The notes under the pieces are model-generated. The model was not told the DNA's origin. It ran no database searches and saw only the letters and a program-made list of their open reading frames with translations. The translations under genes and the position numbers were made by a program. This document shows, one piece after another, positions 1-64,000 of a stretch of 64,000 nt of DNA (its first letter is position 1; every line of letters begins with the position of its first letter). Origin of the DNA: Xanthostigma xanthostigma (taxonomy: Eukaryota > Arthropoda > Insecta > Raphidioptera > Raphidiidae); NCBI GenBank assembly GCA_963575645.1, contig OY754466.1, forward strand, positions 36,736,001-36,800,000, in the 5' to 3' direction.

Positions 1-395
1 TTGTACCCCCAAACTAAGAATAAAACAAAAAATATGTTTTTTTCGACCCACCCTATTGACTACATAATGGAATTGGACCTTAATTAATGTGTATATTTTA
101 GCATTTGCAATTCTAAATTGTTATTCTAATCAAACGTAAAAAATATTTTCAATCTGGTTTGTATATTTTAAAGTTTGTACACAAATAATAAGGAAACAAT
201 ATTATGCTTAAAACATAAAGTAAATAAGAAAACCGGTCAAGCCGTAGATGTTTCCAAAGGAAAAGTTGACGCGTAAAATAAATAAATAAACAAAATTATT
301 TCTCGCAAAAACACACCTTTAAATAAAATGAGTCGTTCGTTCATGTCATATTAAGAGGAATCGTTCATTAATAACGACCCTTTACTACCACCATC
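1..395. other. AT-rich sequence, nothing recognised
   Basis: No coding frame of note, no inverted repeat and no similarity to other parts of the window was seen. Confidence 0.4.
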
Positions 396-398
396 TTA

Positions 399-557
399 AG
401 ACCGTTGCACACGAGGCTAGTTTTGCCGCTGTAATCGCTTCAGACAAGCATCGTGTGAATCGAACACATAAAAGCCATAACCAAATTGAACGCCGATGCA
501 CGCTTGAAACCTAGAAGCCAAATCTAGTGACAAAACCAGCCTCATGTGTAGCAACTT
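399..557 (+). mobile_element. PIF/Harbinger-like MITE, family A, short copy
   Basis: Terminal inverted repeats begin AGACCGTTGCACACGAGG on the left and read AAGTTGCTACACATGAGG on the reverse of the right end. A TTA lies on each side (396-398 and 558-560), which fits the 3-bp TWA target duplication of PIF/Harbinger transposons. The interior keeps the family words 'gcatcgtgtgaa' and 'gaaacctag'. At 159 bp it is an internally deleted version of the 445-bp copy at 35313. No transposase is encoded. Confidence 0.7.
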
Positions 558-604
558 TTAGTGACTTATTTTGCGCTAAGCTCATAACATAACAGCTATA
601 CACG

Positions 605-1055
605 CAGGCCCGGACTTAGAGACCCAGGGCCCCCACCATCTCGAAGCTATTTTGGAATTTAGCAAATTAAATGCACTAGTGCAGAACATATAATTTTTAA
701 TCGACTTTAATGACTTTAATAAACATCAGAATAATACAGTTTATGTTACTATAGTTACGTTATTCTATAAGCAAACTCATGTGGAGGGGGTTAAAAAATT
801 ACAGTCCTTATAAGTAGCGGAACGAAATTTGCTTTCTAGCTTTGTTGCGCGTAGGGCTGTACCTAAATTATATTATGAGCTCTCCGTTTTGGCAAAATGT
901 AGTAAAAATATTTATTGGAATATTATTTTCGATAAAGCTTTTTGATAAGGCAAGCCAGGTTTTTGAGCTTATGCAAAGATTCCGCCACCGGAGCCCCTAG
1001 GCTGGCTGGGCCCATAGGCCGGAGCCTTGTAGGCCTAGGCAGAAATCCGGCACTG
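605..1055. mobile_element. hAT-like MITE with perfect 8-bp target duplication
   Basis: The element starts CAGGCCCGGACTTA and its right end reads CAGTGCCGGATTTC on the other strand. It is flanked by identical 8-bp copies of TATACACG at 597-604 and 1056-1063. An 8-bp duplication and CAG..CCGGA ends are hallmarks of hAT elements. There is no transposase frame, so it depends on a partner in trans. The phrase 'cccccaccatctc' near its left end recurs in the hAT-like element at 37623. Confidence 0.75.
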
Positions 1056-1063
1056 TATACACG

Positions 1064-1678
1064 CAAACCAGACTGAGCCACTGCAACGCGTGGCCCGGTG
1101 CAACTATAATTAATAAAATGGGTTTAATTATACAGCTCTATTATTCAAATATAATTTTGTTATGAAATTTGCTGAAACACAAGTTAACTGAATACATTCA
1201 AAATATCAATATCTCATAATTTTGTTTATTTTCTCGCTGCTTAGGTAAATTATACTTAATCGTAACTTTTAACTTCTTTTGATGCTAGTTAGTTTAATTA
1301 AATAATTTAAATACATTAGAGTGAGCGCATCAAATCCCGGGCATTAATTAGCATATTTACTTAAAGCTAACTATAAACCGTCAGCTATATATTGTTTAAA
1401 ACTACATTTTCAACTTTTAATATATTTTCACAGTAAAAGAAACTTTCAACTAATGCTTGGCACCTTTTGTTTCATGCTATAAAAAACAAAACATTTTGTA
1501 ATAAAAAGCAGACAGTGTACTTGATTGTATATGTTTTCAGATATTAAGTCTTTATTTAAAAAGTGTTGTGTTTTGTTGTTTTGTTGAAAACATTTCTTTT
1601 AATAAAATGGGTATTTTCGATGATCATTACCTATACATGCTTTTATTGTTATCTATATAATTAAAAATGTAACTCCAG
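1064..1678. other. AT-rich spacer, nothing recognised
   Basis: No inverted repeat, tandem array or coding relic was noticed. Confidence 0.35.
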
Positions 1679-1684
1679 GTGCGT

Positions 1685-2003
1685 AGGCTTTCACGGCCAG
1701 TGTTGACCCAAATCTTCCTGGTTTCCGGGCTTGTATTCCGTGGTCCATTGTTATTTCTACCTGACGTTTCGTCTACAACTGCGGTAGACATTATCACAAG
1801 CGATGTGGTAGCGGGCGAAGAGCAGAGAACACGAGCGCGTTGACCATAAAAGAAGGAAGTACAGCACTTGTCGACACACTTACCTTTGAGCAGCCTAAAA
1901 GGACACTTCGCCCGCTACCACATCGCCTGTGATAATGTCTACCTCAGTTGTAGAAATACCAATGGGCCACGGCATACAAGCTCGGAAACCAAGAAGATTT
2001 GGA
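1685..2003. mobile_element. Inverted-repeat element, family C ('ggctttcacggcc')
   Basis: The left half (1690-1822) carries 'ggctttcacggcc', 'acaactgcggtagacatta' and 'ggtagcgggcgaag'. The right half (about 1905-2003) repeats these blocks on the opposite strand. Two further copies lie at 35152-36025 and 63850-64000. It is a foldback MITE of unassigned superfamily, and its short reading frames are by-products of the inverted repeat. Confidence 0.6.
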
Positions 2004-2302
2004 AAAATGTAATTGTTCGTTTGTTTGAAATTTTAAATTTGTTGGACGTTAAAGCAACACACGCTATACTTAATATTTTGCGGCAATGGGAGCGCCATCT
2101 GTGAAACGTAAATGTAACACACGCCCTACTAAACATTGCTCATAAGAAAGATTGACTGTTCGGATAATATGTCTGCAGTGTTCAGTAATTGATAAATCAT
2201 TTCGCCGCGATAGTGGAAAAAATTCGGGTTTGAGTCCTGACGCTAACAGTACTAGACCTAGAAACCGGAAATTTGGTAGATATGTAATCTTACCGACTAT
2301 AC

Positions 2303-2684
2303 AAATCTTTGATTAACGTCTGATTAGTACTCTTCAATAAATAAAATTGTTGACCAATTTTTCAGGCAATTATATTGACAAAAATATATTATAATTATAA
2401 TTCAATAAATTTACTCAATAAATAAAATTATCGACCAATTTTTCAGACAAATATATTAACAAAAATAATTAATACATTGATGTTTCGGTCCGGATTTGGA
2501 TGTTCTTCAGAACTGATCTAAAAAATATAAAAATAATTAATAATTAATTTCTAATTCGTATTTAAAATTATTCGCTTAAAGTTTTTAAATTATTGTCAAA
2601 AATTGAAAAAATAATATTTGTCTGAAATATTGGTCGATAGTTTTATTTATTGAAGAATTCTAATCAGACGTTAATCAAAGATTT
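2303..2684. mobile_element. Palindromic family D element (Penelope-like, inferred)
   Basis: Both arms carry the full terminal block 'aatctttgattaacgtctga' and 'aataaaatt-tcgaccaatttttcag', pointing inward. Position 2482-2510, read on the minus strand, holds CTGAAGAA, a short stem region and GAAAC, as in the better-preserved copies at 40339 and 55522. A second degenerate left arm follows directly (2685-2760) with its own copy of the motif at 2696-2725, so this is probably a tandem or rearranged pair. Assignment to Penelope-like elements rests on the motif and on the 13-15 bp duplications of sister copies. Confidence 0.6.
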
Positions 2685-2760
2685 CAATAAATTTACGTTT
2701 CGGTTTGGATTTGGACTTTCTTCAGAATTAAGTTAAAAAAAATATAAAAATTAATTAGTA

Positions 2761-4480
2761 AATAGTTTTTAATAAAATTCGGTTTAATCTTTTTTAATAT
2801 CGAAATATTATAATTAAAGACAGATACTTTTCGTTAAATTCCTCTCAAAGGCTATTATTTCCTCCTGAAATGCAGTTTAAATTTACCTGGAAATGAATCG
2901 TTTTTACTCAGAGAAAATAAAAAATAAATTTCTCTAAGCCACAAAATAAAATAAGAAATGTTCGACGTAAGCTGTCTTGTCTTTTAAATTTAAAATTAAT
3001 GAAATTAAAAAAGTAAATTAAAACAAAACATATCTACACGCATTCTACAGAAAATGATTAACATTTTTTTAGCGTTTCTATTTAAAAATAAATTGAGATA
3101 TTGCCTGCCAAGTCGAGTCAAATAATATTCTTGAAATTGTACGATGTATATAAACCCATTTCATTAATATAAAATGTCAACGGGAAAATCAATCACTATC
3201 CAATATACATAGGTATCAGCTTTATGACAACATTGCTGAAAGCACGGCAAATAATTTATTTTATGTGCAAGAGAGAGATAGTAAAGTTTATGACCTATTT
3301 TCCTTATTGTTTTCTTGATCAGTTTCCTTTTTGACTTAAAGCATATAAATAATACTCGCAACGAAATAATAACATTTTATTGAAAAGGGTATGGCTTTTT
3401 GCTTTATTTTTAGTCTTTTTAAAGAGAAGTTTTCAACAAACATAAAACATCGATATTTTCTCAAAATTTGTAGTTTAATCTCTGTGTTTAAAAACATGGT
3501 TTTGGAGAATGCTGAGTGATTCCAGGTTTTAGATTTCAGACTGTTTCTCCAATTGGTCAAAAATGATTTATTCTTCTTCAAAAAAGTCAAAACACAAGCC
3601 ATAAGTAAAATGTGAAATTCCTTCCCTCTACGTAAATACACGTCTTTAGTAAATATATATTTTATGATTGACGCTCTTATAAAATATACTAACAGAACCA
3701 TTTATATATACAAACTTTACAACAGTACAATAATCAGGCAAATATTTAAGACTCCTAATTAGTACTTAATAATCTCACGTAACTCTATCAAAGTATTTTT
3801 GGACATTTTGTCATACGAACAATTTTACTCTACTGTATGGTCGCAACCATACAGATATAAATAACTAAAGTACGCTTGCCATAAGTGAAAGTGTCATCAG
3901 TTAAGAGAGAAAACGCTGCAGAAAACTAGAAATTTTTTTACTCAAATCAGCATTGTTTTGCGTCATTATAGTTACCATAGAGATAAGGAACTGTTCTCTC
4001 TCTTAATTGCAAACACTCTATTGGTCCCATTTTTTAAAAACACCTTATATTTGAAATATTCACACCATTCTGCAAAATATTATATACAAGAATACTGTAT
4101 TATGTATCTCATCCCATTTATGTCAAGCTGACCTTTATATGATCACGTCTTCGTTTACAAAAAAAAATATGCTCAAAGCCTTAAACTAAAATCTGTCACA
4201 TGCCGTTGGCGTCCATTATATTAATAAAATATCTACCTACGTACAGCGTATAATATTGGTTGAACTGTTCGTTTTTTCTTCACAACTGAAAATTGTATAT
4301 ATTTCAACGATATATAGTAAAAATATTTTAAAAATAATATCAAACAAGACAAAAAATATTGATTTTCTGGCATTTTTATTAGAAAAGTTTTCTCTAACTC
4401 CTTTTTCAAAAAGTTTTTCGCTGAGGTAACCTATCAACCTTTACTTTAAAATGAGTAGTATTTAAACGAGTGACTGTAAA
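2761..4480. other. AT-rich spacer, nothing recognised
   Basis: About 1.7 kb without a repeat shared with the rest of the window and without a convincing coding frame. The two open frames at 3336-3701 and 4237-4437 (minus) look like chance frames in AT-rich DNA: their residues are F/K/L/I-rich with no motif. Confidence 0.35.
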
Positions 4481-4484
4481 TTAC

Positions 4485-5190
4485 AATTTTGGGTGACAAA
4501 AATAATCAATTTGGGTTACTGTATTACTAAGTGAGCGACTGACTGTGCGTGACGGGAAAATAATAATTGGCTGACTAAATTACTAAGTGAGCGACTGAAT
4601 AGAACTGCTTTTTCTAAAAAATATATATTTAATTGACTGTCAATTAAATGTACATTTTTTAGAAAACGCAGTTTTATTCAAATAATTAACTATTTAATTC
4701 GCATACCCTGTTACCGTTCACCCCGGAATTGTTTTTTTTTAAAACTCAGCATTTGCCCCTTCCCGTTTCACTGCGAGACAATTCGCATACCCCTTTATCG
4801 TTCACCCCGGAATTACAATTCGTATACCCGTTTATCGTTCACCCCGGAATTATTTTTTTAAAAACTCCACCTTTGCTCCATCGCGTTTCACTGCGAGACA
4901 ATTCGCATACCCCTTTATCAAAAAAGCGGTGGTTTTCAATCTTCATGAAAATGTGAGTTTTAAGTTGTAGTCTCAAAGTGAAAAAAAAAAATAAAAAGTA
5001 AAACCAAAAGAAGATATCTGCTTCAAAATTACCGAAGGCATTCTAGTCGCTCACTTAGTAATTAAGTCGCGCACTTAGTAATTTAGTCGCTTACTTAGTA
5101 ATTTAGTCACCCAACTATTATTTTAATATCTCAAATTATTAAAACAGTATCTCATCATCAGTCACCAAATTTGTTTTTTTATTTGACCGT
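4485..5190. mobile_element. Element with subterminal tandem repeats and internal minisatellite
   Basis: The left part repeats 'ttactaagtgagcgactga' at about 4525 and 4580. The right part carries the reverse, 'gtcgctcacttagtaattt', three times (about 5045-5110). The outer edges carry 'gggtgac' and its complement. The core (4695-4920) holds imperfect units around 'aattcgcatacccctttatc', 'gttcaccccggaatt' and 'cgtttcactgcgagac'. A small foldback (4603-4675) lies inside. Subterminal tandem repeats facing each other suggest a transposon with internal binding sites, but no target duplication was resolved. Confidence 0.45.
4695..4925 (+). repeat. Minisatellite around 'ttcaccccggaatt'
   Basis: The block 'gttcaccccggaatt' occurs three times (near 4717, 4799 and 4838). 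'gtttcactgcgagacaattc' occurs twice (near 4765 and 4886). The spacing is irregular (about 40 and 80 bp), so the array is a mosaic of two unit types. The 75-residue frame starting at 4729 only reads through the repeats. Confidence 0.6.
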
Positions 5191-5715
5191 TTTATAATTC
5201 CCCCTTTAAAATTAGGTAAAAAAGCTTTTGGTTTAGTATTCTAAATATAATCAACTTTTATTTAGAAACCATCAAAAATCATTCTAAAAACTATTATCAT
5301 CTATTATTAGGTTAAATTTTTGTATTGTGTTTAATGGTTAAATAAACCTGATTAAATAACGTATACATTTTTGTGTTCGTGATTTTGGTAACCTAATACC
5401 CAGAACCACTAAAAATGTGTGCGACTTGCGCGACCAACCAGTTGCCAGGTTTTAACCTTTGATAAATGACACCAGATTTGAAAATCACATATTCGCAATC
5501 ACATTCGCGAATATCAGGGTAATGCTTAAACATTGACATTCGTTACACCACAAGTTTAGAAGATAAAAACGGTTTTATAAAATTTTCGAAAAAAAATTTA
5601 AAACGCCATAACGTCTAAACTATAATAGTTACAGACTTCCACGTGTGCTCAATGGTCATTCGTTGTAGCGTGGTTTTTTCTATGGGATTAAGTATCGTCC
5701 AAACGTAATATTAGA
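5191..5715. other. Spacer, nothing recognised
   Basis: No repeat partner in the window and no coding signal was seen. Confidence 0.35.
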
Positions 5716-5717
5716 CA

Positions 5718-5978
5718 TGGTAAAAGTCGTTACTATGTGATCACAGTGACTGTTATTCCGGTTGCAAAAAAATAACAGTGAAAAAAAATCGTGACTTTGT
5801 CGCGTCGATCCCGACCGAGCAAACACTCGGTCGGGCGTTACGTCGGCTACTCGGTTGGAGCGACTGTCGTGATTGCGGTGACATAGAACTACATACGTTA
5901 TTTTGGAACGTAGTTACCTCTTGTCAGATCACAGTGATCATTTTAGACGGCTGGTAACAGTGATTTTTTCATGGTGAA
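5718..5978. mobile_element. Dispersed inverted-repeat element, family J
   Basis: The left end reads 'atggtaaaagtcgttact' followed by 'gtgatcacagtgactgtt'. The right part has 'cagatcacagtgatca' and 'cagtgattttttcatg', an inverted repeat. The interior 'gaccgagcaaacactcggtc' is itself a short hairpin. A second partial copy on the other strand lies at 48745-48875. Confidence 0.5.
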
Positions 5979-5997
5979 GTTATTTATTCCCCAGCTC

Positions 5998-6125
5998 TAG
6001 AGTTATCAGTATATTTGCCACATGGCACGTACACTCTTGGCGTCGGTCGGAAGACGGGGCCTAGGGATTGAATCAAAATTTCTCGACGTTTCATAGCCGC
6101 CTGAACAATTTAACATGATTTTTAA
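5998..6125 (+). repeat. Dispersed repeat family T
   Basis: The segment with 'tggcgtcggtcggaagacgg', 'cctagggattg' and 'aaaatttctcgacgtttcat' recurs on the opposite strand at 18133-18262 and, more diverged, at 51835-51960. The class is unknown. It resembles the non-coding end of a larger element. Confidence 0.55.
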
Positions 6126-6737
6126 AAATGTTGATCGAAGAATCTCGTTAGAGATTCTTTTCTGTGCTAAATACCGACGTATCTCTTATACATTGATTTT
6201 GCCTAGCTCCCATATAATCATATTTTTTTAATTTTTAATTTTTTTTTATATTTTTAATTGTATTTTAATTTTTAATTTATTTTCTCAATTTTTTTCTCAT
6301 ATACATATTTTTATTTCTTTTTTAATTTTTAATTTTTTTTATTTTATTGTTTTTTGAAAAATACACTTTCGTCAAATTTTTTATTAAAAAATAACAAAAT
6401 ATATGAATGAAGTTAGATTTAAATAATTTAATTTATTAAAAAACATATTTATCATAAAAAGTGCAACAAAAATTAAAAAGAGGAAAGTTTTCAAAGTGAA
6501 ACTTCTTTTTTTAATGCAAAATAAGTATTTTACAAATGATATGAAAAAAATTTTGTATTTTTAATGGTTGGCCTTGTTCATTGATTTTTTTTTCATGCCT
6601 TCAAAATTGGCCTTCATGGAATCTGTGGCCTCTTAATTCTAAAAATGCACATATGTTTATTTTTTGGAGAAAAAATAAAAATAATGTCTCACACTTTGGA
6701 AAAAGACGTGAAATCTTAAAAAAAAACTTCGGAGACG
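6126..6737. other. T-rich low-complexity spacer
   Basis: Positions 6215-6360 are dominated by 'tttttaatttttaattt' runs. Nothing coding or repeated was recognised in the rest. Confidence 0.45.
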
Positions 6738-7245
6738 TAAAAACTTCGTTCTGTGCTAAATTCAAAAAGTTGAGGCGACTGAATCTCAGATTTTAACTTA
6801 AAAAAAAAAGAATTTCGAGGCAGACAAGAAATTGAAATCAAGCTCGAAATTCTGTGCCTAAGACGTCGAAAAAAAAAAATTTTGAGGCAGACAAGGTATC
6901 GAAATCCAACTTCGAAATTCTGTGCTTATAAAAGCTACAAGAGCAACAGCAAAAAAAAGTGCACAGACGGCGTTTTTTTGGTGGTAACTAAAGGAGTTGT
7001 GCGAACACCGTCTTTGCATTTTTTTGGCTGTTGCTCTCTTGTAGCTTTTATAAGCACAGAGTTTCGAAGTTGGATTTCAATCCCTTGTCTGCCTCAAAAT
7101 TCATTTTTTTTTTCAACGTCTTAGGCACAGAATTTCGAGCTTGATTTCAATTTCTTGTCTGCCTCGAAATTCTTTTTTTTTTAAGTTATAATTCTGAGAT
7201 TCAGTCGCCTCAAGTTTTTGAATTTAGCACAGAACGAAGTTTTTT
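6738..7245. repeat. 508-bp palindrome with nested direct repeats
   Basis: Left arm 6738-6975 and right arm 7005-7245 are near-perfect reverse complements, from 'aaaaacttcgttctgtgc' at the outer edge to 'gcaacagc' near the centre. Each arm contains two diverged direct repeats of about 65 bp: 'cgaggcagacaag' plus 'tcgaaattctgtgc'. The centre (6976-7004) is unpaired. A transcript would fold into one long hairpin. Reading frames here (6882-7124) are by-products. Confidence 0.75.
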
Positions 7246-7261
7246 TTTAAAGATATTTTAT

Positions 7262-7865
7262 ACATATATATTATCTTTGGGTCCAAAGCCACCGAAATAA
7301 CTGTCAGAATCATTTCAAAATTAAAATTTAACTTATTAGTAAAGATAGAAATGTGCTGCCAAAGTTTTAATAAAAACGGTTCTATAGGACCGGACTTACA
7401 AATTTTATGAAAATGCTAGTTCGCGGATATGGATTTACTTACTGAATGGTGTATTTAATTCGTTGCAGATTTTGGATTGATAATAATATTAATACTTACC
7501 TTCCCTACCAACTACCTACCCCAAACCCTATCAATTTGGAATTGTATAACTCCATTTTATGTAAATCACAATACTTACCTTACTTTGTATATTATTATAT
7601 GTATATTTTTTTTTTATATATTTATATTTTTTTTTGTATGCTAATGGCTTTTAGCCGAAGCATTATTTCTATAATAAAAAAAAAAAAAAACGTAAGTTCA
7701 CGTAATAAAGCCGCAATATCTGTGTTAGCAAACACAGAATATTGTCGGCAGGGTTTGGCACTGCGATCCGAGTTTATTTTTATCTTCTTCTCTTTCGCCG
7801 AAGTTCTTTCATTGCCAAATGAAGTACATGTAGTGTTCCATCTTAGTGTCAGGAATAGCACAGTC
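7262..7865 (+). repeat. Dispersed repeat family N
   Basis: Blocks 'tttgggtccaaagccacc', 'gtgctgccaaagttttaata', 'ggaccggacttacaaatttt' and 'attgtcggcagggtttggca' recur in reverse order on the opposite strand at about 17515-17900. The copy probably covers the 3' part of a LINE or a similar long element. The 141-residue frame at 7446-7871 has no recognisable domain and is rich in Y, F and I from AT-rich sequence. Confidence 0.5.
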
Positions 7866-8245
7866 ACGTGACGTTTGCAGGATAAATTACAAGTTAAGGA
7901 CAGTTTCTAACTAAATACAACAACTATAAAAGCTTATGCCACACAAGCCCTAGGGATCTGGACAAACACAATAGTCTTAAATTGCATTTCCCAACTATAC
8001 TTGAAAGAAAGAAGAAAATATAGACACGAATTAGTTCGAAGAATACGTTTCTACAAGTAACACGTTTTTATTAACTCGCTTTCTTCTTGGTTTGTTTTAA
8101 TAACCATTAACCGTGTAGGTATATAAAGTGGCTATTTTCTTTATAATAATTTGTGATGTAATATTCAAAAATATTTTGGGTATACATTGTATACAAACAA
8201 GAAAGAATAATATTATACAGGTGGATTTTGAAATCCGAACATATT
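7866..8245. other. Spacer, nothing recognised
   Basis: No repeat partner or coding signal was seen. Confidence 0.35.
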
Positions 8246-8437
8246 GCACATACTGCTAAACTAGCGGTATGTGCTTTATTATCGCTTTGTGCGCCAGAGC
8301 TGACTTTCGTTAACATAAGAAGTTATATCTAAGTTAATGTCACACGAAATCCATTCAAATTGAAGCTTTTTGAAAAGAGGAGATTCTGATTTATAAAACA
8401 GAGCCATTTTTAAATCAATTTGAGTTCATAAATACTA
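8246..8437 (+). repeat. Family O block, starts with a hairpin
   Basis: It opens with a 29-nt hairpin (GCACATACTGCTA, loop aac, TAGCGGTATGTGC; one mismatch). It continues through 'gctttattatcgctttgtgc', 'gaagttatatctaagttaat' and 'gaagctttttgaaaagagga' to 'ataaatact'. A close second copy lies at 63658-63846, where the stem is perfect. Two copies 55 kb apart that both begin at the hairpin suggest one end of a mobile unit. Confidence 0.6.
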
Positions 8438-8731
8438 TTAAAATTGTAATTGAAAATTACAAAGAGCAGTTTTCGGTTGGTCTGTACGTATGTATACGTC
8501 ACGACTCTACAGATCGCAATTTTGGTCGAATTGCCTTGGGTTATATTTTATTCACTTTGTTTAATATCAGACCAGAACCCTATTTAAATTCACATAAATA
8601 GATTCAGTAGTTTAATTTTTATAAACAGTTTTATTTTATTATTTTTGACAGCTAATAATTTTATTGTAAAGTAGTATATTACGTAGAATAACTGCTACAC
8701 TTCTATACCACAATAACAACGCAAGCTGCGA

Positions 8732-8804
8732 TATCGGTATGGCCGAGCGGTTAAAGCGTTAGTCCAGTAATAGCAAGGTGCCGGGTTCGATTCCCGCTGA
8801 CACA
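8732..8804 (+). pseudogene. tRNA-like sequence (Leu/Ser type), degenerate
   Basis: The A-box region 'tggccgagcggtt' and B-box 'gggttcgattccc' are clear, and the T-arm pairs CGGG with CCCG. The 5' acceptor strand does not pair with the 3' 'gctgaca', and the anticodon arm is poorly paired, so a working tRNA is unlikely. It is followed by long T runs (8810-8870) that could stop RNA polymerase III. It may be the promoter head of a SINE-like element. Confidence 0.55.
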
Positions 8805-8937
8805 TGTAATATTTTTTTTTCTATTCCATTTTATTTATTTTTTTTTTCTATTTTTTAATCTATTTTCAAAATTTTTTTCATTATAATATGTACCTACAGT
8901 GGAAAACTTGCGGGATGTGTACTTTTGGTTTTGCCAA

Positions 8938-9240
8938 CTATTTTTATTTCGTTGCGGAAGGGTTTTCGAAAAAAAGTTTCGGACAAAATTGAATTGAGAA
9001 CCAAACAGCGGTTCAAGATTGCATCAAATAAAAAAAATGGTAAAAAAGTTTATTTTCTTTGACCCAAAGAACAATAGTCCGAAATTAAAATATGGGTTCT
9101 TATTTAAACAAGTGAAGATCACATTGATATCTCTGAGACACCTCTCTACCAAATGAAAAAAAAAACAACAGTGTTCTTCCCCCTTGATTGTCTGCAACTT
9201 TTTTTTTTCGAAAACCCTTTCTCTACGAAATAAAAGGGTG
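8938..9240. mobile_element. Inverted-repeat element, about 300 bp
   Basis: The left end 'tttatttcgttgcggaaggg' plus 'ttttcgaaaaaaa' is mirrored by 'tttttttcgaaaacccttt' plus 'tctctacgaaataaaa' at the right end (9199-9236). No target duplication was resolved. Confidence 0.45.
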
Positions 9241-9527
9241 TTCAGGTTTTAAAAATCCAACTTGTATAGTTGGGTATTTCTGTGTTCTCGAGACGAAATT
9301 ATCTTTGTTATGTAACCCCCTTAATAGACCTATCCACATCTTATTTCTTATTTTATCCGATGAATAACATAAGAAAGTTTTGTTCAAAGCTTCGCTAATA
9401 CTTTATTTTTAGGAAAAAAAAGATTTATCAATTAAGGTGAAAATAATTGCATCAACTACAAGCAAAAAAGCGAATTGATGAAATTTGCCTAAAGATATAT
9501 AGGATATATTTTTTTGCTAAATATAAA

Positions 9528-9579
9528 ATATCCTCAATTAAAATAATTACTATCCAGTAATTATTTTAATTGAGGATAT
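9528..9579. repeat. Perfect hairpin, 24-bp stem
   Basis: The sequence from ATATCCTCAATTAAAATAAT through a four-base loop (about 9552-9555) to its exact complement ending GAGGATAT forms an uninterrupted stem. It is AT-rich, so it could extrude as a cruciform or act as a transcript hairpin. Its role is unknown. Confidence 0.7.
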
Positions 9580-9902
9580 CGGCAGCCGATCTATTGTTAT
9601 CTGCGTGGCAGTGCGGTGCGTCTCCCTAAACAATACAAAGCACAAATTGTTGCTCGTCGCCCAATCCAATCGGTCGGGTATCGATGTCGTTCACTCGTAA
9701 CAAACAAGGTATAGCCGTCTTATAATCATGGCTTCAGTTATTTTAAAATTGTGTTTTTTCTCAATATTTGTGTACCATTGTATACCGTATTTTATCAATT
9801 TAGAATCACAAAAGAGTTGCTGTCTGCGTAAATTGAAAAATAAAAAAAAATTATGAACATGATCAACGAGAATTATTTGCAGTGTGTTCAGCATTATATT
9901 AA

Positions 9903-10380
9903 ATACTAGCTGATACCCGCGGATCTGCATGCGATTGAGATGAAAGGGGACAGCGACAACATAGTGGAGACGTATCACTTTAAAAAAACAATGACAAACT
10001 TTGACGTTTTTGCCAGCAGTTTTTGCGTGCTGTATATATATTGCGTGTAAATTTTAAAATCATCCCCTATTTTACCCTCTTGAGGGATGATTTTGCAGAA
10101 ACGCTGACAAACGTAATTCTTTATTTCTTACCAAAAGCCTAAATATGAATTTTTATATTCTTAATTTGAGAAATGATGGGTTCCCCATACAAAATTTCAT
10201 GCTCTATTTCAATCCCTTCAGTTTTTTTGAGACAAAAGGTACCCTATGTTCTTCCTCGGGATGCAATCTATCTCCTTGCCAAATTTTATCGAAATCTGTT
10301 CACCTGCTTACACGTGAAAGCGTAACAAACAAACACACAACAAACTCACATTCGGATTTATTAGTTAAGATAGTTAGAAT
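9903..10380 (+). mobile_element. RTE-like LINE or SINE 3' tail
   Basis: It begins 'actagctgatacccgcgga' and ends in a tail with 'ttatcgaaatctgttcacc', 'gtgaaagcgtaacaaacaa' and 'cattcggatttattagtta'. This is the usual layout of RTE-type LINE 3' regions in arthropods (from memory of the family). The inner part contains 'ggtaccctatgttcttcctc', another landmark of these tails. A second, short start of the same type lies at 59455-59500. No protein-coding part remains. Confidence 0.6.
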
Positions 10381-10483
10381 TTGTTACTGCAGGAGATTCG
10401 TTTTTCAATAGTTATTTAAAGACCGCACTGGATACAAAACTGCCGTTAGATTCGATACTTGATTTCCATTCTAGGTCCCAAAA

Positions 10484-10800
10484 GTGCGGTGGCGCTGGAT
10501 ATTTTGACGGTTTTTATGTGTTGGCTTCACACGATGCGTGTTTTGAAGCTGGACGTATAGATGGTTTTGCTGCTCAAGCAGTGACAGTTTGAATGTCAAC
10601 AAGAGTGGACGTTTATTCTCTCTGAATAGAACACACACTATGACGCCATGTTTATTTATTACGTTTGCCCGCGTGACAAGATAATGTTTTCTAATTGGTT
10701 TTTGCTCAACTCCAGCACAGAAATAAGCACTTAAAATAGCCCCGGTTCTAGTTTAAAATCCAGCTTGTAACCACGCATGCGAGCCCAGTTTGAAAAGAGT
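10484..10800 (+). mobile_element. Family A MITE, truncated at both ends
   Basis: It matches the interior of the copies at 30535 and 44288: 'gtggcgctgga', 'cttcacacgatgcgtg', 'cagtgacagttt', 'cacacactatgacgcc', 'gtgacaagata', 'atagccccggttcta' and 'catgcgagccc'. Neither terminal repeat is present. It preserves the uninterrupted 'aaaatccagcttgta', which serves as an empty-site reference for the palindrome inserted at 30892. Confidence 0.65.
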
Positions 10801-10950
10801 AGATCTTTTATGCTTTCGGTAATAAATTTCTTGATATTTAAAAATTAATCAAAAAATACACATGAAAAGAACATTGGAAATTTCAATTTCGTCTTAATTT
10901 AATACTAAAAATATATCCAGAAGAAAATCTTACAAAACGTTTATAAAAGA

Positions 10951-11288
10951 ACTGGCGGTCCCGCCCGGTTTCACTCGGGTGCGAAAGAACGAATGGACGG
11001 GAGAGACATGAGTACGCACGTTCATCTTAGTTTCCCGAGATGTGTGTCCAAGTTTTATGATCGGAGTTACCATTCAAAAGTTTTTGTCGGACGGACAAAT
11101 TTTGAGTTATATTTTGCAACATTTTTCATTGACGCTCCGCTCCTGTTGGTCGCAGTGTGATATTATATAGCCTATAGCCTTTTTCAATAAATGGACTATC
11201 CAACAAAAAACAATTTTTCAATTCGAACCAGTAGTTCTTGAGATTAGCGCGTTCAACCAAACAAACAAACTCTTCAGTATAGATATAA
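10951..11288 (-). mobile_element. Helentron-like non-autonomous element, short form
   Basis: Read on the minus strand it starts near 'tctatactgaagagtttg' and 'gtttgaacgcgctaatctca'. It passes 'tccaacaaaaaac' (plus-strand reading) and ends with 'ttcgcacccgagtgaaaccg' plus 'ggcgggaccgccagt'. These are typical ends of arthropod Helitron/Helentron non-autonomous elements (family knowledge). It shares both ends with 18342-19081 but lacks that copy's 369-bp insert, so it shows the uninterrupted site. Confidence 0.6.
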
Positions 11289-12055
11289 GACATATTATTC
11301 TTTTTCTCATAATTTTATTTATTTATTATTAATATTTTTATTTTTTTAACTTTTCGAAATATCGCCTGATGATAGGTACTCTTGTTAAAACGAAAAAACA
11401 GTTCGTTATTTTGTAAATATTTCGTTTCATTAAAAATGTTCTTAACACGTATTATTTCTGCCTTGGAAGATACTCATCTTATTAATGGCTTTTTCTTCGA
11501 ACGCTAAATGATAAATTCATTATTTTAATGACTGCAATTTACGTAAAATATTACTCCGGAAATTGTTGGAACATGTGAAAGGAAATGAAAAATACTTTGA
11601 TGTATTAATACGTACAGGGATTTCTACTCTCTAATATGAAACCAATATAACTATAAACCCATGTATTATATAACCGATCAATTTTTCAAAATTTATAAAT
11701 ATTTCGCTGTAAAAGTGATATCTATCCAATTTATCTATGAGTTTTTTGGTATCCATTAGGTAATGAAAACAGAAAATAATGCGGACTATCATAATTTAAA
11801 AACAAAAGCAGCCACTAGAGAATTTATATTCCGATATTCATTTGGTTATTTAGATGCAGGATAATTCAGAAAAGTTGAATAATATACTTCTAAGTATTAT
11901 AGTATTCAGTCTATAGATGAACTGATTGTACCTATTTGTTGCTTTACAGTATATAACTTATATTATTAGTATTATTAAAAAAAAGTTCTGGAACCGCGTT
12001 TTAGTCTATCCAAGTATTTTGAGTTAATAGTGCCTTTTGCGTCATCTTTGAGTTC
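11289..12055. other. AT-rich spacer, nothing recognised
   Basis: No repeat partner in the window and no coding signal was noticed. Confidence 0.35.
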
Positions 12056-12402
12056 CAAAAAAACACGTTTATTCATATCTGTCTGTCCTAATGCGATAAA
12101 CTCAAAAACTACCACCGAACGAACTTTCATACGGTTTTTACTAATAGAAAGAGCGATAAACGAGGAAGGTTTCTAATTTGTAAATATTTTGTACAACTAG
12201 GACGCTGTTTTGTCCAAAAAACTGTTTTTGTACGCTTACATGGCTAACGCTAAATACATTGTTTTGGTGTATTTCTAAAAATTTGGATCTTAAGAGATAC
12301 ACCAAAACTGTGTACTTGATAGTTTTGCTGTTTAGATGGGAAGGTATATAAATATTTCCAGAACAGTTTTACCGCCGAGTGAACCGGGACGGGTCGCTAG
12401 TA
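12056..12402 (+). mobile_element. Helentron-like 3' part
   Basis: The segment contains 'ctgtctgtcctaatgcgata', 'acttgatagttttgctgttt' and ends 'gtgaaccgggacgggtcgct' plus 'agt', matching the terminal style of the elements at 10951 and 18342. The other end was not found nearby, so it is treated as a fragment. Confidence 0.5.
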
Positions 12403-12419
12403 AAAGTTGATAGAAATTT

Positions 12420-12690
12420 ATTTTATTTACGCTCAGTAAGCATTGAAAGTTCTTATTAAGGATATAAAGTGCTTATTACGCATTGAACATGCATTTAAAA
12501 TATTTATCAAGCATTCCTAATGTTTAAAAAGCTTGTTGAAAGCTTAAACAATTTTGCTTACGTGATTAATAAGTTGCAAGTCTTTGTACAAGTGCATTAA
12601 GCATCGAGTATCTGTTTTACAAAGTGCTTTAAGCATTATTAGTATCGAAAACTTTTTATGAGCAATAAGTTCTCAGCACTGCCCAGTTCC
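12420..12690. repeat. Degenerate repeats of 'aagcatt'
   Basis: The words aagcatt, gcattgaa, aagcatc and gcttaa recur about every 20-40 bp. They are too diverged to define a unit, and could be the remains of an old tandem array. Confidence 0.3.
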
Positions 12691-12738
12691 TATAGCTCTG
12701 CAACTATGTAAAGTCTGCAGACGAGAACATCGTTATTA

Positions 12739-13310
12739 ATTATAGTATTTTTTACGGGTATGTGGACAAATTTAACACGTTAAATGATTGTAAATTTGCA
12801 ACGTTTCGTATTATTATTAATACATCTTCAGGCAACTTTACAGCTTTAACGATATGTCAAATAAACAATATTGACTGAAACTCATTTATTGTATAAATAA
12901 TTTGTTATATTGTAATAACTTGAAGGAAATTATCGCATCAGTTTACTGACAAATTAATACTTGAATTCATAAATCATAAAATTCCAAAATGATATCCCTT
13001 TGTTTTATATTAACACTTTTTATATTAAGTAGTGTTAATATAAAACAAAGGGATATTTTTTTGGAATTTTATGATTTATGAATTCAAGTATTAATTTATC
13101 AGTAAACTGATGCGATAATTTCCTTCAAGTTATTACAATATAACAAATTATTTATAGAATAAATGAGTTTCAGTCAATATTGTTTATTTGACATATCGTT
13201 GAAGCTGTAAAGTTGCCTGAAGATGTATTAATAAAAATACGAAACGTTGCAAATTTACAATCATTTAACGTGTTAAATTTGTCCACATACCCGTAAAAAA
13301 TACTATAATT
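12739..13310. mobile_element. 572-bp palindrome with hammerhead-like motif
   Basis: The two arms (12739-13015 and 13033-13310) are near-perfect complements, from 'attatagtattttttacggg' at the outer edge to 'atatccctttgttttata' at the centre. Each arm carries CTGAAGA-t-GTATT-loop-AATAC-GAAACG (minus strand 12802-12831; plus strand 13217-13246). The five-base stem is kept in both arms although loop bases differ. The motif matches the CUGANGA / stem II / GAAA order of hammerhead ribozymes, with one extra base after GA. No target duplication was found. Confidence 0.7.
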
Positions 13311-13631
13311 TAATATTTATAGGACGTTAATAATGAATAATCATTATTAATTATTTGTACAAACTAGTCAGTGTCGAATTTTTACAGGCTTTGACACTTT
13401 TGCCGTGTCATTACAACAGGTGCTACAACAGGTGCTCAGCCTAGCTAAGTTCTAAATATAGAGGATGGAGGTAAGGAGGATAATCTTATATGAGAGATAA
13501 ATTGAAAAAGTGTCCATCAAAATGCAGTAAATAACAGTTCAAAAATCGTCCGGAATGGCGCTAGCGCTGCATCCGTGTATAAAATGAATTTAGCAGTTGT
13601 TTACCCTCCATGACAGTTATAAACGAATTGA

Positions 13632-13668
13632 AATCACTGAAATATAAATATATAATATTTCAGTGATT
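13632..13668. repeat. Hairpin, 14-bp stem
   Basis: AATCACTGAAATAT and its exact complement ATATTTCAGTGATT flank a nine-base AT loop. Confidence 0.6.
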
Positions 13669-14454
13669 GAAATGCGTTGGAAAATGAGTTGGAAAATTTA
13701 GTATTTGTATCTCTGGTATTTGTAATGATTAGAGTCGCTTATAACACTGCTGTGAGAATTTTTTAATCATTTTAGTTTTTAGTATTATAAAACGTTTTAA
13801 AATAATAAAACAATAATAAGAAAAATTTGTGTTGTGAAAAGTTGCCCAAGTGGGCGTAAAATGAAAAATATTGTCTGAAGACACAAGTAATTCAAGAATT
13901 ACAAGGCGCGAATTTTACATAATATACCCCAACGTTATGTTCGAAAATTGATGTATATTTTTAACGACACTTTGAGCTTAATAATATAATTTAATTAACT
14001 TAATCTAATAAAAAAATAACAGTTGAAAGTATTGAAACACAGAAAGGAAAAAATCATTTTAATAATTTATTAATAATTAATTTAGGTTCATAAATATAAA
14101 AGCGTTAGCTATAAACTCTATGATCGTTTATTAGTCACAATCAATAATATAATTGTGACCCTAAATTATAAAAATTATATTTTCTTTTTGGTACATTTCA
14201 ATAAAAACTTTCTTTTTATTAGTATTTTATTTTTCTTGTTTTTATAGTCTTTCAAAATTTTAACTATTATGACATAAAATTATAAAAATTATTTGATTAT
14301 TTTATTCAAGATGGTTGAGAAGGAAAAGGTATTCCGTCATCTTGGGGCATCCGCCATATTGGATATATACATTGTCACCAGACTTGCATGTGTGTGAAAT
14401 TTCAAAGCTTTAGTTAATTTAATCTAGTCGAACAAATTGCAGCAATTAGATTAT
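13669..14454. other. AT-rich spacer, nothing recognised
   Basis: No repeat partner or coding signal was identified. Confidence 0.35.
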
Positions 14455-14844
14455 GGGGCCTTTCCAACTAATAAATTATAATATTGACATTTGACATATA
14501 ATAACGAAGAAAATAAAATTTCCGTTAACGCGTATAGTAACGCGTATAGTTACCACTAAACATTATAAAATTTGCTGTTCGTGTTCATGGTTTTCTATAT
14601 GTTATCACGTTATGATGTTAAAAATAAACAAAGAATGCTTGTCAAATACCTAACTAACATCTACGGAACAAACTAACATTAGATTTTTTTTATTTTCAAA
14701 ATATTTCTGAAACTAAGTACAAATTTAGAAAAACACATTTTTTCATGACTATCTTGTAAAAATATACAGGCTAATAAACTGTTATGACATGTAAGTATAT
14801 CATAATTATAAAAAAAACAACATTGAAAGGTAGGTACTTCTTTC

Positions 14845-15125
14845 TCTGTTGCGCATGCGCCGATTTTCCCGGAAAATAAATTACAAAACTTTCTTGTAAA
14901 ACATATAGAATAATAATCCGTTATGAAAAGTTTACTATTATTATATAAAAAACATCATAGCATATAATATCTTTTGCGCATGCGCCGATTATCCCCAAAA
15001 AAAATTACAAAAATTTCTAGTAAAATATGCAGAATAATAAGCCGTTATAAAAACTATATTATTATTTTATAAAACAACATTATAAAAGATATACTCTTTT
15101 GCGCATGCGCCGATGTTCCCCAAAA
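14845..15125 (+). repeat. Tandem 125-bp units with GCGCATGCGC
   Basis: GCGCATGCGC occurs at 14851-14860, 14976-14985 and 15101-15110, exactly 125 bp apart each time. It is followed by 'cgat-ttccc' and an AT-rich stretch including 'aataataagccgttat'. Two units spaced 124 bp apart occur in the minus-strand copy at 39649 and 39773. Confidence 0.8.
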
Positions 15126-15404
15126 ACAATAGATCACTTTATATTTGCATATCAAACATCCTCCCAAAATTTGGTTACAATCCGATCATCCGTTGTGTCG
15201 GAATGGTAAGAAATGTCAAAAATGACGTTTGCAACTGTCAAAGTAGGTATTATGTTCTAAATTAGTTATTCAAATTGTTAACTCAGAAGGCGTTGCATTT
15301 CACCAATATTTATAATGGCATTCGTTTTTGAACAAATGCAAACTTTTTATTTTAGTACACCAAGGCAATTTTAAATGAAAGGCTTGCCTTTTTTTAATAT
15401 TTAT

Positions 15405-15448
15405 TTATAATTAAAAAGATATTTATTTAATTAAATATCTTTTTAATT
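15405..15448. repeat. Hairpin, 18-bp AT stem
   Basis: TAATTAAAAAGATATTTA and its complement flank a short 'tttaat' loop inside the family E copy. Confidence 0.6.
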
Positions 15449-15945
15449 AGTCGGGCACAACGGGTTTTTTTGTTTTCAATAATTTATTAATGTTTTAATT
15501 TTAATTTAAATAGTTTTTTTTTATTTCCACCGACTAGTTTTGGAGAAATCAATGAAAACATATCATCCATCTACCGTTTTACCATAAAGCCAATGTTAAA
15601 TATGCCTACTTTTGAAGTCATTTATTTATATAAATAATCGGGCAACCCCCCCTAAAATTTTCAGAATTGGTTTAGACTTAGTCCAACTTAAAAAAAATCA
15701 ATCCTTTCTATTTCAAATTACCTTGGTGCTCGTATTTTAAATTGTCACGTTAAACCGTGCAACAATTAAATTGAATTCATTTCTATATAATTATGTATAA
15801 AATGAATTTATTTCTATATAAATCGGGATAAAAAAACTGTTTGGGCAAATTCTGTTACACGAAATATATGTTAAATGTTCTCCTCTTTCGTTTAAGACTG
15901 GTTTCAAACCGATCTGATTTAAATTGAGCGAGAAATAAGCAAAAA

Positions 15946-16629
15946 ACTTTTTTTTTCATAATTTTCTCCCCTCTGGGACAAAAATTCCAAAATCGGGCGA
16001 CGTTAGGATTTAAGTTACCCGGAGACGAATCGAACAAAAAAAAGTTTTTTAAAATCGGTTAAGGCGTTTGGGCTGTACGCGGGATACAAAAAGCGTGACT
16101 CACAGATTCACAGATTCACAGACAAAGCGAGTACATATAGGCGCTTTAGCTTACACTTTTTTGTTAATATAAATTTACAGACACCAGCAAAATTAGAAAA
16201 TTGGAAAATGTCTTTAGGCATACAATTGAAACAACCGATTAAATTTGTCACTTTCATAAATCTATTTATTAAAAACAAATTGTATAACTTATCTGACGTT
16301 TGTTCATATCGGTGTGTAATCGTTTATATCTTACTAAATGCATAATAGCACGTTTAAAAATGACATTTAAATCAAAAATTAATTTTATATCTTATTGTTT
16401 TTTTATTTTTTATGCTTTACTTTCGAAAATTCTTCTTTCTTCGTTTACTTTTCTATCCTACTCTAATCATTCCATTCTATGCTCCCTACGCTTGATTTAA
16501 AATATTCTCCATAATTTAACTCTTTTGCGACAGTGGTGGTCCCCTAATTTAACGCTTTTTGGCGGACACTTTTTCGTACACGGAGATGGTTCTCCTTAAC
16601 CTCTACCCTCCAATGTTCTAATTATCCCT
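15946..16629. other. Spacer with a possible LINE-like tail
   Basis: At 16040-16165, 'aaaatcggttaaggcgtttg', then 'gcgtgactcacagattcaca' and 'gacaaagcgagtacatatag' resemble the tail of RTE-type elements. Nothing else was recognised. Confidence 0.35.
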
Positions 16630-16830
16630 GCGATTTTAATAAAAAGTTAGAGTTTAAAAAAACTAAAAAAAATACTCATTTCTAACAATATGGGCCAAAA
16701 ATGAAAAAAAAATAGTTTTTAAATACAAAGATTTTTTTCAAAAGCGGTAGTACTTCCTATCGCTGTTGAACAAAATCTTCATTTTATTTTTCAGTTTTTA
16801 ATATATAAAAGTATTTTTTGAGATTTTTTA
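16630..16830. repeat. Family U fragment (foldback)
   Basis: The segment with 'atacaaagatttttttc', 'ctgttgaacaaaatcttc' and 'agtattttttgag' resembles the foldback at 52013-52203, including the inverted 'caaag-ttttt / gaacaaaatctt' arms around a short GC-richer centre. Confidence 0.4.
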
Positions 16831-17499
16831 CACTCCAATTTCAATTATAGGTAACCCTAAAAACCAACACTCAAATGACAATGCTTATATAAATTATTTA
16901 TATATTTATAAATATTTATACAAATTATTGTATTTTTATGGGTGCAAAATTTCAAATTATTCAGACGTCTGCAGATGGGTGAAAATTAAATTGAAAGCTA
17001 CCATTACCTACAAGTGAAGTTAATAAAAGAGTGTTGCTAGTACTTACTAACTTACTTTTCTATAAACAGGCAGTGCATACACATTACAGCACTTTATCCA
17101 TTCGATTAGAAGTAATGTCGTAATTACAGAGAAAATTCACGCCGTTTTCCACTTACGAATAATATGCAAATAAAGCATTTCTTGTTTCACTTCAATAACC
17201 TAAGTTCATATTTTATATTTCTGTCTAAATGTCAAGTCTAGAAAACAAACTATTTTTAACAATTATTTTATTTGTAATTTCGTGGATTAAATAATAACAA
17301 ACTTATCTATTTGCTTGTGGGTACTACTGGTACCAGATTATTGAACAAGCGCTTAGTAAACGTTAGCGTATACACGGACAGACCTACAGTAGGTAATTAG
17401 ATTAGATTTTCTTTACGCTTTTTTCTTACGTTTTTTTTACAGCCCTCTCCATTCAAATCTATAACGTCCCATAAGGAACTTCGTTCCATTAATAATACT
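16831..17499. other. AT-rich spacer, nothing recognised
   Basis: It holds no recognisable unit except 'caagtgaagttaataaaaga' (17011-17030), which recurs at about 61495. Confidence 0.35.
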
Positions 17500-18030
17500 T
17501 ATAATAATAATAATAATAAAAACTCGGGTCGCAGTGCGAAACCCTGCCGACAATATAGTGTATTTGCTTTTATAAGCAGTGCGTGGCTCTATTGTATGAA
17601 CTTAACTGTGTTTTTGGACAAAATGGAAAAAATTACCCCTTAATACACCCCTTAAACAACATTTTTTTACTTAATTTCAATACCATATACCAATTTAACA
17701 TCTGTACCAAATTATATACACCCTTCAGTATGTAAATCCATATCAATAAACTTGCGTTTTCATAAAATTTATAAGTCCGGTACTGTCGGTCCGATTTTAT
17801 TAAAATTTTAGCAGCACATTTCAATAATTACTAAAGGGTTAAATTTCAAATTTGAAGTGATTCTGAGAATTTTTTCCGTATTTTTGGGCCCAAAAACATT
17901 TTTCAACCCCTAAAAACCCCCCTTAAAATGGCCCGATCAGGCCCATTTTAAATAGGCTTCTTGCGATGATGGATTCCAACATGTGGACCAAATTTCGTTT
18001 AAATCGATTAAGTCTGTCGAGAGTTATCGT
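17500..18030 (-). repeat. Family N copy ending in a LINE-like tail
   Basis: It matches 7262-7865 in reverse: 'cgaaaccctgccgacaatat', 'aaatttataagtccggtact' and 'agcagcacatttcaataatt'. A short (TAA)n run lies at 17500-17520. The part after 17890 ('ccaaatttcgtttaaatcga', 'ttatcgtggtcacacat') looks like the end of an RTE/CR1-like element and runs directly into the AT microsatellite. Confidence 0.5.
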
Positions 18031-18033
18031 GGT

Positions 18034-18037
<4 letters not shown>

Positions 18038-18125
<88 letters not shown>

Positions 18126-18131
18126 TATATA
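18038..18131. repeat. (AT)n microsatellite
   Basis: About 94 bp of almost pure AT dinucleotides with rare interruptions. It sits directly after a LINE-like tail, which is a common origin for such arrays. Confidence 0.9.
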
Positions 18132-18132
18132 A

Positions 18133-18262
18133 ACATTTCCAAAAATGGTGCCAAACTTCTTAGAAACTTATGAAACGTCGAGAAATTTTGGTCCGACCCC
18201 TAGGTCCCGCCATCCGACCGACGCCAATAGTGTAAGTGCCTTATGGCAAATACACTAATGAT
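18133..18262 (-). repeat. Family T copy, minus strand
   Basis: 'gaaacgtcgagaaattttgg', 'ccctaggtcccgccatccga' and 'ccgacgccaatagtgtaagt' are the reverse complement of the segment at 5998-6125. Confidence 0.6.
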
Positions 18263-18562
18263 TAACGCGAAAATATTATTTTATAATCACAAAACTTCTA
18301 CAATTAAGGAAAACAATTAGGCGAAGGAACAGAGTTCTTTTATCTATATCTATATTAATACATAAAGCTGAAGAGTTTGTTTGTTTGTTTGAACGCGCTA
18401 ATCTCAGAAACTACTGGTTCGAATTGAAATTTTTTTTTTTGTTGGATAGCCCATTTATCGAGGAAGGCTATAGGCTATATAATATTACGCTACGGCCAAT
18501 TGGAGCGGAACATAAATGAAAAATGTTGCATGATGTATCTCAAAATTAGTCCGTCCGACAAA

Positions 18563-18931
18563 TATTATCAGGTGAAATGCCTTAACTAAATATTGCAATA
18601 TTAGCGCTTCAGGAATACAAGCCCGGATAGTTCAGTCGGTAGAGTGTAAGACTCTTAATGCCAGAATCTAGGGTTCAAGCCCCACGTCAGCGAATATATT
18701 GTTTTTCTTTTATTTTCTACATTGCTTTCTTCTAAGGTTTACATTTCAATTTTTTTAAATTTTATTACAACCAATTAAAATTAAATAAATCTAATTAATA
18801 GCTCATTTGAAAACTGTTACAACTATAAGCATCTATATAAAAATAATTTTCCTACAGTGTTTTCAATTAAATATATTTTATTATATTAAAAAAATTTATT
18901 ACTTAAAAAAAGTATAAATACTGCTTTTTAA
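18563..18931 (+). mobile_element. 369-bp insert with tRNA-Lys-like core
   Basis: The insert is bounded by a 7-bp duplication, cgacaaa (18556-18562 and 18932-18938). The uninterrupted site 'gtccgacaaaaacttttgaa' can be read on the minus strand in the sister element near 11070-11095. The tRNA-like part sits about 58 bp inside the left end, so this is not a canonical SINE with the tRNA at its 5' end. The rest is AT-rich. Confidence 0.65.
18621..18693 (+). pseudogene. tRNA-Lys(CTT)-like pseudogene
   Basis: GCCCGGATAG, 'ttcagtcggtagag', the anticodon region 'gactcttaat' (CTT) and the T-arm 'agggttcaagcccc' follow a eukaryotic tRNA-Lys. The 3' acceptor strand reads 'cgtcagcg' instead of the expected 'tccgggc', and the anticodon stem is broken, so charging is unlikely. 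Both internal promoter boxes look usable for RNA polymerase III. Confidence 0.7.
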
Positions 18932-19081
18932 CGACAAAAACTTTTGAACGGTAACGCCGATCATTATGAAGTTTGGACACAACATTCATCTCGGTAAACT
19001 AAGATGAATGTGCGTACTCATGTCCCTTCCTTCCCCATTCGTTCTTTTGCACCCGGGTGAAACCGGGCGGGACCGCTAGTT

Positions 19082-20470
19082 TAGATATAGAACTTAGAAA
19101 AAAAGATTTTTAACGTCCAAGGTAACTGATTAAAACTCTAATTTTTATATTTTTTGACAAACAATGTGTTTTAGAATATTTTTTTAAACTGATATTTTGT
19201 ACACAAAATGCTTATATTAACGAAAAAAACTAACTATGAATAATTGACACGCAACCGGACTTGTTAATAGAATGACATCTAAATGATAATGTAATAAAAT
19301 ATTCAAGGAATAAGATCATTTCAATGTGCTGGCTACGTAAGATTACTAATATAATTTTTTATGTAGTCAACGCTTATTCAATTCAAGTTATAAAGCTGGT
19401 GTCACAAAGGAGTGGCGATCCACTTCATAACATAATCGTATGGGCTATGTGCAAGAAGGCGGAGTTACAAATTTTTCGATGCGAGCGTTAATAATTTATA
19501 GCAGCTATCGTATTTGTGTGAATCATGTAGAATACGACCAATTATGATGAGATGACCTTTGCCAACAGTTCATCCCTTTTTTCTGTTCTTTCTCTTATTC
19601 ATATACGGATGAGTCGCGATTAAATTACAGGTCAAACTAGAAGCACGATTAATTATCGATTTTAAGTCGTCAAGTAATAATAATTACTGCAACATTCATA
19701 GAGGAAAGTCGGTGCCAAAAATTCAAATATTTTGTTTGAAGATGACAAGTGCAATATGTATTTGCGATGCCGGTATTTCCAATTGAAAAAGAACATTTTT
19801 ACTTGTCAGCAAAGGATGATTTAAACCCTCATATTTCAACTCCTCAAGCGACAGACATAAGTGGAGAAAATGTTTGAAAATTGTACTTTCAGCGGTTGGT
19901 AAAGACAGATGCTTATAAGAACTGATACAGTGGCTTTCTCTTTATACAATGCTGACTTCTGTGAAATCACGTATTTTCAAAATTTAGACATGATTGAATG
20001 TAAAGACTGACCTTAAAATATGCTCCCTTTTTTATAACACTTTATCGACCACCTTTAGAAACGTTTAAATTCTCCTTTTAAAAAAAAAAGTTAAAAAGAA
20101 ATATCTACAAATTTAATTTAGGAGTAGTTATATATTAAAAGATTTATATGCACAAAATTTTGAGAATCTAGTCGCTAAAATTATCTCTTCTTATTTTTTT
20201 ATGTAATATTTTGTCTCTACTACATTTTACGTTCATTATATTTTATCAAAAGGTTAAGTTGAAAAGCAGTTTTTTAAGTTGAACTTCGCCGTTTTAGTAA
20301 GTGTTTTTACTTATTACACACAGAAATTATTATTATTACTAATACTAGAGTGACCTGTGCAAATTATTCGCACTAAATAGGTATAATAATTATCACTTTA
20401 CAAAATTATTTTTTAAATATGATTGCAGGTATTCAATTCGTTTCTAATTTTGCACACTGCTTATAACGTT
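19082..20470. other. Spacer, nothing recognised
   Basis: About 1.4 kb with ordinary AT content, no repeat partner in the window and no coding signal seen. Confidence 0.35.
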
Positions 20471-20473
20471 CTT

Positions 20474-20775
20474 CTTTTTGTTGTATTACAATATGAAGCT
20501 CAAATGACAGATCGAAGAAATATTTTACTAAAATTGTCATAAATAGAGGCGCAAGTAGCAAAAGCGTTGAGCTAAGCCGTCAGACGGCATCATGCAGCAT
20601 TGCTGTGACGTTGTTCAGCGTTGCTCGCTGTTTCAAAATTAAAGCCGTCAGATGGCAGTATGCAGTATTGTGTCTGTTGTATTACAACATGAAGGTCAGA
20701 TGACAGATCGAAGTAATTACGTTGTTTCAAAATTAAAGCCGTCAGATGGCAGACGTTGTTCAGCATTGCTGTATT
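20474..20775 (+). repeat. Local duplication with 'aagccgtcag' repeats
   Basis: 'ttgtattacaatatgaagct' with 'atgacagatcgaag' near 20478 recurs near 20676. 'aaagccgtcaga-ggca' occurs near 20571, 20641 and 20737, with 'cagcattgctg' and 'cgttgttcagc' interspersed. This is a diverged tandem structure of roughly 100-200 bp units. Confidence 0.5.
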
Positions 20776-21973
20776 TTAATTAATTTACAAAAACAAAAGC
20801 AATAATACATTTTTTAGTTGTCGATGTCAGTAGAGCAAGCAATTATCTGTAAAATGATATATAATTTATGTGGAGGAATTGTGAGGTTTTTCTAAAAAGG
20901 GAGGCAAACATCTTAACCTTAGCGTATTAATACATATGATTTAAGCTTATTGTGACGAAATGTATTTAAGGCAATTTATAAGAGTAAAAACAAAGCTTGA
21001 AACACTGAAACAGCTCGATTTTAGGAACTTAAAAATCAGTAAATAATTTGGCAACCAAATTAGCTGTAATAAAAAAGCGTGGGTTGCTTTCTACTCAAAT
21101 TTTCAAAATGCCTTTACTTTAACAAATAGCTAATAATAAAAAAATAATGACTACGCTTTTTTTATTACCGCTAATTTTGTTGTAAAATTACTTTGCATTT
21201 TTAGTTCATAAAAACATATTGTTTTAGTTGTTTTGATCTCAAATATTTTGAACAGCAACAATATCCGTTCATTGCGACCCTGTCAGGGAATGATATTTTA
21301 TTAAACAATGGTTTCGGATAATGCGTTTGGCAGGAAACATACATACACAGCGACATATACAAAAGCGATAGAGATGTCGGTTAAGTACCTGTACGTAAAG
21401 GGAGAGAGAGAGTGGAGTAACGACACGGCTGGTGAGAGAAGGAGTGGAAAGTGGCGATAATAAAAATGCGGGTCGATAGTACATGCGCTGCTAGTGTCCA
21501 TTCACACTGTGTTGTAAGCAAAACTTTTTTTAAAATTAGGTATCAGGAAATTAAAAAAACATATTTATATGAAATATAATATTGAAGTTTTGCTGCTGTA
21601 TATTTTAATCGAAATCTTACATTATCATTTACAATATATCTTTATTTTTTATCTGTGCCGATGTGTTTAATATCAAACCTTTTGAGTATATTTTAAAAAC
21701 ATTTTAAGAGGGAAAGGTGTTTCAAAAATTAAAAAAACAAAACTATGTAACAAACAATTTTTTTTTACCTTTAAAAAAATATTGTTAAATCTTAAATAGA
21801 ATCGTAGTAATAAAACAAATATTACTTTATACTTTTACCCTTGGAGAACAATCAATAATTCCATTGGGAATACAAAAAGAATCTAAGTTAATATTCCGAA
21901 TCGTTTAATGTTCGACGTCAAAAACATTAAAAATAATTTAATAAAAAACCAGTAATTACACCTCTGATGCCCA
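20776..21973. other. Spacer, one GC-richer patch
   Basis: Most of it is AT-rich with no recognisable unit. Positions 21270-21500 are richer in G and A ('ggagagagagagtggagtaa') and carry two overlapping minus-strand frames of 66-71 residues without any motif. I cannot assign a function. Confidence 0.3.
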
Positions 21974-21975
21974 TA

Positions 21976-22549
21976 TTCACCGAACACTATTAAAGATAGA
22001 AGTTACTAATCTTGGAACAAATTTAATCGTTAGAATAAAATTTACTGTCAATTCACCGAACAAAATATCAAGTAGAATATCAAAGAATAAATAAAATATA
22101 CTGCACTATACTCCTTTCTCTTTTTGTTGAACATTTTGACGTTCACCCAAAAATCCGACCGATGGCGTTAGTGTAAGCGTCAAAAAAGTTTCACAAAACA
22201 ATAATGTTTTATCCTAATCCAATTGCACACAAAACTTCCACTAACTTTAATGTCTTACAGCTACACATACTTCATAAAAGGTTAATAAATAACACTTAAA
22301 TAAATTCACAAGAGCTACTATAGGTACAATATTGCACGTTTGTATGTTAGGTACTATGATCTATGTGGCGGCCATTATTATTTTATCAGGCAAATAAATA
22401 TTTATACCCTGGAAGTAAGACAGAATAGATTTACACCTGCTGCAGTAAACATAATTGTGGTTGGTAAAACGTAATATCGCTATTTATTCAGACGAATAGT
22501 TATCTGAAGAACAAATGAACCTAATAAATAACTACTTACTTTCTGTGAA
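21976..22549 (+). mobile_element. TA-flanked MITE, family M
   Basis: The left end is TTCACCGAAC and the right end on the other strand is TTCACAGAAA, each next to TA (21974-21975 and 22550-22551). TA duplication suggests the Tc1/mariner superfamily. Internal blocks 'atggcgttagtgtaagcgtc', 'cattattattttatcaggc' and 'acacctgctgcagtaaacat' match the copy at 53288-53833 on the opposite strand. No transposase frame is present. Confidence 0.65.
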
Positions 22550-22551
22550 TA

Positions 22552-23311
22552 TGGTTATGAGACAAAAGTCTCTAGAATGACTTTTCTATTCGAAATTTAA
22601 CAGGAAATATATCTACATAAAACAGTTTCGTTACTTTTGTAACATTCTTTATAATAGACGTATATAAATGATATTAATATCTATAACGTGATATACCGGC
22701 ATTATTCAATAAGAAACTGTTCATTACTAATAGCAGAAGAAAGGTGCTTCGGAGAAATTACTTTTTTTTGTTGAAAGAAAATTGCATACAGAAAATTTTG
22801 CAGAATGAATAATGAGTTTTTTTAGACAAAGAATGAATCTTTTCGTTGTATGAAAATGCAATTGCAAAAGCTTTCCTTTTATTAAGTAATTGAAAATGAG
22901 TTTTGCTTTTAAAATAAATCTAATTAGTCTTCTATTAAAGTGCTTAGAAAAGAAAAAGTGAACATAATTTTAAATGCTAATTAAATTAAGAAGCTTTTAC
23001 TCGGAAAGTTATTTAATTATTAACTCAATGTTCGATTTACGCAGAAAACAATTAACTTGTGCGAAGAGTAATGTCCGTACAATTGGTTAATTTTCTTATA
23101 CGTAACTTCAATCTGATGAGAAGCTGGGAGGGGGAGGGGAGAAAACTTTCTTGTGCGTGTGTGTCGAATATTGATAACGTAATGCTGACAGACATTCGCT
23201 TTTATTTTATTTAGAAAAAAAGTGATGCCGACAGCTACTGTCATACAGACTCTATAAATGTGATCAAACCGAAATATGGTATAGACGTATTGAAGCCAAC
23301 TAACCTAAATT
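22552..23311. other. AT-rich spacer, nothing recognised
   Basis: No repeat partner or coding signal was noticed. Confidence 0.35.
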
Positions 23312-23314
23312 TAA

Positions 23315-23853
23315 AGGTGGCACTTCACATGGCTATTTGTGTTCGCTATTGGGTGTTGGTTGTATTTGGCAAAATATATGGCGTTCAATACAAACATGCA
23401 AATAGAGGCAAATACGACCATCCACACATAGCAGTCAAATAACAAACACACAAACATTTGGCAGCAGAACGCAAGGTTCAAAATTCCAGGAATTTTAGCA
23501 CTGTTTCATTGTCCCAATTCATTTTCAATAGTAATTGTTCCAGTTCTCGCTCACAGCACAGACACAAAAATACTGCACGTCCGTACAGGTTCACGGCGCG
23601 TGCGCTTCTGAATATGGCCATTGTGTGGGCGGTTTATTTGCGTATTTGCCTATTTGACTCCTTTGAGGTGCCTCGAAAAACCGACATGCGCACGGTAACG
23701 GTAACGCCTATTTGACAAATAAGGCCAATAGGCCTTATTTGTCAAATAGGCAAATAAGGCCAACACTTTGTCAAATAGACTGTCCACACTTGGTAATTGT
23801 TTGCCAAATATGCCACAATACACAAATACAAATAGCCATGTGAAGTGCCGGCA
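23315..23853 (+). mobile_element. PIF/Harbinger-like MITE, family K, copy 1
   Basis: Terminal repeats are AGGTGGCACTTCACATGGC (left) and TGCCGGCACTTCACATGGC (right, other strand). They are flanked by TAA at 23312-23314 and 23854-23856, the TWA duplication of PIF/Harbinger. It is collinear with copy 2 at 24548 but about 43 bp longer, mostly from extra sequence around 23600-23640 and a duplicated 'aaataaggcc' palindrome near 23718-23760. Reading frames of 60-85 residues here recur in copy 2 only because the DNA is similar. Confidence 0.8.
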
Positions 23854-23856
23854 TAA

Positions 23857-24544
23857 GAGATGAGAATATTTTCTAATTTCATACTATTTAGTAGTCGGGT
23901 TTTAGTTTTTGAACTTATTTCATTTAGTTAGGTTTTGATATATTTTAAGCTTTATTTTTTATTATCCTCGGGGAGAGGGGGTAATTATCCTCTTTACTCC
24001 CCCATATCTATGTCCTTGACGGCAGGCTCATCCGCCCCTGTGTTATTGGCTTAAACTTAAATTTTCAGTTACGTATTTTGATTATGTTGTCAATTGTCAT
24101 TGCATTGACGTTGCTAGTTGCTAAGCAACGTACACAGTACGTGTGTTCTTAGTGTGCTTTGCATAAACCAACTCGTTTGTTTTGAATAGATTTTAACTTT
24201 CTCGTTACGTTGCCACGTCTCTTTCATTTGTGTTTACATTAACAAACCCTGAGACCTGTGAACTAAAATACTGTTCTATAAAGCGCGCGTTTCTTAAAAA
24301 TAGTTTTGTAACACTGTCAAATAATTGTCAATAGCTGTCAAGTAAGAAATATGAATGACTTGTGAATACAATAGACGTCAAGCGTTTTTTTCAGTATAAG
24401 AAAATATTTAAATCTCACATAAAAATATTTTAAACGGAAAATTTAAGTTATACAGCTTTTATATAAACGACGCATGAATGACATTTTGAAATTCGCGCCA
24501 AAACGTAGTCATGTGACCTGACGTCACTGCATCGAATTTTTATG
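23857..24544. other. Spacer between the two family K MITEs
   Basis: No repeat was recognised. It contains the palindrome GTTGCTAAGCAAC (24117-24129), similar in form to an RFX X-box, but a single site without a gene nearby means little. Confidence 0.35.
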
Positions 24545-24547
24545 TTA

Positions 24548-25043
24548 AGGTGGCACTTCACATGGCTATATTTGTGTTCGCTATTGGGTGTTTGTTGTAT
24601 TTGGCAAAATATATGACGTTCAAGACAAACATGCAAATAGAGGCAAATACGACCATCCACACAGGGCAGTCAAATAGCAAACACACAAACATTTGGCAGC
24701 AGAACGCAAGGTCCAAAATTCCAGGAATTTTAGCACTGTTTCATTGTCCCAATTCATTTTCAATAGTAATTGTTCCAATTCTCGCTCACAGCACAGACAC
24801 AAAAATACTGCACGTCCGTACAGGTTCACGGCGCTTTTGTGTGGACGGTTTATTTGCGTATTTGACCCCTTTGATGTGCCTCGAAAAACCGACAAGCGCA
24901 CGGTAACGCGTATTTGGTATTGGCCTTATTTGTCAAATAGGCAAATAAGGCCAACACTTTGTCAAATAGACTGTCCACACTTGGTAATTGTTTGCCAAAT
25001 ATGCCAAATACACAAATACAAATAGCCATGTGAAGTGCCGGCA
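24548..25043 (+). mobile_element. PIF/Harbinger-like MITE, family K, copy 2
   Basis: The termini are the same as copy 1, here flanked by TTA (24545-24547 and 25044-25046). It is closely similar to copy 1 throughout, including 'ttggcagcagaacgcaaggt' and 'cactgcacgtccgtacagg'-type blocks. The different target triplets (TAA and TTA) show independent insertions rather than a segmental duplication. Confidence 0.8.
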
Positions 25044-25046
25044 TTA

Positions 25047-25417
25047 GATCACACATATTGCCCATTGCGTATCGTTGGTGGCGTCGCTATTCTGGGAATC
25101 TGGATGTAAATAGTAAAAATATTAATGTTTCTATGAAAACAAATTACACGAATGTAGTAAAAGTGGCAGCTATCAAATAATTTCGATAGAGTGACCTCAC
25201 TTCTCGTTGTTTGGTGTTTTAAATTATGTTCGTTTCACTTAATTTTTGATTTTTTGTAGAAAAGCGACATAGTTTTAAATAAATCTTTCAGTATTGCACT
25301 TTTCACATCTTTTGCTGTTTAAATAAAAAAATAATATTGATTTAAAAGTTTTATGCATGTTCTCCATCAATGTTATTTTATAGCAATATATGTTTACAAG
25401 CGAATATACATTTATAA
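25047..25417. other. AT-rich spacer, nothing recognised
   Basis: No repeat or coding signal was seen. Confidence 0.35.
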
Positions 25418-25717
25418 GGGACATTCATTAATTAAGGGAGCTAAAAATAAGAGGGAGGGATCCGGCAAAATCTTACCAGAACTCATTTAAAGGGAGGAGA
25501 GGGTGAATGCAAATTTTACATCAACTTTTTAATTCAGAGAATATACACTATTATAACAGACTAGCGGCCCTGTACGTGCTTCGCTACGTATAAAGTGAAA
25601 TAATAAAAAAATTTAATTGGAACATCTATCTATCTATCTATTTTATTAATTGCTAGCTATTTTAAAATATAAATGTGCGTATATGTGTGTATGTAAATAT
25701 ATATGACTGCATACGTC

Positions 25718-26585
25718 AATAAAAAAATAGCGTAAAGTATTCGTGGATAACTGGTCTTTAAAACACTTGCTCTATTTCGAGGGTTCACTCCGGCTGCGCC
25801 GTCGTGCTCGAAAAAAAATAGCGTAAAGTATTCGTGGATAACTGGTCTTTAAAACGCTTGCTCTATTTCGAAGGTTCACTCCGGCTTCGCCGTCGTGCTC
25901 GAAAAAAATAGCGTGAAGTATTCGTGGATAACTGGTCTTTAAAACACTTGCTCTATTTCGAGCACGACGGCGCACCCGGAGTGAACCTTCGAAATAGAGC
26001 AAGCGTTTTAAAGACCAGTTATCCACGAATACTTTACGCTATTTTTTTTCGAGCACGACGGCGCAGCCGGAGTGAACCCTCGAAATAGAGCAAGTGTTTT
26101 AAAGACCAGTTATCCACGAATACTTTACGCTATTTTTTTATTGACGTATGCAGTCATATATATTTCCATACACACATATACGCACATTTATATTTTATTA
26201 ATTGCTAGCTATTTTAAAATATATATGTGTGTATGGAAATATATATGACTGCATACGTCAATAAAATAATAGCGTAAAGTATTCGTGGATAACTGGTCTT
26301 TAAAACACTTGCTCTATTTCGAGGGTTCACTCCGGCTGCGCCGTCGTGCTCGAAAAAAAATAGCGTAAAGTATTCGTGGATAACTGGTCTTTAAAATACT
26401 TGCTCTATTTCGAGGGTTCACTCCGGCTGCGCCGTCGTGCTCGAAAAAAAATAGCGTAAAGTATTCGTAGATAACTGGTCTTTAAAACACTTGCTCTATC
26501 TCGAGGGTTCACTCCGGCTGCGCCGTCGTGCTCGAAAAAAAATAGCGTAAAGTATTCGTGGATAACTGGTCTTTAAAACACTTGC
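25718..26585. repeat. 87-bp tandem array with internal strand switch
   Basis: The unit is 'tagcgtaaagtattcgtgga', 'taactggtctttaaaacact', 'tgctctatttcgagggttca', 'ctccggctgcgccgtcgtgc' and 'tcgaaaaaaa'. Two and a half direct units (25724-25963) are followed by two inverted units (25964-26133). A mirrored copy of the leader (26134-26267) comes next, then four direct units (26268-26585). Units differ by only a few bases, so expansion and inversion are recent. The 84-residue minus-strand frame at 25772-26026 only reads through the units. Confidence 0.85.
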
Positions 26586-26879
26586 CGGTACTTGTAAAAC
26601 TGATTCGCCGTCATCTTGATCTATGATATTGCATCTTTCGCTTCAAATTTAGGTTAAAAATTTATTTATTAAATTTATTTATTAAAATTACTCACCTATA
26701 ATAATAATTGTTTTTAACTTTCTTTCAAATACGTATTTATTTTAAGTCTCACTTGGATAGTAACTAAAGATTAACCGTCATAATATTTTGAAAACAACAC
26801 TGTTTCATTGTTTGTATAAAATTCCAAAACCTACTTACAATATTTAAGTATTTACATACGTCAAAAAATTGATTTTTAA
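26586..26879. other. Spacer inside the Helentron-like element
   Basis: AT-rich, no unit recognised. Confidence 0.4.
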
Positions 26880-27755
26880 AAAATGCCACTTTCGTTGTAA
26901 TTTTATAACTCAAGAACGGACTCACCTATCCAAACCAAATTTTTAGGCTTTGTTCGGACTATTTAGTAGATGGTTTATGTGAAGTTTGCACAAAATCGAT
27001 CGAGCGGTTCTTCATTTATCACATTTTTTATATATCTTGGCATTGATTTTTATAGATATTTGTTACAAAAAATGTAATAAATGAAGAACCGCTCGATCGA
27101 TTTTGTGCAAACTTCACATAAACCATCTACTAAATAGTCCAAACAAAGCCTAAAAATTTGGCTTGGATAGGTAAGCCCGTTCTTGAGTTATAAAATTACA
27201 ACGAAAAGTGGCATCTATATGTATAAAAATCAAAATGCCACTTTTCGTTGTAATTTTATAACTCAAGAACGGGCTCACCTATCCAAACCAAATTTTTAGG
27301 CTTTGTTCGGACTATTTAGTAGATGGTTTATGTGAAGTTTGCACAAAATCGGTTGAGCGGTTCTTCATTTATCACATTTTTTGTAACAAATATCTATAAA
27401 AATCAATGCCACCTTTCGTTGTAATTTTATAACTCAAGAACGGGCCCACCTATCCAAACCAAATTTTTAGCCTTTGTTCGGACTATTTAGTAGATGGTTT
27501 ATGTGAAGTTTGCACAAAATCGGTCGAGCGGTTCTTCCTTTATCACATTTTTTATATATCTTGGCATTGATTTTTATAGATATTTGTTACAAAAAATGAG
27601 ATAAATGAAGAACCGCTCGATCGATTTTGTGCAAACTTCACATAAACCATCTACTAAATAGTCCGAACAAAGTCTCAAAATTTGGTTTGGATAGGTGAGC
27701 CCGTTCTTGAGTTATAAAATTACAACGAAAAGTGGCATTGATTTTTATATATATA
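26880..27755. repeat. Array of about 180-bp units in alternating orientation
   Basis: The unit runs from 'gccacttttcgttgtaattt' through 'ctcacctatccaaaccaaat', 'gactatttagtagatggttt' and 'cgagcggttcttcatttatc' to 'tgtaacaaatatctataaa'. Orientations are: direct 26884, inverted 27050, direct 27232, direct 27413, inverted 27580. Three further units, all inverted, lie at 45487-46022. Adjacent inverted units would form long hairpins. Confidence 0.85.
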
Positions 27756-27895
27756 GATAACATTTAAAAATTATAGGGTAAATCTCACGTGCGGGCGAGA
27801 GAGGGTCTCACTACATCTTACCGAATCTCATCAAAGGGAATAGGGTCCAAATTTAGAAAAAAAAAATACTTCACGTAATTAGTGGACATTCCGTA

Positions 27896-28084
27896 AGCAG
27901 AAAGGTTCAACAATTTAATTTTTAAAACAAATGTCAATTATTTTATTAGAATGATTTTTTTGTAGTAAATACAGATGCATTTTTATATTTTTCCGAAAAT
28001 GCGATTTTTCTACATGACACCAATATCTATATAGGAATTTTGTGAAAAATCAAAAATTTCCCTTTACAGTTTTATATCTCTTGT
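27896..28084. other. AT-rich spacer
   Basis: Nothing recognised. Confidence 0.35.
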
Positions 28085-28590
28085 TATGTCAATAAACTAG
28101 GTCAAGAAGACCAAAAAACCCGGATGTTTGAACTCAAAACCCGGACAAAATTGCAAAAAAAAATATTATTTTAATAATAAATAAAACCGTGTTATATTTA
28201 TTATTATAATTAAGTACTAAATCACAAATTGCATTACAGAATTAGTATTGATGGATTTTCGACAATCTTTGATGCAACTTAACATACAAAATTAAAGTAA
28301 TATAATCATAAAATACATGGAATAGTTCCATATTTAATTATGTCTCTATTTTCTTTGGTAATAAAATTAAAGAACCTTATAAAAATTTAAAAAAACCAAA
28401 CAATAATTCTTTCTTTCTTCCAATAAGCAAAAATAAATCTTTTCAAATGACTATCGACTCTTGATAAAAAAAATATTTATCTAGTCATTTTAAAATCCAG
28501 ACTGTAAACCAAACCCCGCCCGGACGCTCCCTGAACGCCCTTAAAAAAAGGACAAATCCGGGGAAATCTGGACGTATGGCTACCCTACCT
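28085..28590. mobile_element. Possible old transposon with 'acccggacaaa' ends
   Basis: The left edge reads 'aacccggatgtttgaactca' and 'aaacccggacaaaattgc'. The right edge reads 'gacaaatccggggaaatctg' and 'gacgtatggctaccctacc'. The ends are loosely inverted ('aacccgga' against 'tccgggg'). Similar terminal words occur in insect DNA transposons from memory, but the class is not resolved and no coding part remains. Confidence 0.35.
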
Positions 28591-29296
28591 GTACCTATAA
28601 AATATTATACACTTTTGGTAGTCGGTCAAACAGATTTTCGGTTGTACATCTCGACTGTCCAAATATAAATATCTATCTGCTTCAATAACAGGTGAACGCG
28701 AGTGTTTTTGTATGCGTGTAGTATATGTGAGCCTTCACATTTTTCATTGTGTCGTGTGTAACTGAATCAATAAAACACAATGGAGTTGAACTGATTGACC
28801 GCGTCGTCTAATATCTGTTATTTGCGACAAAACTCCTTGCGGCCAAATCGATACCAATCTGCTCTAACGTGCACGTATGGCTGGCGCGATTAGATCTATA
28901 ATGTGTAATGTAGCTGTGCATATTATATCTAAGCGCGCGCAGTGTGGCGACCAAGTTCTCGCAAACTAAACCGACCGCGTGCGCACTGTGCAATATTTAC
29001 ACGAACCTTTTCGACCCCCATCTATCTTCGAAACTTGTTACATTAGAAGACTAAATTTTTTCATGGGCTTTGAGGTTATACCAAAAAGAATGTTCAAAAA
29101 TCACAATTTTTGGCTTTCACTGACTGATTGAGAAATCATAATTCACAAGCGTCTAGCTGATCCCGAATGCATCAACCGATCGTCCAAATACTACTCGTGT
29201 CTAGTCGGTGCTGGGATGAAGAGTGATATAGAATATTGGGATCCTTCAAATTGGTGGAGCTTTAAAAACATGGCGACGATGGGGTATCATTTCCCA
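28591..29296. other. Spacer with a GC-richer stretch
   Basis: Positions 28790-29000 are richer in CG ('taagcgcgcgcagtgtggcg'). No start, splice pattern, repeat partner or domain was recognised, and the 61-residue minus-strand frame has no visible motif. Confidence 0.3.
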
Positions 29297-29299
29297 TAG

Positions 29300-29557
29300 T
29301 TACTATGGTTACTATATAGTAAACAGTGCAATTGTGAATTTTTTTTAAATTGGCCTGATACAAATCATCGAAAAATAAATTTCCTTAAAGGGAAACGTAT
29401 ATTTAATGCCGGCCATATCATAAAATTAGGCAAAAATTCTATTGAAACAGAACCTTCAAGTAAGGTGAAATTGACTGCTTTCTGTTTACAAACTTCCGAT
29501 TTAAAGAGTAATCAACAAGAAATAAAAGTCGTAAATAGAGATATTATATCAATGTAG
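29300..29557 (+). pseudogene. Relic of a SWIM-type zinc-finger protein
   Basis: The frame is open from 29300 to a TAG at 29555 but has no ATG at its head. The informative part starts near 29351 and includes FNAGHIIKLGKN, then VKLTAFCLQTSDLKS and IKVVNRDIISM directly before the stop. In a family of arthropod transposon-associated proteins I recall, an AGHI..LG segment is followed by 'ALCLQSSQL' and then a CSC..KH SWIM zinc finger. Here the stop falls where the first cysteine of the finger would come, and the finger itself is not seen downstream. I read it as a decayed, truncated copy. The family call is from memory; the reading frame is seen directly. What else it could be: a chance frame, which the length and composition make unlikely. 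Confidence 0.5.
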
Positions 29558-30530
29558 TGTTGATGAACGTTGCATACGTTTTATTGAAACATTACTTTAT
29601 TTACCAACCTGAAAATAGTCATCTGTCAAAATGTATTTTCAACTTTATTTTTTTTCTATCAAAATTCTTAGTGTGATTTAATAATAATAACTATCCAATT
29701 AATAAATGAAGTTTTCAATATTAAGACTAAGTATAATATCTACTTACTAGTTACTTGGTAAAATAACTAACCATCTGCATTGAAATGGCGTGGTACTATT
29801 ACAACCTTTTACTAACTTTTTATTTGTGTTTGCTCGAGGTGAAAACTTCTCAGGTTTCATAATAAGTCATTTATTAATTTATCAACGTTTTTTTTTTATT
29901 ATTATTACAAAAAAATCACGATTAACAGTATTCATTGACAGTACGATTCATATACTTGTTTCTCACATGTTAGTTAATAAGTTTCGGCGCCAGATAGAGT
30001 AGTCCATATCGCGGATCCCCATAACTTTTAAAAAATTATTGATATTTCACCAAAAAATATATATATGAGAAGTTTACATATATGAGAAGTTTACATATAC
30101 CTACACGAATCATTTATTTATAATATAAATCATAAGTTGCCAAGTAAAAATTTGACACCTTCTTAAGTTTAATTTTTTTCCTGGCACGCCGATTCGCTTT
30201 TTGTATCGAACTTGGCCCTTTTTTCACATTAGTGTGTTTAGTGGGATACAGTTTCTCCAGTCCGGCTTTTTGGTGCAAGTACTGCACACATTCATAGCTG
30301 GGAATGATAAAAGCTAGAATGTCAACTGTTATATATGTATCAACTGTGAGACATTACATTAACCTGGAACTTCAAGCAGAGCTAAGTCTTAATCATTGAG
30401 ATAAAAATGTCAAGAGGAAACGCAACAGTGTGGTTAAAATAAGTAGATCTGACAAGATCTGAGGCACTTAATACCTGCCTGTTAGATAATAGTTGTTTAT
30501 GTATCAGGTATCTAGATTGTAATACAATAT
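29558..30530. other. AT-rich spacer, nothing recognised
   Basis: One tandem 'catatatgagaagttta' pair lies at 30063-30097. No coding signal or repeat partner was noticed; the 70-residue plus frame at 29790 has no motif. Confidence 0.35.
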
Positions 30531-30534
30531 ATTG

Positions 30535-31228
30535 AGGTCTCTACACACGTGGCTGATTTTTACGGATTCTTTGCTAGATTTGGCTGCTAGGTTTCAAGCA
30601 AACTGTGGCGCTAGGTTTCGTGATAACTTTTATGTGTGCGCTTCACACGATGCGTGTATTGAAGCTTGTTTTGTAGATGGATTTGGTGCGCACGCAGTGA
30701 CAGTTCGAAAACAAAAGTGAACGTTTATTGTCTCTGAACAGTACACACACTATGATGCCATGTTTGTTTATGGGCGTTTGTGCAAGTAGTCCACGTGACA
30801 AGATACTGTTTCCTGATTGGAATTCTTGCTCAAAACGAGAAGACAAACAAGTACGAAAAATAGCCCCGGTTCTAATTTAGAAATCCATCTTATAAAAAAT
30901 AGAATAGTTACTTCTTACCACAACAAGTTTATTACTGGATGTACATTTCGAGAGCTATGCTCTCATCTTCAGCAATACACTAAACTCTAGTGTATTGCTG
31001 AAGATGAGAGCATAGCTCTCGAAATGTACATCCACTAATAAACTTGTTGTGGTAAGAAGTAACTATTCTATTTTTTATTAGATTCAAACCACAGTGCTCC
31101 TAATATTTTTGTAAATCCATCTTGTGACACGCACGCGAGCCCGTAGTGACGTCATTTTCATCCTCGTAGCCAACGCAAGTCCCAGCAACGATTCCAGCGG
31201 AAAAACCAGGCTTGTGTTCAGCGGTCTT
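30535..31228 (+). mobile_element. Family A PIF-like MITE with nested palindrome
   Basis: The ends are AGGTCTCTACACACG (left) and, on the other strand, AGACCGCTGAACACAAG (right). TTA follows the right end (31229-31231) and TTG precedes the left, so the TWA duplication has one change. The interior is the standard family A body, interrupted at 30892 by a 221-bp palindromic insert with an 11-bp duplication. Uninterrupted versions of that spot are found in other family A copies near 10765 and 44390. Confidence 0.7.
30892..31112. mobile_element. Palindromic insert with hammerhead-like motif
   Basis: It is flanked by aaatccatctt at 30881-30891 and 31113-31123, an 11-bp target duplication. Its core is a near-perfect foldback from 'gttacttcttaccacaacaa' inward, meeting at 'aaactctag'. 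Each arm has CTGAAGA-t-GAGAG-cata-gCTCTC-GAAATG (minus 30944-30972, plus 30998-31026) with a full five-base stem. The right side adds about 35 bp not in the foldback. The motif and duplication length fit a non-autonomous Penelope-like retroelement. This is an inference; no reverse transcriptase is present. Confidence 0.7.
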
Positions 31229-31264
31229 TATGTGAGAGTTGTGATATTATCGAAAAATGAACGT

Positions 31265-32335
31265 TAGTGGGGTCATTCAAGTATTGCGTAAGCAGAATTT
31301 TAGTAATTTTGGACACCCCCTCCCCCTTGTCAGCAAAAATAAGCAAAGCTCTTACCTCTCCCCCCTATTCTTACATATACATCGGTATATATGTACGGTC
31401 TATACCCGAATTCGATCAATGACCGAAATAAATGCGCAAAACTAGTTTTGACCAACGAATATTTACCAAACCCGAAATCTTACATTTAAACAGGTATTGA
31501 CTGTTATAAAATGAGCAAAATTAGTGTTGCGCATTTTCAATTGAACAAAACTAGTTCTGTTCATTTCTGAACGGACAGTACTAGTACCTATGGCATCGAA
31601 ATCTTCTTTGCGTTTTTTAATTAACTTCTCCACATCAATGCTACTATTATGTCAAAGCGATTTATTCATCTGTATTGACTATTGTTTAGCAGACAGAGGT
31701 TTTAATTCAGCTTTCAATAAATTTGTTTTCTTAACCTCACTTAGTGTAGTAAGATAATTATGTTTCGTCATAAAAATATGTTTCAGAAGCCTCCAATAAG
31801 CCAACTAGTTGAGACTCGAATTCATCTTGCATTTTTATTTAATTATTACACTGAATATCCCACAATTATATATATTATAACATTCAGGAGAACAATTCAA
31901 TAGATAGGTACATAAACAAGAACATAACCCTACTTTTGTTCCGGTTCGGACACTTCGGACGTTGATTGAATGAAACAAGCAGAACTAGTACTGTCCGTTC
32001 AAAAATGGACAGAACTAGTTTTTACCAATTGAAAATGTGCAAAACTAGTTTTTCTCATTTTATAACACTCAATACCCGTTTAAATGTAAGATTTCGGGTT
32101 TGGGTAATATTCGTTGGTCAAAACTAGTTTTGCGCATTTATTTCGGTCATTGACCGAATCCGGGTATAAACCGTAACATATATATTTTTAAATCTGCTCA
32201 AGTTTCTTTATTGTAATAAATAAATATTGTTGACATCATCACCATCTAGACCCCCCCTCCTCCATGTCATCAAAAATAAGCTAACCAAAGACTCCACCCC
32301 TTTGATGCTTACGTAACATTTGAATGGCTCCAGTG
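31265..32335. mobile_element. Family Q element with inverted ends
   Basis: The left end 'ggtcattcaagtattgcgta' plus 'agc' is inverted at the right end as 'gcttacgtaacatttgaatg' plus 'gctcc'. Near each end lies a pyrimidine-rich stretch (31310-31330 and 32248-32270) with 'tcaaaaataagc' or 'cagcaaaaataagc', in the same orientation at both sides. Its middle is family P. Confidence 0.45.
31387..32185. mobile_element. Long inverted-repeat element, family P
   Basis: Arms of about 195 bp (31387-31580 and 31984-32185) carry 'aatgcgcaaaactagttttg', 'cccgaaatcttacatttaaa', 'ttttcaattg' and 'acggacagtactagt' in mirrored order. The loop of about 400 bp is unique AT-rich DNA. Repeats of 'caaaactagtt' within each arm may be binding sites. 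Whether P is an insertion into Q or its centre cannot be decided from one copy. Confidence 0.65.
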
Positions 32336-32900
32336 AGTTTTTACAGTCACACGAGCTATAAAAGCATTACAATCGAGATGCATATTTTCTGCACGTACCT
32401 CTTAATACAGTGACTAATTTATGCAGCGGTATAATGTTAACGAATATAACTAGTTACAAGTATTTCGAATGTGTAGCAACAGCGCGTGCTGAACAATTCG
32501 TATCATCTCTTGACATTTCTACCTCAATGACTGAATCCACACACTTCGTGTATACGCTATCCTGTGTCGTTATATTGATTGACGTTGTGAGATTGCCTCC
32601 CAGTTTGCTCTGTTTATCATTAAACCGTGCCAACAGACATTTAACGCTACGTTATTTATCTCGCTTCTACCAACTGCACTCTCATTTATTATTTTAATTT
32701 CGGTTCAACACTAATTTCTGTTTACCAATCATTTAGTCCAAATGTAAAGCCGATGAGTAAATTAAACAGTCAGTTAAATAATTACCCATATAAATATTAT
32801 CGATATCCGTCGTGAATGAGTTTTTTTTATTAGCCACGTTTAATACAAAGCGTGAGGTCTATCTCAAATGAACTAACAATGAATGAAATTTTGTCGTCTG
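32336..32900. other. Spacer, nothing recognised
   Basis: The 95-residue plus frame (32410-32697) begins MTNLCSGIML and shows no domain. No repeat partner was noticed. Confidence 0.3.
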
Positions 32901-32903
32901 CAA

Positions 32904-33175
32904 TAGTGAAGTATCGCTCCTGAGCGAGTCGTTCATAATGAACGACTCCTTTCTCGGAGCGGGGCGAGCCACTCTTTTTTTGTGAATGACTCATTCCGAG
33001 CGCCATTGCTCTGTGCTGAGCTATTCTGTACTGTTGAATTCGCACATTTACACAGCGCACACAGCACAGGTCACAGAGGCATTAGTGAATTTTGCACGTA
33101 CGGAGTTATCTTTGCTAAGTCATTTAATGTTGAATGGCACACTGTAAGTGTAATAGTATTAAGCTTACAGTGACT
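32904..33175 (+). mobile_element. hAT-like MITE family B, right end missing
   Basis: It starts TAGTGAAGTATCGCTCCTGA and continues 'gcgagtcgttcataatgaac', 'gagcgccattgctctgtgct', 'gaattcgcacatttacacag' and 'tgcacgtacggagttatctt'. These match the right half of the complete copy at 46560-47075, reversed. The other terminus was not found, so it is truncated. Confidence 0.6.
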
Positions 33176-33990
33176 TACACCATTCACATTGACGTCGTTG
33201 ACAAAGATATAATATTGTAGCAATAAACATTATTACCTATTATAAATAAAAACGAAGTAGATTTTTCGAAAATGGAGCATTTCCAATCCCCAAGTGTTTA
33301 AATCATTCCAGATTAATCATAGTTTCTTTTCCCGAGAGGAATACGAGCGATTACAGGTCACCTGTATAATATCACCGAGAAAATTTCGTAATTTTTAGAA
33401 TACGTTAGTTAGATATCTGAGAATCTCTGTTCAAAATATATCTATTGAAAAAGTAATCAATGCTGAAAAGTATCAAACAGAATATTTTATAAAATTCCTG
33501 TTCACACTTGATAACAGCGTACTCATGGAGTAAAGAGTTAATATTTTAACCATAACTGCCGCTTACTTTTCGATTGGTTTTTGAATGATTTTTTCTTCTC
33601 ACGTAAAATTTCCTCGTAGCAGGCTAGTGACTTTTTTATTCCTTTGTTTTGTAGCAGATATGCGCTCTTCGTTAGAGTCTATGTTTTTCATAATTTTTAA
33701 TCATTTTTCAATTGAACTGAGGCCTTCAGTCAAGTTTCCAGCCGTCACATGGTCTTCTAATGGAAGTAGACCCTACGAAGCGTTGCCTATTATGGAAAAT
33801 AGCTGCAGAATTATGGGTAGTTTCCGAGATAACTGCAAAATATGTTATTTCGGCCGCCATTTTACAAGATGGCGGTGCGACCGCAATGTCTCAATTTTAA
33901 TTAGTAGGTATGTCAAATTTAACAACTGTACCCTTTTTATGTCTTTATTAAATGAACTATAATTAGAATGTAAACATTACTAAAAGTACA
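33176..33990. other. Spacer with LINE-like words
   Basis: Positions 33830-33890 ('gatttcggccgccattttac'-like, 'aagatggcggtgcgac') resemble common insect repeat sequence. The 125-residue frame 33585-33962 has no recognisable domain. Confidence 0.3.
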
Positions 33991-34019
33991 TCACAAAAAA
34001 AAACATAATTACATTTTTT

Positions 34020-34245
34020 TATCGTGTAAAAAAAATTGGTTGTCTGTAAAGTCAGTTTACGGACGATAGTTTTACGTGATAACGTATTCCGCTTGAATAT
34101 CATATTTAATAATCACGCACAGGGTCAGGCGGAACGTTAGGAACCTTACACTTTTTCGTGCATGCAGCCGGTGTTTCATTTTTTAATATTGACGTGATTC
34201 ATCAATTTATAAGACGTTATCATGTCAAAAATAATAAAAAACCTA
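34020..34245 (+). repeat. Family I repeat, intact order
   Basis: It reads 'aaattggttgtctgtaaagt', 'cagtttacggacgatagttt', 'tacgtgataacgtattccg', 'gcacagggtcaggcggaac', 'cgtgcatgcagccggtgttt' and 'aatttataagacgttatcat'. The same blocks appear on the minus strand at 39000-39165 and 39935-40013, separated there by a family E copy. Confidence 0.6.
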
Positions 34246-34379
34246 TTTTGTTATTATTTGTACCTACAATATTTCAGTATTAAAAAAAACAGCGAACTTT
34301 ATTATAAACTAGTTATTAATTATTTTTTATATTTTTTAGCTAGAAATGATAATGTATAGAATTATAATTATATTTATAT

Positions 34380-34442
34380 TTTTGTCAATATAATTGTCTG
34401 AAAAATTGGTCGATAATTTTATTTATTTAAAAATCAATGATC
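34380..34442 (-). repeat. Family D end fragment
   Basis: It carries 'aattgtctgaaaaattggtc' and 'gataattttatttatt' only, the terminal block of family D. Confidence 0.5.
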
Positions 34443-35147
34443 AGTTCAACAATGATTAAATGGTTTTATTTGTTTGATTGTTTATTATTTTTATTGTTTT
34501 AGTATATTTGTACTTATATTGATCGTTTCATAAAAAAAATAAAATCAGTTTCGATTACCCCAACTGGAACAAAGTTACTTTTGCAATATAAGAATGTATT
34601 CAAATTTTTATAGTGCAGTATAATATTTTATGTTGCTATCATGTAAAAATGATTTTTCCAACAGTTTTAAATGCCCTCATAAAAATAATGAAGTGTTTCC
34701 TCCACAAAATCTACATCGAATTTCCTTTTTCGAAAGCTTTTTCTACCAGAAAAAAATACCCAAAAGTGTGTTTTATTAGTCATAGGTATAGTACGTACAT
34801 CTAATAAAGTTCAGTGAATTTAATTTCAAAACTGGCTCAATTTTAAACGTTTTAGATAAACCGAATTTGAATACGGCTGACTTTTACGCAACTGAGGTCG
34901 TATTGCACATAACAACCTGTATGATATATAATATTGTATTATGTTACGGCACATAATTTTGCTATGTTGATAGAACTTTGCGGGCAGGTGTAGTCTCAGT
35001 TTTCGGTTTTCATTGTTATATCATGTTGAGTAAGTACCCTCTTGCACAGAAGGGCACCTCTGCCGGCGTTCGCTTATGAATATATAATATGTTATAGAGA
35101 GGGTTTGTCGCTAACACCTCCTTGCCATATTTATATACAGACTGTGG
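34443..35147. other. AT-rich spacer, nothing recognised
   Basis: No repeat partner or coding domain was seen. Confidence 0.35.
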
Positions 35148-35151
35148 TGTA

Positions 35152-36025
35152 GGCTTTCACGGCCGGCGTTGTTCTAAATCATTTTGGTTTCTAGCTTTGT
35201 AAGCAATAGTCCATAGGTACCTGACGTGGCGTCTACAACTGCGGTAGACATTATCAAAGGCGGCGTGGCAGCGAGCGAAGTGTCCTCCTCGACGGATCAT
35301 AAGTGTGTCTAAAGGCCGCTGCACACGAGCCTAGAAACGCTGCTAGATTCCTTGCTTGATTTGCCTACTAGTTTTCTAGCGCTGGTTTTCTTGATTGCTG
35401 TTAAGTGCTCCGCTTCACACGAGACTAATTTTCAAGCTTGTTTTGTGGATAGATCTGGTGCGAGCGCAGTGACAGTTCGAATATAAACACAGAGCAAAAC
35501 GTGTCTGTTGTCTGTCTCTGAGCAGAATGACGCCATGTTGGCTTGTGGGCGCTTGTTCAAGTGCCCACGTGACAAGGTACTGGTTCTTGATTGGTTCTTG
35601 TTCATACCTAGCAGCAGATCTAGCAGGGAAAATAGCACCTGCTCTAATTTTAAATCCTATTTTCTGAGCTAGCAAGCCAGTCCTGCAATTACGTCATTTC
35701 CAGCTTCGTACCCAGCCTTCCGGCTAGCAGCGTTTCTAGCCTCGTGTGCAGCGGCCTTAAGACTGGGTGTCTAAGCGTGAGTGCGTTTTCTGATCGGTAG
35801 CAATGAGAAGCACGGACTACGACTGAGCAGAAAACACACTCAAGCTTAGACACCAGTCATCGACACACTTACCTATGAGCCGTCGGGAGGATACTTGGCC
35901 CGCTGCCACACCGTCTTTCATAATGTCTACCGCAATTATAGACGCAAGGTCAGATAAAAGTACCAATAACGAACCACAGCCTATACAATTAGTCTGGAAA
36001 CTAAGAAGATTTGATATATACAGAC
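35152..36025 (+). mobile_element. Family C element interrupted by a family A MITE
   Basis: The left half 35152-35312 ('ggctttcacggccggcgttg', 'acaactgcggtagacattat', 'gtgtgtctaa') and right half 35758-36025 ('taagactgggtgtctaagcg', 'ataatgtctaccgcaatta', 'ctggaaactaagaagatttg') form one inverted-repeat element. The interruption at 35313-35757 is a complete PIF-like MITE. The partial family C copy at the window end is uninterrupted at this place. Confidence 0.7.
35313..35757 (+). mobile_element. Family A PIF/Harbinger-like MITE, complete
   Basis: Perfect outer repeats AGGCCGCTGCACACGAG extend with one change through 'cctagaaacgctgctag', about 34 bp. TAA lies on both sides (35310-35312, 35758-35760). 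The sister family C copy reads 'gtgtctaagaccgg' with a single TAA, so removal of the 445 bp and one TAA restores it exactly. Internal CACGTG and AATGACGCC words are shared by all family A copies. There is no transposase. The 68-86 residue minus-strand frames have no protein family signature. Confidence 0.85.
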
Positions 36026-36455
36026 TGTTCATGAACAAGATAGTTTTAAGTGGAATAGTATCTTCTGTACATTAATAAAAAAGAGACTTCGTATTTTATA
36101 CTACACACTACAAAAATAACTTTGGTATTATTGTAAAAAAACGCAAAAATAATAATGGTACAGATTTACGGGATCGAGACTAAGATCGTCAGGTTACAAT
36201 CCAGCTTAGTTTAATGTTCTACAATTTTTTATAGCATACATACATTGCTACACGTTGGTTACATTTTCAATTTTACTCTACCGCGCTTAAAGAAATTTTA
36301 CTTCAAAACATTTTAGATAAAATAATGTTAATTATTATTATAGACGCCTAATAACTAATCAAAATCAACATACAGTGTATTCCACCGCATGTGAGACATA
36401 GGGTTTTAACATGGGATTATATTTGTTCATACTTGCTCCCCGTGAAAGATTGTTG
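36026..36455. other. AT-rich spacer, nothing recognised
   Basis: No repeat or coding signal was seen. Confidence 0.35.
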
Positions 36456-36463
36456 GTAATTTC

Positions 36464-36872
36464 TAGGTATGTTACGGAGGTGGTTTTATGGGAACCGAAG
36501 TCGGAGTCGGAGTTTTTTAATTTGGTTTTTCGGAGTCGGAACCGGAGTCGGGACCGGAATCGGAACCGGAGTCAGAATCGGAGTCGGAGATGGTGGCAGA
36601 AGATTATTATTATTATTAATCGATGACAGAAAGCGTGCAATTGTGCATGTGGTAATAGCACATGCACATGCATAAACCTGTTCATACACGTTGACCGCAG
36701 CCGCATGCTTCGACCTCTGATTAAATACCTCTGATTTAAAAGTATCGGAACCGAAATCGAAACCGAAAGTGTAAGATCAATCGGATCGGAACCGAAGTCG
36801 GAACCGGAGGTGTAAGATCAATCGGAAGTTCCAACATATCGGAATCGGAGTCGAAGCTCCGTAACATCCCTA
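36464..36872. mobile_element. hAT-like MITE filled with GGAATC/GGAACC hexamers
   Basis: The ends TAGGTATGTTACGGA and, reversed, TAGGGATGTTACGGA differ at one base. An exact 8-bp duplication, GTAATTTC, flanks it (36456-36463 and 36873-36880). Two purine-rich hexamer tracts (36495-36590 and 36740-36860, units such as cggagt, cggaac, cggaat) face inward from the ends. The plus-strand frames at 36411-36675 translate the tracts as RSRSRNRNR or VGTGVGTG and are artefacts. A (TTA)n run lies in the middle. Confidence 0.85.
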
Positions 36873-36880
36873 GTAATTTC

Positions 36881-37614
36881 AATACAGAGTTAAAAAATGT
36901 TGAGCCGTCGTGGGACGCCTGACAGATGTGAAACATAAATTTAAACGAAATTCTGGTTATACTAAATTTCGCCCTGTAACTGAAATTCGGTCTGTAGCGA
37001 AATTTCGCCATGCAACTAAATTTTACACTATCATGTGTGTATAGTACACACTGTTACTTATCAATATATAACAAAGCACAGTAATATTATTTACCACGCT
37101 AAAGAAAGGCTCGCGTTGTAAACAGCTCACACAGAGAAGCAACTACGCGCATAAGCAGTGGCATAGAGGGAACATGACAGCATACGTATGCACGATGACA
37201 CGATGACATAGAGCGTCGCGGCATATGACACTCGCAGTAACGAGCCAATAGATGTTTGCCATCAAAAACCATTATGCTTGGTCAGAAATGAGTTAAAAGA
37301 ATCACCTGAGTATAGCGAGAATAAGAAAGTCTTTAGTCGAGTATGTGCATTATCGATCATATTTCTACGTAGTCTATAGCAATCTTAACGTAAAAATGTT
37401 GTCTTGGGTAATTTATTACAAACATTAGTAACATGACACCGAAGTTTAACGCAGTACGACATCAATATTGAGTTCTGGAAAACTCAATAAATATCGACAG
37501 ACTTTATTTATGTATTTACGACAACATTACATTATATATCTACCGTAGCTTAGATAGATTTGTTGATTAATCAGATATTTTCTGACTGAACAAGCCGAAT
37601 TTGTAGTATTGTTC
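36881..37614. other. Spacer, nothing recognised
   Basis: Mixed composition, no repeat partner found, no coding signal. Confidence 0.35.
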
Positions 37615-37622
37615 ATTTACAG

Positions 37623-38061
37623 CAGTGATGGCAAAGATATGACCCTCAAGACGTCTCAACACCTGCAGAATCTATTCAGTGAGGATTTTAGACGGCATGG
37701 ATCTAAAAGGATCGGAAGTTAGTCGCAAAGGCACATTTTAGAGCCGTTGAGACCCCCACCATCTCCCAGCTATCTGCACGGAACGTGCGCTCGTCGGTGA
37801 TTGGCCGTGATCGCTCGTTGTCTTTGCCACTTGTCGCTTTCTGGCTTTAAAGTACAATCGAGTACGCTGTTGTCAAGGTGTTGGATCCTCAAGCTCAAGA
37901 TAATTTACCCTTTTTATTACCTTTATATGAAAATTGATTTAAACTAAATAAATAAAGATTTTAATTTAGTATGTGTTTTAGTTTTTAATATAGAGTCTGG
38001 CCCGCTAACACACCCTAAATTTTATAAATGGCCCTTTAGAAAAATCAGTCTGACAATCCTG
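37623..38061. mobile_element. hAT-like element, weaker ends
   Basis: It starts CAGTGATGGCAAAGATATGA and ends 'cagtctgacaatcctg'. The flanks 'atttacag' (37615-37622) and 'atccacag' (38062-38069) match at six of eight bases. The right side ('ctggcccgctaacacaccct', 'aatggccctttagaaaaatc') has the style of hAT ends known from many animals. 'gacccccaccatctcccagct' type text is shared with the hAT-like MITE at 605. Confidence 0.5.
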
Positions 38062-38249
38062 ATCCACAGTCTACACGCAAAAGCTGGTGATGTCTTCTGA
38101 GCATCCATATTTGGTTAACAGACATCGGTATTGTGACATCCATGTTGAGTTTCGATTAAAGTTGGGAATAATCGCTGACTTTAATAATCGAAAGGTTGCT
38201 ATTCGAATGATTTTGATAATCGAATAATTCATTCTAAATTCGCATGATA

Positions 38250-38280
38250 ATACAAGGTGTGAATGAATGAATGAATGTAT
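38250..38280. repeat. Short (GAAT)n run
   Basis: The tetramer 'gaatgaatgaatgaatg' starts at about 38259. Confidence 0.6.
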
Positions 38281-38314
38281 CAACTATCGAATGAATTTGC
38301 TCTTGATTTCGATT

Positions 38315-38650
38315 ATCAGTCTTGGAATAGTTACCAACATACTATGCATCTTAGTACAGATGCAGAAAAAAGACGTAAGTAGTCGTATTCAAGCTGTGCT
38401 GTATTAATAACTCGGAGTGGTTAGATACTATTCGCGTGAAAACACAATTCATTCTATCTCTCTATGCATTCCAATGTGCCCGATGCATTCGATATGATTA
38501 TTATAATGAGTGAATTTATCTCGTTTTTGATTATGAGACTTGAGAGAGTCACCTGCATGGCTTCATAAAGCAGATGCAGATAAAAGACAAAGTAACCATA
38601 TTCAATACTGTGAAATACAATCTGAGATAGACAATTACAGTTTTTTAAAG
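38315..38650 (+). repeat. Diverged tandem duplication, about 230 bp
   Basis: 'gattatcagtcttgg', 'cagatgcagaaaaaagac' and 'tcgtattcaagctgtgctgt' (38316-38405) correspond to 'gattatgagacttga', 'cagatgcagataaaagac' and 'ccatattcaatactgtgaaa' (38540-38620). Confidence 0.5.
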
Positions 38651-38999
38651 AGTAAAGAAAGAGCGTAATATAATTTATTACTCGAGATTGTATTATAGGT
38701 CGTAACTCGTACGTATAAAAATCATTCGAGATATTTTAATAATCGTAAAGTTATACAATTTTCACTCGAGATATCCCATTCTTAGTTTCAATATTTTAAT
38801 GGAAAGTGTAATTTATGGCAAAAGATGACATTTTAAAAATACAAATTGACCTGTCATTTTCGACATAAATGTAACGAATTTTTTGTTACTTTTTACTCGA
38901 ATAGTTTTATTTTGTAAATAAAACGCTACTAATGGAAAGCCATTAGTGCGCATATTTAGATAAAACTGTTTCCTGTACGCAATAGCCAATTTGCCGATA
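38651..38999. other. AT-rich spacer, nothing recognised
   Basis: No repeat or coding signal was seen; the 88-residue minus frame (38813-39079) overlaps family I and has no motif. Confidence 0.35.
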
Positions 39000-40013
39000 G
39001 GGTTTTGATTTTTGACGTGATAACGTCTTATAAATTGATGAATCACCAATCTTATAAATTGATAAAACACCGGCTGCATGCACGAAAAAGTGTAACGTTC
39101 CTAACGCGTAACGTTCCTAACGTTCCTAACGCGTAACGTTCCGCCTGACCCTGTGCGTGCTTTTTGCTAATTTCTCGCTCAATTTAAATCAGATCGGTTT
39201 GAAACCAGTCTTAAACGAAAGAGGAGAACATTGTACATAGATTTCGTATAACAGAATTTGCCTAAACAGTTTTTTTATACAAATTTATATAGAAAAATAG
39301 CTGTATAAATGCAATGTTGTCTAATGCATGGCGCGACGCGGTCGTTCGTCTTTGTTTTCCGTACATGGAAATTAGAAAATAACGTATGTCTTGTCTTAAC
39401 ATGAAAACGGCTGCATTTCTAATGTTTAATTCAATTTTTTGACATTAGTATTTTGTGAAATGTAACGCCTTCTAAGTTAAGTATTGGAATAACTAATTAT
39501 TATTAGAACATAATACTTTGACAGTTGCAAACGTCACTTTTGACATTTCTTATCATTCCGACACCAAGGATAAGCGGATTGAAACCAAATTTTGGGAGGA
39601 TGTTTGATATGCAAATATGAAGTGGCCTATTGTTTTTGGGGAACATCGGCGCATGCGTAAAAGAATATATCTCTTATAATGATGTTTTATATAATAATAA
39701 TATAGTTTTTAAAACGGTTTTTACTCTATCTATTTTTACTAGAAATTTTTGTAAATTTTTTGGGGAAAATCGGCGCATGCGCAAAAGAGATACATGCCAT
39801 AGTTGTTTTTTATATAATAATAGTATACTTTTTATAGTGTTTTATTATTCTACTTAATAAAATTTACCTAAATTTGAAGCGAAAGATGCAATATCATAGA
39901 TTCGAATTATTATAATTATTATATAAATTTAGGTTATGTATTACGGAATACGTTATCACGTAAAACTATCGTCCGTAAACCGACTTTACAGACAACCAAT
40001 TTTTTTTTTCTAT
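39000..40013 (-). mobile_element. Family I repeat split by a family E copy
   Basis: Positions 39000-39160 and 39940-40013 together make one family I repeat in reverse. The intact copy at 34020-34245 joins the two parts with only about 25 bp. The intervening 39166-39930 is family E. Within the right-hand part of family I, the 'aacgttcctaacgcgt' unit is tandemly repeated (39093-39143), unlike the intact copy. Confidence 0.55.
39166..39900 (-). mobile_element. Family E copy, minus strand
   Basis: It matches 14975-15945 in reverse: 'ctcaatttaaatcagatcgg', 'acgtcacttttgacatttct', 'attttgggaggatgtttgat', then two units with GCGCATGCGT (39649) and GCGCATGCGC (39773). Confidence 0.65.
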
Positions 40014-40031
40014 TTGTCGATATAAATATAT

Positions 40032-41011
40032 TGTAACAAGATACCACTGGAGGCGACGGCGGTGCATTGTTGTAGGAGCCGCGTAGACAACAATGCTCGC
40101 ATTGTTGTCGAAACCGGACAGACAACAATACGCGCACTGTTATCGGAAACCGCGTAGAAGAATGCCGTTGCTTCGAGAATGTTCTAGAATGCAACTGAAG
40201 AACTATATAAGCGGTACAGTTAACAGTCACAAACGGAAGTCAGTCAACGAGTGATTTAAGACAGTTTTAGTGCGAAATAAATAAACAGTCAATACCGCAA
40301 ACAACTGTTGAGGTAACTGATAAAAATAAATAGTTATGCAAATCTTTGATTAACGTCTGATTAGAATTCTTCAATAAATAAAATTATCGACCAATTTTTC
40401 AGACAATATATTAACAAAAAAATATATAATTAATACCTACATTAACGTTTCAGTCCGGATTTGGATCTTCTTCAGAACTGATCTAAAAAATATAAAAAAT
40501 AATTAATATTTAAAATCTAATTAGCTTTTTATAAAATCTTTCAAAATAATTTTGAAAAATTTTATAAAAAAAATAATTATTATAATAATCAATAATAATA
40601 ATTATTAATGATTATCAAAATAATGAAAAAAAATAATAATTGAAACGTTAATGTATTAATTAGGTATATATTTTTTTGTTAATATATTGTCTGAAAAATT
40701 GGTCGATAATTTTATTTATTGATAAATAGTTATGACAATAATTACCAGTATAGTGTTGTTAGATCGAATATAGACATTGACTTTGTAAATAGATAATAAA
40801 TAAGCGTTCTATATAAATTTTGGTGTATTCCTGTGTTGTAAATGCATAGTAACTTAGTGTTGTCATTATTGCTTGGAATTCATTTGTTTTTCAGCTATTA
40901 ATTTTATTTCTTTTTTGCATTATTGTAGAGAAGTACTTTTTAGTTCGCTTTGTTAACATTTAGTTTTGTAAATAATAATTTTCAGCACTGGCAAAGAACA
41001 GTTTTGTTACA
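40032..41011 (+). mobile_element. Probable solo LTR with nested family D
   Basis: It begins TGTAACA and ends TGTTACA, a 7-bp inverted terminus. The 4-bp flanks are atat and atgt, one mismatch. A TATA-like 'ctatataagc' (about 40204) is followed by 'gtcagtcaacgag' and a polyadenylation word 'aataaa' (about 40277), as in Ty3/gypsy-type LTRs of insects. Without the nested 383-bp element and its duplication the LTR would be about 585 bp. No internal gag-pol or partner LTR exists in the window. Confidence 0.4.
40339..40721. mobile_element. Family D element inside the LTR
   Basis: It is flanked by ataaatagttatg on both sides (40326-40338 and 40722-40734), a 13-bp duplication. The left arm has the long end 'aatctttgattaacgtctga'; the right arm ends at 'ttttatttattg'. 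The minus strand at 40446-40475 reads CTGAAGAAGATCCAAATCCG then GACTGAAACG; the stem is partly broken compared with the 55 kb copy. Confidence 0.75.
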
Positions 41012-41328
41012 ATGTTGTGTGGTTAGTCTATGTAAAATTATTTGGAAAATATAAATCGTTGAGCTTGTCCAAAAGTGTACCTATGTAAGGGAAATGATTG
41101 TGTCAGCAGAACATGAAGAGAACGGACAGTGCGAGGCATGAAGAACACTCGTGAATACAGACATAAGGGCGAACCACTAAGTGGTCATTAACCCTAGGCG
41201 TCAGTAACATTGTCCATATTCAAACTATGGTTTGTAATTTGTATATACAGGTGCACCATATTGAAAATCCGCAGTTATTACTAGAAATGATACGAATATT
41301 CGGCTACTATTTAGTATTCGGTCTATTC
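41012..41328. other. Spacer, nothing recognised
   Basis: No unit recognised. Confidence 0.35.
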
Positions 41329-41932
41329 GGCTACTTTTTAGGGTTCTGTACCTTAAAAGGAAAAAATAAACCCTTATAGGATTACTTTGTTGTCCGTCTG
41401 TCTGTCTCACGGTCTATCTGTCAAGATTCATGGGAATCAAAACCTATAGGGTATTTATTATAGGGTATTTCCCGTTGACTTAGAATCATGAAATTTTGCA
41501 CGAAGCAATGTCTTATACCTAGCACAAGTGAAGAGAAAAAACTGAAAACCGTGTAGCATCACAAAAATAATGTTTTTAAATCGCAACAACATACTACGCA
41601 CGTACACAGTAACAGTTCTAATAGAAAACAAGCGTCCGGTTATACAGTACAATACGAGAACTCTCGCATACAACACGGTACGACAACTAGGCTATCAGAT
41701 ATACCCACGAGGTACAATACAGTTCGGTAGTCCACCTGAACTCATTGCAATTACATGCTTCGTTGGCAAACTGACCGGGACGTTTGTCGATGTATGGTAG
41801 CTACAGTTTTCCAACGGTAGATATAAAGCGGGAAAAATCTTCGAGATTCGATTCGCGTGATGGACGACTATTTACATTCGTACGGAACCCTCGGTGCGCG
41901 AATCCGACTCGCACTTAGCCGGTTGTTTTGAT
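41329..41932 (+). mobile_element. Lepidopteran-type 'acggaaccct' repeat
   Basis: It opens 'tagggttctgtaccttaaaa' and 'ttgtccgtctgtctgtctca', and closes 'gtacggaaccctcggtgcgc', 'gaatccgactcgcacttagc', 'cggttgtttt'. This start and end pair is very common in moth and butterfly genomes (from memory). The interior frame 41570-41800 is open for 76 residues but shows no domain. The element abuts family E directly. Confidence 0.55.
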
Positions 41933-41934
41933 AT

Positions 41935-42560
41935 GCAAATATGAAGAGTCTTATTGTTTTTGGGAAAAATCGGCGCATGCGCAGAAGAGATATATGCCAT
42001 AACATTGTTTTTATATAATAGTGGTATAGTTTTCATAACGGCTTATTATTCTATTTATTTTTAGAAAGTTTCGTTAAAAAATGGTTTTCTAAACTTTAAA
42101 GTTTCGGAAGTTTTTTTGAAAATAATAAAAATCAGTGGTTCTTTTGTTTTGTAGATGTATGGTTCTAAGCTAACATCCCCACCACTTCTTGGTGGCGACA
42201 GTCGAACGGTGAAAGTAGTAGTTATACAGCCAGTCGTGATCTGCGCTGCACTCAGTGAGCATCAGTTTTGTTGTATTCGTCATATAATCCAAATTTGAAT
42301 AAAAAACTGCCAAATCAAGGGATACACCCGACAGTGGATCTGTCAGAAATAAACTAGTTAAGAATGCTTTGATTAATTCTTACATGACGTGAAACATATA
42401 TTATGTAGGTAACCATTGCAACGAATAGCAAATATCATATTGCATACTAGCCATTACCCGCGTCACCTCACGCGATATCAGAAATTTTATTTTCTTTATT
42501 ATACTATATCACATGTCAACATTTTGAAGTTGGAATGGCCCCGTCACCCAATTAACTGGA
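41935..42560 (-). mobile_element. Family E copy, minus strand, uninterrupted
   Basis: It has one GCGCATGCGC (41973-41982). It carries 'cttacatgacgtgaaacata' and 'acattttgaagttggaatgg', matching the left block of the 55 kb copy in reverse. At 42425-42450 it preserves the empty site 'gcaaatatcatattgcatac', where family D sits in the 55 kb copy. Confidence 0.65.
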
Positions 42561-42672
42561 ATTTTTCTATAAGTAACTTCAAATTATTGTAAGTCATAGC
42601 TAAACAATAATAATAATTGTGAAAGATAACTCTAATAATTTAGAGAGATGATGATCCTGTTCAAATGTTCTA

Positions 42673-42816
42673 AGATTAAAAAGGAAGAATCCTGGTGGCA
42701 TAGGATCGATGAACAAAGCAAATACTTAAGGTTTTTATTGCATTTTATTGTCTGACCTTCAGTATTTGCTTTGTTCATTGATCCTATGCCACCAGGATTC
42801 TTCCTTTTTAATCTTC
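42673..42816. repeat. Foldback of about 54-bp arms
   Basis: The arm 'gattaaaaaggaagaatcct', 'ggtggcataggatcgatgaa', 'caaagcaaatact' is repeated inverted with one or two changes. The loop is about 40 bp. Confidence 0.75.
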
Positions 42817-42845
42817 CAATAATAATAATAATAATAATAATAAAA
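42817..42845. repeat. (AAT)n microsatellite
   Basis: About nine AAT units directly after the foldback. Confidence 0.8.
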
Positions 42846-42956
42846 ACAGATTTCTTTAATCGCATTATTGTCCACTTATATTGACAAATCCAACTTCAGA
42901 GCGGGCATAGTGTTAAGTCAACAAAAAACCATCATAAAACACAGCGCCGCAGTATG

Positions 42957-42996
42957 TTTGAAACCACAGAACAGTTACTGTTCTGTGGTTTGAAAC
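42957..42996. repeat. Hairpin, 20-bp arms
   Basis: GTTTGAAACCACAGAACAGT is followed by its complement with one mismatch. 'gtttgaaacctagcagc' continues into family A-like sequence, so this may be a rearranged family A relic. Confidence 0.55.
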
Positions 42997-43387
42997 CTAG
43001 CAGCGAAAAAAAATACGTACCTACATTTCGTTAACAATGGAAATGTGCACAAACGTAGGTATCTATATAAACATATTTACGAGAGTTAACAGTGTAAAAA
43101 CATAACAAAAGACTAGCGCATATAATGGCTGCATCATGTAACGGTTCCGTTTTATTCTATTTGTCTTACATTTTGCAGTTTCATGACTAAAAGTCTCGAT
43201 TCTTTCTTTTAAACAGGATCGGCCTTAATGAGCTCATCTCACCAAATTAAAATACCATTTTTTTAATTAAAAATTCGTTCTTACTTGACTAGTTTAGCAC
43301 ACATTATTAGGCAAAAAAATCACACTCATAATTATAATTATTGCAAAACTATTAAGTAGTATAGAAGTTGTGATCTATAGAAATTTT

Positions 43388-43583
43388 GATGTATAGTAGT
43401 TGAGGACTCCTCGTGGTTTATGGATCAAAATAAATGCAGTACAATTTGTTATTTTTGCTTATTTTTATCTTGAAGATGGAGTGAACTCTCGAAATGTAAG
43501 AAAATACAGCAAAAATAACAAACAGCACTGCTTTTATTTTGGCCCATAAGCTACACGAGGAGTCCTCAACCACTATACATCAT
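43388..43583. mobile_element. Foldback with weaker hammerhead-like motif
   Basis: The outer arms 'gatgtatagtagttgaggac' plus 'tcctcgtg' are mirrored at 43555-43583. Inner blocks 'gttatttttgctt' and 'aaaataacaaac' are also mirrored. The middle (43469-43496) reads cTTGAAGA, tg, GAG-tgaa-CTC, tc, GAAATG, a variant with a short stem. Confidence 0.5.
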
Positions 43584-43615
43584 AATTATAATATTTTAAA
43601 AGTTTACATAAAATT

Positions 43616-44015
43616 ACCGAGCGGGGTGTCGTAGTGGTGAGAGCACTAGACTCGCATTCGGGAGGCACCGGGTTCGTATCCCGGCGGGGGCAGATGTGGT
43701 TGGAGCTTTTTCCTACTGTTTTTCGCCATCTTTCGGCCATCTTGTTGAGGTTTTCCATGGTTTCCCTCAATAATTCCAGATAAATATCGAGATGGTTCCT
43801 TATTCAAGGCCATGGCCGATTACCTGTCAAACTCCTATGCTCAAAATTTGCCTACCTTAATCCAAATATCCTAAAATTCCTTCATTTGTCCTTTGGAAGT
43901 TGAAAAAAATGTAGAAAATAAAGTGTGATAGATGGCAAATATTAATGGTGCGAATGGCGTCTGTTATGACATGAAGTCGAGAAATGGACGTTAAACGCAT
44001 TATTATGGTTATTAT
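43616..44015 (+). mobile_element. tRNA-headed SINE with 19-bp target duplication
   Basis: The head (43621-43692) is tRNA-like: 'gtagtggtgagagc' (A box), 'gactcgcatt' (anticodon CGC, alanine type) and 'ccgggttcgtatcccgg' (T-arm/B box). The body carries 'ggttttccatggtttccctc', 'ccagataaatatcgagatgg', 'ttccttattcaaggccatgg' and 'ccgattacctgtc', the conserved central domain of a widespread arthropod SINE group (from memory). The tail reads 'gaaatggacgttaaacgc'. Flanks 'taaaagtttacataaaatt' (43597-43615) and 'taaaagtttacttaaaatt' (44016-44034) differ at one base. The 65-residue minus-strand frame over the head is not a gene. Confidence 0.85.
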
Positions 44016-44035
44016 TAAAAGTTTACTTAAAATTG

Positions 44036-44284
44036 ACGTATATTTTCGTTCAGAATAATAAAGTTACCGTTTTTACTTCATCAAACTTAATTTATTCAAT
44101 CTTGCGGTTACGGCTATCCAGTGCTTAAAATACTCGCACTGAAGAAGGCATTTATTATACTGGGCTTAAATCTAGATTTTAAAATGTCATATTATATTTT
44201 CCACTAGTTAAGTTAAAAACAGGCGACATTTTTAAGTCTAGATTAAGACTAAAGTCATTCCAGAAACTCAGCGTTACCACTGTT
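44036..44284. other. AT-rich spacer
   Basis: Nothing recognised. Confidence 0.35.
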
Positions 44285-44287
44285 TTA

Positions 44288-44710
44288 AGGCCACAGCATA
44301 CGAGGCTAGTTTGACCGATCGAACCGTTGCTGGTACTTCAGCTGGCTACGAGGATGGAAATGACGTCACTGCGGGCTCGCTTGCGTGGTTACAAGTTTAA
44401 TTTCAAAATAAGTATCGGGACTATTTATCGTGCTTGTTTCTGTGCTGGCTTTTAGCAAGAACTAATCACAAAATAGTATCTTGTCACGTGGCCGACATGT
44501 ATAAATGCCCACAAACAAACATAGCGTCATAGTGTGTGTTCTGTTCAGAGACAATAAACGTCCACTTGTATTAACATTCGAACTGTCACTGCACGCGCAC
44601 CAAACCCATCTACAAAGTCAGCTTTCCAAACACGCATCGCATGAAGCTAACACATAAAAGACATCACTAAATACAGCGCCACAGCTCGTTTGAAACCTAG
44701 CAGCCAAATT
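44288..44710 (-). mobile_element. Family A MITE, one end lost
   Basis: It starts AGGCCACAGCATACGAGGCT after a TTA. The body is collinear with the 35 and 46 kb copies ('ctggaaatgacgtcactgcg'-like, 'cagagacaataaacgtccac', 'cacgcatcgcatgaagc'). The second terminal repeat is missing, because sequence after 'gcaagaaaactagac' is unrelated. Confidence 0.65.
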
Positions 44711-44904
44711 TCGCAAGAAAACTAGACCCAAAGACCAGAGGATTGTCCATAAACTACGTGGTCCTATTTCAGCCCTTCTGAAACCTCTCCCTGTCTTCAT
44801 GTAGCCTAACGTTGACTTTCCTATGCCCCCCGTCTCAGGATGGAACGTAGTTTTTTATTACCCTTACATATTTATTTTCAAACATTGCCTACTTTTATAT
44901 ATTA

Positions 44905-46024
44905 ACTAGGGGCCCTGTACGTGCTTCGCTATGTATAAAGTGAAATAATAAAAAAATTTAATTGGAACATCAAATTCATTTATTCAAATAAAAAATTATT
45001 TTATTAATTGCTAGCTATTTTAAAATATACATGTGCGTATATGTGTGCATGGAAATATATATGACTGCATACGTCAAGATATATAAAAATGTCATTAAAT
45101 AATTCATTTTTAAATCGACGTGCTTCCATCTGTTACAAAAGAATAAAACACCCGTATGCACACAATATGTTTTTTCAAATAAAGAAACACACATGCATAC
45201 ATGTAATTCACTTCAACAGTAACGTTCAAAACTTACCGTTTGTGTAAATGCGTTTGACAATTTAATTAAAAAAAGCCTGTAAACGATATAATTATCACTG
45301 ACAATTTGCTTTAATCGAAGCACGTCCAAAATGAAATGACCGCATGAATGACATAGCAACATGCTTGTACTTGTCAACACTGAAAAAAGTTTCAATTTGA
45401 CAGCACAGTCCCTATCCGAAAAAAGTTTCAATTTGACAGCAAAATCCCCATTAACAAAATGATCCGCCATTTATTGAATTCATTTGTTACAAAAAATGTG
45501 ATAAATGAAGAACCGCTCGACCGATTTTGTGCAAACTTCACATAAACCATCTACTAAATAGTCCGAACAAAGCCTAAACATTTGGTTTGGATAGGCGAGC
45601 CCGTTCTTGAGTTATAAAATTACAACGAAAAGTGGCATTGATTTTTATATGATTTTTATAGATATTTGTTACAAAAAATGTGATAAATGAAGAACCGCTC
45701 GACCGATTTTGTGCAAACTTCACATAAACCATCTACTAAATAGTCCGAACAAAGCCTAAAAATTGGGTTTGGATAGGTGAGCCCATTCTTGAGTTATAAA
45801 ATTACAACGAAAAGTGGCATAGATTTTTATATATATAGATTTATAGATATTTGTTACAAAAAATGTGATAAATGAAGAACCGCTCGACCGATTTTGTGCA
45901 AACTTACATAAACCATCTACTAAATAGTCCGAACAAAGCCTAAAAATTTGGTTTGGATAGGTGAGCCCGTTCTTGAGTTATAAAATTACAACGAAAAGTG
46001 GCATAGATTTTTATATATATAGAT
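44905..46024 (+). mobile_element. Helentron-like composite, short form
   Basis: It has the same ends as 25560-27758 ('actaggggccctgtacgtgc' and 'tttttatatatatagat'). The leader is collinear up to 'gactgcatacgtcaa', but the 87-bp array is absent. A unique middle (45075-45480) follows, then three inverted copies of the roughly 178-bp unit (45487-46022). The middle holds a 27-bp near-duplicate 'ccgaaaaaagtttcaatttg' motif (about 45380 and 45418). The 85-residue minus frame there has no domain. Confidence 0.6.
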
Positions 46025-46511
46025 AAATAAATATTCAACTTATTCTGCAAATTATTTTTATTGTGCCAAATGAAATACATGAAGAAAATTACGTAGCCTG
46101 ACTCTTACCACCTTCCACCCTTATTTACGTTGCTCAACGTAGCTTTCGAACTGATTCCCTTCCACCTCATAGTTTATGGACGCTCCCCAGTCACGTGTGC
46201 ATTGGACCTTGAACGTACGCACCTACAGGAAATCACGTCACGCAGTGACAGAGATTCGCGTGCAGTTTCCGGTTATCTAATTTCGTTCAGTACAGCTCTG
46301 TACGAAACAAACATTCTAGAATTCTATTTATGGTCGCTGAATTACCAACTGAGTGTACACAGGAATGCTCGGTGCGTGAAGCAGAGTTAAAAGTACCCAT
46401 AACGTTTAGTTTTGTAACCGCTCTTCGGTACGCTTCGATTACTCGTCTTTAATCTGGGGATGGGAACTTTTACTTCAGTCGATTCCTAAAGTTTTACCTG
46501 TGCGCCACATT
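46025..46511. other. Spacer of more even base composition
   Basis: The 86-residue plus frame at 46130-46390 has no recognisable motif. No repeat partner was seen. Confidence 0.3.
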
Positions 46512-46514
46512 TAA

Positions 46515-47459
46515 AGGCCGCTGTACACGAGGCCAGTTTAGCCGTTGGAATCTTTGCTGTAGTGATGTGTCCACATGACTCTTTATTGGGAGCTGGCTCC
46601 GTGCGCTCCGTTCACTAAAAAGAGTCGCTCAGAGCGAGTCCTTCAAAGGAGCGATACTAGACAGTACGCACTACACAAGAGTGCAGACTGCAGAGGTGTG
46701 AACTGTCATCATACATGCTCAGGAGTAATGTAGCATTGCACAATGCACAGCACAATACACACACTCAGCTCTAAGCTCATTTTAATATGATTCTGATCTT
46801 ATATTATTCGCATTTCGGAAAAACTATAAAGTATAATAAAAGCTTAACAATAATAATGACTCAGCAAAGATAACTCTGTACGTGCAAAATTCACTAGTGT
46901 CTCTATAGCCTGTGCTGTGTGCGCTCTGTAAATGTGCAAATGCAACAGTACAGAACAGCTCAGCACAGAGCAATGGCGCTCGGAGTGAGTCATTCACAAA
47001 AAAAGAGCGACTCGCTCCGCTCCGCGAAAGATGTCGTTCATTATGAACGACTCGCTCAGGAGCGACACAACACTACTTTGCTGGGACTTGTGGTGGTTAC
47101 CTGGATGGAAATTACGTCACTGTTGGATTTCAGAATTAGAACCAGGGTTATTGTACGTGCTTGTTTTGAGCGACAACCAATCAGAAAACAATATCTTGTC
47201 ACGTGGGTGACATTGGCAAACGCCCACAAACAAACATGACGTCTTAGTGTGTGTTCTGTTCAGAGTCAATAAACGTTCACTTATGTTAACATTAGAACTG
47301 TCATTGCGCGCGCACCAAACCCATCTACAAAGCCAACTCCAAAACACGCATCGCATGAAGCAAACACAAAATTTATCACTAAATCCAGCGCCACAGCACG
47401 CTTGAAATCTAACAGTTGAATTTGGCAAGCAAGGAATCTAGCCTCGTGTGCAGCACCCT
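46515..47459 (-). mobile_element. Family A MITE interrupted by a hAT-like MITE
   Basis: TAA flanks both ends (46512-46514 and 47460-47462). The left end AGGCCGCTGTACACGAGG and right end 'ctcgtgtgcagcaccct' are inverted repeats. Its second half carries 'ggatggaaattacgtcactg', 'cacaaacaaacatgacgtct' and 'cacgcatcgcatgaag'. The 516-bp block at 46560-47075 belongs to family B, so the original MITE was about 421 bp. Confidence 0.8.
46560..47075. mobile_element. hAT-like MITE family B, complete and nested
   Basis: Ends TAGTGATGTGTCC and, reversed, TAGTGTTGTGTCG. A perfect 8-bp duplication, ctttgctg, lies at 46552-46559 and 47076-47083, cut from the host MITE sequence. Subterminal 'gagcgag' and 'ctcgctc' words form a longer imperfect inverted repeat. 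A truncated sister lies at 32904. The 106-residue plus frame 46919-47239 crosses the element border and is not a gene. Confidence 0.85.
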
Positions 47460-47462
47460 TAA

Positions 47463-48040
47463 GTATTTCCGTTTATCGGCATGCAAATTTATTCATTTAT
47501 ACAATAAATTTACTCTGGAAATTAGTTTTCTGAGTTAGTAGAAAGTGTATTACAGTTAATATATTTATTCTACAAATGCATAAACAAAAATGTTGAGGAC
47601 AGCTTGGCGTAAGGCCGGTCGCAATATTAGGCAAGACGGCGAGGAGTTTTGGGTGTATTTTTCGGGCACAGACGAGATTATTGTTGGAATTGCTTCGTTT
47701 TAGGGTGTAGTTCAACCCCCTAAGTTTACGTACAAATTGTTGGTGTGCTTGATTTTATAATTGGCAATTAGTGACGAAAATAGTGCTTTTTTCTCTATTT
47801 CCTTTAATATCTCCGTTCCTCTTGACTTTTAGTATAGCATATGTATTGAGAAAGTTGTTCCTTATGAAATTTCCTAAAAAATGAGTCGCTAAGTGCAATT
47901 GTTAACTAGCAAATAGCCCCGAAAGTTAAAAATACACGTTTTTTTCACTATTTTTTTACTAAAAAATTACCGCACATAGATGGCTGAAAATTCTAAAAAA
48001 TGATGTCTATGTTGACCCAAACATGCATGAATAATTTTAG
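47463..48040. other. Spacer, nothing recognised
   Basis: No repeat or coding signal was noticed. Confidence 0.35.
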
Positions 48041-48043
48041 CGT

Positions 48044-48481
48044 CATCGGTCAATTACTTCTCGAGTAATTAACTATCACCTTTTTTTTGTTTCCTTAATT
48101 GCAAATTGCGCCATTTTTTCACAAACGGGTTTCGCTGGTCGGAAAAAGCCAGAAAAATCACAAATCCATTCAACTTTAGTATCCCGTTGGAATTTTTGGA
48201 AAAAATTAATTCTAACCGATTTTATAACGATTTCTTTAGCGATACCAATTTTAGACAAACGTATAAAACCATATAACTTTTTCAATATTCAATCGTTATA
48301 AAATCGGTTGTATTAATTTTTTCCAAAAATTCCAACGGGATACTACAGTTGAATGGATTTGTGATTTTTCTGGCTTGGTCCGACCAGCGAAACCCGTTTG
48401 TGAAAAAAATGGCGCAGTTTGCAATTAAGGAAACAAAAAAAAGGTGATAGTTAATTACTCGAGAAGTAATTGACCGATGAT
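48044..48481. repeat. 438-bp palindrome
   Basis: Arms run from 'catcggtcaattacttctcg' plus 'agtaattaactatcacc' at the outer edge to 'aatcgttataaaatcggtt'-type sequence at the centre, with few mismatches. Frames on the minus strand over both arms (48076-48285 and 48282-48530) read the same sequence twice in opposite sense. No stem-GAAA motif like that of the other palindromes was found. Confidence 0.75.
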
Positions 48482-48744
48482 GTTTGGCACGTTGGCTCGC
48501 GGCTACAAAACTGATCGGACCCGAGCACACTAGAGTACAAGATGATGTGACGCAATTTCAGATCGTGTTGACCATGCGGAGACCGTAGTTTCTTAGAAAA
48601 GTTTTTGATTTTAGTTGTTCATATGTGTTTTATTGTTCGCAATGGAAGAAAAACTAATTAAAACCGTGCGTGTTCGCAAAGTTCTGTGCCACGAAGACTA
48701 CTTGAAACCCTGTCTGCTTTTCGTTTCATCGCAGCAATGTATAA

Positions 48745-48875
48745 CAAACGTTTCGAATCAGTGTTTGCTCGGTCGGGATTGACGTGACAAAGGCACGATG
48801 ATTTTTCACTGTGATTTTTGTGTAACTGGAACAACAGTCACTGTGATCACATAGTAACGACTTTTCTCATGTCTA
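48745..48875 (-). repeat. Family J fragment
   Basis: 'gtgtttgctcggtcgggatt', 'cagtcactgtgatcacatag' and 'taacgacttttctcatg' are the reverse of the left part of 5718-5978. Confidence 0.55.
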
Positions 48876-49176
48876 CAGTGCACTGCGTCGCGACGCGTCG
48901 CCTCAAGTGACCTGTGTCTCATTTTACGGCTATCCTAAAGGACAGCGTGGGTTCGAATCAGATCTCTGCATATAGATATGAGTGCATCGACTATATTTTG
49001 ACATCCTTATTATAAAAATATATTTAAAGATTTAAAACCGCGATTATTTTTAATTATTTGCTTAAATTTTAAATACTTAAGTTAATAATGGAGGTTTTGG
49101 TTACAGTCCCTATACGATAACTCGATGTGCAAAATATCCGTTGGAAATACACAATTATTATTTATATAACATATAA
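48876..49176. other. AT-rich spacer
   Basis: Nothing recognised. Confidence 0.35.
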
Positions 49177-49359
49177 CAACTGTCTTATCATGATTATAAT
49201 ACACGGGGACGTCTTAATCACGGTGTACCGGAGCACCGCCTCACCCTGTATATCAAAGGACCTCGTTACTCTGCCATGAAATTTTATGAAATTCTTCCAC
49301 CAGAGGTTACGACCGTGGGAAGTTACAATCTATTTAAGAAAAAAGTTACAGAGTATTAA
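49177..49359 (+). pseudogene. LINE ORF2 C-terminal relic
   Basis: The frame is open from just after a TAA at 49174 to the TAA at 49357, 60 residues without an ATG at its start. It reads SYHDYNTRGRLN near its head, GPRYSAMKFYEILPPEV in the middle, and ends FKKKVTEY. The 'NTR-R' then 'KGP-Y-G-K-YN-LP' then 'FK..' spacing is the usual end of ORF2 in CR1/L2/jockey-like non-LTR retrotransposons (family knowledge). A short 3' untranslated part with 'aataaag' and then a (TTA)n tail follow, as expected for these LINEs. It is truncated at the 5' side, so it is not functional. The clade is not decided. Confidence 0.65.
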
Positions 49360-49458
49360 ATTTAATAGAAAAATGCCCGTATGACCTTTCCTGTATTTAA
49401 TTGTTGTACTGTAATTTACTGACGCTTTCATTGTCATAATGGCAATCTTGAATAAAGA

Positions 49459-49502
<44 letters not shown>

Positions 49503-49503
49503 T
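49360..49503 (+). mobile_element. LINE 3' untranslated end and (TTA)n tail
   Basis: About 100 bp after the stop comes 'cttgaataaagaa', then about 14 TTA units (49461-49502). The microsatellite is the retrotransposon's own 3' tail. Confidence 0.65.
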
Positions 49504-49524
49504 AGCCGTTTTAAGTGCGGTTTT

Positions 49525-49695
49525 TTTTTATTAATTATTTTTTGTGTGCAATGAAAAAGGGAAGGCGTTTGGGGGAGTTCTTTAGATATAATTACGGGGT
49601 CGTGTCGAAGCGATGGCGTTTTTTTTGCGCAGTAAAAAGAGGAGGGCGTTTGGGGGGAGTTCTTTAAAAAACACTTACGGGGTCTTGTATACAAA
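49525..49695. repeat. Two-unit tandem repeat, about 95 bp
   Basis: 'gaaggcgtttgggggagttc' (near 49562) recurs as 'gagggcgtttggggggagtt' (near 49651). Each is followed by 'ttacggggtc' and a downstream 'tgt' stretch. The purine-rich strand contains G runs. Confidence 0.6.
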
Positions 49696-50285
49696 GTGAG
49701 ATAGTAATATCTACAGTAATTCTACACCAATTGCTATGACTTGTATATGTGATTTCAAAAAATGACAGTGAAGGAAGAAAAGTTTTTACGTATCTTTGAA
49801 GAAATTTGTGAGTAATCCGCAAAGTTTTTTTTGGAACGTCAAAATTTGGCGTTTTCTATGACTTAAAAAAAGTCAAAATTTGGGCACATTGAGTTATCCC
49901 ACAGGACCCGGAGGTTTTAATAATCGCATCAGGGAATTTAGAAAAAAAGTATATTTAGTTTTTCGCGTCTAAAATTTTCGAGAATATCAGAGAAGAAATT
50001 TTATCCTAAGGTGTAAATTGCACATTAAATAAAAATATGATAATTTAATTAACAAAAATAATTGCAAGCTTTCATTTTAGTGCGAAAGTTTCTGTCGCCT
50101 TTGGTAATAAAACAACGGGTGGTTCACAGCTCACGGATGTATAATATTTAGAGCTTGGCAAAACGTGTAGAACAGATAATAATATCATATGCAATAAACC
50201 TAGCATTCCATTGGATACAATTCGATTGAAAGATCGCGCACACTTGTCAAACATAAGCCTGCATGACCTGTAGAGCACGGAGCAA
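49696..50285. other. AT-rich spacer, nothing recognised
   Basis: No repeat or coding signal was noticed. Confidence 0.35.
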
Positions 50286-50289
50286 AAAT

Positions 50290-50604
50290 GTCAGTTCGTA
50301 AAGGTAGCCGTGTCATCTAACGGGGTAGCGCACATTAACCCAGCAACCAGTAACAACCGTCAATCGGTCGCCTGCAATTTCTGTCCAGCCGTGCTGGATC
50401 GACCCAGTGTGCTGGTGATGTGTCGTTTTCATTAATAAATTTGCATTGATAAAACTGCAAAATCTCTACCGCACAGGTGTGGCATCGATATTTTACATAA
50501 TAGGGATAAACATTCGCGTATTCGAATGCAACGTTGTGTCAAAATTTCAAAGCAATCGGTAAAGAACTTTCAGAGATTTAAGATTTTGAACAAACGAACA
50601 TTTA
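50290..50604 (+). mobile_element. RTE-like tail interrupted by a LINE
   Basis: The end of this stretch, 'caaaatttcaaagcaatcgg', 'taaagaactttcagagattt' and 'gaacaaacgaacatttaca', is the style of an RTE/SINE tail that would normally end in 'tttttatttatatagatta'. Exactly that text appears at 51530-51549, after the LINE. I infer that the LINE at 50605-51529 was inserted into the tail. Confidence 0.45.
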
Positions 50605-50605
50605 C

Positions 50606-51397
50606 ATGTTTATTATTATAAATAACTTTTTTAAGCAAACATTTAATTGGCCACGCAGTACTCCAGGTTATATGATCAGGATAGAGACAGGGATGGAAAA
50701 ATTAGGGGCAATGGTTTTAAAAAGAGCAATATTGTGGTGGATTAAGTTGATCGAAATGGATGATTTCAGATACCCGAAAATTTGTTATATGCGTTTGTGT
50801 GAGCTAGACAAAAACAATAGTAGCTTAAGTAAATTTAATTGGATCTCACAGTTAAAACACCTAATCAGTGACTTAGGTTATTCACAGTTGTGGGATGAAC
50901 AAAACAGCAGGCAGATAAGAAAAGAATTAAACAATATAATACAAAAATATAATAAGAATCAGTTATTAATGGATTGGGAAAGGGTACTGAATTCAACATA
51001 TAACAGTAGCTACCAAGTATTAAAAAGTTCGGAAAAGATAGAAAACTACTTAACTTTGTCAATTAATATAAACAAATTAAGAGTTATCAGCCAGTTAAGA
51101 CTGATGGGCACTAAATTCATTGGAATCACAATAAAGGGCTACAGATATTCTTGGGACTCAAACAATTTATGCATGGTATGTAACTTGCGGGAAGAAGAAA
51201 ACCTACATCGTGTTTTATTTTCATGTCCGATATATCATCATATAAGAAGTGCCTGGATAGCAAAATATATTGTAAAGGACCGCAATTATATTCCCCTAGA
51301 GCAGTTCTTGTCAAACCTCTCAAATCAAAAAATTTCAGACATTTATTATTATATTGTAAATATGGTCAAAATCAGAAGCTTTATGTTATTTGAATAA
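50606..51397 (+). CDS. Non-LTR retrotransposon ORF2, C-terminal part (263 aa)
   Basis: This is the longest frame in the window. It encodes the region downstream of the reverse transcriptase domain of a LINE ORF2. STPGYMIRIETG (residues 18-29) is a landmark just after the polymerase domain in several insect non-LTR elements (family knowledge). A zinc-knuckle-like C-x2-C-x8-H-x5-C lies at Cys189, Cys192, His201 and Cys207, probably binding the element's RNA or DNA target. No endonuclease or reverse transcriptase motif (such as the FADD box) is present, because the copy is cut off at its 5' end; an in-frame stop lies about 30 codons upstream. The ATG at 50606 is only the first methionine in the remaining frame and is not the native start. 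The uninterrupted frame suggests a young copy. Its clade is not decided. Confidence 0.75.
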   Translation: MFIIINNFFKQTFNWPRSTPGYMIRIETGMEKLGAMVLKRAILWWIKLIEMDDFRYPKICYMRLCELDKNNSSLSKFNWISQLKHLISDLGYSQLWDEQNSRQIRKELNNIIQKYNKNQLLMDWERVLNSTYNSSYQVLKSSEKIENYLTLSININKLRVISQLRLMGTKFIGITIKGYRYSWDSNNLCMVCNLREEENLHRVLFSCPIYHHIRSAWIAKYIVKDRNYIPLEQFLSNLSNQKISDIYYYIVNMVKIRSFMLFE

Positions 51398-51529
51398 GTC
51401 ATGAATATGCTATTTTGCAAAGTTTCTTTTTTTCCTTTTTGTTTTTGTAAATTTTGTTTATATAAATTTGTAAAGTGACGAATTCCTGTAATAGATTTGG
51501 TTCTCAAATACAGTACTGATTGTTTGATT
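51398..51529 (+). mobile_element. 3' untranslated end of the LINE
   Basis: AT-rich tail after the ORF2 stop, running to the point where the host tail resumes ('tttttatttatatagatta'). Confidence 0.4.
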
Positions 51530-51549
51530 GATTTTTATTTATATAGATT

Positions 51550-51834
51550 AGATACAAAATTCGTATTATCAACATTCAATTTCGTATTATCAACAATATT
51601 ACTAAATTTTTTGTATAGTAGTAATCTTTTTTTGTATAAAAACTGTTCCCTTACAATTAAGTATGTAAGGATGTATATAATAAGATAAAGTCATTAAGAC
51701 GATAAAAAATGTCATCTCTAGAGATAATACTAAACACTTCTTTCAGACAATCCGGCGCCGTCTCAGACGTTAGACTATTTTAAACTTCGTACAATACAAA
51801 ATCATGGTACCTACATTTTAATTAAAAACAAACA
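51550..51834. other. AT-rich spacer
   Basis: Nothing recognised. Confidence 0.35.
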
Positions 51835-51960
51835 TTTTTTTTAAGTGTGTCATTTTCAAAAATGGAACCAAATTATTCAGGTTGAGATGAGAGGTTTAGA
51901 AATTTTGGTTCGAACACTGGGTTCCGTCATTCGATCTACGTCAATATTTTATGTGATAAT
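51835..51960 (-). repeat. Family T copy, diverged
   Basis: 'agaggtttagaaattttggt', 'gaacactgggttccgtcatt' and 'cgatctacgtcaatattt' align with 18133-18262. Confidence 0.5.
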
Positions 51961-52012
51961 ATCTAAGCAGCACAAATAAATTAAAATTAGATTTTAAAAA
52001 ATTCCAAACAAA

Positions 52013-52203
52013 AACACTCGTTTATTACAATGTGGAATAAAAAGTAAAAAATCAATTTTAAATATAAAGATTTTGTTCAACCGCGACAGGAAGTCCCCCA
52101 ACTCGATACAGAGCAACTTCTTATCTCTGTTGAACAAAATCTATAAATTTAAAAATTATTTTTTACTTTTTTTCACATTGTAATAAAAGAGTGTTTTTAC
52201 ACG
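52013..52203. mobile_element. Family U foldback
   Basis: The left arm 'acactcgtttattacaatgt', 'ggaataaaaagtaaaaaatc' and 'agattttgttcaaccgcg' is mirrored by 'ctctgttgaacaaaatct', 'ttttttactttttttcacat' and 'tgtaataaaagagtgttttt'. The loop is about 40 bp. Related to 16630-16830. Confidence 0.65.
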
Positions 52204-52316
52204 CTTTATATTAGTTTCACTTGTAAGTTTGTATGTATGTTTGTTTGTAACCTCGTTTGGACTCCAGCAAGTGGTTTATTACTGTTAGTATGTTATGCCA
52301 CTACAGTAAGAGCAAT

Positions 52317-52402
52317 CGTTGACCGAGCGGTCTAAGGCGCTAGTCTTCGCTGACGTCAACTCTCGGTTTCACCGGTCGGGGGTTCTAATCCCGTCCACGC
52401 CG
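52317..52402 (+). pseudogene. tRNA-Leu-like sequence, left arm
   Basis: 'gaccgagcggtctaaggcgc' (D-arm/A box), a long variable or intron-like stretch with 'cttcgctgacgtcaactctc', and 'cgggggttctaatcccg' (T-arm/B box), ending 'tccacgccg'. The 3' acceptor 'ccacgcc' has no good partner at the 5' side, so it is probably not charged. The same sequence occurs at 54778-54866 on the minus strand. Confidence 0.65.
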
Positions 52403-52443
52403 AAATAAAAAATTTGTTTTTTTCGGCAAATTTTTGACAATAA

Positions 52444-52812
52444 ATCGAACTAAAAAGTGGAAAATAAATATAGTTTAAAAAAAAACTAAAAAACACGCTT
52501 TATATCAAACTAAAAAGTGAAAAATAAATATAGTTTAAAAAAAAACTAAAAAACACGCTTTATAACGAACTAAAAAGTAAAAAATATTTTTTTAAAATAA
52601 GCTTAAAACAATAATGAATAAAAAATTATTATTGTGAAAAAAGCGTGCGGCGCGCGATGTACGAAAATGTGGAACAAAGCGCCCCACGCTTTTTTCACAA
52701 TAATACTAGTATTTTTTATTCATTATTGTTTTAAGCTTATTTTAAAAAAAACTATTTTTTACTTTTTAGTTCGATATAAAGCGCGTTTTTTAGTTTTTTT
52801 TTAAATATATTT
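52444..52812. repeat. Palindrome with a duplicated 62-bp outer unit
   Basis: The outer unit 'gaactaaaaagtgaaaaata', 'aatatagtttaaaaaaaaac', 'taaaaaacacgcttta' occurs twice on the left (52448 and 52508). The inner arm 'aataagcttaaaacaataat' plus 'gaataaaaaatt' is mirrored on the right. The centre reads 'gcgtgcggcgcgcgatgtac', then 'caaagcgccccacgc'. Confidence 0.75.
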
Positions 52813-53287
52813 TTTTATTTGTCAACTCCACCTGCATCTATACAGGTGAAATTGATAAAGGAGTGTCAAAAACCGTCGCCAGCTCTCTTTCTATAATTAA
52901 TGCAACAATGTTTGCGCATTCTGCGCAATAGGCGATCATGACGGCAACTAACGAACTACATAAACTAGAACCAATATTTGACTTGCTAATGAGATACAGA
53001 CGGGGAACGCTTTGACTTAACGATTTGATATTCAAATTGTGCGACTTAATTTATGCTTTTTAACGTTGAGCTTGAATTGAAAAAATAAATTATAATGGGC
53101 TTTTTTACGTTTATCACAATAACAGGAAGCCAACTGAACAATTGTAAATGTATAAATATTTGAACAACTGCCGGCAACATAATATCATTTTTAACAATTA
53201 AACATTCTGTATTATGTTAAAATTTTCGTACTATTCATACAGTGAGAACCCGCAGTGTCTTCCGTAATGTTTTGATTCATGGCCATA

Positions 53288-53833
53288 TTCACCGAACGTA
53301 AGTAGTTATTTATTCGGTTCACTTGTTCTTCAGGTAGCTATTCCTCCGAATAAATAGTGATAATTCAATTCACCAAGCATAATTATGTTTACTGCAGGTA
53401 TAAATCTATTCTGTCTCACTTCGGGAGTATATAAATATTTATTCGCCTGATAAAATAATAATGGCTGCCACATAGATCATAACACCTAATCTATAAACGT
53501 GGAGTATTAGATCTACAGTTTGCTCTTGTGAATTTATTTGTGTGTTGTTTACTAATCTTTTGGGAAGTGTAAAACATTAAAGTTAGTGGAAGTTTTGTGT
53601 GCAATTGGGTTAGAATAAAACATAATTATTGTTTTTTTTTGACGTTTACACTAACGCCATCGCTCAAATTTTTGGGTGAACGTCAAAATTATGTACAAAA
53701 AGAGCAAGGCGTATAGTGCAGTATATATTTATTCTTACAGATATATTGCTTGGAGAATTGAAAGTAAATTTTATTCGAAGGAATAAATTTGTTCCAAGGC
53801 TAGTAACTTCTATCTTTAATAGTGTTCGGTGAA
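53288..53833 (-). mobile_element. TA-flanked MITE, family M, copy 2
   Basis: Ends TTCACCGAAC and 'gttcggtgaa', next to TA at 53286-53287 and 53834-53835. It is the reverse of 21976-22549: 'ttactgcaggtataaatcta', 'cgcctgataaaataataatg', 'gacgtttacactaacgccat'. No transposase. Confidence 0.7.
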
Positions 53834-53835
53834 TA

Positions 53836-54417
53836 TAGACATTAGAATTTTAAGTTTCGATACTTTTATAAAAATTAAAACTGAAATAACTATGTAGTTC
53901 AAAAACACTTTGTAGAGACATGGAACAATTAAATCGTACTTAGGTCTACTGTTTCGTATCTCGTGAAGTAATAACTTTTGGAAGGTTTAGTTTACTTTGT
54001 TGCGCTGTAAGACCGGTCGACGTAAAACCAACAACAATACGAGTATAATATAGCACGAGATATTTTCTGAAGAGGCTTAAAAGTTCGGTGTTTACCGATG
54101 ATTTCCCAATTAAAATTGAATTGCGTGACCTGTAATACAAAGCTTACAAAGCTACTTCGTATAATGGATGAAATTTATCCCATCTTTTGTTATATAACAT
54201 TATACGGAATAATAAAAACGAACTTGTCCGTTTGAATGAAAATTTTTTGAAAGGTAGGTACATCTTGAATCTTTCTTTATTAGTAACTGGCGGCCCTACC
54301 GGTTCCGCCAGAATTTGTACGCAATGCCTATTAAAGATAAAATGTTAAATTGGATTAATATTATCTCGGTAAAATAGTCTCGCCATCAAGCATGTAAACC
54401 CGCGCAAGCCATGTAAG
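53836..54417. other. Spacer inside the inverted pair
   Basis: No unit recognised. Positions 54292-54310 ('ggcggccctaccggttccgc') look like the start of a Helentron-like end, but no partner end was found. Confidence 0.35.
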
Positions 54418-54745
54418 CGACTAATAAATATAGTTTAAAAAAAACTGAAAAACACGCTTTATATCGAACTAAAAAGTAAAAAATATTTTTTTTTAAATAA
54501 GCTTAAAACAATAATGAATAAAAAATACAAGTATTGTGAAAAAAGCGTGGGGCGCTTTGTTCCACATTTTCGTACATCGAGCGCCCCACGCTTTTTTCTC
54601 AATAATACTTGTATTTTTTATTCATTATTGTTTTAAGCTTATTTTAAAAAAAAGATTTTTTACTTTTTAGTTCGATATAAAGCGTGTTTTTAGTTTTTTT
54701 TTTAACTATATTTATTTTCCACTTTTTAGTTCGGTTTATTGTAAA
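54418..54745. repeat. Palindrome of the right arm
   Basis: Inner arms 'aataagcttaaaacaataat' and complement enclose 'gcgtggggcgctttgttcca' and 'tacatcgagcgccccacgc'. The asymmetric centre is inverted relative to the left-arm palindrome, as expected for an inverted pair. Confidence 0.75.
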
Positions 54746-54777
54746 ACATTTGCCGAAAAAAAAAAAAAATTTTTTTT

Positions 54778-54866
54778 CGGCGTGGAAAGGATTAGAACTC
54801 ACGACCCGTGATTCGGAGAGTTGACGTCAGCGAAGACCCGTGCCTTAGACCGCACGGCTAACCACT
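54778..54866 (-). pseudogene. tRNA-Leu-like sequence, right arm
   Basis: Reverse complement of 'gtggttagccgtgcggtcta', 'cttcgctgacgtcaactctc' and 'gtgagttctaatcctttcca', 'cgccg'. It is diverged from the left copy by scattered substitutions, mainly in the stems. Degenerate. Confidence 0.65.
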
Positions 54867-54965
54867 GTAGTTACAGTGCTGGCATATTATACTACAGTAA
54901 TAAACCACTTGCTGTAGTCCAAACGAAGGTTACAAACATACATATATAAAAACGTCTTTTTACGG

Positions 54966-55382
54966 CTTAATTACATAAACATCGAGATTTATCTGCTGTC
55001 TGTAAATTTAATTTGTATTTTATACACATAAATCTTCTGAAAGATATTCTCTAAATGGTGGTGAAAAACGCATCAACTGTGTTGCTTAGAATAATTAAGG
55101 GGCTAATTATAAGAAACGTTCGGTATAGAACGCCCGATGTAAGGCCTTTGTAAAAGGTTTTATAAGGGTACAAATAAATCTGATAGGTATATCTTCAAAA
55201 AATACAAAAACCTTTATCTGTTTTCCTCTATTAAGCTCTTCTGTTCGAAAGAGATTTACTGGAAACACTGTTTAATAATGAAGGGCTTAGGGCAAAAATG
55301 TACTCAAAATAAATATTTAACCTTATGTTGAATTTTAATTATCTGTAAGATCGCAATAATGATGATTATTTTTCAATATTAA
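54966..55382. other. Spacer, nothing recognised
   Basis: No repeat or coding signal was noticed. Confidence 0.35.
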
Positions 55383-56360
55383 TAAAAAATTCCTACCAGT
55401 TGGGCGACGGGACTATTTCAACTTCAAAATGTTGACATTTGATATAGTATAATAAAGAAAATAAAATTTCTGTAACCGCGTGAGATGACGCTGATAATTT
55501 CTAGTATTCAATATGATATTTCAATAAATAAAATTATCGACCAATTTTTCAGACAATATATTAACAAAATAAAATTAATACAATAACGTTTCGATCCCGA
55601 TTTGGATCTTCTTCAGATTGGATCTAAAAATATAAAAAATAATTAATATTTATTTAGTTTCTGTTTATTTTCAATGAAATTCTTCAAAGATTTTTTTAAT
55701 ATTGAAAATATTAAAAAAATCTTTGAAGAATTTCATTGAAAATAAACAGAAACTAAATAAATATTAATTATTTTTTATATTTTTAGATCCAATCTGAAGA
55801 AGATCCAAATCGGGATCGAAACGTTATTGTATTAATTTTATTTTGTTAATATATTGTCTGAAAAATTGGTCGATAATTTTATTTATTGAAGAGTTCTAAT
55901 CAGACGTTAATCAAAGATTTCAATATGATATTTGCTATTTGTTGCCATGGTTACCTACATAATATGTTCACGTCATGTAAAAATTAATCAAAATTTGCTA
56001 AACTAGCTTTGGCAGCAAGACATTATCTCCAGATATAAAATATTACTGTTAACGATACACTGTTTAATCGATGTTAGATTTTGTTAAGAAGTTCAGTAGT
56101 TCTCACAGATCTATAAAACAAAAGAACAGCTGATTTTTTTTTCAAAATATATTTGAAACTGTAAAGTTTAGAAACATTCTTGAAAAAATAAATAGAATAA
56201 TAAGCTGTTAAGAAAAGTATACCATTATTATACATATAAAAACAACGTTATAACATATATCTCTTCTGTGCATGCGCCGATTTTCCCCAAAAACAATAGA
56301 GTTTTTCATATTTGCGTATCAAACATCCTTCCAAAATTTGGTTTCAATCCACTCATCCGT
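55383..56360 (+). mobile_element. Family E copy interrupted by family D
   Basis: Left part 55383-55521 ('agttgggcgacgggactatt', 'gttgacatttgatatagtat', 'gtaaccgcgtgagatgac') and right part 55934-56360 ('cacgtcatgtaaaaattaat', GTGCATGCGC at 56268, 'aaacatccttccaaaatttg') flank a 397-bp family D element. It has a single GCATGC unit. Confidence 0.7.
55522..55918. mobile_element. Family D element, best-preserved palindrome
   Basis: It is flanked by the 15-bp duplication ttcaatatgatattt (55507-55521 and 55919-55933). The left arm starts 'caataaataaaattatcgac'; the right arm extends further, ending 'cagacgttaatcaaaga'. The arms pair over roughly 175 bp with almost no mismatch and meet in 'aatattgaaaatatt'. 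Each arm carries CTGAAGA-a-GATCC-aaatcg-GGATC-GAAACG (minus 55587-55616, plus 55794-55823) with a perfect five-base stem. Asymmetric ends (one arm longer) match the copies at 40339 and 61219. Confidence 0.85.
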
Positions 56361-57695
56361 TTGACCTGTATTGTGCTAACAGCAAACATACGCATAGCGT
56401 TTTTCCAAATATATGTTTTTTGGATTCAGAGAACCTCAAAACGAAAAGTTATTGTAAAGTTTTGAAAAGTTAATTTTAACCTAAACTGGGAATAGAAATC
56501 GTAATAATGCACATTAAATATATAGTTAGGTACTGATGTATAATATTAATAATTAATTATAATAAAGATTATTTATTTATTGAAAATCAATCAGTTAGTA
56601 TAGCTGTAAGCCGCACACTCTCAATTTACTCTGAAATAAATTGCCTTTGGACCATTTCTGCAATTGTTGCAATTGTAAGTTTGTGACATTAATATCAAAT
56701 TATTGTGTTTAGTATCAAATTGTCACATTAATTTTCTTGAAACCATACTTTCATCGCTCAATAGTTCACGGCTTGCCAATCAGGGTGTAGATGATTTTTA
56801 GCATTGGAACGAGAGTGCGTTTTGGTTTGAGAAGGTACCTTGAATATTTATACGGATACTTATGTGTGTCATAATAATATGACGGTGCGGGAGAAACAAT
56901 GTGCCGCGAGCCGAAAAATGTACAAGAAACGCTGAGCTATAATAATGACAAAAAGACTTGCGTAATTGAAGTATTCCACAAAACTTAAATGAGGACAAAA
57001 TAATTTAATTTCAGAACAAAATAAATTACATACTTGTCAACGAAATTGGTAGGTATATTCATGTTCATTTTAACAAAGCAAAAGTTTCTCGTAATTAGTC
57101 ATTAAAAACTTTTAAAAGTTTGTTAAATCAACTGGTTTCAAACTTAAGAAGGTAATCTAAGATTTCGTTTCTTTGTAAGTCAACATCAGAAGTGAACCGG
57201 CTGTTCAAATGCGAAATAATTCGATATTGTTATAATTTTGGAAATTTAAGTTTACTCGTTAATTAATTAACAATTTTATATCAACTTACGACTTTGTTAT
57301 GTTTGAATAGTGGCAAAATGTGTATTTCTTGTAACTATTAAAAAAAAGACGAATGTACTTTAGACCACACGACTGAAGTAAAACTTCTTCCTGCTATAAT
57401 TTGTTATTATTCACCCGAAAATTTACAAAATATGAACTTTAAAATGAATTTACAATTTTATTCACTTTAAACGTAGAATATTTAATGTATTGAACAAAAT
57501 ATTAATTTGTAAAATTGTTTAAGAACGAAATGAACAGTCTAATGTAAGAAGAAAGAAATATAAACATAAAGGTAATGAAACCAAAAGTAATACATTGCAA
57601 TTACTTAGCTCTCGTTGGATTTTAAGCGTAAATGATCTTTATGAAATATTATTTAGCTCTGCAAGTTAAGTAGGTTTACAAAACTTTTTTTGTCA
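56361..57695. other. AT-rich spacer, nothing recognised
   Basis: No repeat partner or coding domain was seen in about 1.3 kb. Confidence 0.35.
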
Positions 57696-57845
57696 TCCGA
57701 TAGCACCACTGGCAAGTAAAGTATGTGCCATTCTATTGTTAGTACTGCTTACATTTTCGGCCACCTGATGACGCCACTAGCCAGTGAAGTATTTGTTTCG
57801 ACCAACAGATTGCGCCACTAGCCAGTGAAGTATTTGTCAATGACA
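57696..57845 (+). repeat. Three imperfect repeats of 'gcgccactagccagtgaagt'
   Basis: 'gcaccactggcaagtaaagt', 'acgccactagccagtgaagt' and 'gcgccactagccagtgaagt' are about 50-70 bp apart, each followed by 'atttg' or 'atgtg'. Confidence 0.6.
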
Positions 57846-58024
57846 CTGTTCGCGTCAACTTCCGTTCGCCTCGCCCGATCACACTTTTCGTAAACGTTCT
57901 CGTCACGCATTCACCAGCTTACTCCCCAGGTCAAGCGTGCCTAAAAAAGTTTTACTTCAATTACGGGGTCGTTTATATTACGGTTCTGACGGACGGACCA
58001 ATCATTGACCGTCTCTCATCCAAT

Positions 58025-58195
58025 GGAATTGTCATAATATTACTGTCTTGCAATTTCACTGGGTAGGTCTAGTGGAATTATAATGTCACTGAAATGAGCC
58101 CGTGAAATTGTAAGAAATGGAGGCGATTGACACAAGTTTCGTGCAATTATAATTTCATTAGTGAAATTATAATATCACGGATTTGACAATATATC
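58025..58195. mobile_element. Possible small MITE of 'gtgaaattataat' repeats
   Basis: 'gaaattgt', 'ggaattataatgtcactga' and 'agtgaaattataatatcacg' appear in both orientations within 170 bp. No clean ends. Confidence 0.35.
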
Positions 58196-58930
58196 TGCAA
58201 CATATCTACAAATAATTAATTTGTGTTAGATAAGAAGTTTCACTTTTATCGAGTGTAAAGTGAACACGACATATTTAATTTTTTTATTTACAAATTTTCC
58301 GCGTCTCTATTATTTTGTTTTGCTGCTATTTCTAAGCACACTTTCTTATTTCAGATGTGAACAAATTGACTTGACAATATGTCATACAAAAGGGACAGTA
58401 AAATTCAATTTTCGTACATAATATATAGTTATACGAAACAGATAATAAAAGTTCTATTCTGAACCGAGAGATTGGTTCAGAAATCTGATCAAGTTCAATA
58501 TAAGTTCATCAAATAATAATTTATTTTCTGTTTCGATGCACGTTTTGCTCCGGAAAATATAACGGTTTCCGATTACAGTTTATTTTTGATTCAATATTTA
58601 TCTCTGTAGCTATAGAACGACTAATTTGCATGCATTTTTCTCTGATACACAGTTATACACTAAAATATACATTCCAATAAAGAATTTGTAATCGAAATTC
58701 GACCATAATTCAATGAATTTTTAAGTTTGAACGTTATTGGAGTTCTTTTGTTATTATATGAATTTCTCTTGAATCGATTTTACCTGTGTCAATTCGTACA
58801 AATCGTGATAAAACATATAATGTGCATTTCTCGTCACTGAAACGAAAAGAACGATGTATGTTGCATCACAACATGTGCGAATTAACATACTCAAATCGGT
58901 ACCATAGTCTTTTTTTCCTTCTCGTATTTA
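58196..58930. other. AT-rich spacer, nothing recognised
   Basis: No repeat or coding signal was noticed. Confidence 0.35.
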
Positions 58931-58934
58931 TAAT

Positions 58935-59065
58935 AGATACTACAATAATAAACCTGGAGTGTTTGTTTGTTAGAACTCGCTAATCTCCGGAAATACTAAA
59001 CCGATTCGAATTTATTTTGCATTATATAGTCCGTTTATTTAGAAAGGATCTATAGATCACAAAAC
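58935..59065 (+). mobile_element. Helentron-like 5' fragment
   Basis: 'tgtttgtttgttagaactcg', 'ctaatctccggaaatactaa' and 'atatagtccgtttatttaga' match the left end of 18342-19081. The sequence after 59065 is unrelated, so only the start is left. Confidence 0.5.
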
Positions 59066-59450
59066 TTCATACTAAGACCCTAAGGAGCGGCGGCGCGTTG
59101 AATCGAGGCCCGGTTATACTCACGGAGAGAACCGAACATTACCGAGAAGGGTCGAACCATGAATGCCCAGGTCAGAGACGTACCATGCCGTACGGCTCAG
59201 TATTGTGGTCGAATACTTATGCAACAATTGTGCTCCAGGGATCTAATTTTTGCGGACGTTTCTGGTTAATTTTATTGAATAATTCCTTAATTGGTAATCT
59301 ACAAGCCGGACCGGGACGCAATTTGGAATATATTAGCCATGATTAAGTACGCGGAATTTTGTTGTCAGTAGTTTTTTACTTATAACTAAAGAGTAGGATT
59401 TTGTATAGATTTCAATAGAACATTGTAAAATGAATAAATATAGTATAATT
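59066..59450. other. Unassigned stretch of even base composition
   Basis: Positions 59085-59340 are less AT-rich than the surroundings and open for 82 residues on the plus strand from 59098. I see no motif, and the codon content does not look like a known family. Confidence 0.3.
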
Positions 59451-59452
59451 AA

Positions 59453-59503
59453 TTACTAGACGCTACCCGCTGCTTCGTACGCGATTGAGATGAGACAATG
59501 TTA
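59453..59503 (+). mobile_element. RTE-like start, cut by a hAT insertion
   Basis: 'actagacgctacccgctgct' and 'acgcgattgagatgagacaa' resemble the start at 9903 ('actagctgatacccgcgg', 'gcgattgagatga'). The hAT-like MITE begins a few bases later. Confidence 0.45.
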
Positions 59504-59507
59504 TACC

Positions 59508-59801
59508 TAGTGTCCGACCGAAGGTCGATTTCTGGCCGAAGCCGAAGCCGAAATTGGCTACAACTGCTACAAGCTGCAATTAATAATATAAATGTTTTTA
59601 AAACTTTTAAATTGAATATAATATAAAAAGATACTTTTAATCATCTCTAGAACGCCACGTCCGTCGCGCTCTCGCTCATTCGTAACAGTTCGTTCAATTT
59701 CGGCGCTTGTTGAAAACCTTCGGCTTCGGCTAAAACTTCGGCCCATTTTGGCCGAAGCCAAAGGTCTCGCCGAAGGTGGCCGAAGCTTCGATCGGACACT
59801 A
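59508..59801. mobile_element. hAT-like MITE rich in GGCCGAAG
   Basis: Ends TAGTGTCCGACCG and, reversed, TAGTGTCCGATCG. Flanks gttatacc and cttatatc match at six of eight bases. Purine-rich words 'ggccgaagccgaag' and their complements sit near both ends, analogous in layout to 36464-36872. The 64-residue minus frame follows these repeats and is not a gene. Confidence 0.7.
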
Positions 59802-59867
59802 CTTATATCTTATTTCCACGGTAATTTTCTTTTGTTAGGATAATATGATTTTTCAATTTTATATATT

Positions 59868-60214
59868 ACTAGCGGCCCTGTACGTGCTTCGCTACGTATA
59901 AAGTGAAATAATAAAACAATTTAATTGGAACATCTATCTATCTATTTTATTTATTTTAAAATATACATGGACGTATATGTGTGTATGTCGAGCACTCCGG
60001 CTGCGCCGTCGTGCCCGGTGCAAAAGAACGAATGGGGAAGGAAGAAAAAAAATTTAGGGGTGGACTACCCCTAACATTTAGGGGGATGAAAAATAGATGT
60101 TGGCCGATTCTCATAGATACCGGATAAGCACAAAAAATTTCATCAAAATCGGTCAAGCCGTTTCGGAGGAGTATGGCAACGAAAACTGTGACACGAGAAT
60201 TTTATATATTAGAT
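59868..60214 (+). mobile_element. 'actagcggccctgtacg' element, 347 bp
   Basis: It shares the leader with 25560 and 44905 ('actagcggccctgtacgtgc', 'ttcgctacgtataaagtgaa'). It then has 'cactccggctgcgccgtcgt', an echo of the 87-bp unit, and a tail 'atgttggccgattctcatag', 'aaatcggtcaagccgtttcg', 'gagaattttatatattagat'. The tail is of RTE style, so this family mixes an RTE-like 3' end with a leader seen on Helentron-like composites. Confidence 0.6.
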
Positions 60215-60415
60215 TTTAGTGAGTTCTGAATAAGAATAAATGGTAGCTTATGAAAAAAATTAAGTGATCACAAAGACACCAAAGTTTTCAAGTTTCTACG
60301 TTTCATGATTTTAAAGAATATTGTATATGGTAAAAACCAAAACCATGCGAAGTCAAAAATTAAGTTAACACAAGGCGATAAAAAACGTGTGAGTTTCACT
60401 CATATAAGTTCACAG

Positions 60416-60545
60416 GAGAAGTGAAACTTCTTTAGAGTAACGAGCTCACGTCATCGATGCGTAATCAGTTTTGCGTTATCGATGTTTAACTTGTATTTTC
60501 CCGCCATTGAATCATTTCCCTTATAACGTTAAAGAAGTTTCACCT
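60416..60545. mobile_element. Small inverted-repeat element ('gtgaaacttcttta')
   Basis: 'aggagaagtgaaacttcttt' plus 'agagtaacg' at the left is mirrored by 'cgttaaagaagtttcacctc' at the right. Similar words occur at 6488 and 57383. Confidence 0.5.
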
Positions 60546-61204
60546 CAATAACATTTCTTTTAAAAATATTCGATCTACACGACAAATGAAATGTTTTAGC
60601 GACTTCGTTATGCGGAAGTTCGATTGATTTATAAAAATTTTAATTATAATAAAAAAAAAACACTGGAATTTACTTAGTTTGCATTCCAATGTTTTTTTGG
60701 GAATTAGCGCTCCCAGAAACCCGAGCTTGCACCAGTGGTTTGTGTATGCAGACTGGCAGGTTCTCTAATACACGCACAGACGCTGATGACGTCAGCTGTT
60801 GAGCGTTTATAATTTACAATCTCTCTCTCTTTTGGTTCTAAATTGAAGCGTAAAATTTTAAAAATATAATTATTATCTCCCACATTTTGCATGCTGATTT
60901 AAAACTAACATGAAATTTTTATACGTACCTCACATTATGATGATACATGTTTATTCACCATTCAAAGTTTGCACAGAATGTCCATTTTTTATGTTACATA
61001 GGTTGCTACATAAAAAAAAACAGCTAAGGCTAGGAAAACTGAAAAGCGAATATCGTTTACTCAAGTCCAAAATATATGTTTGAGAAACTTAACGGATTAA
61101 TTTATTGTGATGACCTCAGCTATCGAGCATCTATAAACTGCAATCAATCAATAAATCGGTTTTACAATAAGTTACGAGGCACGAGTCTAAAAAAATGAGT
61201 TGTG
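60546..61204. other. Spacer with a single CRE palindrome
   Basis: TGACGTCA occurs at 60787-60794 inside 'gctgatgacgtcagc'. No gene or repeat was recognised around it. Confidence 0.35.
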
Positions 61205-61218
61205 TGAAATACTATTTT

Positions 61219-61408
61219 CAAATAAATAAAATTATCAACCAATTTTTTCAGACTGTATATTAACAAAAAATTATAAAATTATAATTCAATATCTCAATAA
61301 ATGAATTACCTATAATTTTATATTTTTTTGTCAATATACAGTCTGAAAAAGTTGACCTTGATAATTTTATTTATTTGAAGATTTCTATTCAGACGTTAAT
61401 CTAAGATT
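61219..61408. mobile_element. Family D element, short form
   Basis: It is flanked by tgaaatactatttt at 61205-61218 and 61409-61422, an exact 14-bp duplication. The ends are the same as in longer copies ('aaataaataaaattatcaac' left; 'cagacgttaatctaagat' right). The central part with the CTGAAGA motif is deleted, leaving 190 bp. Confidence 0.8.
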
Positions 61409-61540
61409 TGAAATACTATTTTGTTGATATAGGTACATGGTATGCATAAAAAAATTGAAAGATTCCATTAAACATACATAGATGCATACATATAGGTGAA
61501 GTTAATAAAAAAGTAATAAAATATTTTCTCTCTCGACGAT

Positions 61541-61567
61541 CGTTTCGGACAATCAATCCATCTTCAG
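61541..61567 (-). other. Isolated hammerhead-like motif
   Basis: The minus strand reads CTGAAGA-t-GGA-ttgattg-TCC-GAAACG with a three-base stem. It sits in unassigned AT-rich sequence just downstream of the short family D copy; 'gaagttaataaaa' next to it recurs near 17015. Confidence 0.45.
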
Positions 61568-61569
61568 GA

Positions 61570-62600
61570 GTACAGACATATAGACTTTGTTTTAATTACG
61601 TTCTACCAAGTGCCGAGTTAAAAATCAGTGCAAATTATTATAAAAGAATGTTAAAAATGGCAACGTTACAAAATAGTTTATAATTATAATAATGCTTGTG
61701 CTCTTAAAGCGCTCACCAATACAAAAGTGCTTAATTTGAATTGGTATAAACAGTTATGTTAACATAAGCTGCTTTGGGAATTAATTTGTCTACATTATAA
61801 AATGATGACTATTATAAAATAGCAAACAGATTATATTAATGACAATTAAAGCAATATTCAATTAATTAATTCTCCCTAATTCATATTACCTTAAACATAG
61901 CTAATTGGTTTTGGTTCTCGACTGTCAGGTTTACTCAGGTCTAGCTGCTAGAAAAATAGTAAATAGCAAGGGCCACAACAGACGAAAAAAGATCTTTTTG
62001 ATGCGGAAATGAAAGGACCTTTTTTTTTGTTCTCTAAATTTTTGGCCGACGGTCAAATTTTCATCAGCAATGTGGCCCGACGATTAAAAGATTTGCCCGC
62101 CTTTGGTCTAGCATCAATTCAAATTTAATTTCTTCAAATTATTTCTTTATAATAATTGATACTATTATCAGTTCTTACATTAAAACCTGCAGGGAACTGA
62201 AATCTGTTATTGACAATAATGTTTATGGAAATGTCTGCGAGCTCATCTATTCTCACTTTTTTAATAATAAAAATATGTATTCTTTTTCACAGATGTATAG
62301 TTCGGTTGGTTTATAAATTAAATAGTCGTTCAAATTATTACAAATTTCAGAACATTATTGATATAATATGATCCCAGCAATTAATAGTAATTCATTAAAA
62401 TTAAAATTATTGATCTATTGCAAAAAGATGATAATTATATATTTTTTTTTTAAATTTTATCACACAAAAATCTTGTCCTCGCCAAACTCGTGCATTGGGG
62501 CTATGTAACATTTGGATATGGACACACTGTATCTGTATAATAATATATACACTCACTTAAAAATATACAGCATGTAGGTATGTGTAGTATGTTTGTCAAC
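61570..62600. other. AT-rich spacer, nothing recognised
   Basis: No repeat partner or coding signal was noticed. Confidence 0.35.
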
Positions 62601-62604
62601 TGTG

Positions 62605-62830
62605 AAGCGGTATATTTACGCGAGGATATCGGACGCTAGCTGTACAATGATAACCCGGCGACGTCACACGACGGACTGGCGTTCTGGCGCCTCGATACTG
62701 GTGCTGCTCCTGCTGCATCCCGGGACATCATAGCGTCTGCGTCTGGATTCACGCTGTGCATCCTTATCCCGCTCTATTCGGACATCTGTCTGTCTCTTAT
62801 TGTGCGCCGTCAGTTATAGAAAAAGGCTTT
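62605..62830 (+). other. GC-rich island, possible 5' exon
   Basis: About 200 bp are clearly more GC-rich than the surroundings ('gacggactggcgttctggcg', 'cctgctgcatcccgggacat'). It includes 'gacgtcac', a CRE-like word. No repeat partner in the window. It could be a promoter-proximal exon whose gene lies outside the window, or an isolated GC patch. Confidence 0.35.
62647..62733 (+). CDS. Short ORF resembling a signal peptide (28 aa)
   Basis: The ATG at 62647 has A at -3. The product begins MITRRRHTTDWRSGAS, followed by the hydrophobic run ILVLLLL and HPGTS before TAG. A basic start and a leucine core have the form of a signal peptide or membrane anchor. It might be a first coding exon, though no clear splice donor precedes the stop, or a chance frame in GC-rich DNA. 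I do not recognise a family. Confidence 0.25.
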   Translation: MITRRRHTTDWRSGASILVLLLLHPGTS

Positions 62831-63016
62831 GGTAATACATATGCAGGTTTATTTACACGTTAACGGGACTTTGGCTGTATCTAAAGAAAAGTACAACAAA
62901 AAGACCAAGAAAAATAAAATACACAACATCTGCATTTGAGTTTTCTTTTAGATGTAGGTATAACAATAATCTTAAACGTTTATGGGCTCTGTTGTCGAAC
63001 ATCTATAATCTATAAT
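62831..63016. other. AT-rich spacer
   Basis: Nothing recognised. Confidence 0.35.
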
Positions 63017-63555
63017 ATACAGGATGATTTTTAAGTTGATTCTTCTTTTTTAACAGCATGTAGAAATCAAATAGACGAACAAATATTTTAGGTAACTCTT
63101 TTATCAATTCTCAAAAATAAGAAAGAAACGGCCTTTCAAAGATTAATTGAATTTTTTAAATTTTATTTAATTAATTCAAGAGCCCGGTTAAAACACGCGA
63201 AGAAATGATAGCACGAATCGGAAATGCATCCCAAATAATTCGCGGAAGGCCCTTATCGCTACTACAAGCTTGTACAGAGGCATGGCTACGACGCACTCAT
63301 CTTTGTGTTCAATAAAACGGGGAGTACTTCGAACATATTCTGTGAACACTTGACATTGACATAACATATTTCCTTAGTGACATAACATAACGCCAGGACC
63401 GACCTCAAATTTTGATAAAATTTAATAAAACTTTGAAAGCTCGTTCCTCATTTATTATTGAGTTTTGATGAAAAAGGTTACTTGAAATATTTGTTCGTCT
63501 ATTTGATTTTTACACACTGTTAAAAAAAGAATCATCTTAAAAACCACTCTATATA
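63017..63555 (+). mobile_element. Mariner-like (IS630 group) deletion derivative
   Basis: The left end 'tatacaggatgatttttaag' and right end (reversed) 'tatatagagtggtttttaag' match at 16 of 20 positions. The inverted repeats continue for about 100 bp through 'aaatcaaatagacgaacaaa'. TA lies at both borders. Inside is the C-terminal end of a transposase reading frame (63193-63345), so the element arose from a full-length one by internal deletion. Confidence 0.7.
63193..63345 (+). pseudogene. Transposase C-terminal relic
   Basis: The frame reads TREEMIARIGNASQIIRG, then EAWLRRTHLCVQ, an in-frame TAA at 63313, then NGEYFEHIL and TGA. The pattern 'eE.I...R......R.C....G..FEH(I/L)' is the usual end of mariner-like transposases in insects (family knowledge). 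The catalytic DDE/D residues are upstream and absent here. The internal stop and the deletion make it non-functional. Confidence 0.7.
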
Positions 63556-63657
63556 TGTATCTATTGATATTGATCATCAATATAATAAACAGGATTTCTT
63601 ATAATTTTTATATGAAGCTCTAAACACTTTAAAATTCCCAATCTCGCTGTCAGTATT

Positions 63658-63846
63658 GCACATACCGCTAAACTAGCGGTATGTGCTTTATTATCGCTTT
63701 GTGCGTCAGAGCTGACTTTCGTTCATATAAGAAGTTATATCTAAGTTAATTTCACACGAAATCCATTCAAATTGAAGCTTTTTGAAAAGAGGAGATTCTA
63801 ATTTATAAAATAGAACCATTTTTAAATCAATTTGAGTTCATAAATA
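63658..63846 (+). repeat. Family O block, copy 2
   Basis: It opens with a perfect 13-bp hairpin GCACATACCGCTA-aac-TAGCGGTATGTGC and is nearly identical to 8246-8437 until 'gttcataaata'. It is followed at once by a family C element. Confidence 0.65.
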
Positions 63847-63849
63847 TTC

Positions 63850-64000
63850 TTAGGATACGGTCCATTAGTATTTCTGTCTGCCATTTCGTCTATAACTGCG
63901 GTAGACATTAATATTATTATTAGCAGCGGGCTAAGTATCTTCCTTGGTGGCTCACAGATGAGTGTGTCTAAGACCGGTGTCTAAGCGTGAGTGTGTTTTC
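63850..64000 (+). mobile_element. Family C element, cut by the window end
   Basis: 'ctataactgcggtagacatt', 'gcagcgggctaagtatcttc', 'gtgtgtctaagaccggtgtc' and 'taagcgtgagtgtgttttc' align with 35225-35312 and 35758-35793. The stretch 'gtgtctaagacc' is the uninterrupted target of the family A MITE at 35313. Confidence 0.75.

Follow-up and report, generated by a model that had tools for sequence, protein, structure and literature searches.

Along a 64,000-nucleotide stretch of Xanthostigma xanthostigma DNA (contig OY754466.1, positions 36,736,001 to 36,800,000; hereafter the window), a motif resembling the hammerhead ribozyme recurs in head-to-head palindromes, raising the question of what these repeats are and how their arms came to be paired. 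All ten motif sites named in an initial annotation exist in the window. Seven pass a strict test, defined as [CT]TGAAGA, one base, a stem of at least 4 bp and GAAA[CT]G, while the three that fail are weaker (Table 1). The extra base reported before stem II was found at every strict site, the stem beginning one base past CTGAAGA in 7/7. A further D-family pair, at 61205, was missing from the annotated list; BLAST places both of its arms wholly 3′ of the motif.

Table 1. Insertions and hammerhead-like motif copies in the window, with the outcome of the strict motif test
Feature	Position (strand)	Strict test	Details
D-family insertion	2401..2696 (.)		14-bp target-site duplication 2401-2414, 2683-2696; long left arm tailless, short right arm tailed
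D motif	2482..2510 (-)	fail	degraded stem II
12739 head-to-head palindrome	12733..13351 (.)		arms 12738-13022, 13026-13310, 97%; ~33-nt right extension
12739 palindrome target-site duplication	12733 and 13344		weak, 8 bp, TTATTAAT
12739 motif, left arm	12802..12831 (-)	pass	
12739 motif	13217..13246 (+)	pass	stem I TTGC/GCAA, extra base T, stem II GTATT/AATAC
PLE_B-family insertion (30892)	30881..31123 (.)		11-bp target-site duplication AAATCCATCTT at 30881-30891, 31113-31123
PLE_B insertion arms	30887-30982, 30988-31083		~30-nt tail on right arm only; donor sequence in L066
PLE_B motif, left arm	30944..30972 (-)	pass	
PLE_B motif	30998..31026 (+)	pass	extra base T, stem II GAGAG/CTCTC, 8-nt palindromic stem III segment ATGTACAT
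D-family insertion	40326..40734 (.)		13-bp target-site duplication 40326-40338, 40722-40734; tail on left arm only
D motif	40446..40475 (-)	fail	mismatched stem II
Weak motif	43470..43496 (+)	fail	TTGAAGA, imperfect stem; near centre of 43388 foldback; left arm of that foldback ends close to motif
D-family PLE insertion	55507..55931 (.)		13-bp target-site duplication 55507-55519 / 55919-55931
Arms of D insertion 55507..55931	55520-55703, 55707-55890		two identical 184-nt arms, head-to-head; ~28-nt tail, right arm only
D motif, left arm	55587..55616 (-)	pass	
D hammerhead-like motif	55794..55823 (+)	pass	stem I CAAT/ATTG, extra base A, stem II GATCC/GGATC, GAAACGTT
Short D-family head-to-head pair	61205..61422 (.)		target-site duplication TGAAATACTATTTT at 61205, 61409; tail on right arm
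Repeat unit with 61541 motif	61518..61638 (-)		multi-copy family; other copies head-to-head
61541 motif	61541..61567 (-)	pass	stem I CTC/GAG, stem III segment ACGATCGT, cut-site triplet GTC, extra base T

Across 11 families, picked by hand and with the stem III length of three chosen to fit, stem II paired in 44 of 44 cells, beginning one base after A9, and a stem I absent from the initial annotation paired in 39 of 44; with shuffled partners, none of 20,000 permutations reached the pairing value of either stem. This pairing bears out the proposed hammerhead-like structure, both stems covarying as in a type I hammerhead. The motif holds the core positions C3 U4 G5 A6 N7 G8 A9 and G12 A13 A14 (as listed in PMC3088659), and an A15.1-U16.1 pair with H17 precedes the predicted cut (ACGTT, ATGTACATC, ACGATCGTC and ACTAGTT in the 11 families). 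In all 11 the stem III segment is a perfect palindrome which, judged from its sequence, would suit pairing between two RNA copies. In a hammerhead stem II adjoins A9, and an extra nucleotide is a departure from that rule. None of the 11 families has stem II directly against A9 (N10.1-N11.1): an A or T intervenes in every one, and with stem II placed at offset 0, adjoining A9, only 15 of 44 cells pair. The motif thus fits a minimal hammerhead of the Penelope-like elements (PLEs) plus one extra nucleotide, making it a putative ribozyme, and the 61541 copy is the closest of the window motifs to a textbook hammerhead.

In the same genome (623 Mb), the pattern CTGAAGANGN{10,20}CGAAACGT has exact matches at 12,687 places, the reversed pattern at none and the pattern without the extra base at 164; among the first 50 of the 100 of these that were listed, the better pairing comes with an extra G in 27 and with no extra base in 8, the two are level in 5, and neither suits the remaining 10. 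An Rfam search of the window at gathering thresholds gave no match, the 61541 copy (61532-61570) reaching 14.4 bits with Hammerhead_1 against a gathering score of 34. Elsewhere in the genome, locus L031 carries a canonical-type hammerhead above the gathering score (35.7 bits) and a second, at 33.6 bits, in which stem II follows A9 immediately. Low-threshold Rfam searches of five palindromic loci and L031 also returned many miRNA matches, which we took as artefacts of long hairpins. As the extra-base hammerhead, with some 12,700 matches here, scores below the Rfam threshold, counts of such elements may be too low, and the conservation of the extra base raises the question of its role.

Thirty loci were chosen by their GIY-YIG match alone; in 22 of them the motif follows that match downstream on the same strand, and the other eight have no motif. 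It is present in 7 of 20 larger regions and absent from 13. Pfam detected GIY-YIG in each of three long ORFs (in L063 at 21.8 bits, just below the 22.6-bit cut-off) and RVT_1 in two, and a PDB sequence search with the L063 ORF found nothing. The 30892 family is linked to an 804-codon open frame with RT and GIY-YIG in L066, whose pseudo-LTR contains a motif identical to that at 30998..31026; the D motif lies ~190-200 bp downstream of an endonuclease in L005 and L006, and the 12739 family is linked to a coding region in L117 (GIY-YIG only in these three loci). The 43388 and 61541 copies are not tied to an ORF. PLE copies stand in tandem in L063 at a spacing of ~3,042 bp, and the elements show the marks of PLEs: tandem copies with pseudo-LTRs, inverted truncated copies, a tail and a target-site duplication. 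The recurrence of this hammerhead-like RNA motif is genuine, and its place is at the ends of Penelope-type elements.

The Penelope link had been proposed from the window alone, and it stands: elements of the same genome with GIY-YIG (and RT in two of the three ORFs tested) carry the motif downstream of the ORF. Three findings had been named as grounds for abandoning that proposal: a lack of covariation, of a linked PLE and of cleavage by any stem variant. The first two are contradicted, as covariation and a linked PLE are both present, although Rfam hammerhead models score below threshold in the window. The labels ‘non-autonomous’ and ‘retrozyme-like’ find no support, because the D, 12739 and 30892 families also lie directly 3′ of a GIY-YIG region (L005/L006; L117; L066 and others), so that the palindromes look like 5′-truncated copies of autonomous PLEs and not retrozymes. 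For these three families the palindromes are short PLE insertions. They do differ in sequence family, as the description of at least five ‘unrelated’ palindromes implied, but all three are ends of the same element class; head-to-head pairing was claimed for each family, but the 61541 motif is single in the window, its family being paired head-to-head elsewhere in the genome. A 69-nt GT...AG insert of L117 is missing from both 12739 arms, as would be expected from a spliced sense RNA, and an intronless source copy would also explain its absence.

The pairs themselves follow a simple rule. Among D-family head-to-head pairs, 28 of 30 combine a target-site duplication with a tail on one arm and one arm only, where the 30 include L095, with a single tail but without a clear duplication, and the two-tailed L097, but not L099, which is not a head-to-head pair, or L101 and L102, which belong to another family. 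The tail sits on the shorter arm in five of six clearly unequal pairs (L098, L100, L024, L115/L116 and 2401-2696 of the window), a set that excludes L105, whose roughly equal arms BLAST made look unequal, and the moderately unequal L106, tailed on its longer arm. Orientation was -,+ for 19 of 21 neighbours less than 2 kb apart, and +,- for none, among the first 100 listed places. Two further ideas were dropped. That the arms of a pair are always each other’s nearest relative was not clear, as this held for 20 of 40 arms with ties broken by order; and that hammerhead cleavage sets the 5′ ends of the arms was not supported for D, whose arm ends, at approximate extents, do not pile up at the predicted hammerhead cut (+32 from the first C), the closest being L097 left (+34), window 61221 (+39/+48) and 40373 right (+22).

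We consider it probable that a single account covers both observations, namely that the motif is a PLE hammerhead-like structure with an extra base and that the palindromes are PLE insertions made by two-strand priming. According to excerpts of PMC11167929, an anole PLE acts on both strands, cutting and extending each, and reverse transcription starts at two adjacent sites bounding the tail. In the chain of events we envisage, a sense RNA with its 5′ end within the pseudo-LTR would be the template for reverse transcription primed on both cut strands of a single target. Each of two RNA sites ~30 nt apart would start one cDNA, yielding one tailed and one tailless arm, and the two would meet head-to-head and be joined within the 8-15 bp target-site duplication. 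The motif would remain uncut in the copied RNA, and any cleavage would occur as a dimer or with the element’s protein, probably splitting tandem transcripts. A bolder version, which we hold tentatively and with a little more doubt than belief, makes this obligatory: each PLE integration would copy the RNA twice, once per cut strand, from two start sites ~30 nt apart, in a coupled asymmetric dimer reaction on RNA left uncut, the conserved extra nucleotide keeping its hammerhead inactive or dimeric. If true, such a reaction would explain both the head-to-head palindromes and the one-tail rule.

Palindromes could also arise by self-priming, in which one strand, either cDNA or antisense RNA, folds back and copies itself into the second arm; excerpts of PMC3846280 leave the origin of inverted PLE copies open and prefer fold-back on an antisense template for bdelloid PLEs. 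Arms in a pair are often nearly identical, and several palindrome centres are near-perfect hairpins. Two loci resemble the products of fold-back, so that insertions may form by more than one route: L097 has two tails and inverted flanks, and in L112 the flanks are inverted, at 94%, for 250 bp or more. However, a shorter arm bearing a tail that the longer arm lacks cannot be a copy of it, which argues against fold-back in the five pairs named above, and the one-tailed state of 28 of 30 pairs inside direct duplications also speaks against it; we judge self-priming unlikely. The one-tail rule and the tails on short arms amount to a simple, countable signature favouring priming on both strands.

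As for the motif, it may be a structural signal, such as a protein-binding hairpin or a start-codon context, that keeps an ancestral hammerhead core and is not a ribozyme. The retention of the extra base, the evidently uncut state of the copied RNA and, in excerpts of PMC11167929, anole PLE insertion in vitro that needs no cleavage all suit this reading, which we nevertheless find rather unlikely given that C3-A9, G12-A14, stem I, H17 and the A15.1-U16.1 pair have all been conserved and that the anole PLE hammerhead cleaves with its protein present (same excerpts). Far less probable is that these are non-autonomous retrozymes, in which a small element with a canonical hammerhead would propagate through circles of self-cleaved RNA: despite their small size, high copy number and hammerhead core, and the canonical-type hammerheads of L031, the units keep the whole motif and do not have the predicted cleavage site as their boundary, stand head-to-head with tail and target-site duplications, and in three families adjoin GIY-YIG coding sequence. 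The window palindromes lack canonical hammerheads bounding a small tandem unit free of any coding element. Chance resemblance in AT-rich palindromes, with which the sub-threshold Rfam scores would agree, is refuted by the counts: 197 of 200 dinucleotide-preserving shuffles contain no strict site (mean 0.02 per shuffle vs 7 in the window), genomic matches vanish when the pattern is reversed, and a linear pattern search of 2.9 million viral contigs gave 20 matches, none with a 4-bp stem at offset 1, with no relatives seen there. Two-strand priming remains our preferred reading, and one-tailed insertions offer a clue to how the poorly understood PLEs copy into DNA.

Minimal type I PLE hammerheads are reportedly the subject of Cervera and de la Pena 2014 and of Lunse et al. 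2017. With those described in excerpts of PMC7761336 and PMC6155905, our motif shares its pseudo-LTR position, a missing or minimal helix III, the CUGANGA/GAAA core, thousands of genomic copies and a self-complementary stem III fitting dimer cleavage, but it may differ from these published examples in the nucleotide kept between A9 and stem II. Animal retrozymes, as excerpted from PMC7229834, likewise have a hammerhead core in a small repeat, but with a canonical hammerhead, tandem arrangement and circular RNA; L031 and L032 resemble such retrozymes. The Poseidon PLE of Anolis carolinensis (excerpts of PMC11167929) shares the RT and GIY-YIG ORF, a hammerhead at the pseudo-LTR/ORF junction and a tail bounded by two RT start sites; its cut site lies 26 bp after the start codon, compared with 22-29 nt from A9 of the A9-T-G triplet in eight T-type families here. 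Those excerpts describe no one-tail coupling within single insertions, and give an in vitro start site independent of strand. In the bdelloid Adineta vaga, Penelope has inverted pseudo-LTRs that are most often head-to-head, 9-10 bp target-site duplications and a 31-bp tail that is optional at one inverted pseudo-LTR (excerpts of PMC3846280). Unlike there, short palindromes without an ORF are abundant here, and the fold-back proposed for A. vaga misfits pairs in which the shorter arm carries the tail.

The hammerhead-like motif (CTGAAGA, one extra base, stem II and GAAA) is present, on sequence inspection, at every window site where the initial annotation had placed it. Using the strict form [CT]TGAAGA, one base, a stem of at least 4 bp and GAAA[CT]G, we found seven sites, whereas 200 dinucleotide-preserving shuffles averaged 0.02, and at all seven the stem begins one base past CTGAAGA. 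Across the 623-Mb assembly, in which the window occupies positions 36736001-36800000 of contig C3, the extra-base pattern CTGAAGANGN{10,20}CGAAACGT gave 6,359 + 6,328 matches (reversed control, 0). Its counterpart lacking that base, CTGAAGAGN{10,20}CGAAACGT, gave just 80 + 84 (reversed control, 1 + 0), the two counts overlapping slightly because the former pattern allows G at the extra position. In the first 50 of the 100 no-extra-base matches listed, pairing was better with an extra G in 27 and with no extra base in 8, tied in 5 and found with neither in 10. Stems vary around a constant core among the 100 extra-base matches listed, with stem II types that include GATCC/GGATC, AAAAT/ATTTT, GATAC/GTATC, GCTA/TAGC, GTTG/CAAC and GGCA/TGCC.

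Features of the window, in window positions
Feature	Position	Observation
Unequal-arm head-to-head pair	2401-2696	Tail on the shorter arm
Family D motif	2482	Weaker copy; strict test not passed
12739 palindrome	12739	D-like plan by eye; weak 8-bp repeat, right tail
Inverted-repeat nest	25663-27755	Dense; arms of 93-242 nt in several combinations
30892 insert (motif at 30998)	30892	D-like plan by eye; 11-bp repeat, right tail
Family D motif	40446	Weaker copy; strict test not passed
43388 foldback motif	43470	Weaker copy; strict test not passed
SINE-like stretch	43610-43790	Presumably resembles a tRNA-derived SINE head; no tRNA called by ARAGORN anywhere in the window
Open frame	50582-51397	271 codons; zf-RVT matched weakly, at 15.8 bits (cut-off 27.5); may be part of a non-LTR retrotransposon
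61541 family motif	61541-61567	

Comparison of 11 hand-picked families with their flanks bore out the predicted covariation of stems around a constant core. With its start set one base beyond A9, the last core base before the extra base, stem II is paired in 44/44 cells, compared with 15, 19 and 13 of 44 at offsets 0, 2 and 3. The initial annotation had not described stem I, which joins the four bases 5′ of the core to the four bases 3′ of the predicted cut; it is paired in 39/44 cells, its register having been preset from the hammerhead model in eight families (30/32 pairs) and a longer stem III allowed for in three (30998, 61567 and L043); shifting that register by 1-3 leaves 12-22 of 44 cells paired. 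Neither value was reached in 20,000 partner permutations (maxima 37 and 33). Stem I pairs 1-4 and stem II pairs 2-4 each show all four Watson-Crick combinations, and stem II pair 1 is G-C in every family. A perfect palindrome spans A15.1 to U16.1 in 11/11 families (ACGT in eight; ATGTACAT, ACGATCGT and ACTAGT in the remaining three), as expected if stem III pairs two RNA copies. Folding recovered stems I and II with an unpaired core for the D and 12739 monomers and an intermolecular helix at the palindrome for the 61567 dimer, while the 30998 and 61567 monomers gave somewhat different folds.

Against Rfam Hammerhead_1 the 61541 copy scored 14.4 bits (gathering score, 34), and a low-threshold Rfam search of five extra-base loci returned no hammerhead among the matches listed. 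Separately, L031, part of a retrozyme-like repeat (L031/L032) on contig C1, holds two canonical-type hammerheads by Rfam, at 195-241 on the minus strand (35.7 bits) and about 486-531 on the plus strand (33.6 bits), and in the second stem II adjoins A9 without an extra base. Repeats of the form CTGATGAAG...CGAAACG, similar to the window motif, occur in vertebrate genomes.

We read the motif as a putative dimeric or protein-assisted ribozyme that would split tandem transcripts, the main alternative being a purely structural role. The hammerheads of Penelope-like elements (PLEs) are described in the available portions of two reviews as minimal type I forms without helix III, situated in the terminal pseudo-LTRs, which may cleave as dimers and whose role is called unknown (PMC7761336, PMC6155905); that of an anole PLE cleaves with protein only, according to the available text of PMC11167929. 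Among the core insertions discussed in the available part of PMC3088659, activity was low for one placed after A6, cleavage was impaired by those adjoining C3, and accommodation was expected for one in the GAAA segment; an insertion between A9 and stem II is not among them.

A genome search for the GIY-YIG endonuclease, with 150 of 521 candidates scored, gave at least 149 matches, many in -,+ pairs and including one tandem array with a spacing of about 3,042 bp. Thirty loci, not all independent, were picked by GIY-YIG alone, blind to the motif; 22 carry the extra-base motif downstream of the endonuclease on the same strand, 233-591 bp past the first in-frame stop, and eight have no motif within about 1.5 kb. 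The motif is also present in 7/20 larger regions, several of them cut off ahead of the pseudo-LTR, and in the tandem copies L063 and L066 it lies additionally about 30 bp ahead of the next open frame. By Pfam, the L066 and L068 ORFs contain RVT_1 and GIY-YIG; that of L063 reaches 21.8 bits for GIY-YIG, just under the 22.6-bit cut-off, with RVT_1 not found. In L063 an ATG in the motif shares the reading frame of the main ORF, with one stop codon between, and an intron-like GTAAGT...ATAG stretch lies immediately upstream of the motif.

The 30998 motif and its flanks are exactly reproduced in L066 and many other loci; the D motif lies about 190-200 bp 3′ of the endonuclease region in L005 and L006, whose endonuclease regions match PLE_A (tblastn, 1e-12 and 5e-18); and L117 has the 12739 pseudo-LTR, its motif slightly altered, 3′ of a GIY-YIG domain. 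The proposed Penelope-like origin thus stands for the D, 12739 and 30892 families, but the label 'non-autonomous' is not supported: given their ties to GIY-YIG coding regions, we read the window palindromes of these families as end fragments of autonomous elements, left by truncation. The 61541 unit is repetitive and forms -,+ pairs of its own, and no accompanying ORF was found.

Head-to-head pairing, also part of the initial annotation, extends beyond the window: among the first 100 extra-base matches listed, neighbours less than 2 kb apart are -,+ in 19 of 21 pairs and +,+ in two. We inspected 30 D-family head-to-head pairs, and 28 have both an 8-15 bp direct repeat at their outer ends (at least 10 bp in 24, at least 12 bp in 21) and exactly one tailed arm, the tail of about 30 nt being on the right in 17 and on the left in 11. 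With independent tailing at the observed 50% per arm, the calculated chance of 28/28 one-tailed pairs is near 4e-9. Mismatched flank pairs match by chance over at least 8 bp in 74/870 cases, so a lone short repeat carries little weight. Of the other two D-family pairs, L095 has a single tail and lacks a clear direct repeat, and L097 has a tail on each arm and its host flanks inverted. By eye, L110, L111 and L113 share the D-like plan, L114 less clearly. In L112, of the L110 family, the host flanks are inverted over at least 250 bp (94%); fold-back or later inverted duplication may account for both L097 and L112.

For bdelloid Penelopes, the available text of a 2013 study reports that one inverted pseudo-LTR may bear a 31-bp tail, and favours self-priming by fold-back, with an antisense template, as the origin of the head-to-head form (PMC3846280). 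Under such self-priming the copied arm would be confined to the content of the template arm. However, among six pairs whose arms are unequal both in BLAST extents and in sequence reading, five have short arms bearing tails that the longer arms lack (L098, L100, L024, which is a composite insertion, L115/L116, known without its middle, and the window pair in the table), and one, L096, has the tail on the longer arm. Because a copied arm cannot exceed its template, these sequences speak for two separate reverse transcriptions. Both 12739 arms are without a 69-nt GT...AG insert that L117 has, and at its position several other copies are interrupted by a gap of about 67 nt; the missing insert supports a sense RNA template, although an intronless source copy could also account for it. 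Most D pairs keep the whole motif, and arm ends, as approximate BLAST extents, show no pile-up at the predicted cut, so the RNA copied into D arms was probably uncut.

Both the class of motif and the anatomy of the insertions belong to known kinds. The partially available literature searched, whose coverage did not extend to the primary PLE-hammerhead papers, yielded no constant extra nucleotide, which may already be in print, and neither a quantified one-tail rule nor tails on shorter arms. According to the available text on the anole enzyme, both strands are cut and extended, and the RNA start sites are two adjacent positions that bound the tail and are the same whichever strand is used (PMC11167929); this lack of strand difference fits the tails on either side here. 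Coupling of start sites within a single insertion is absent from section 3 of that paper. The probably uncut RNA that the D arms point to matches the anole system.
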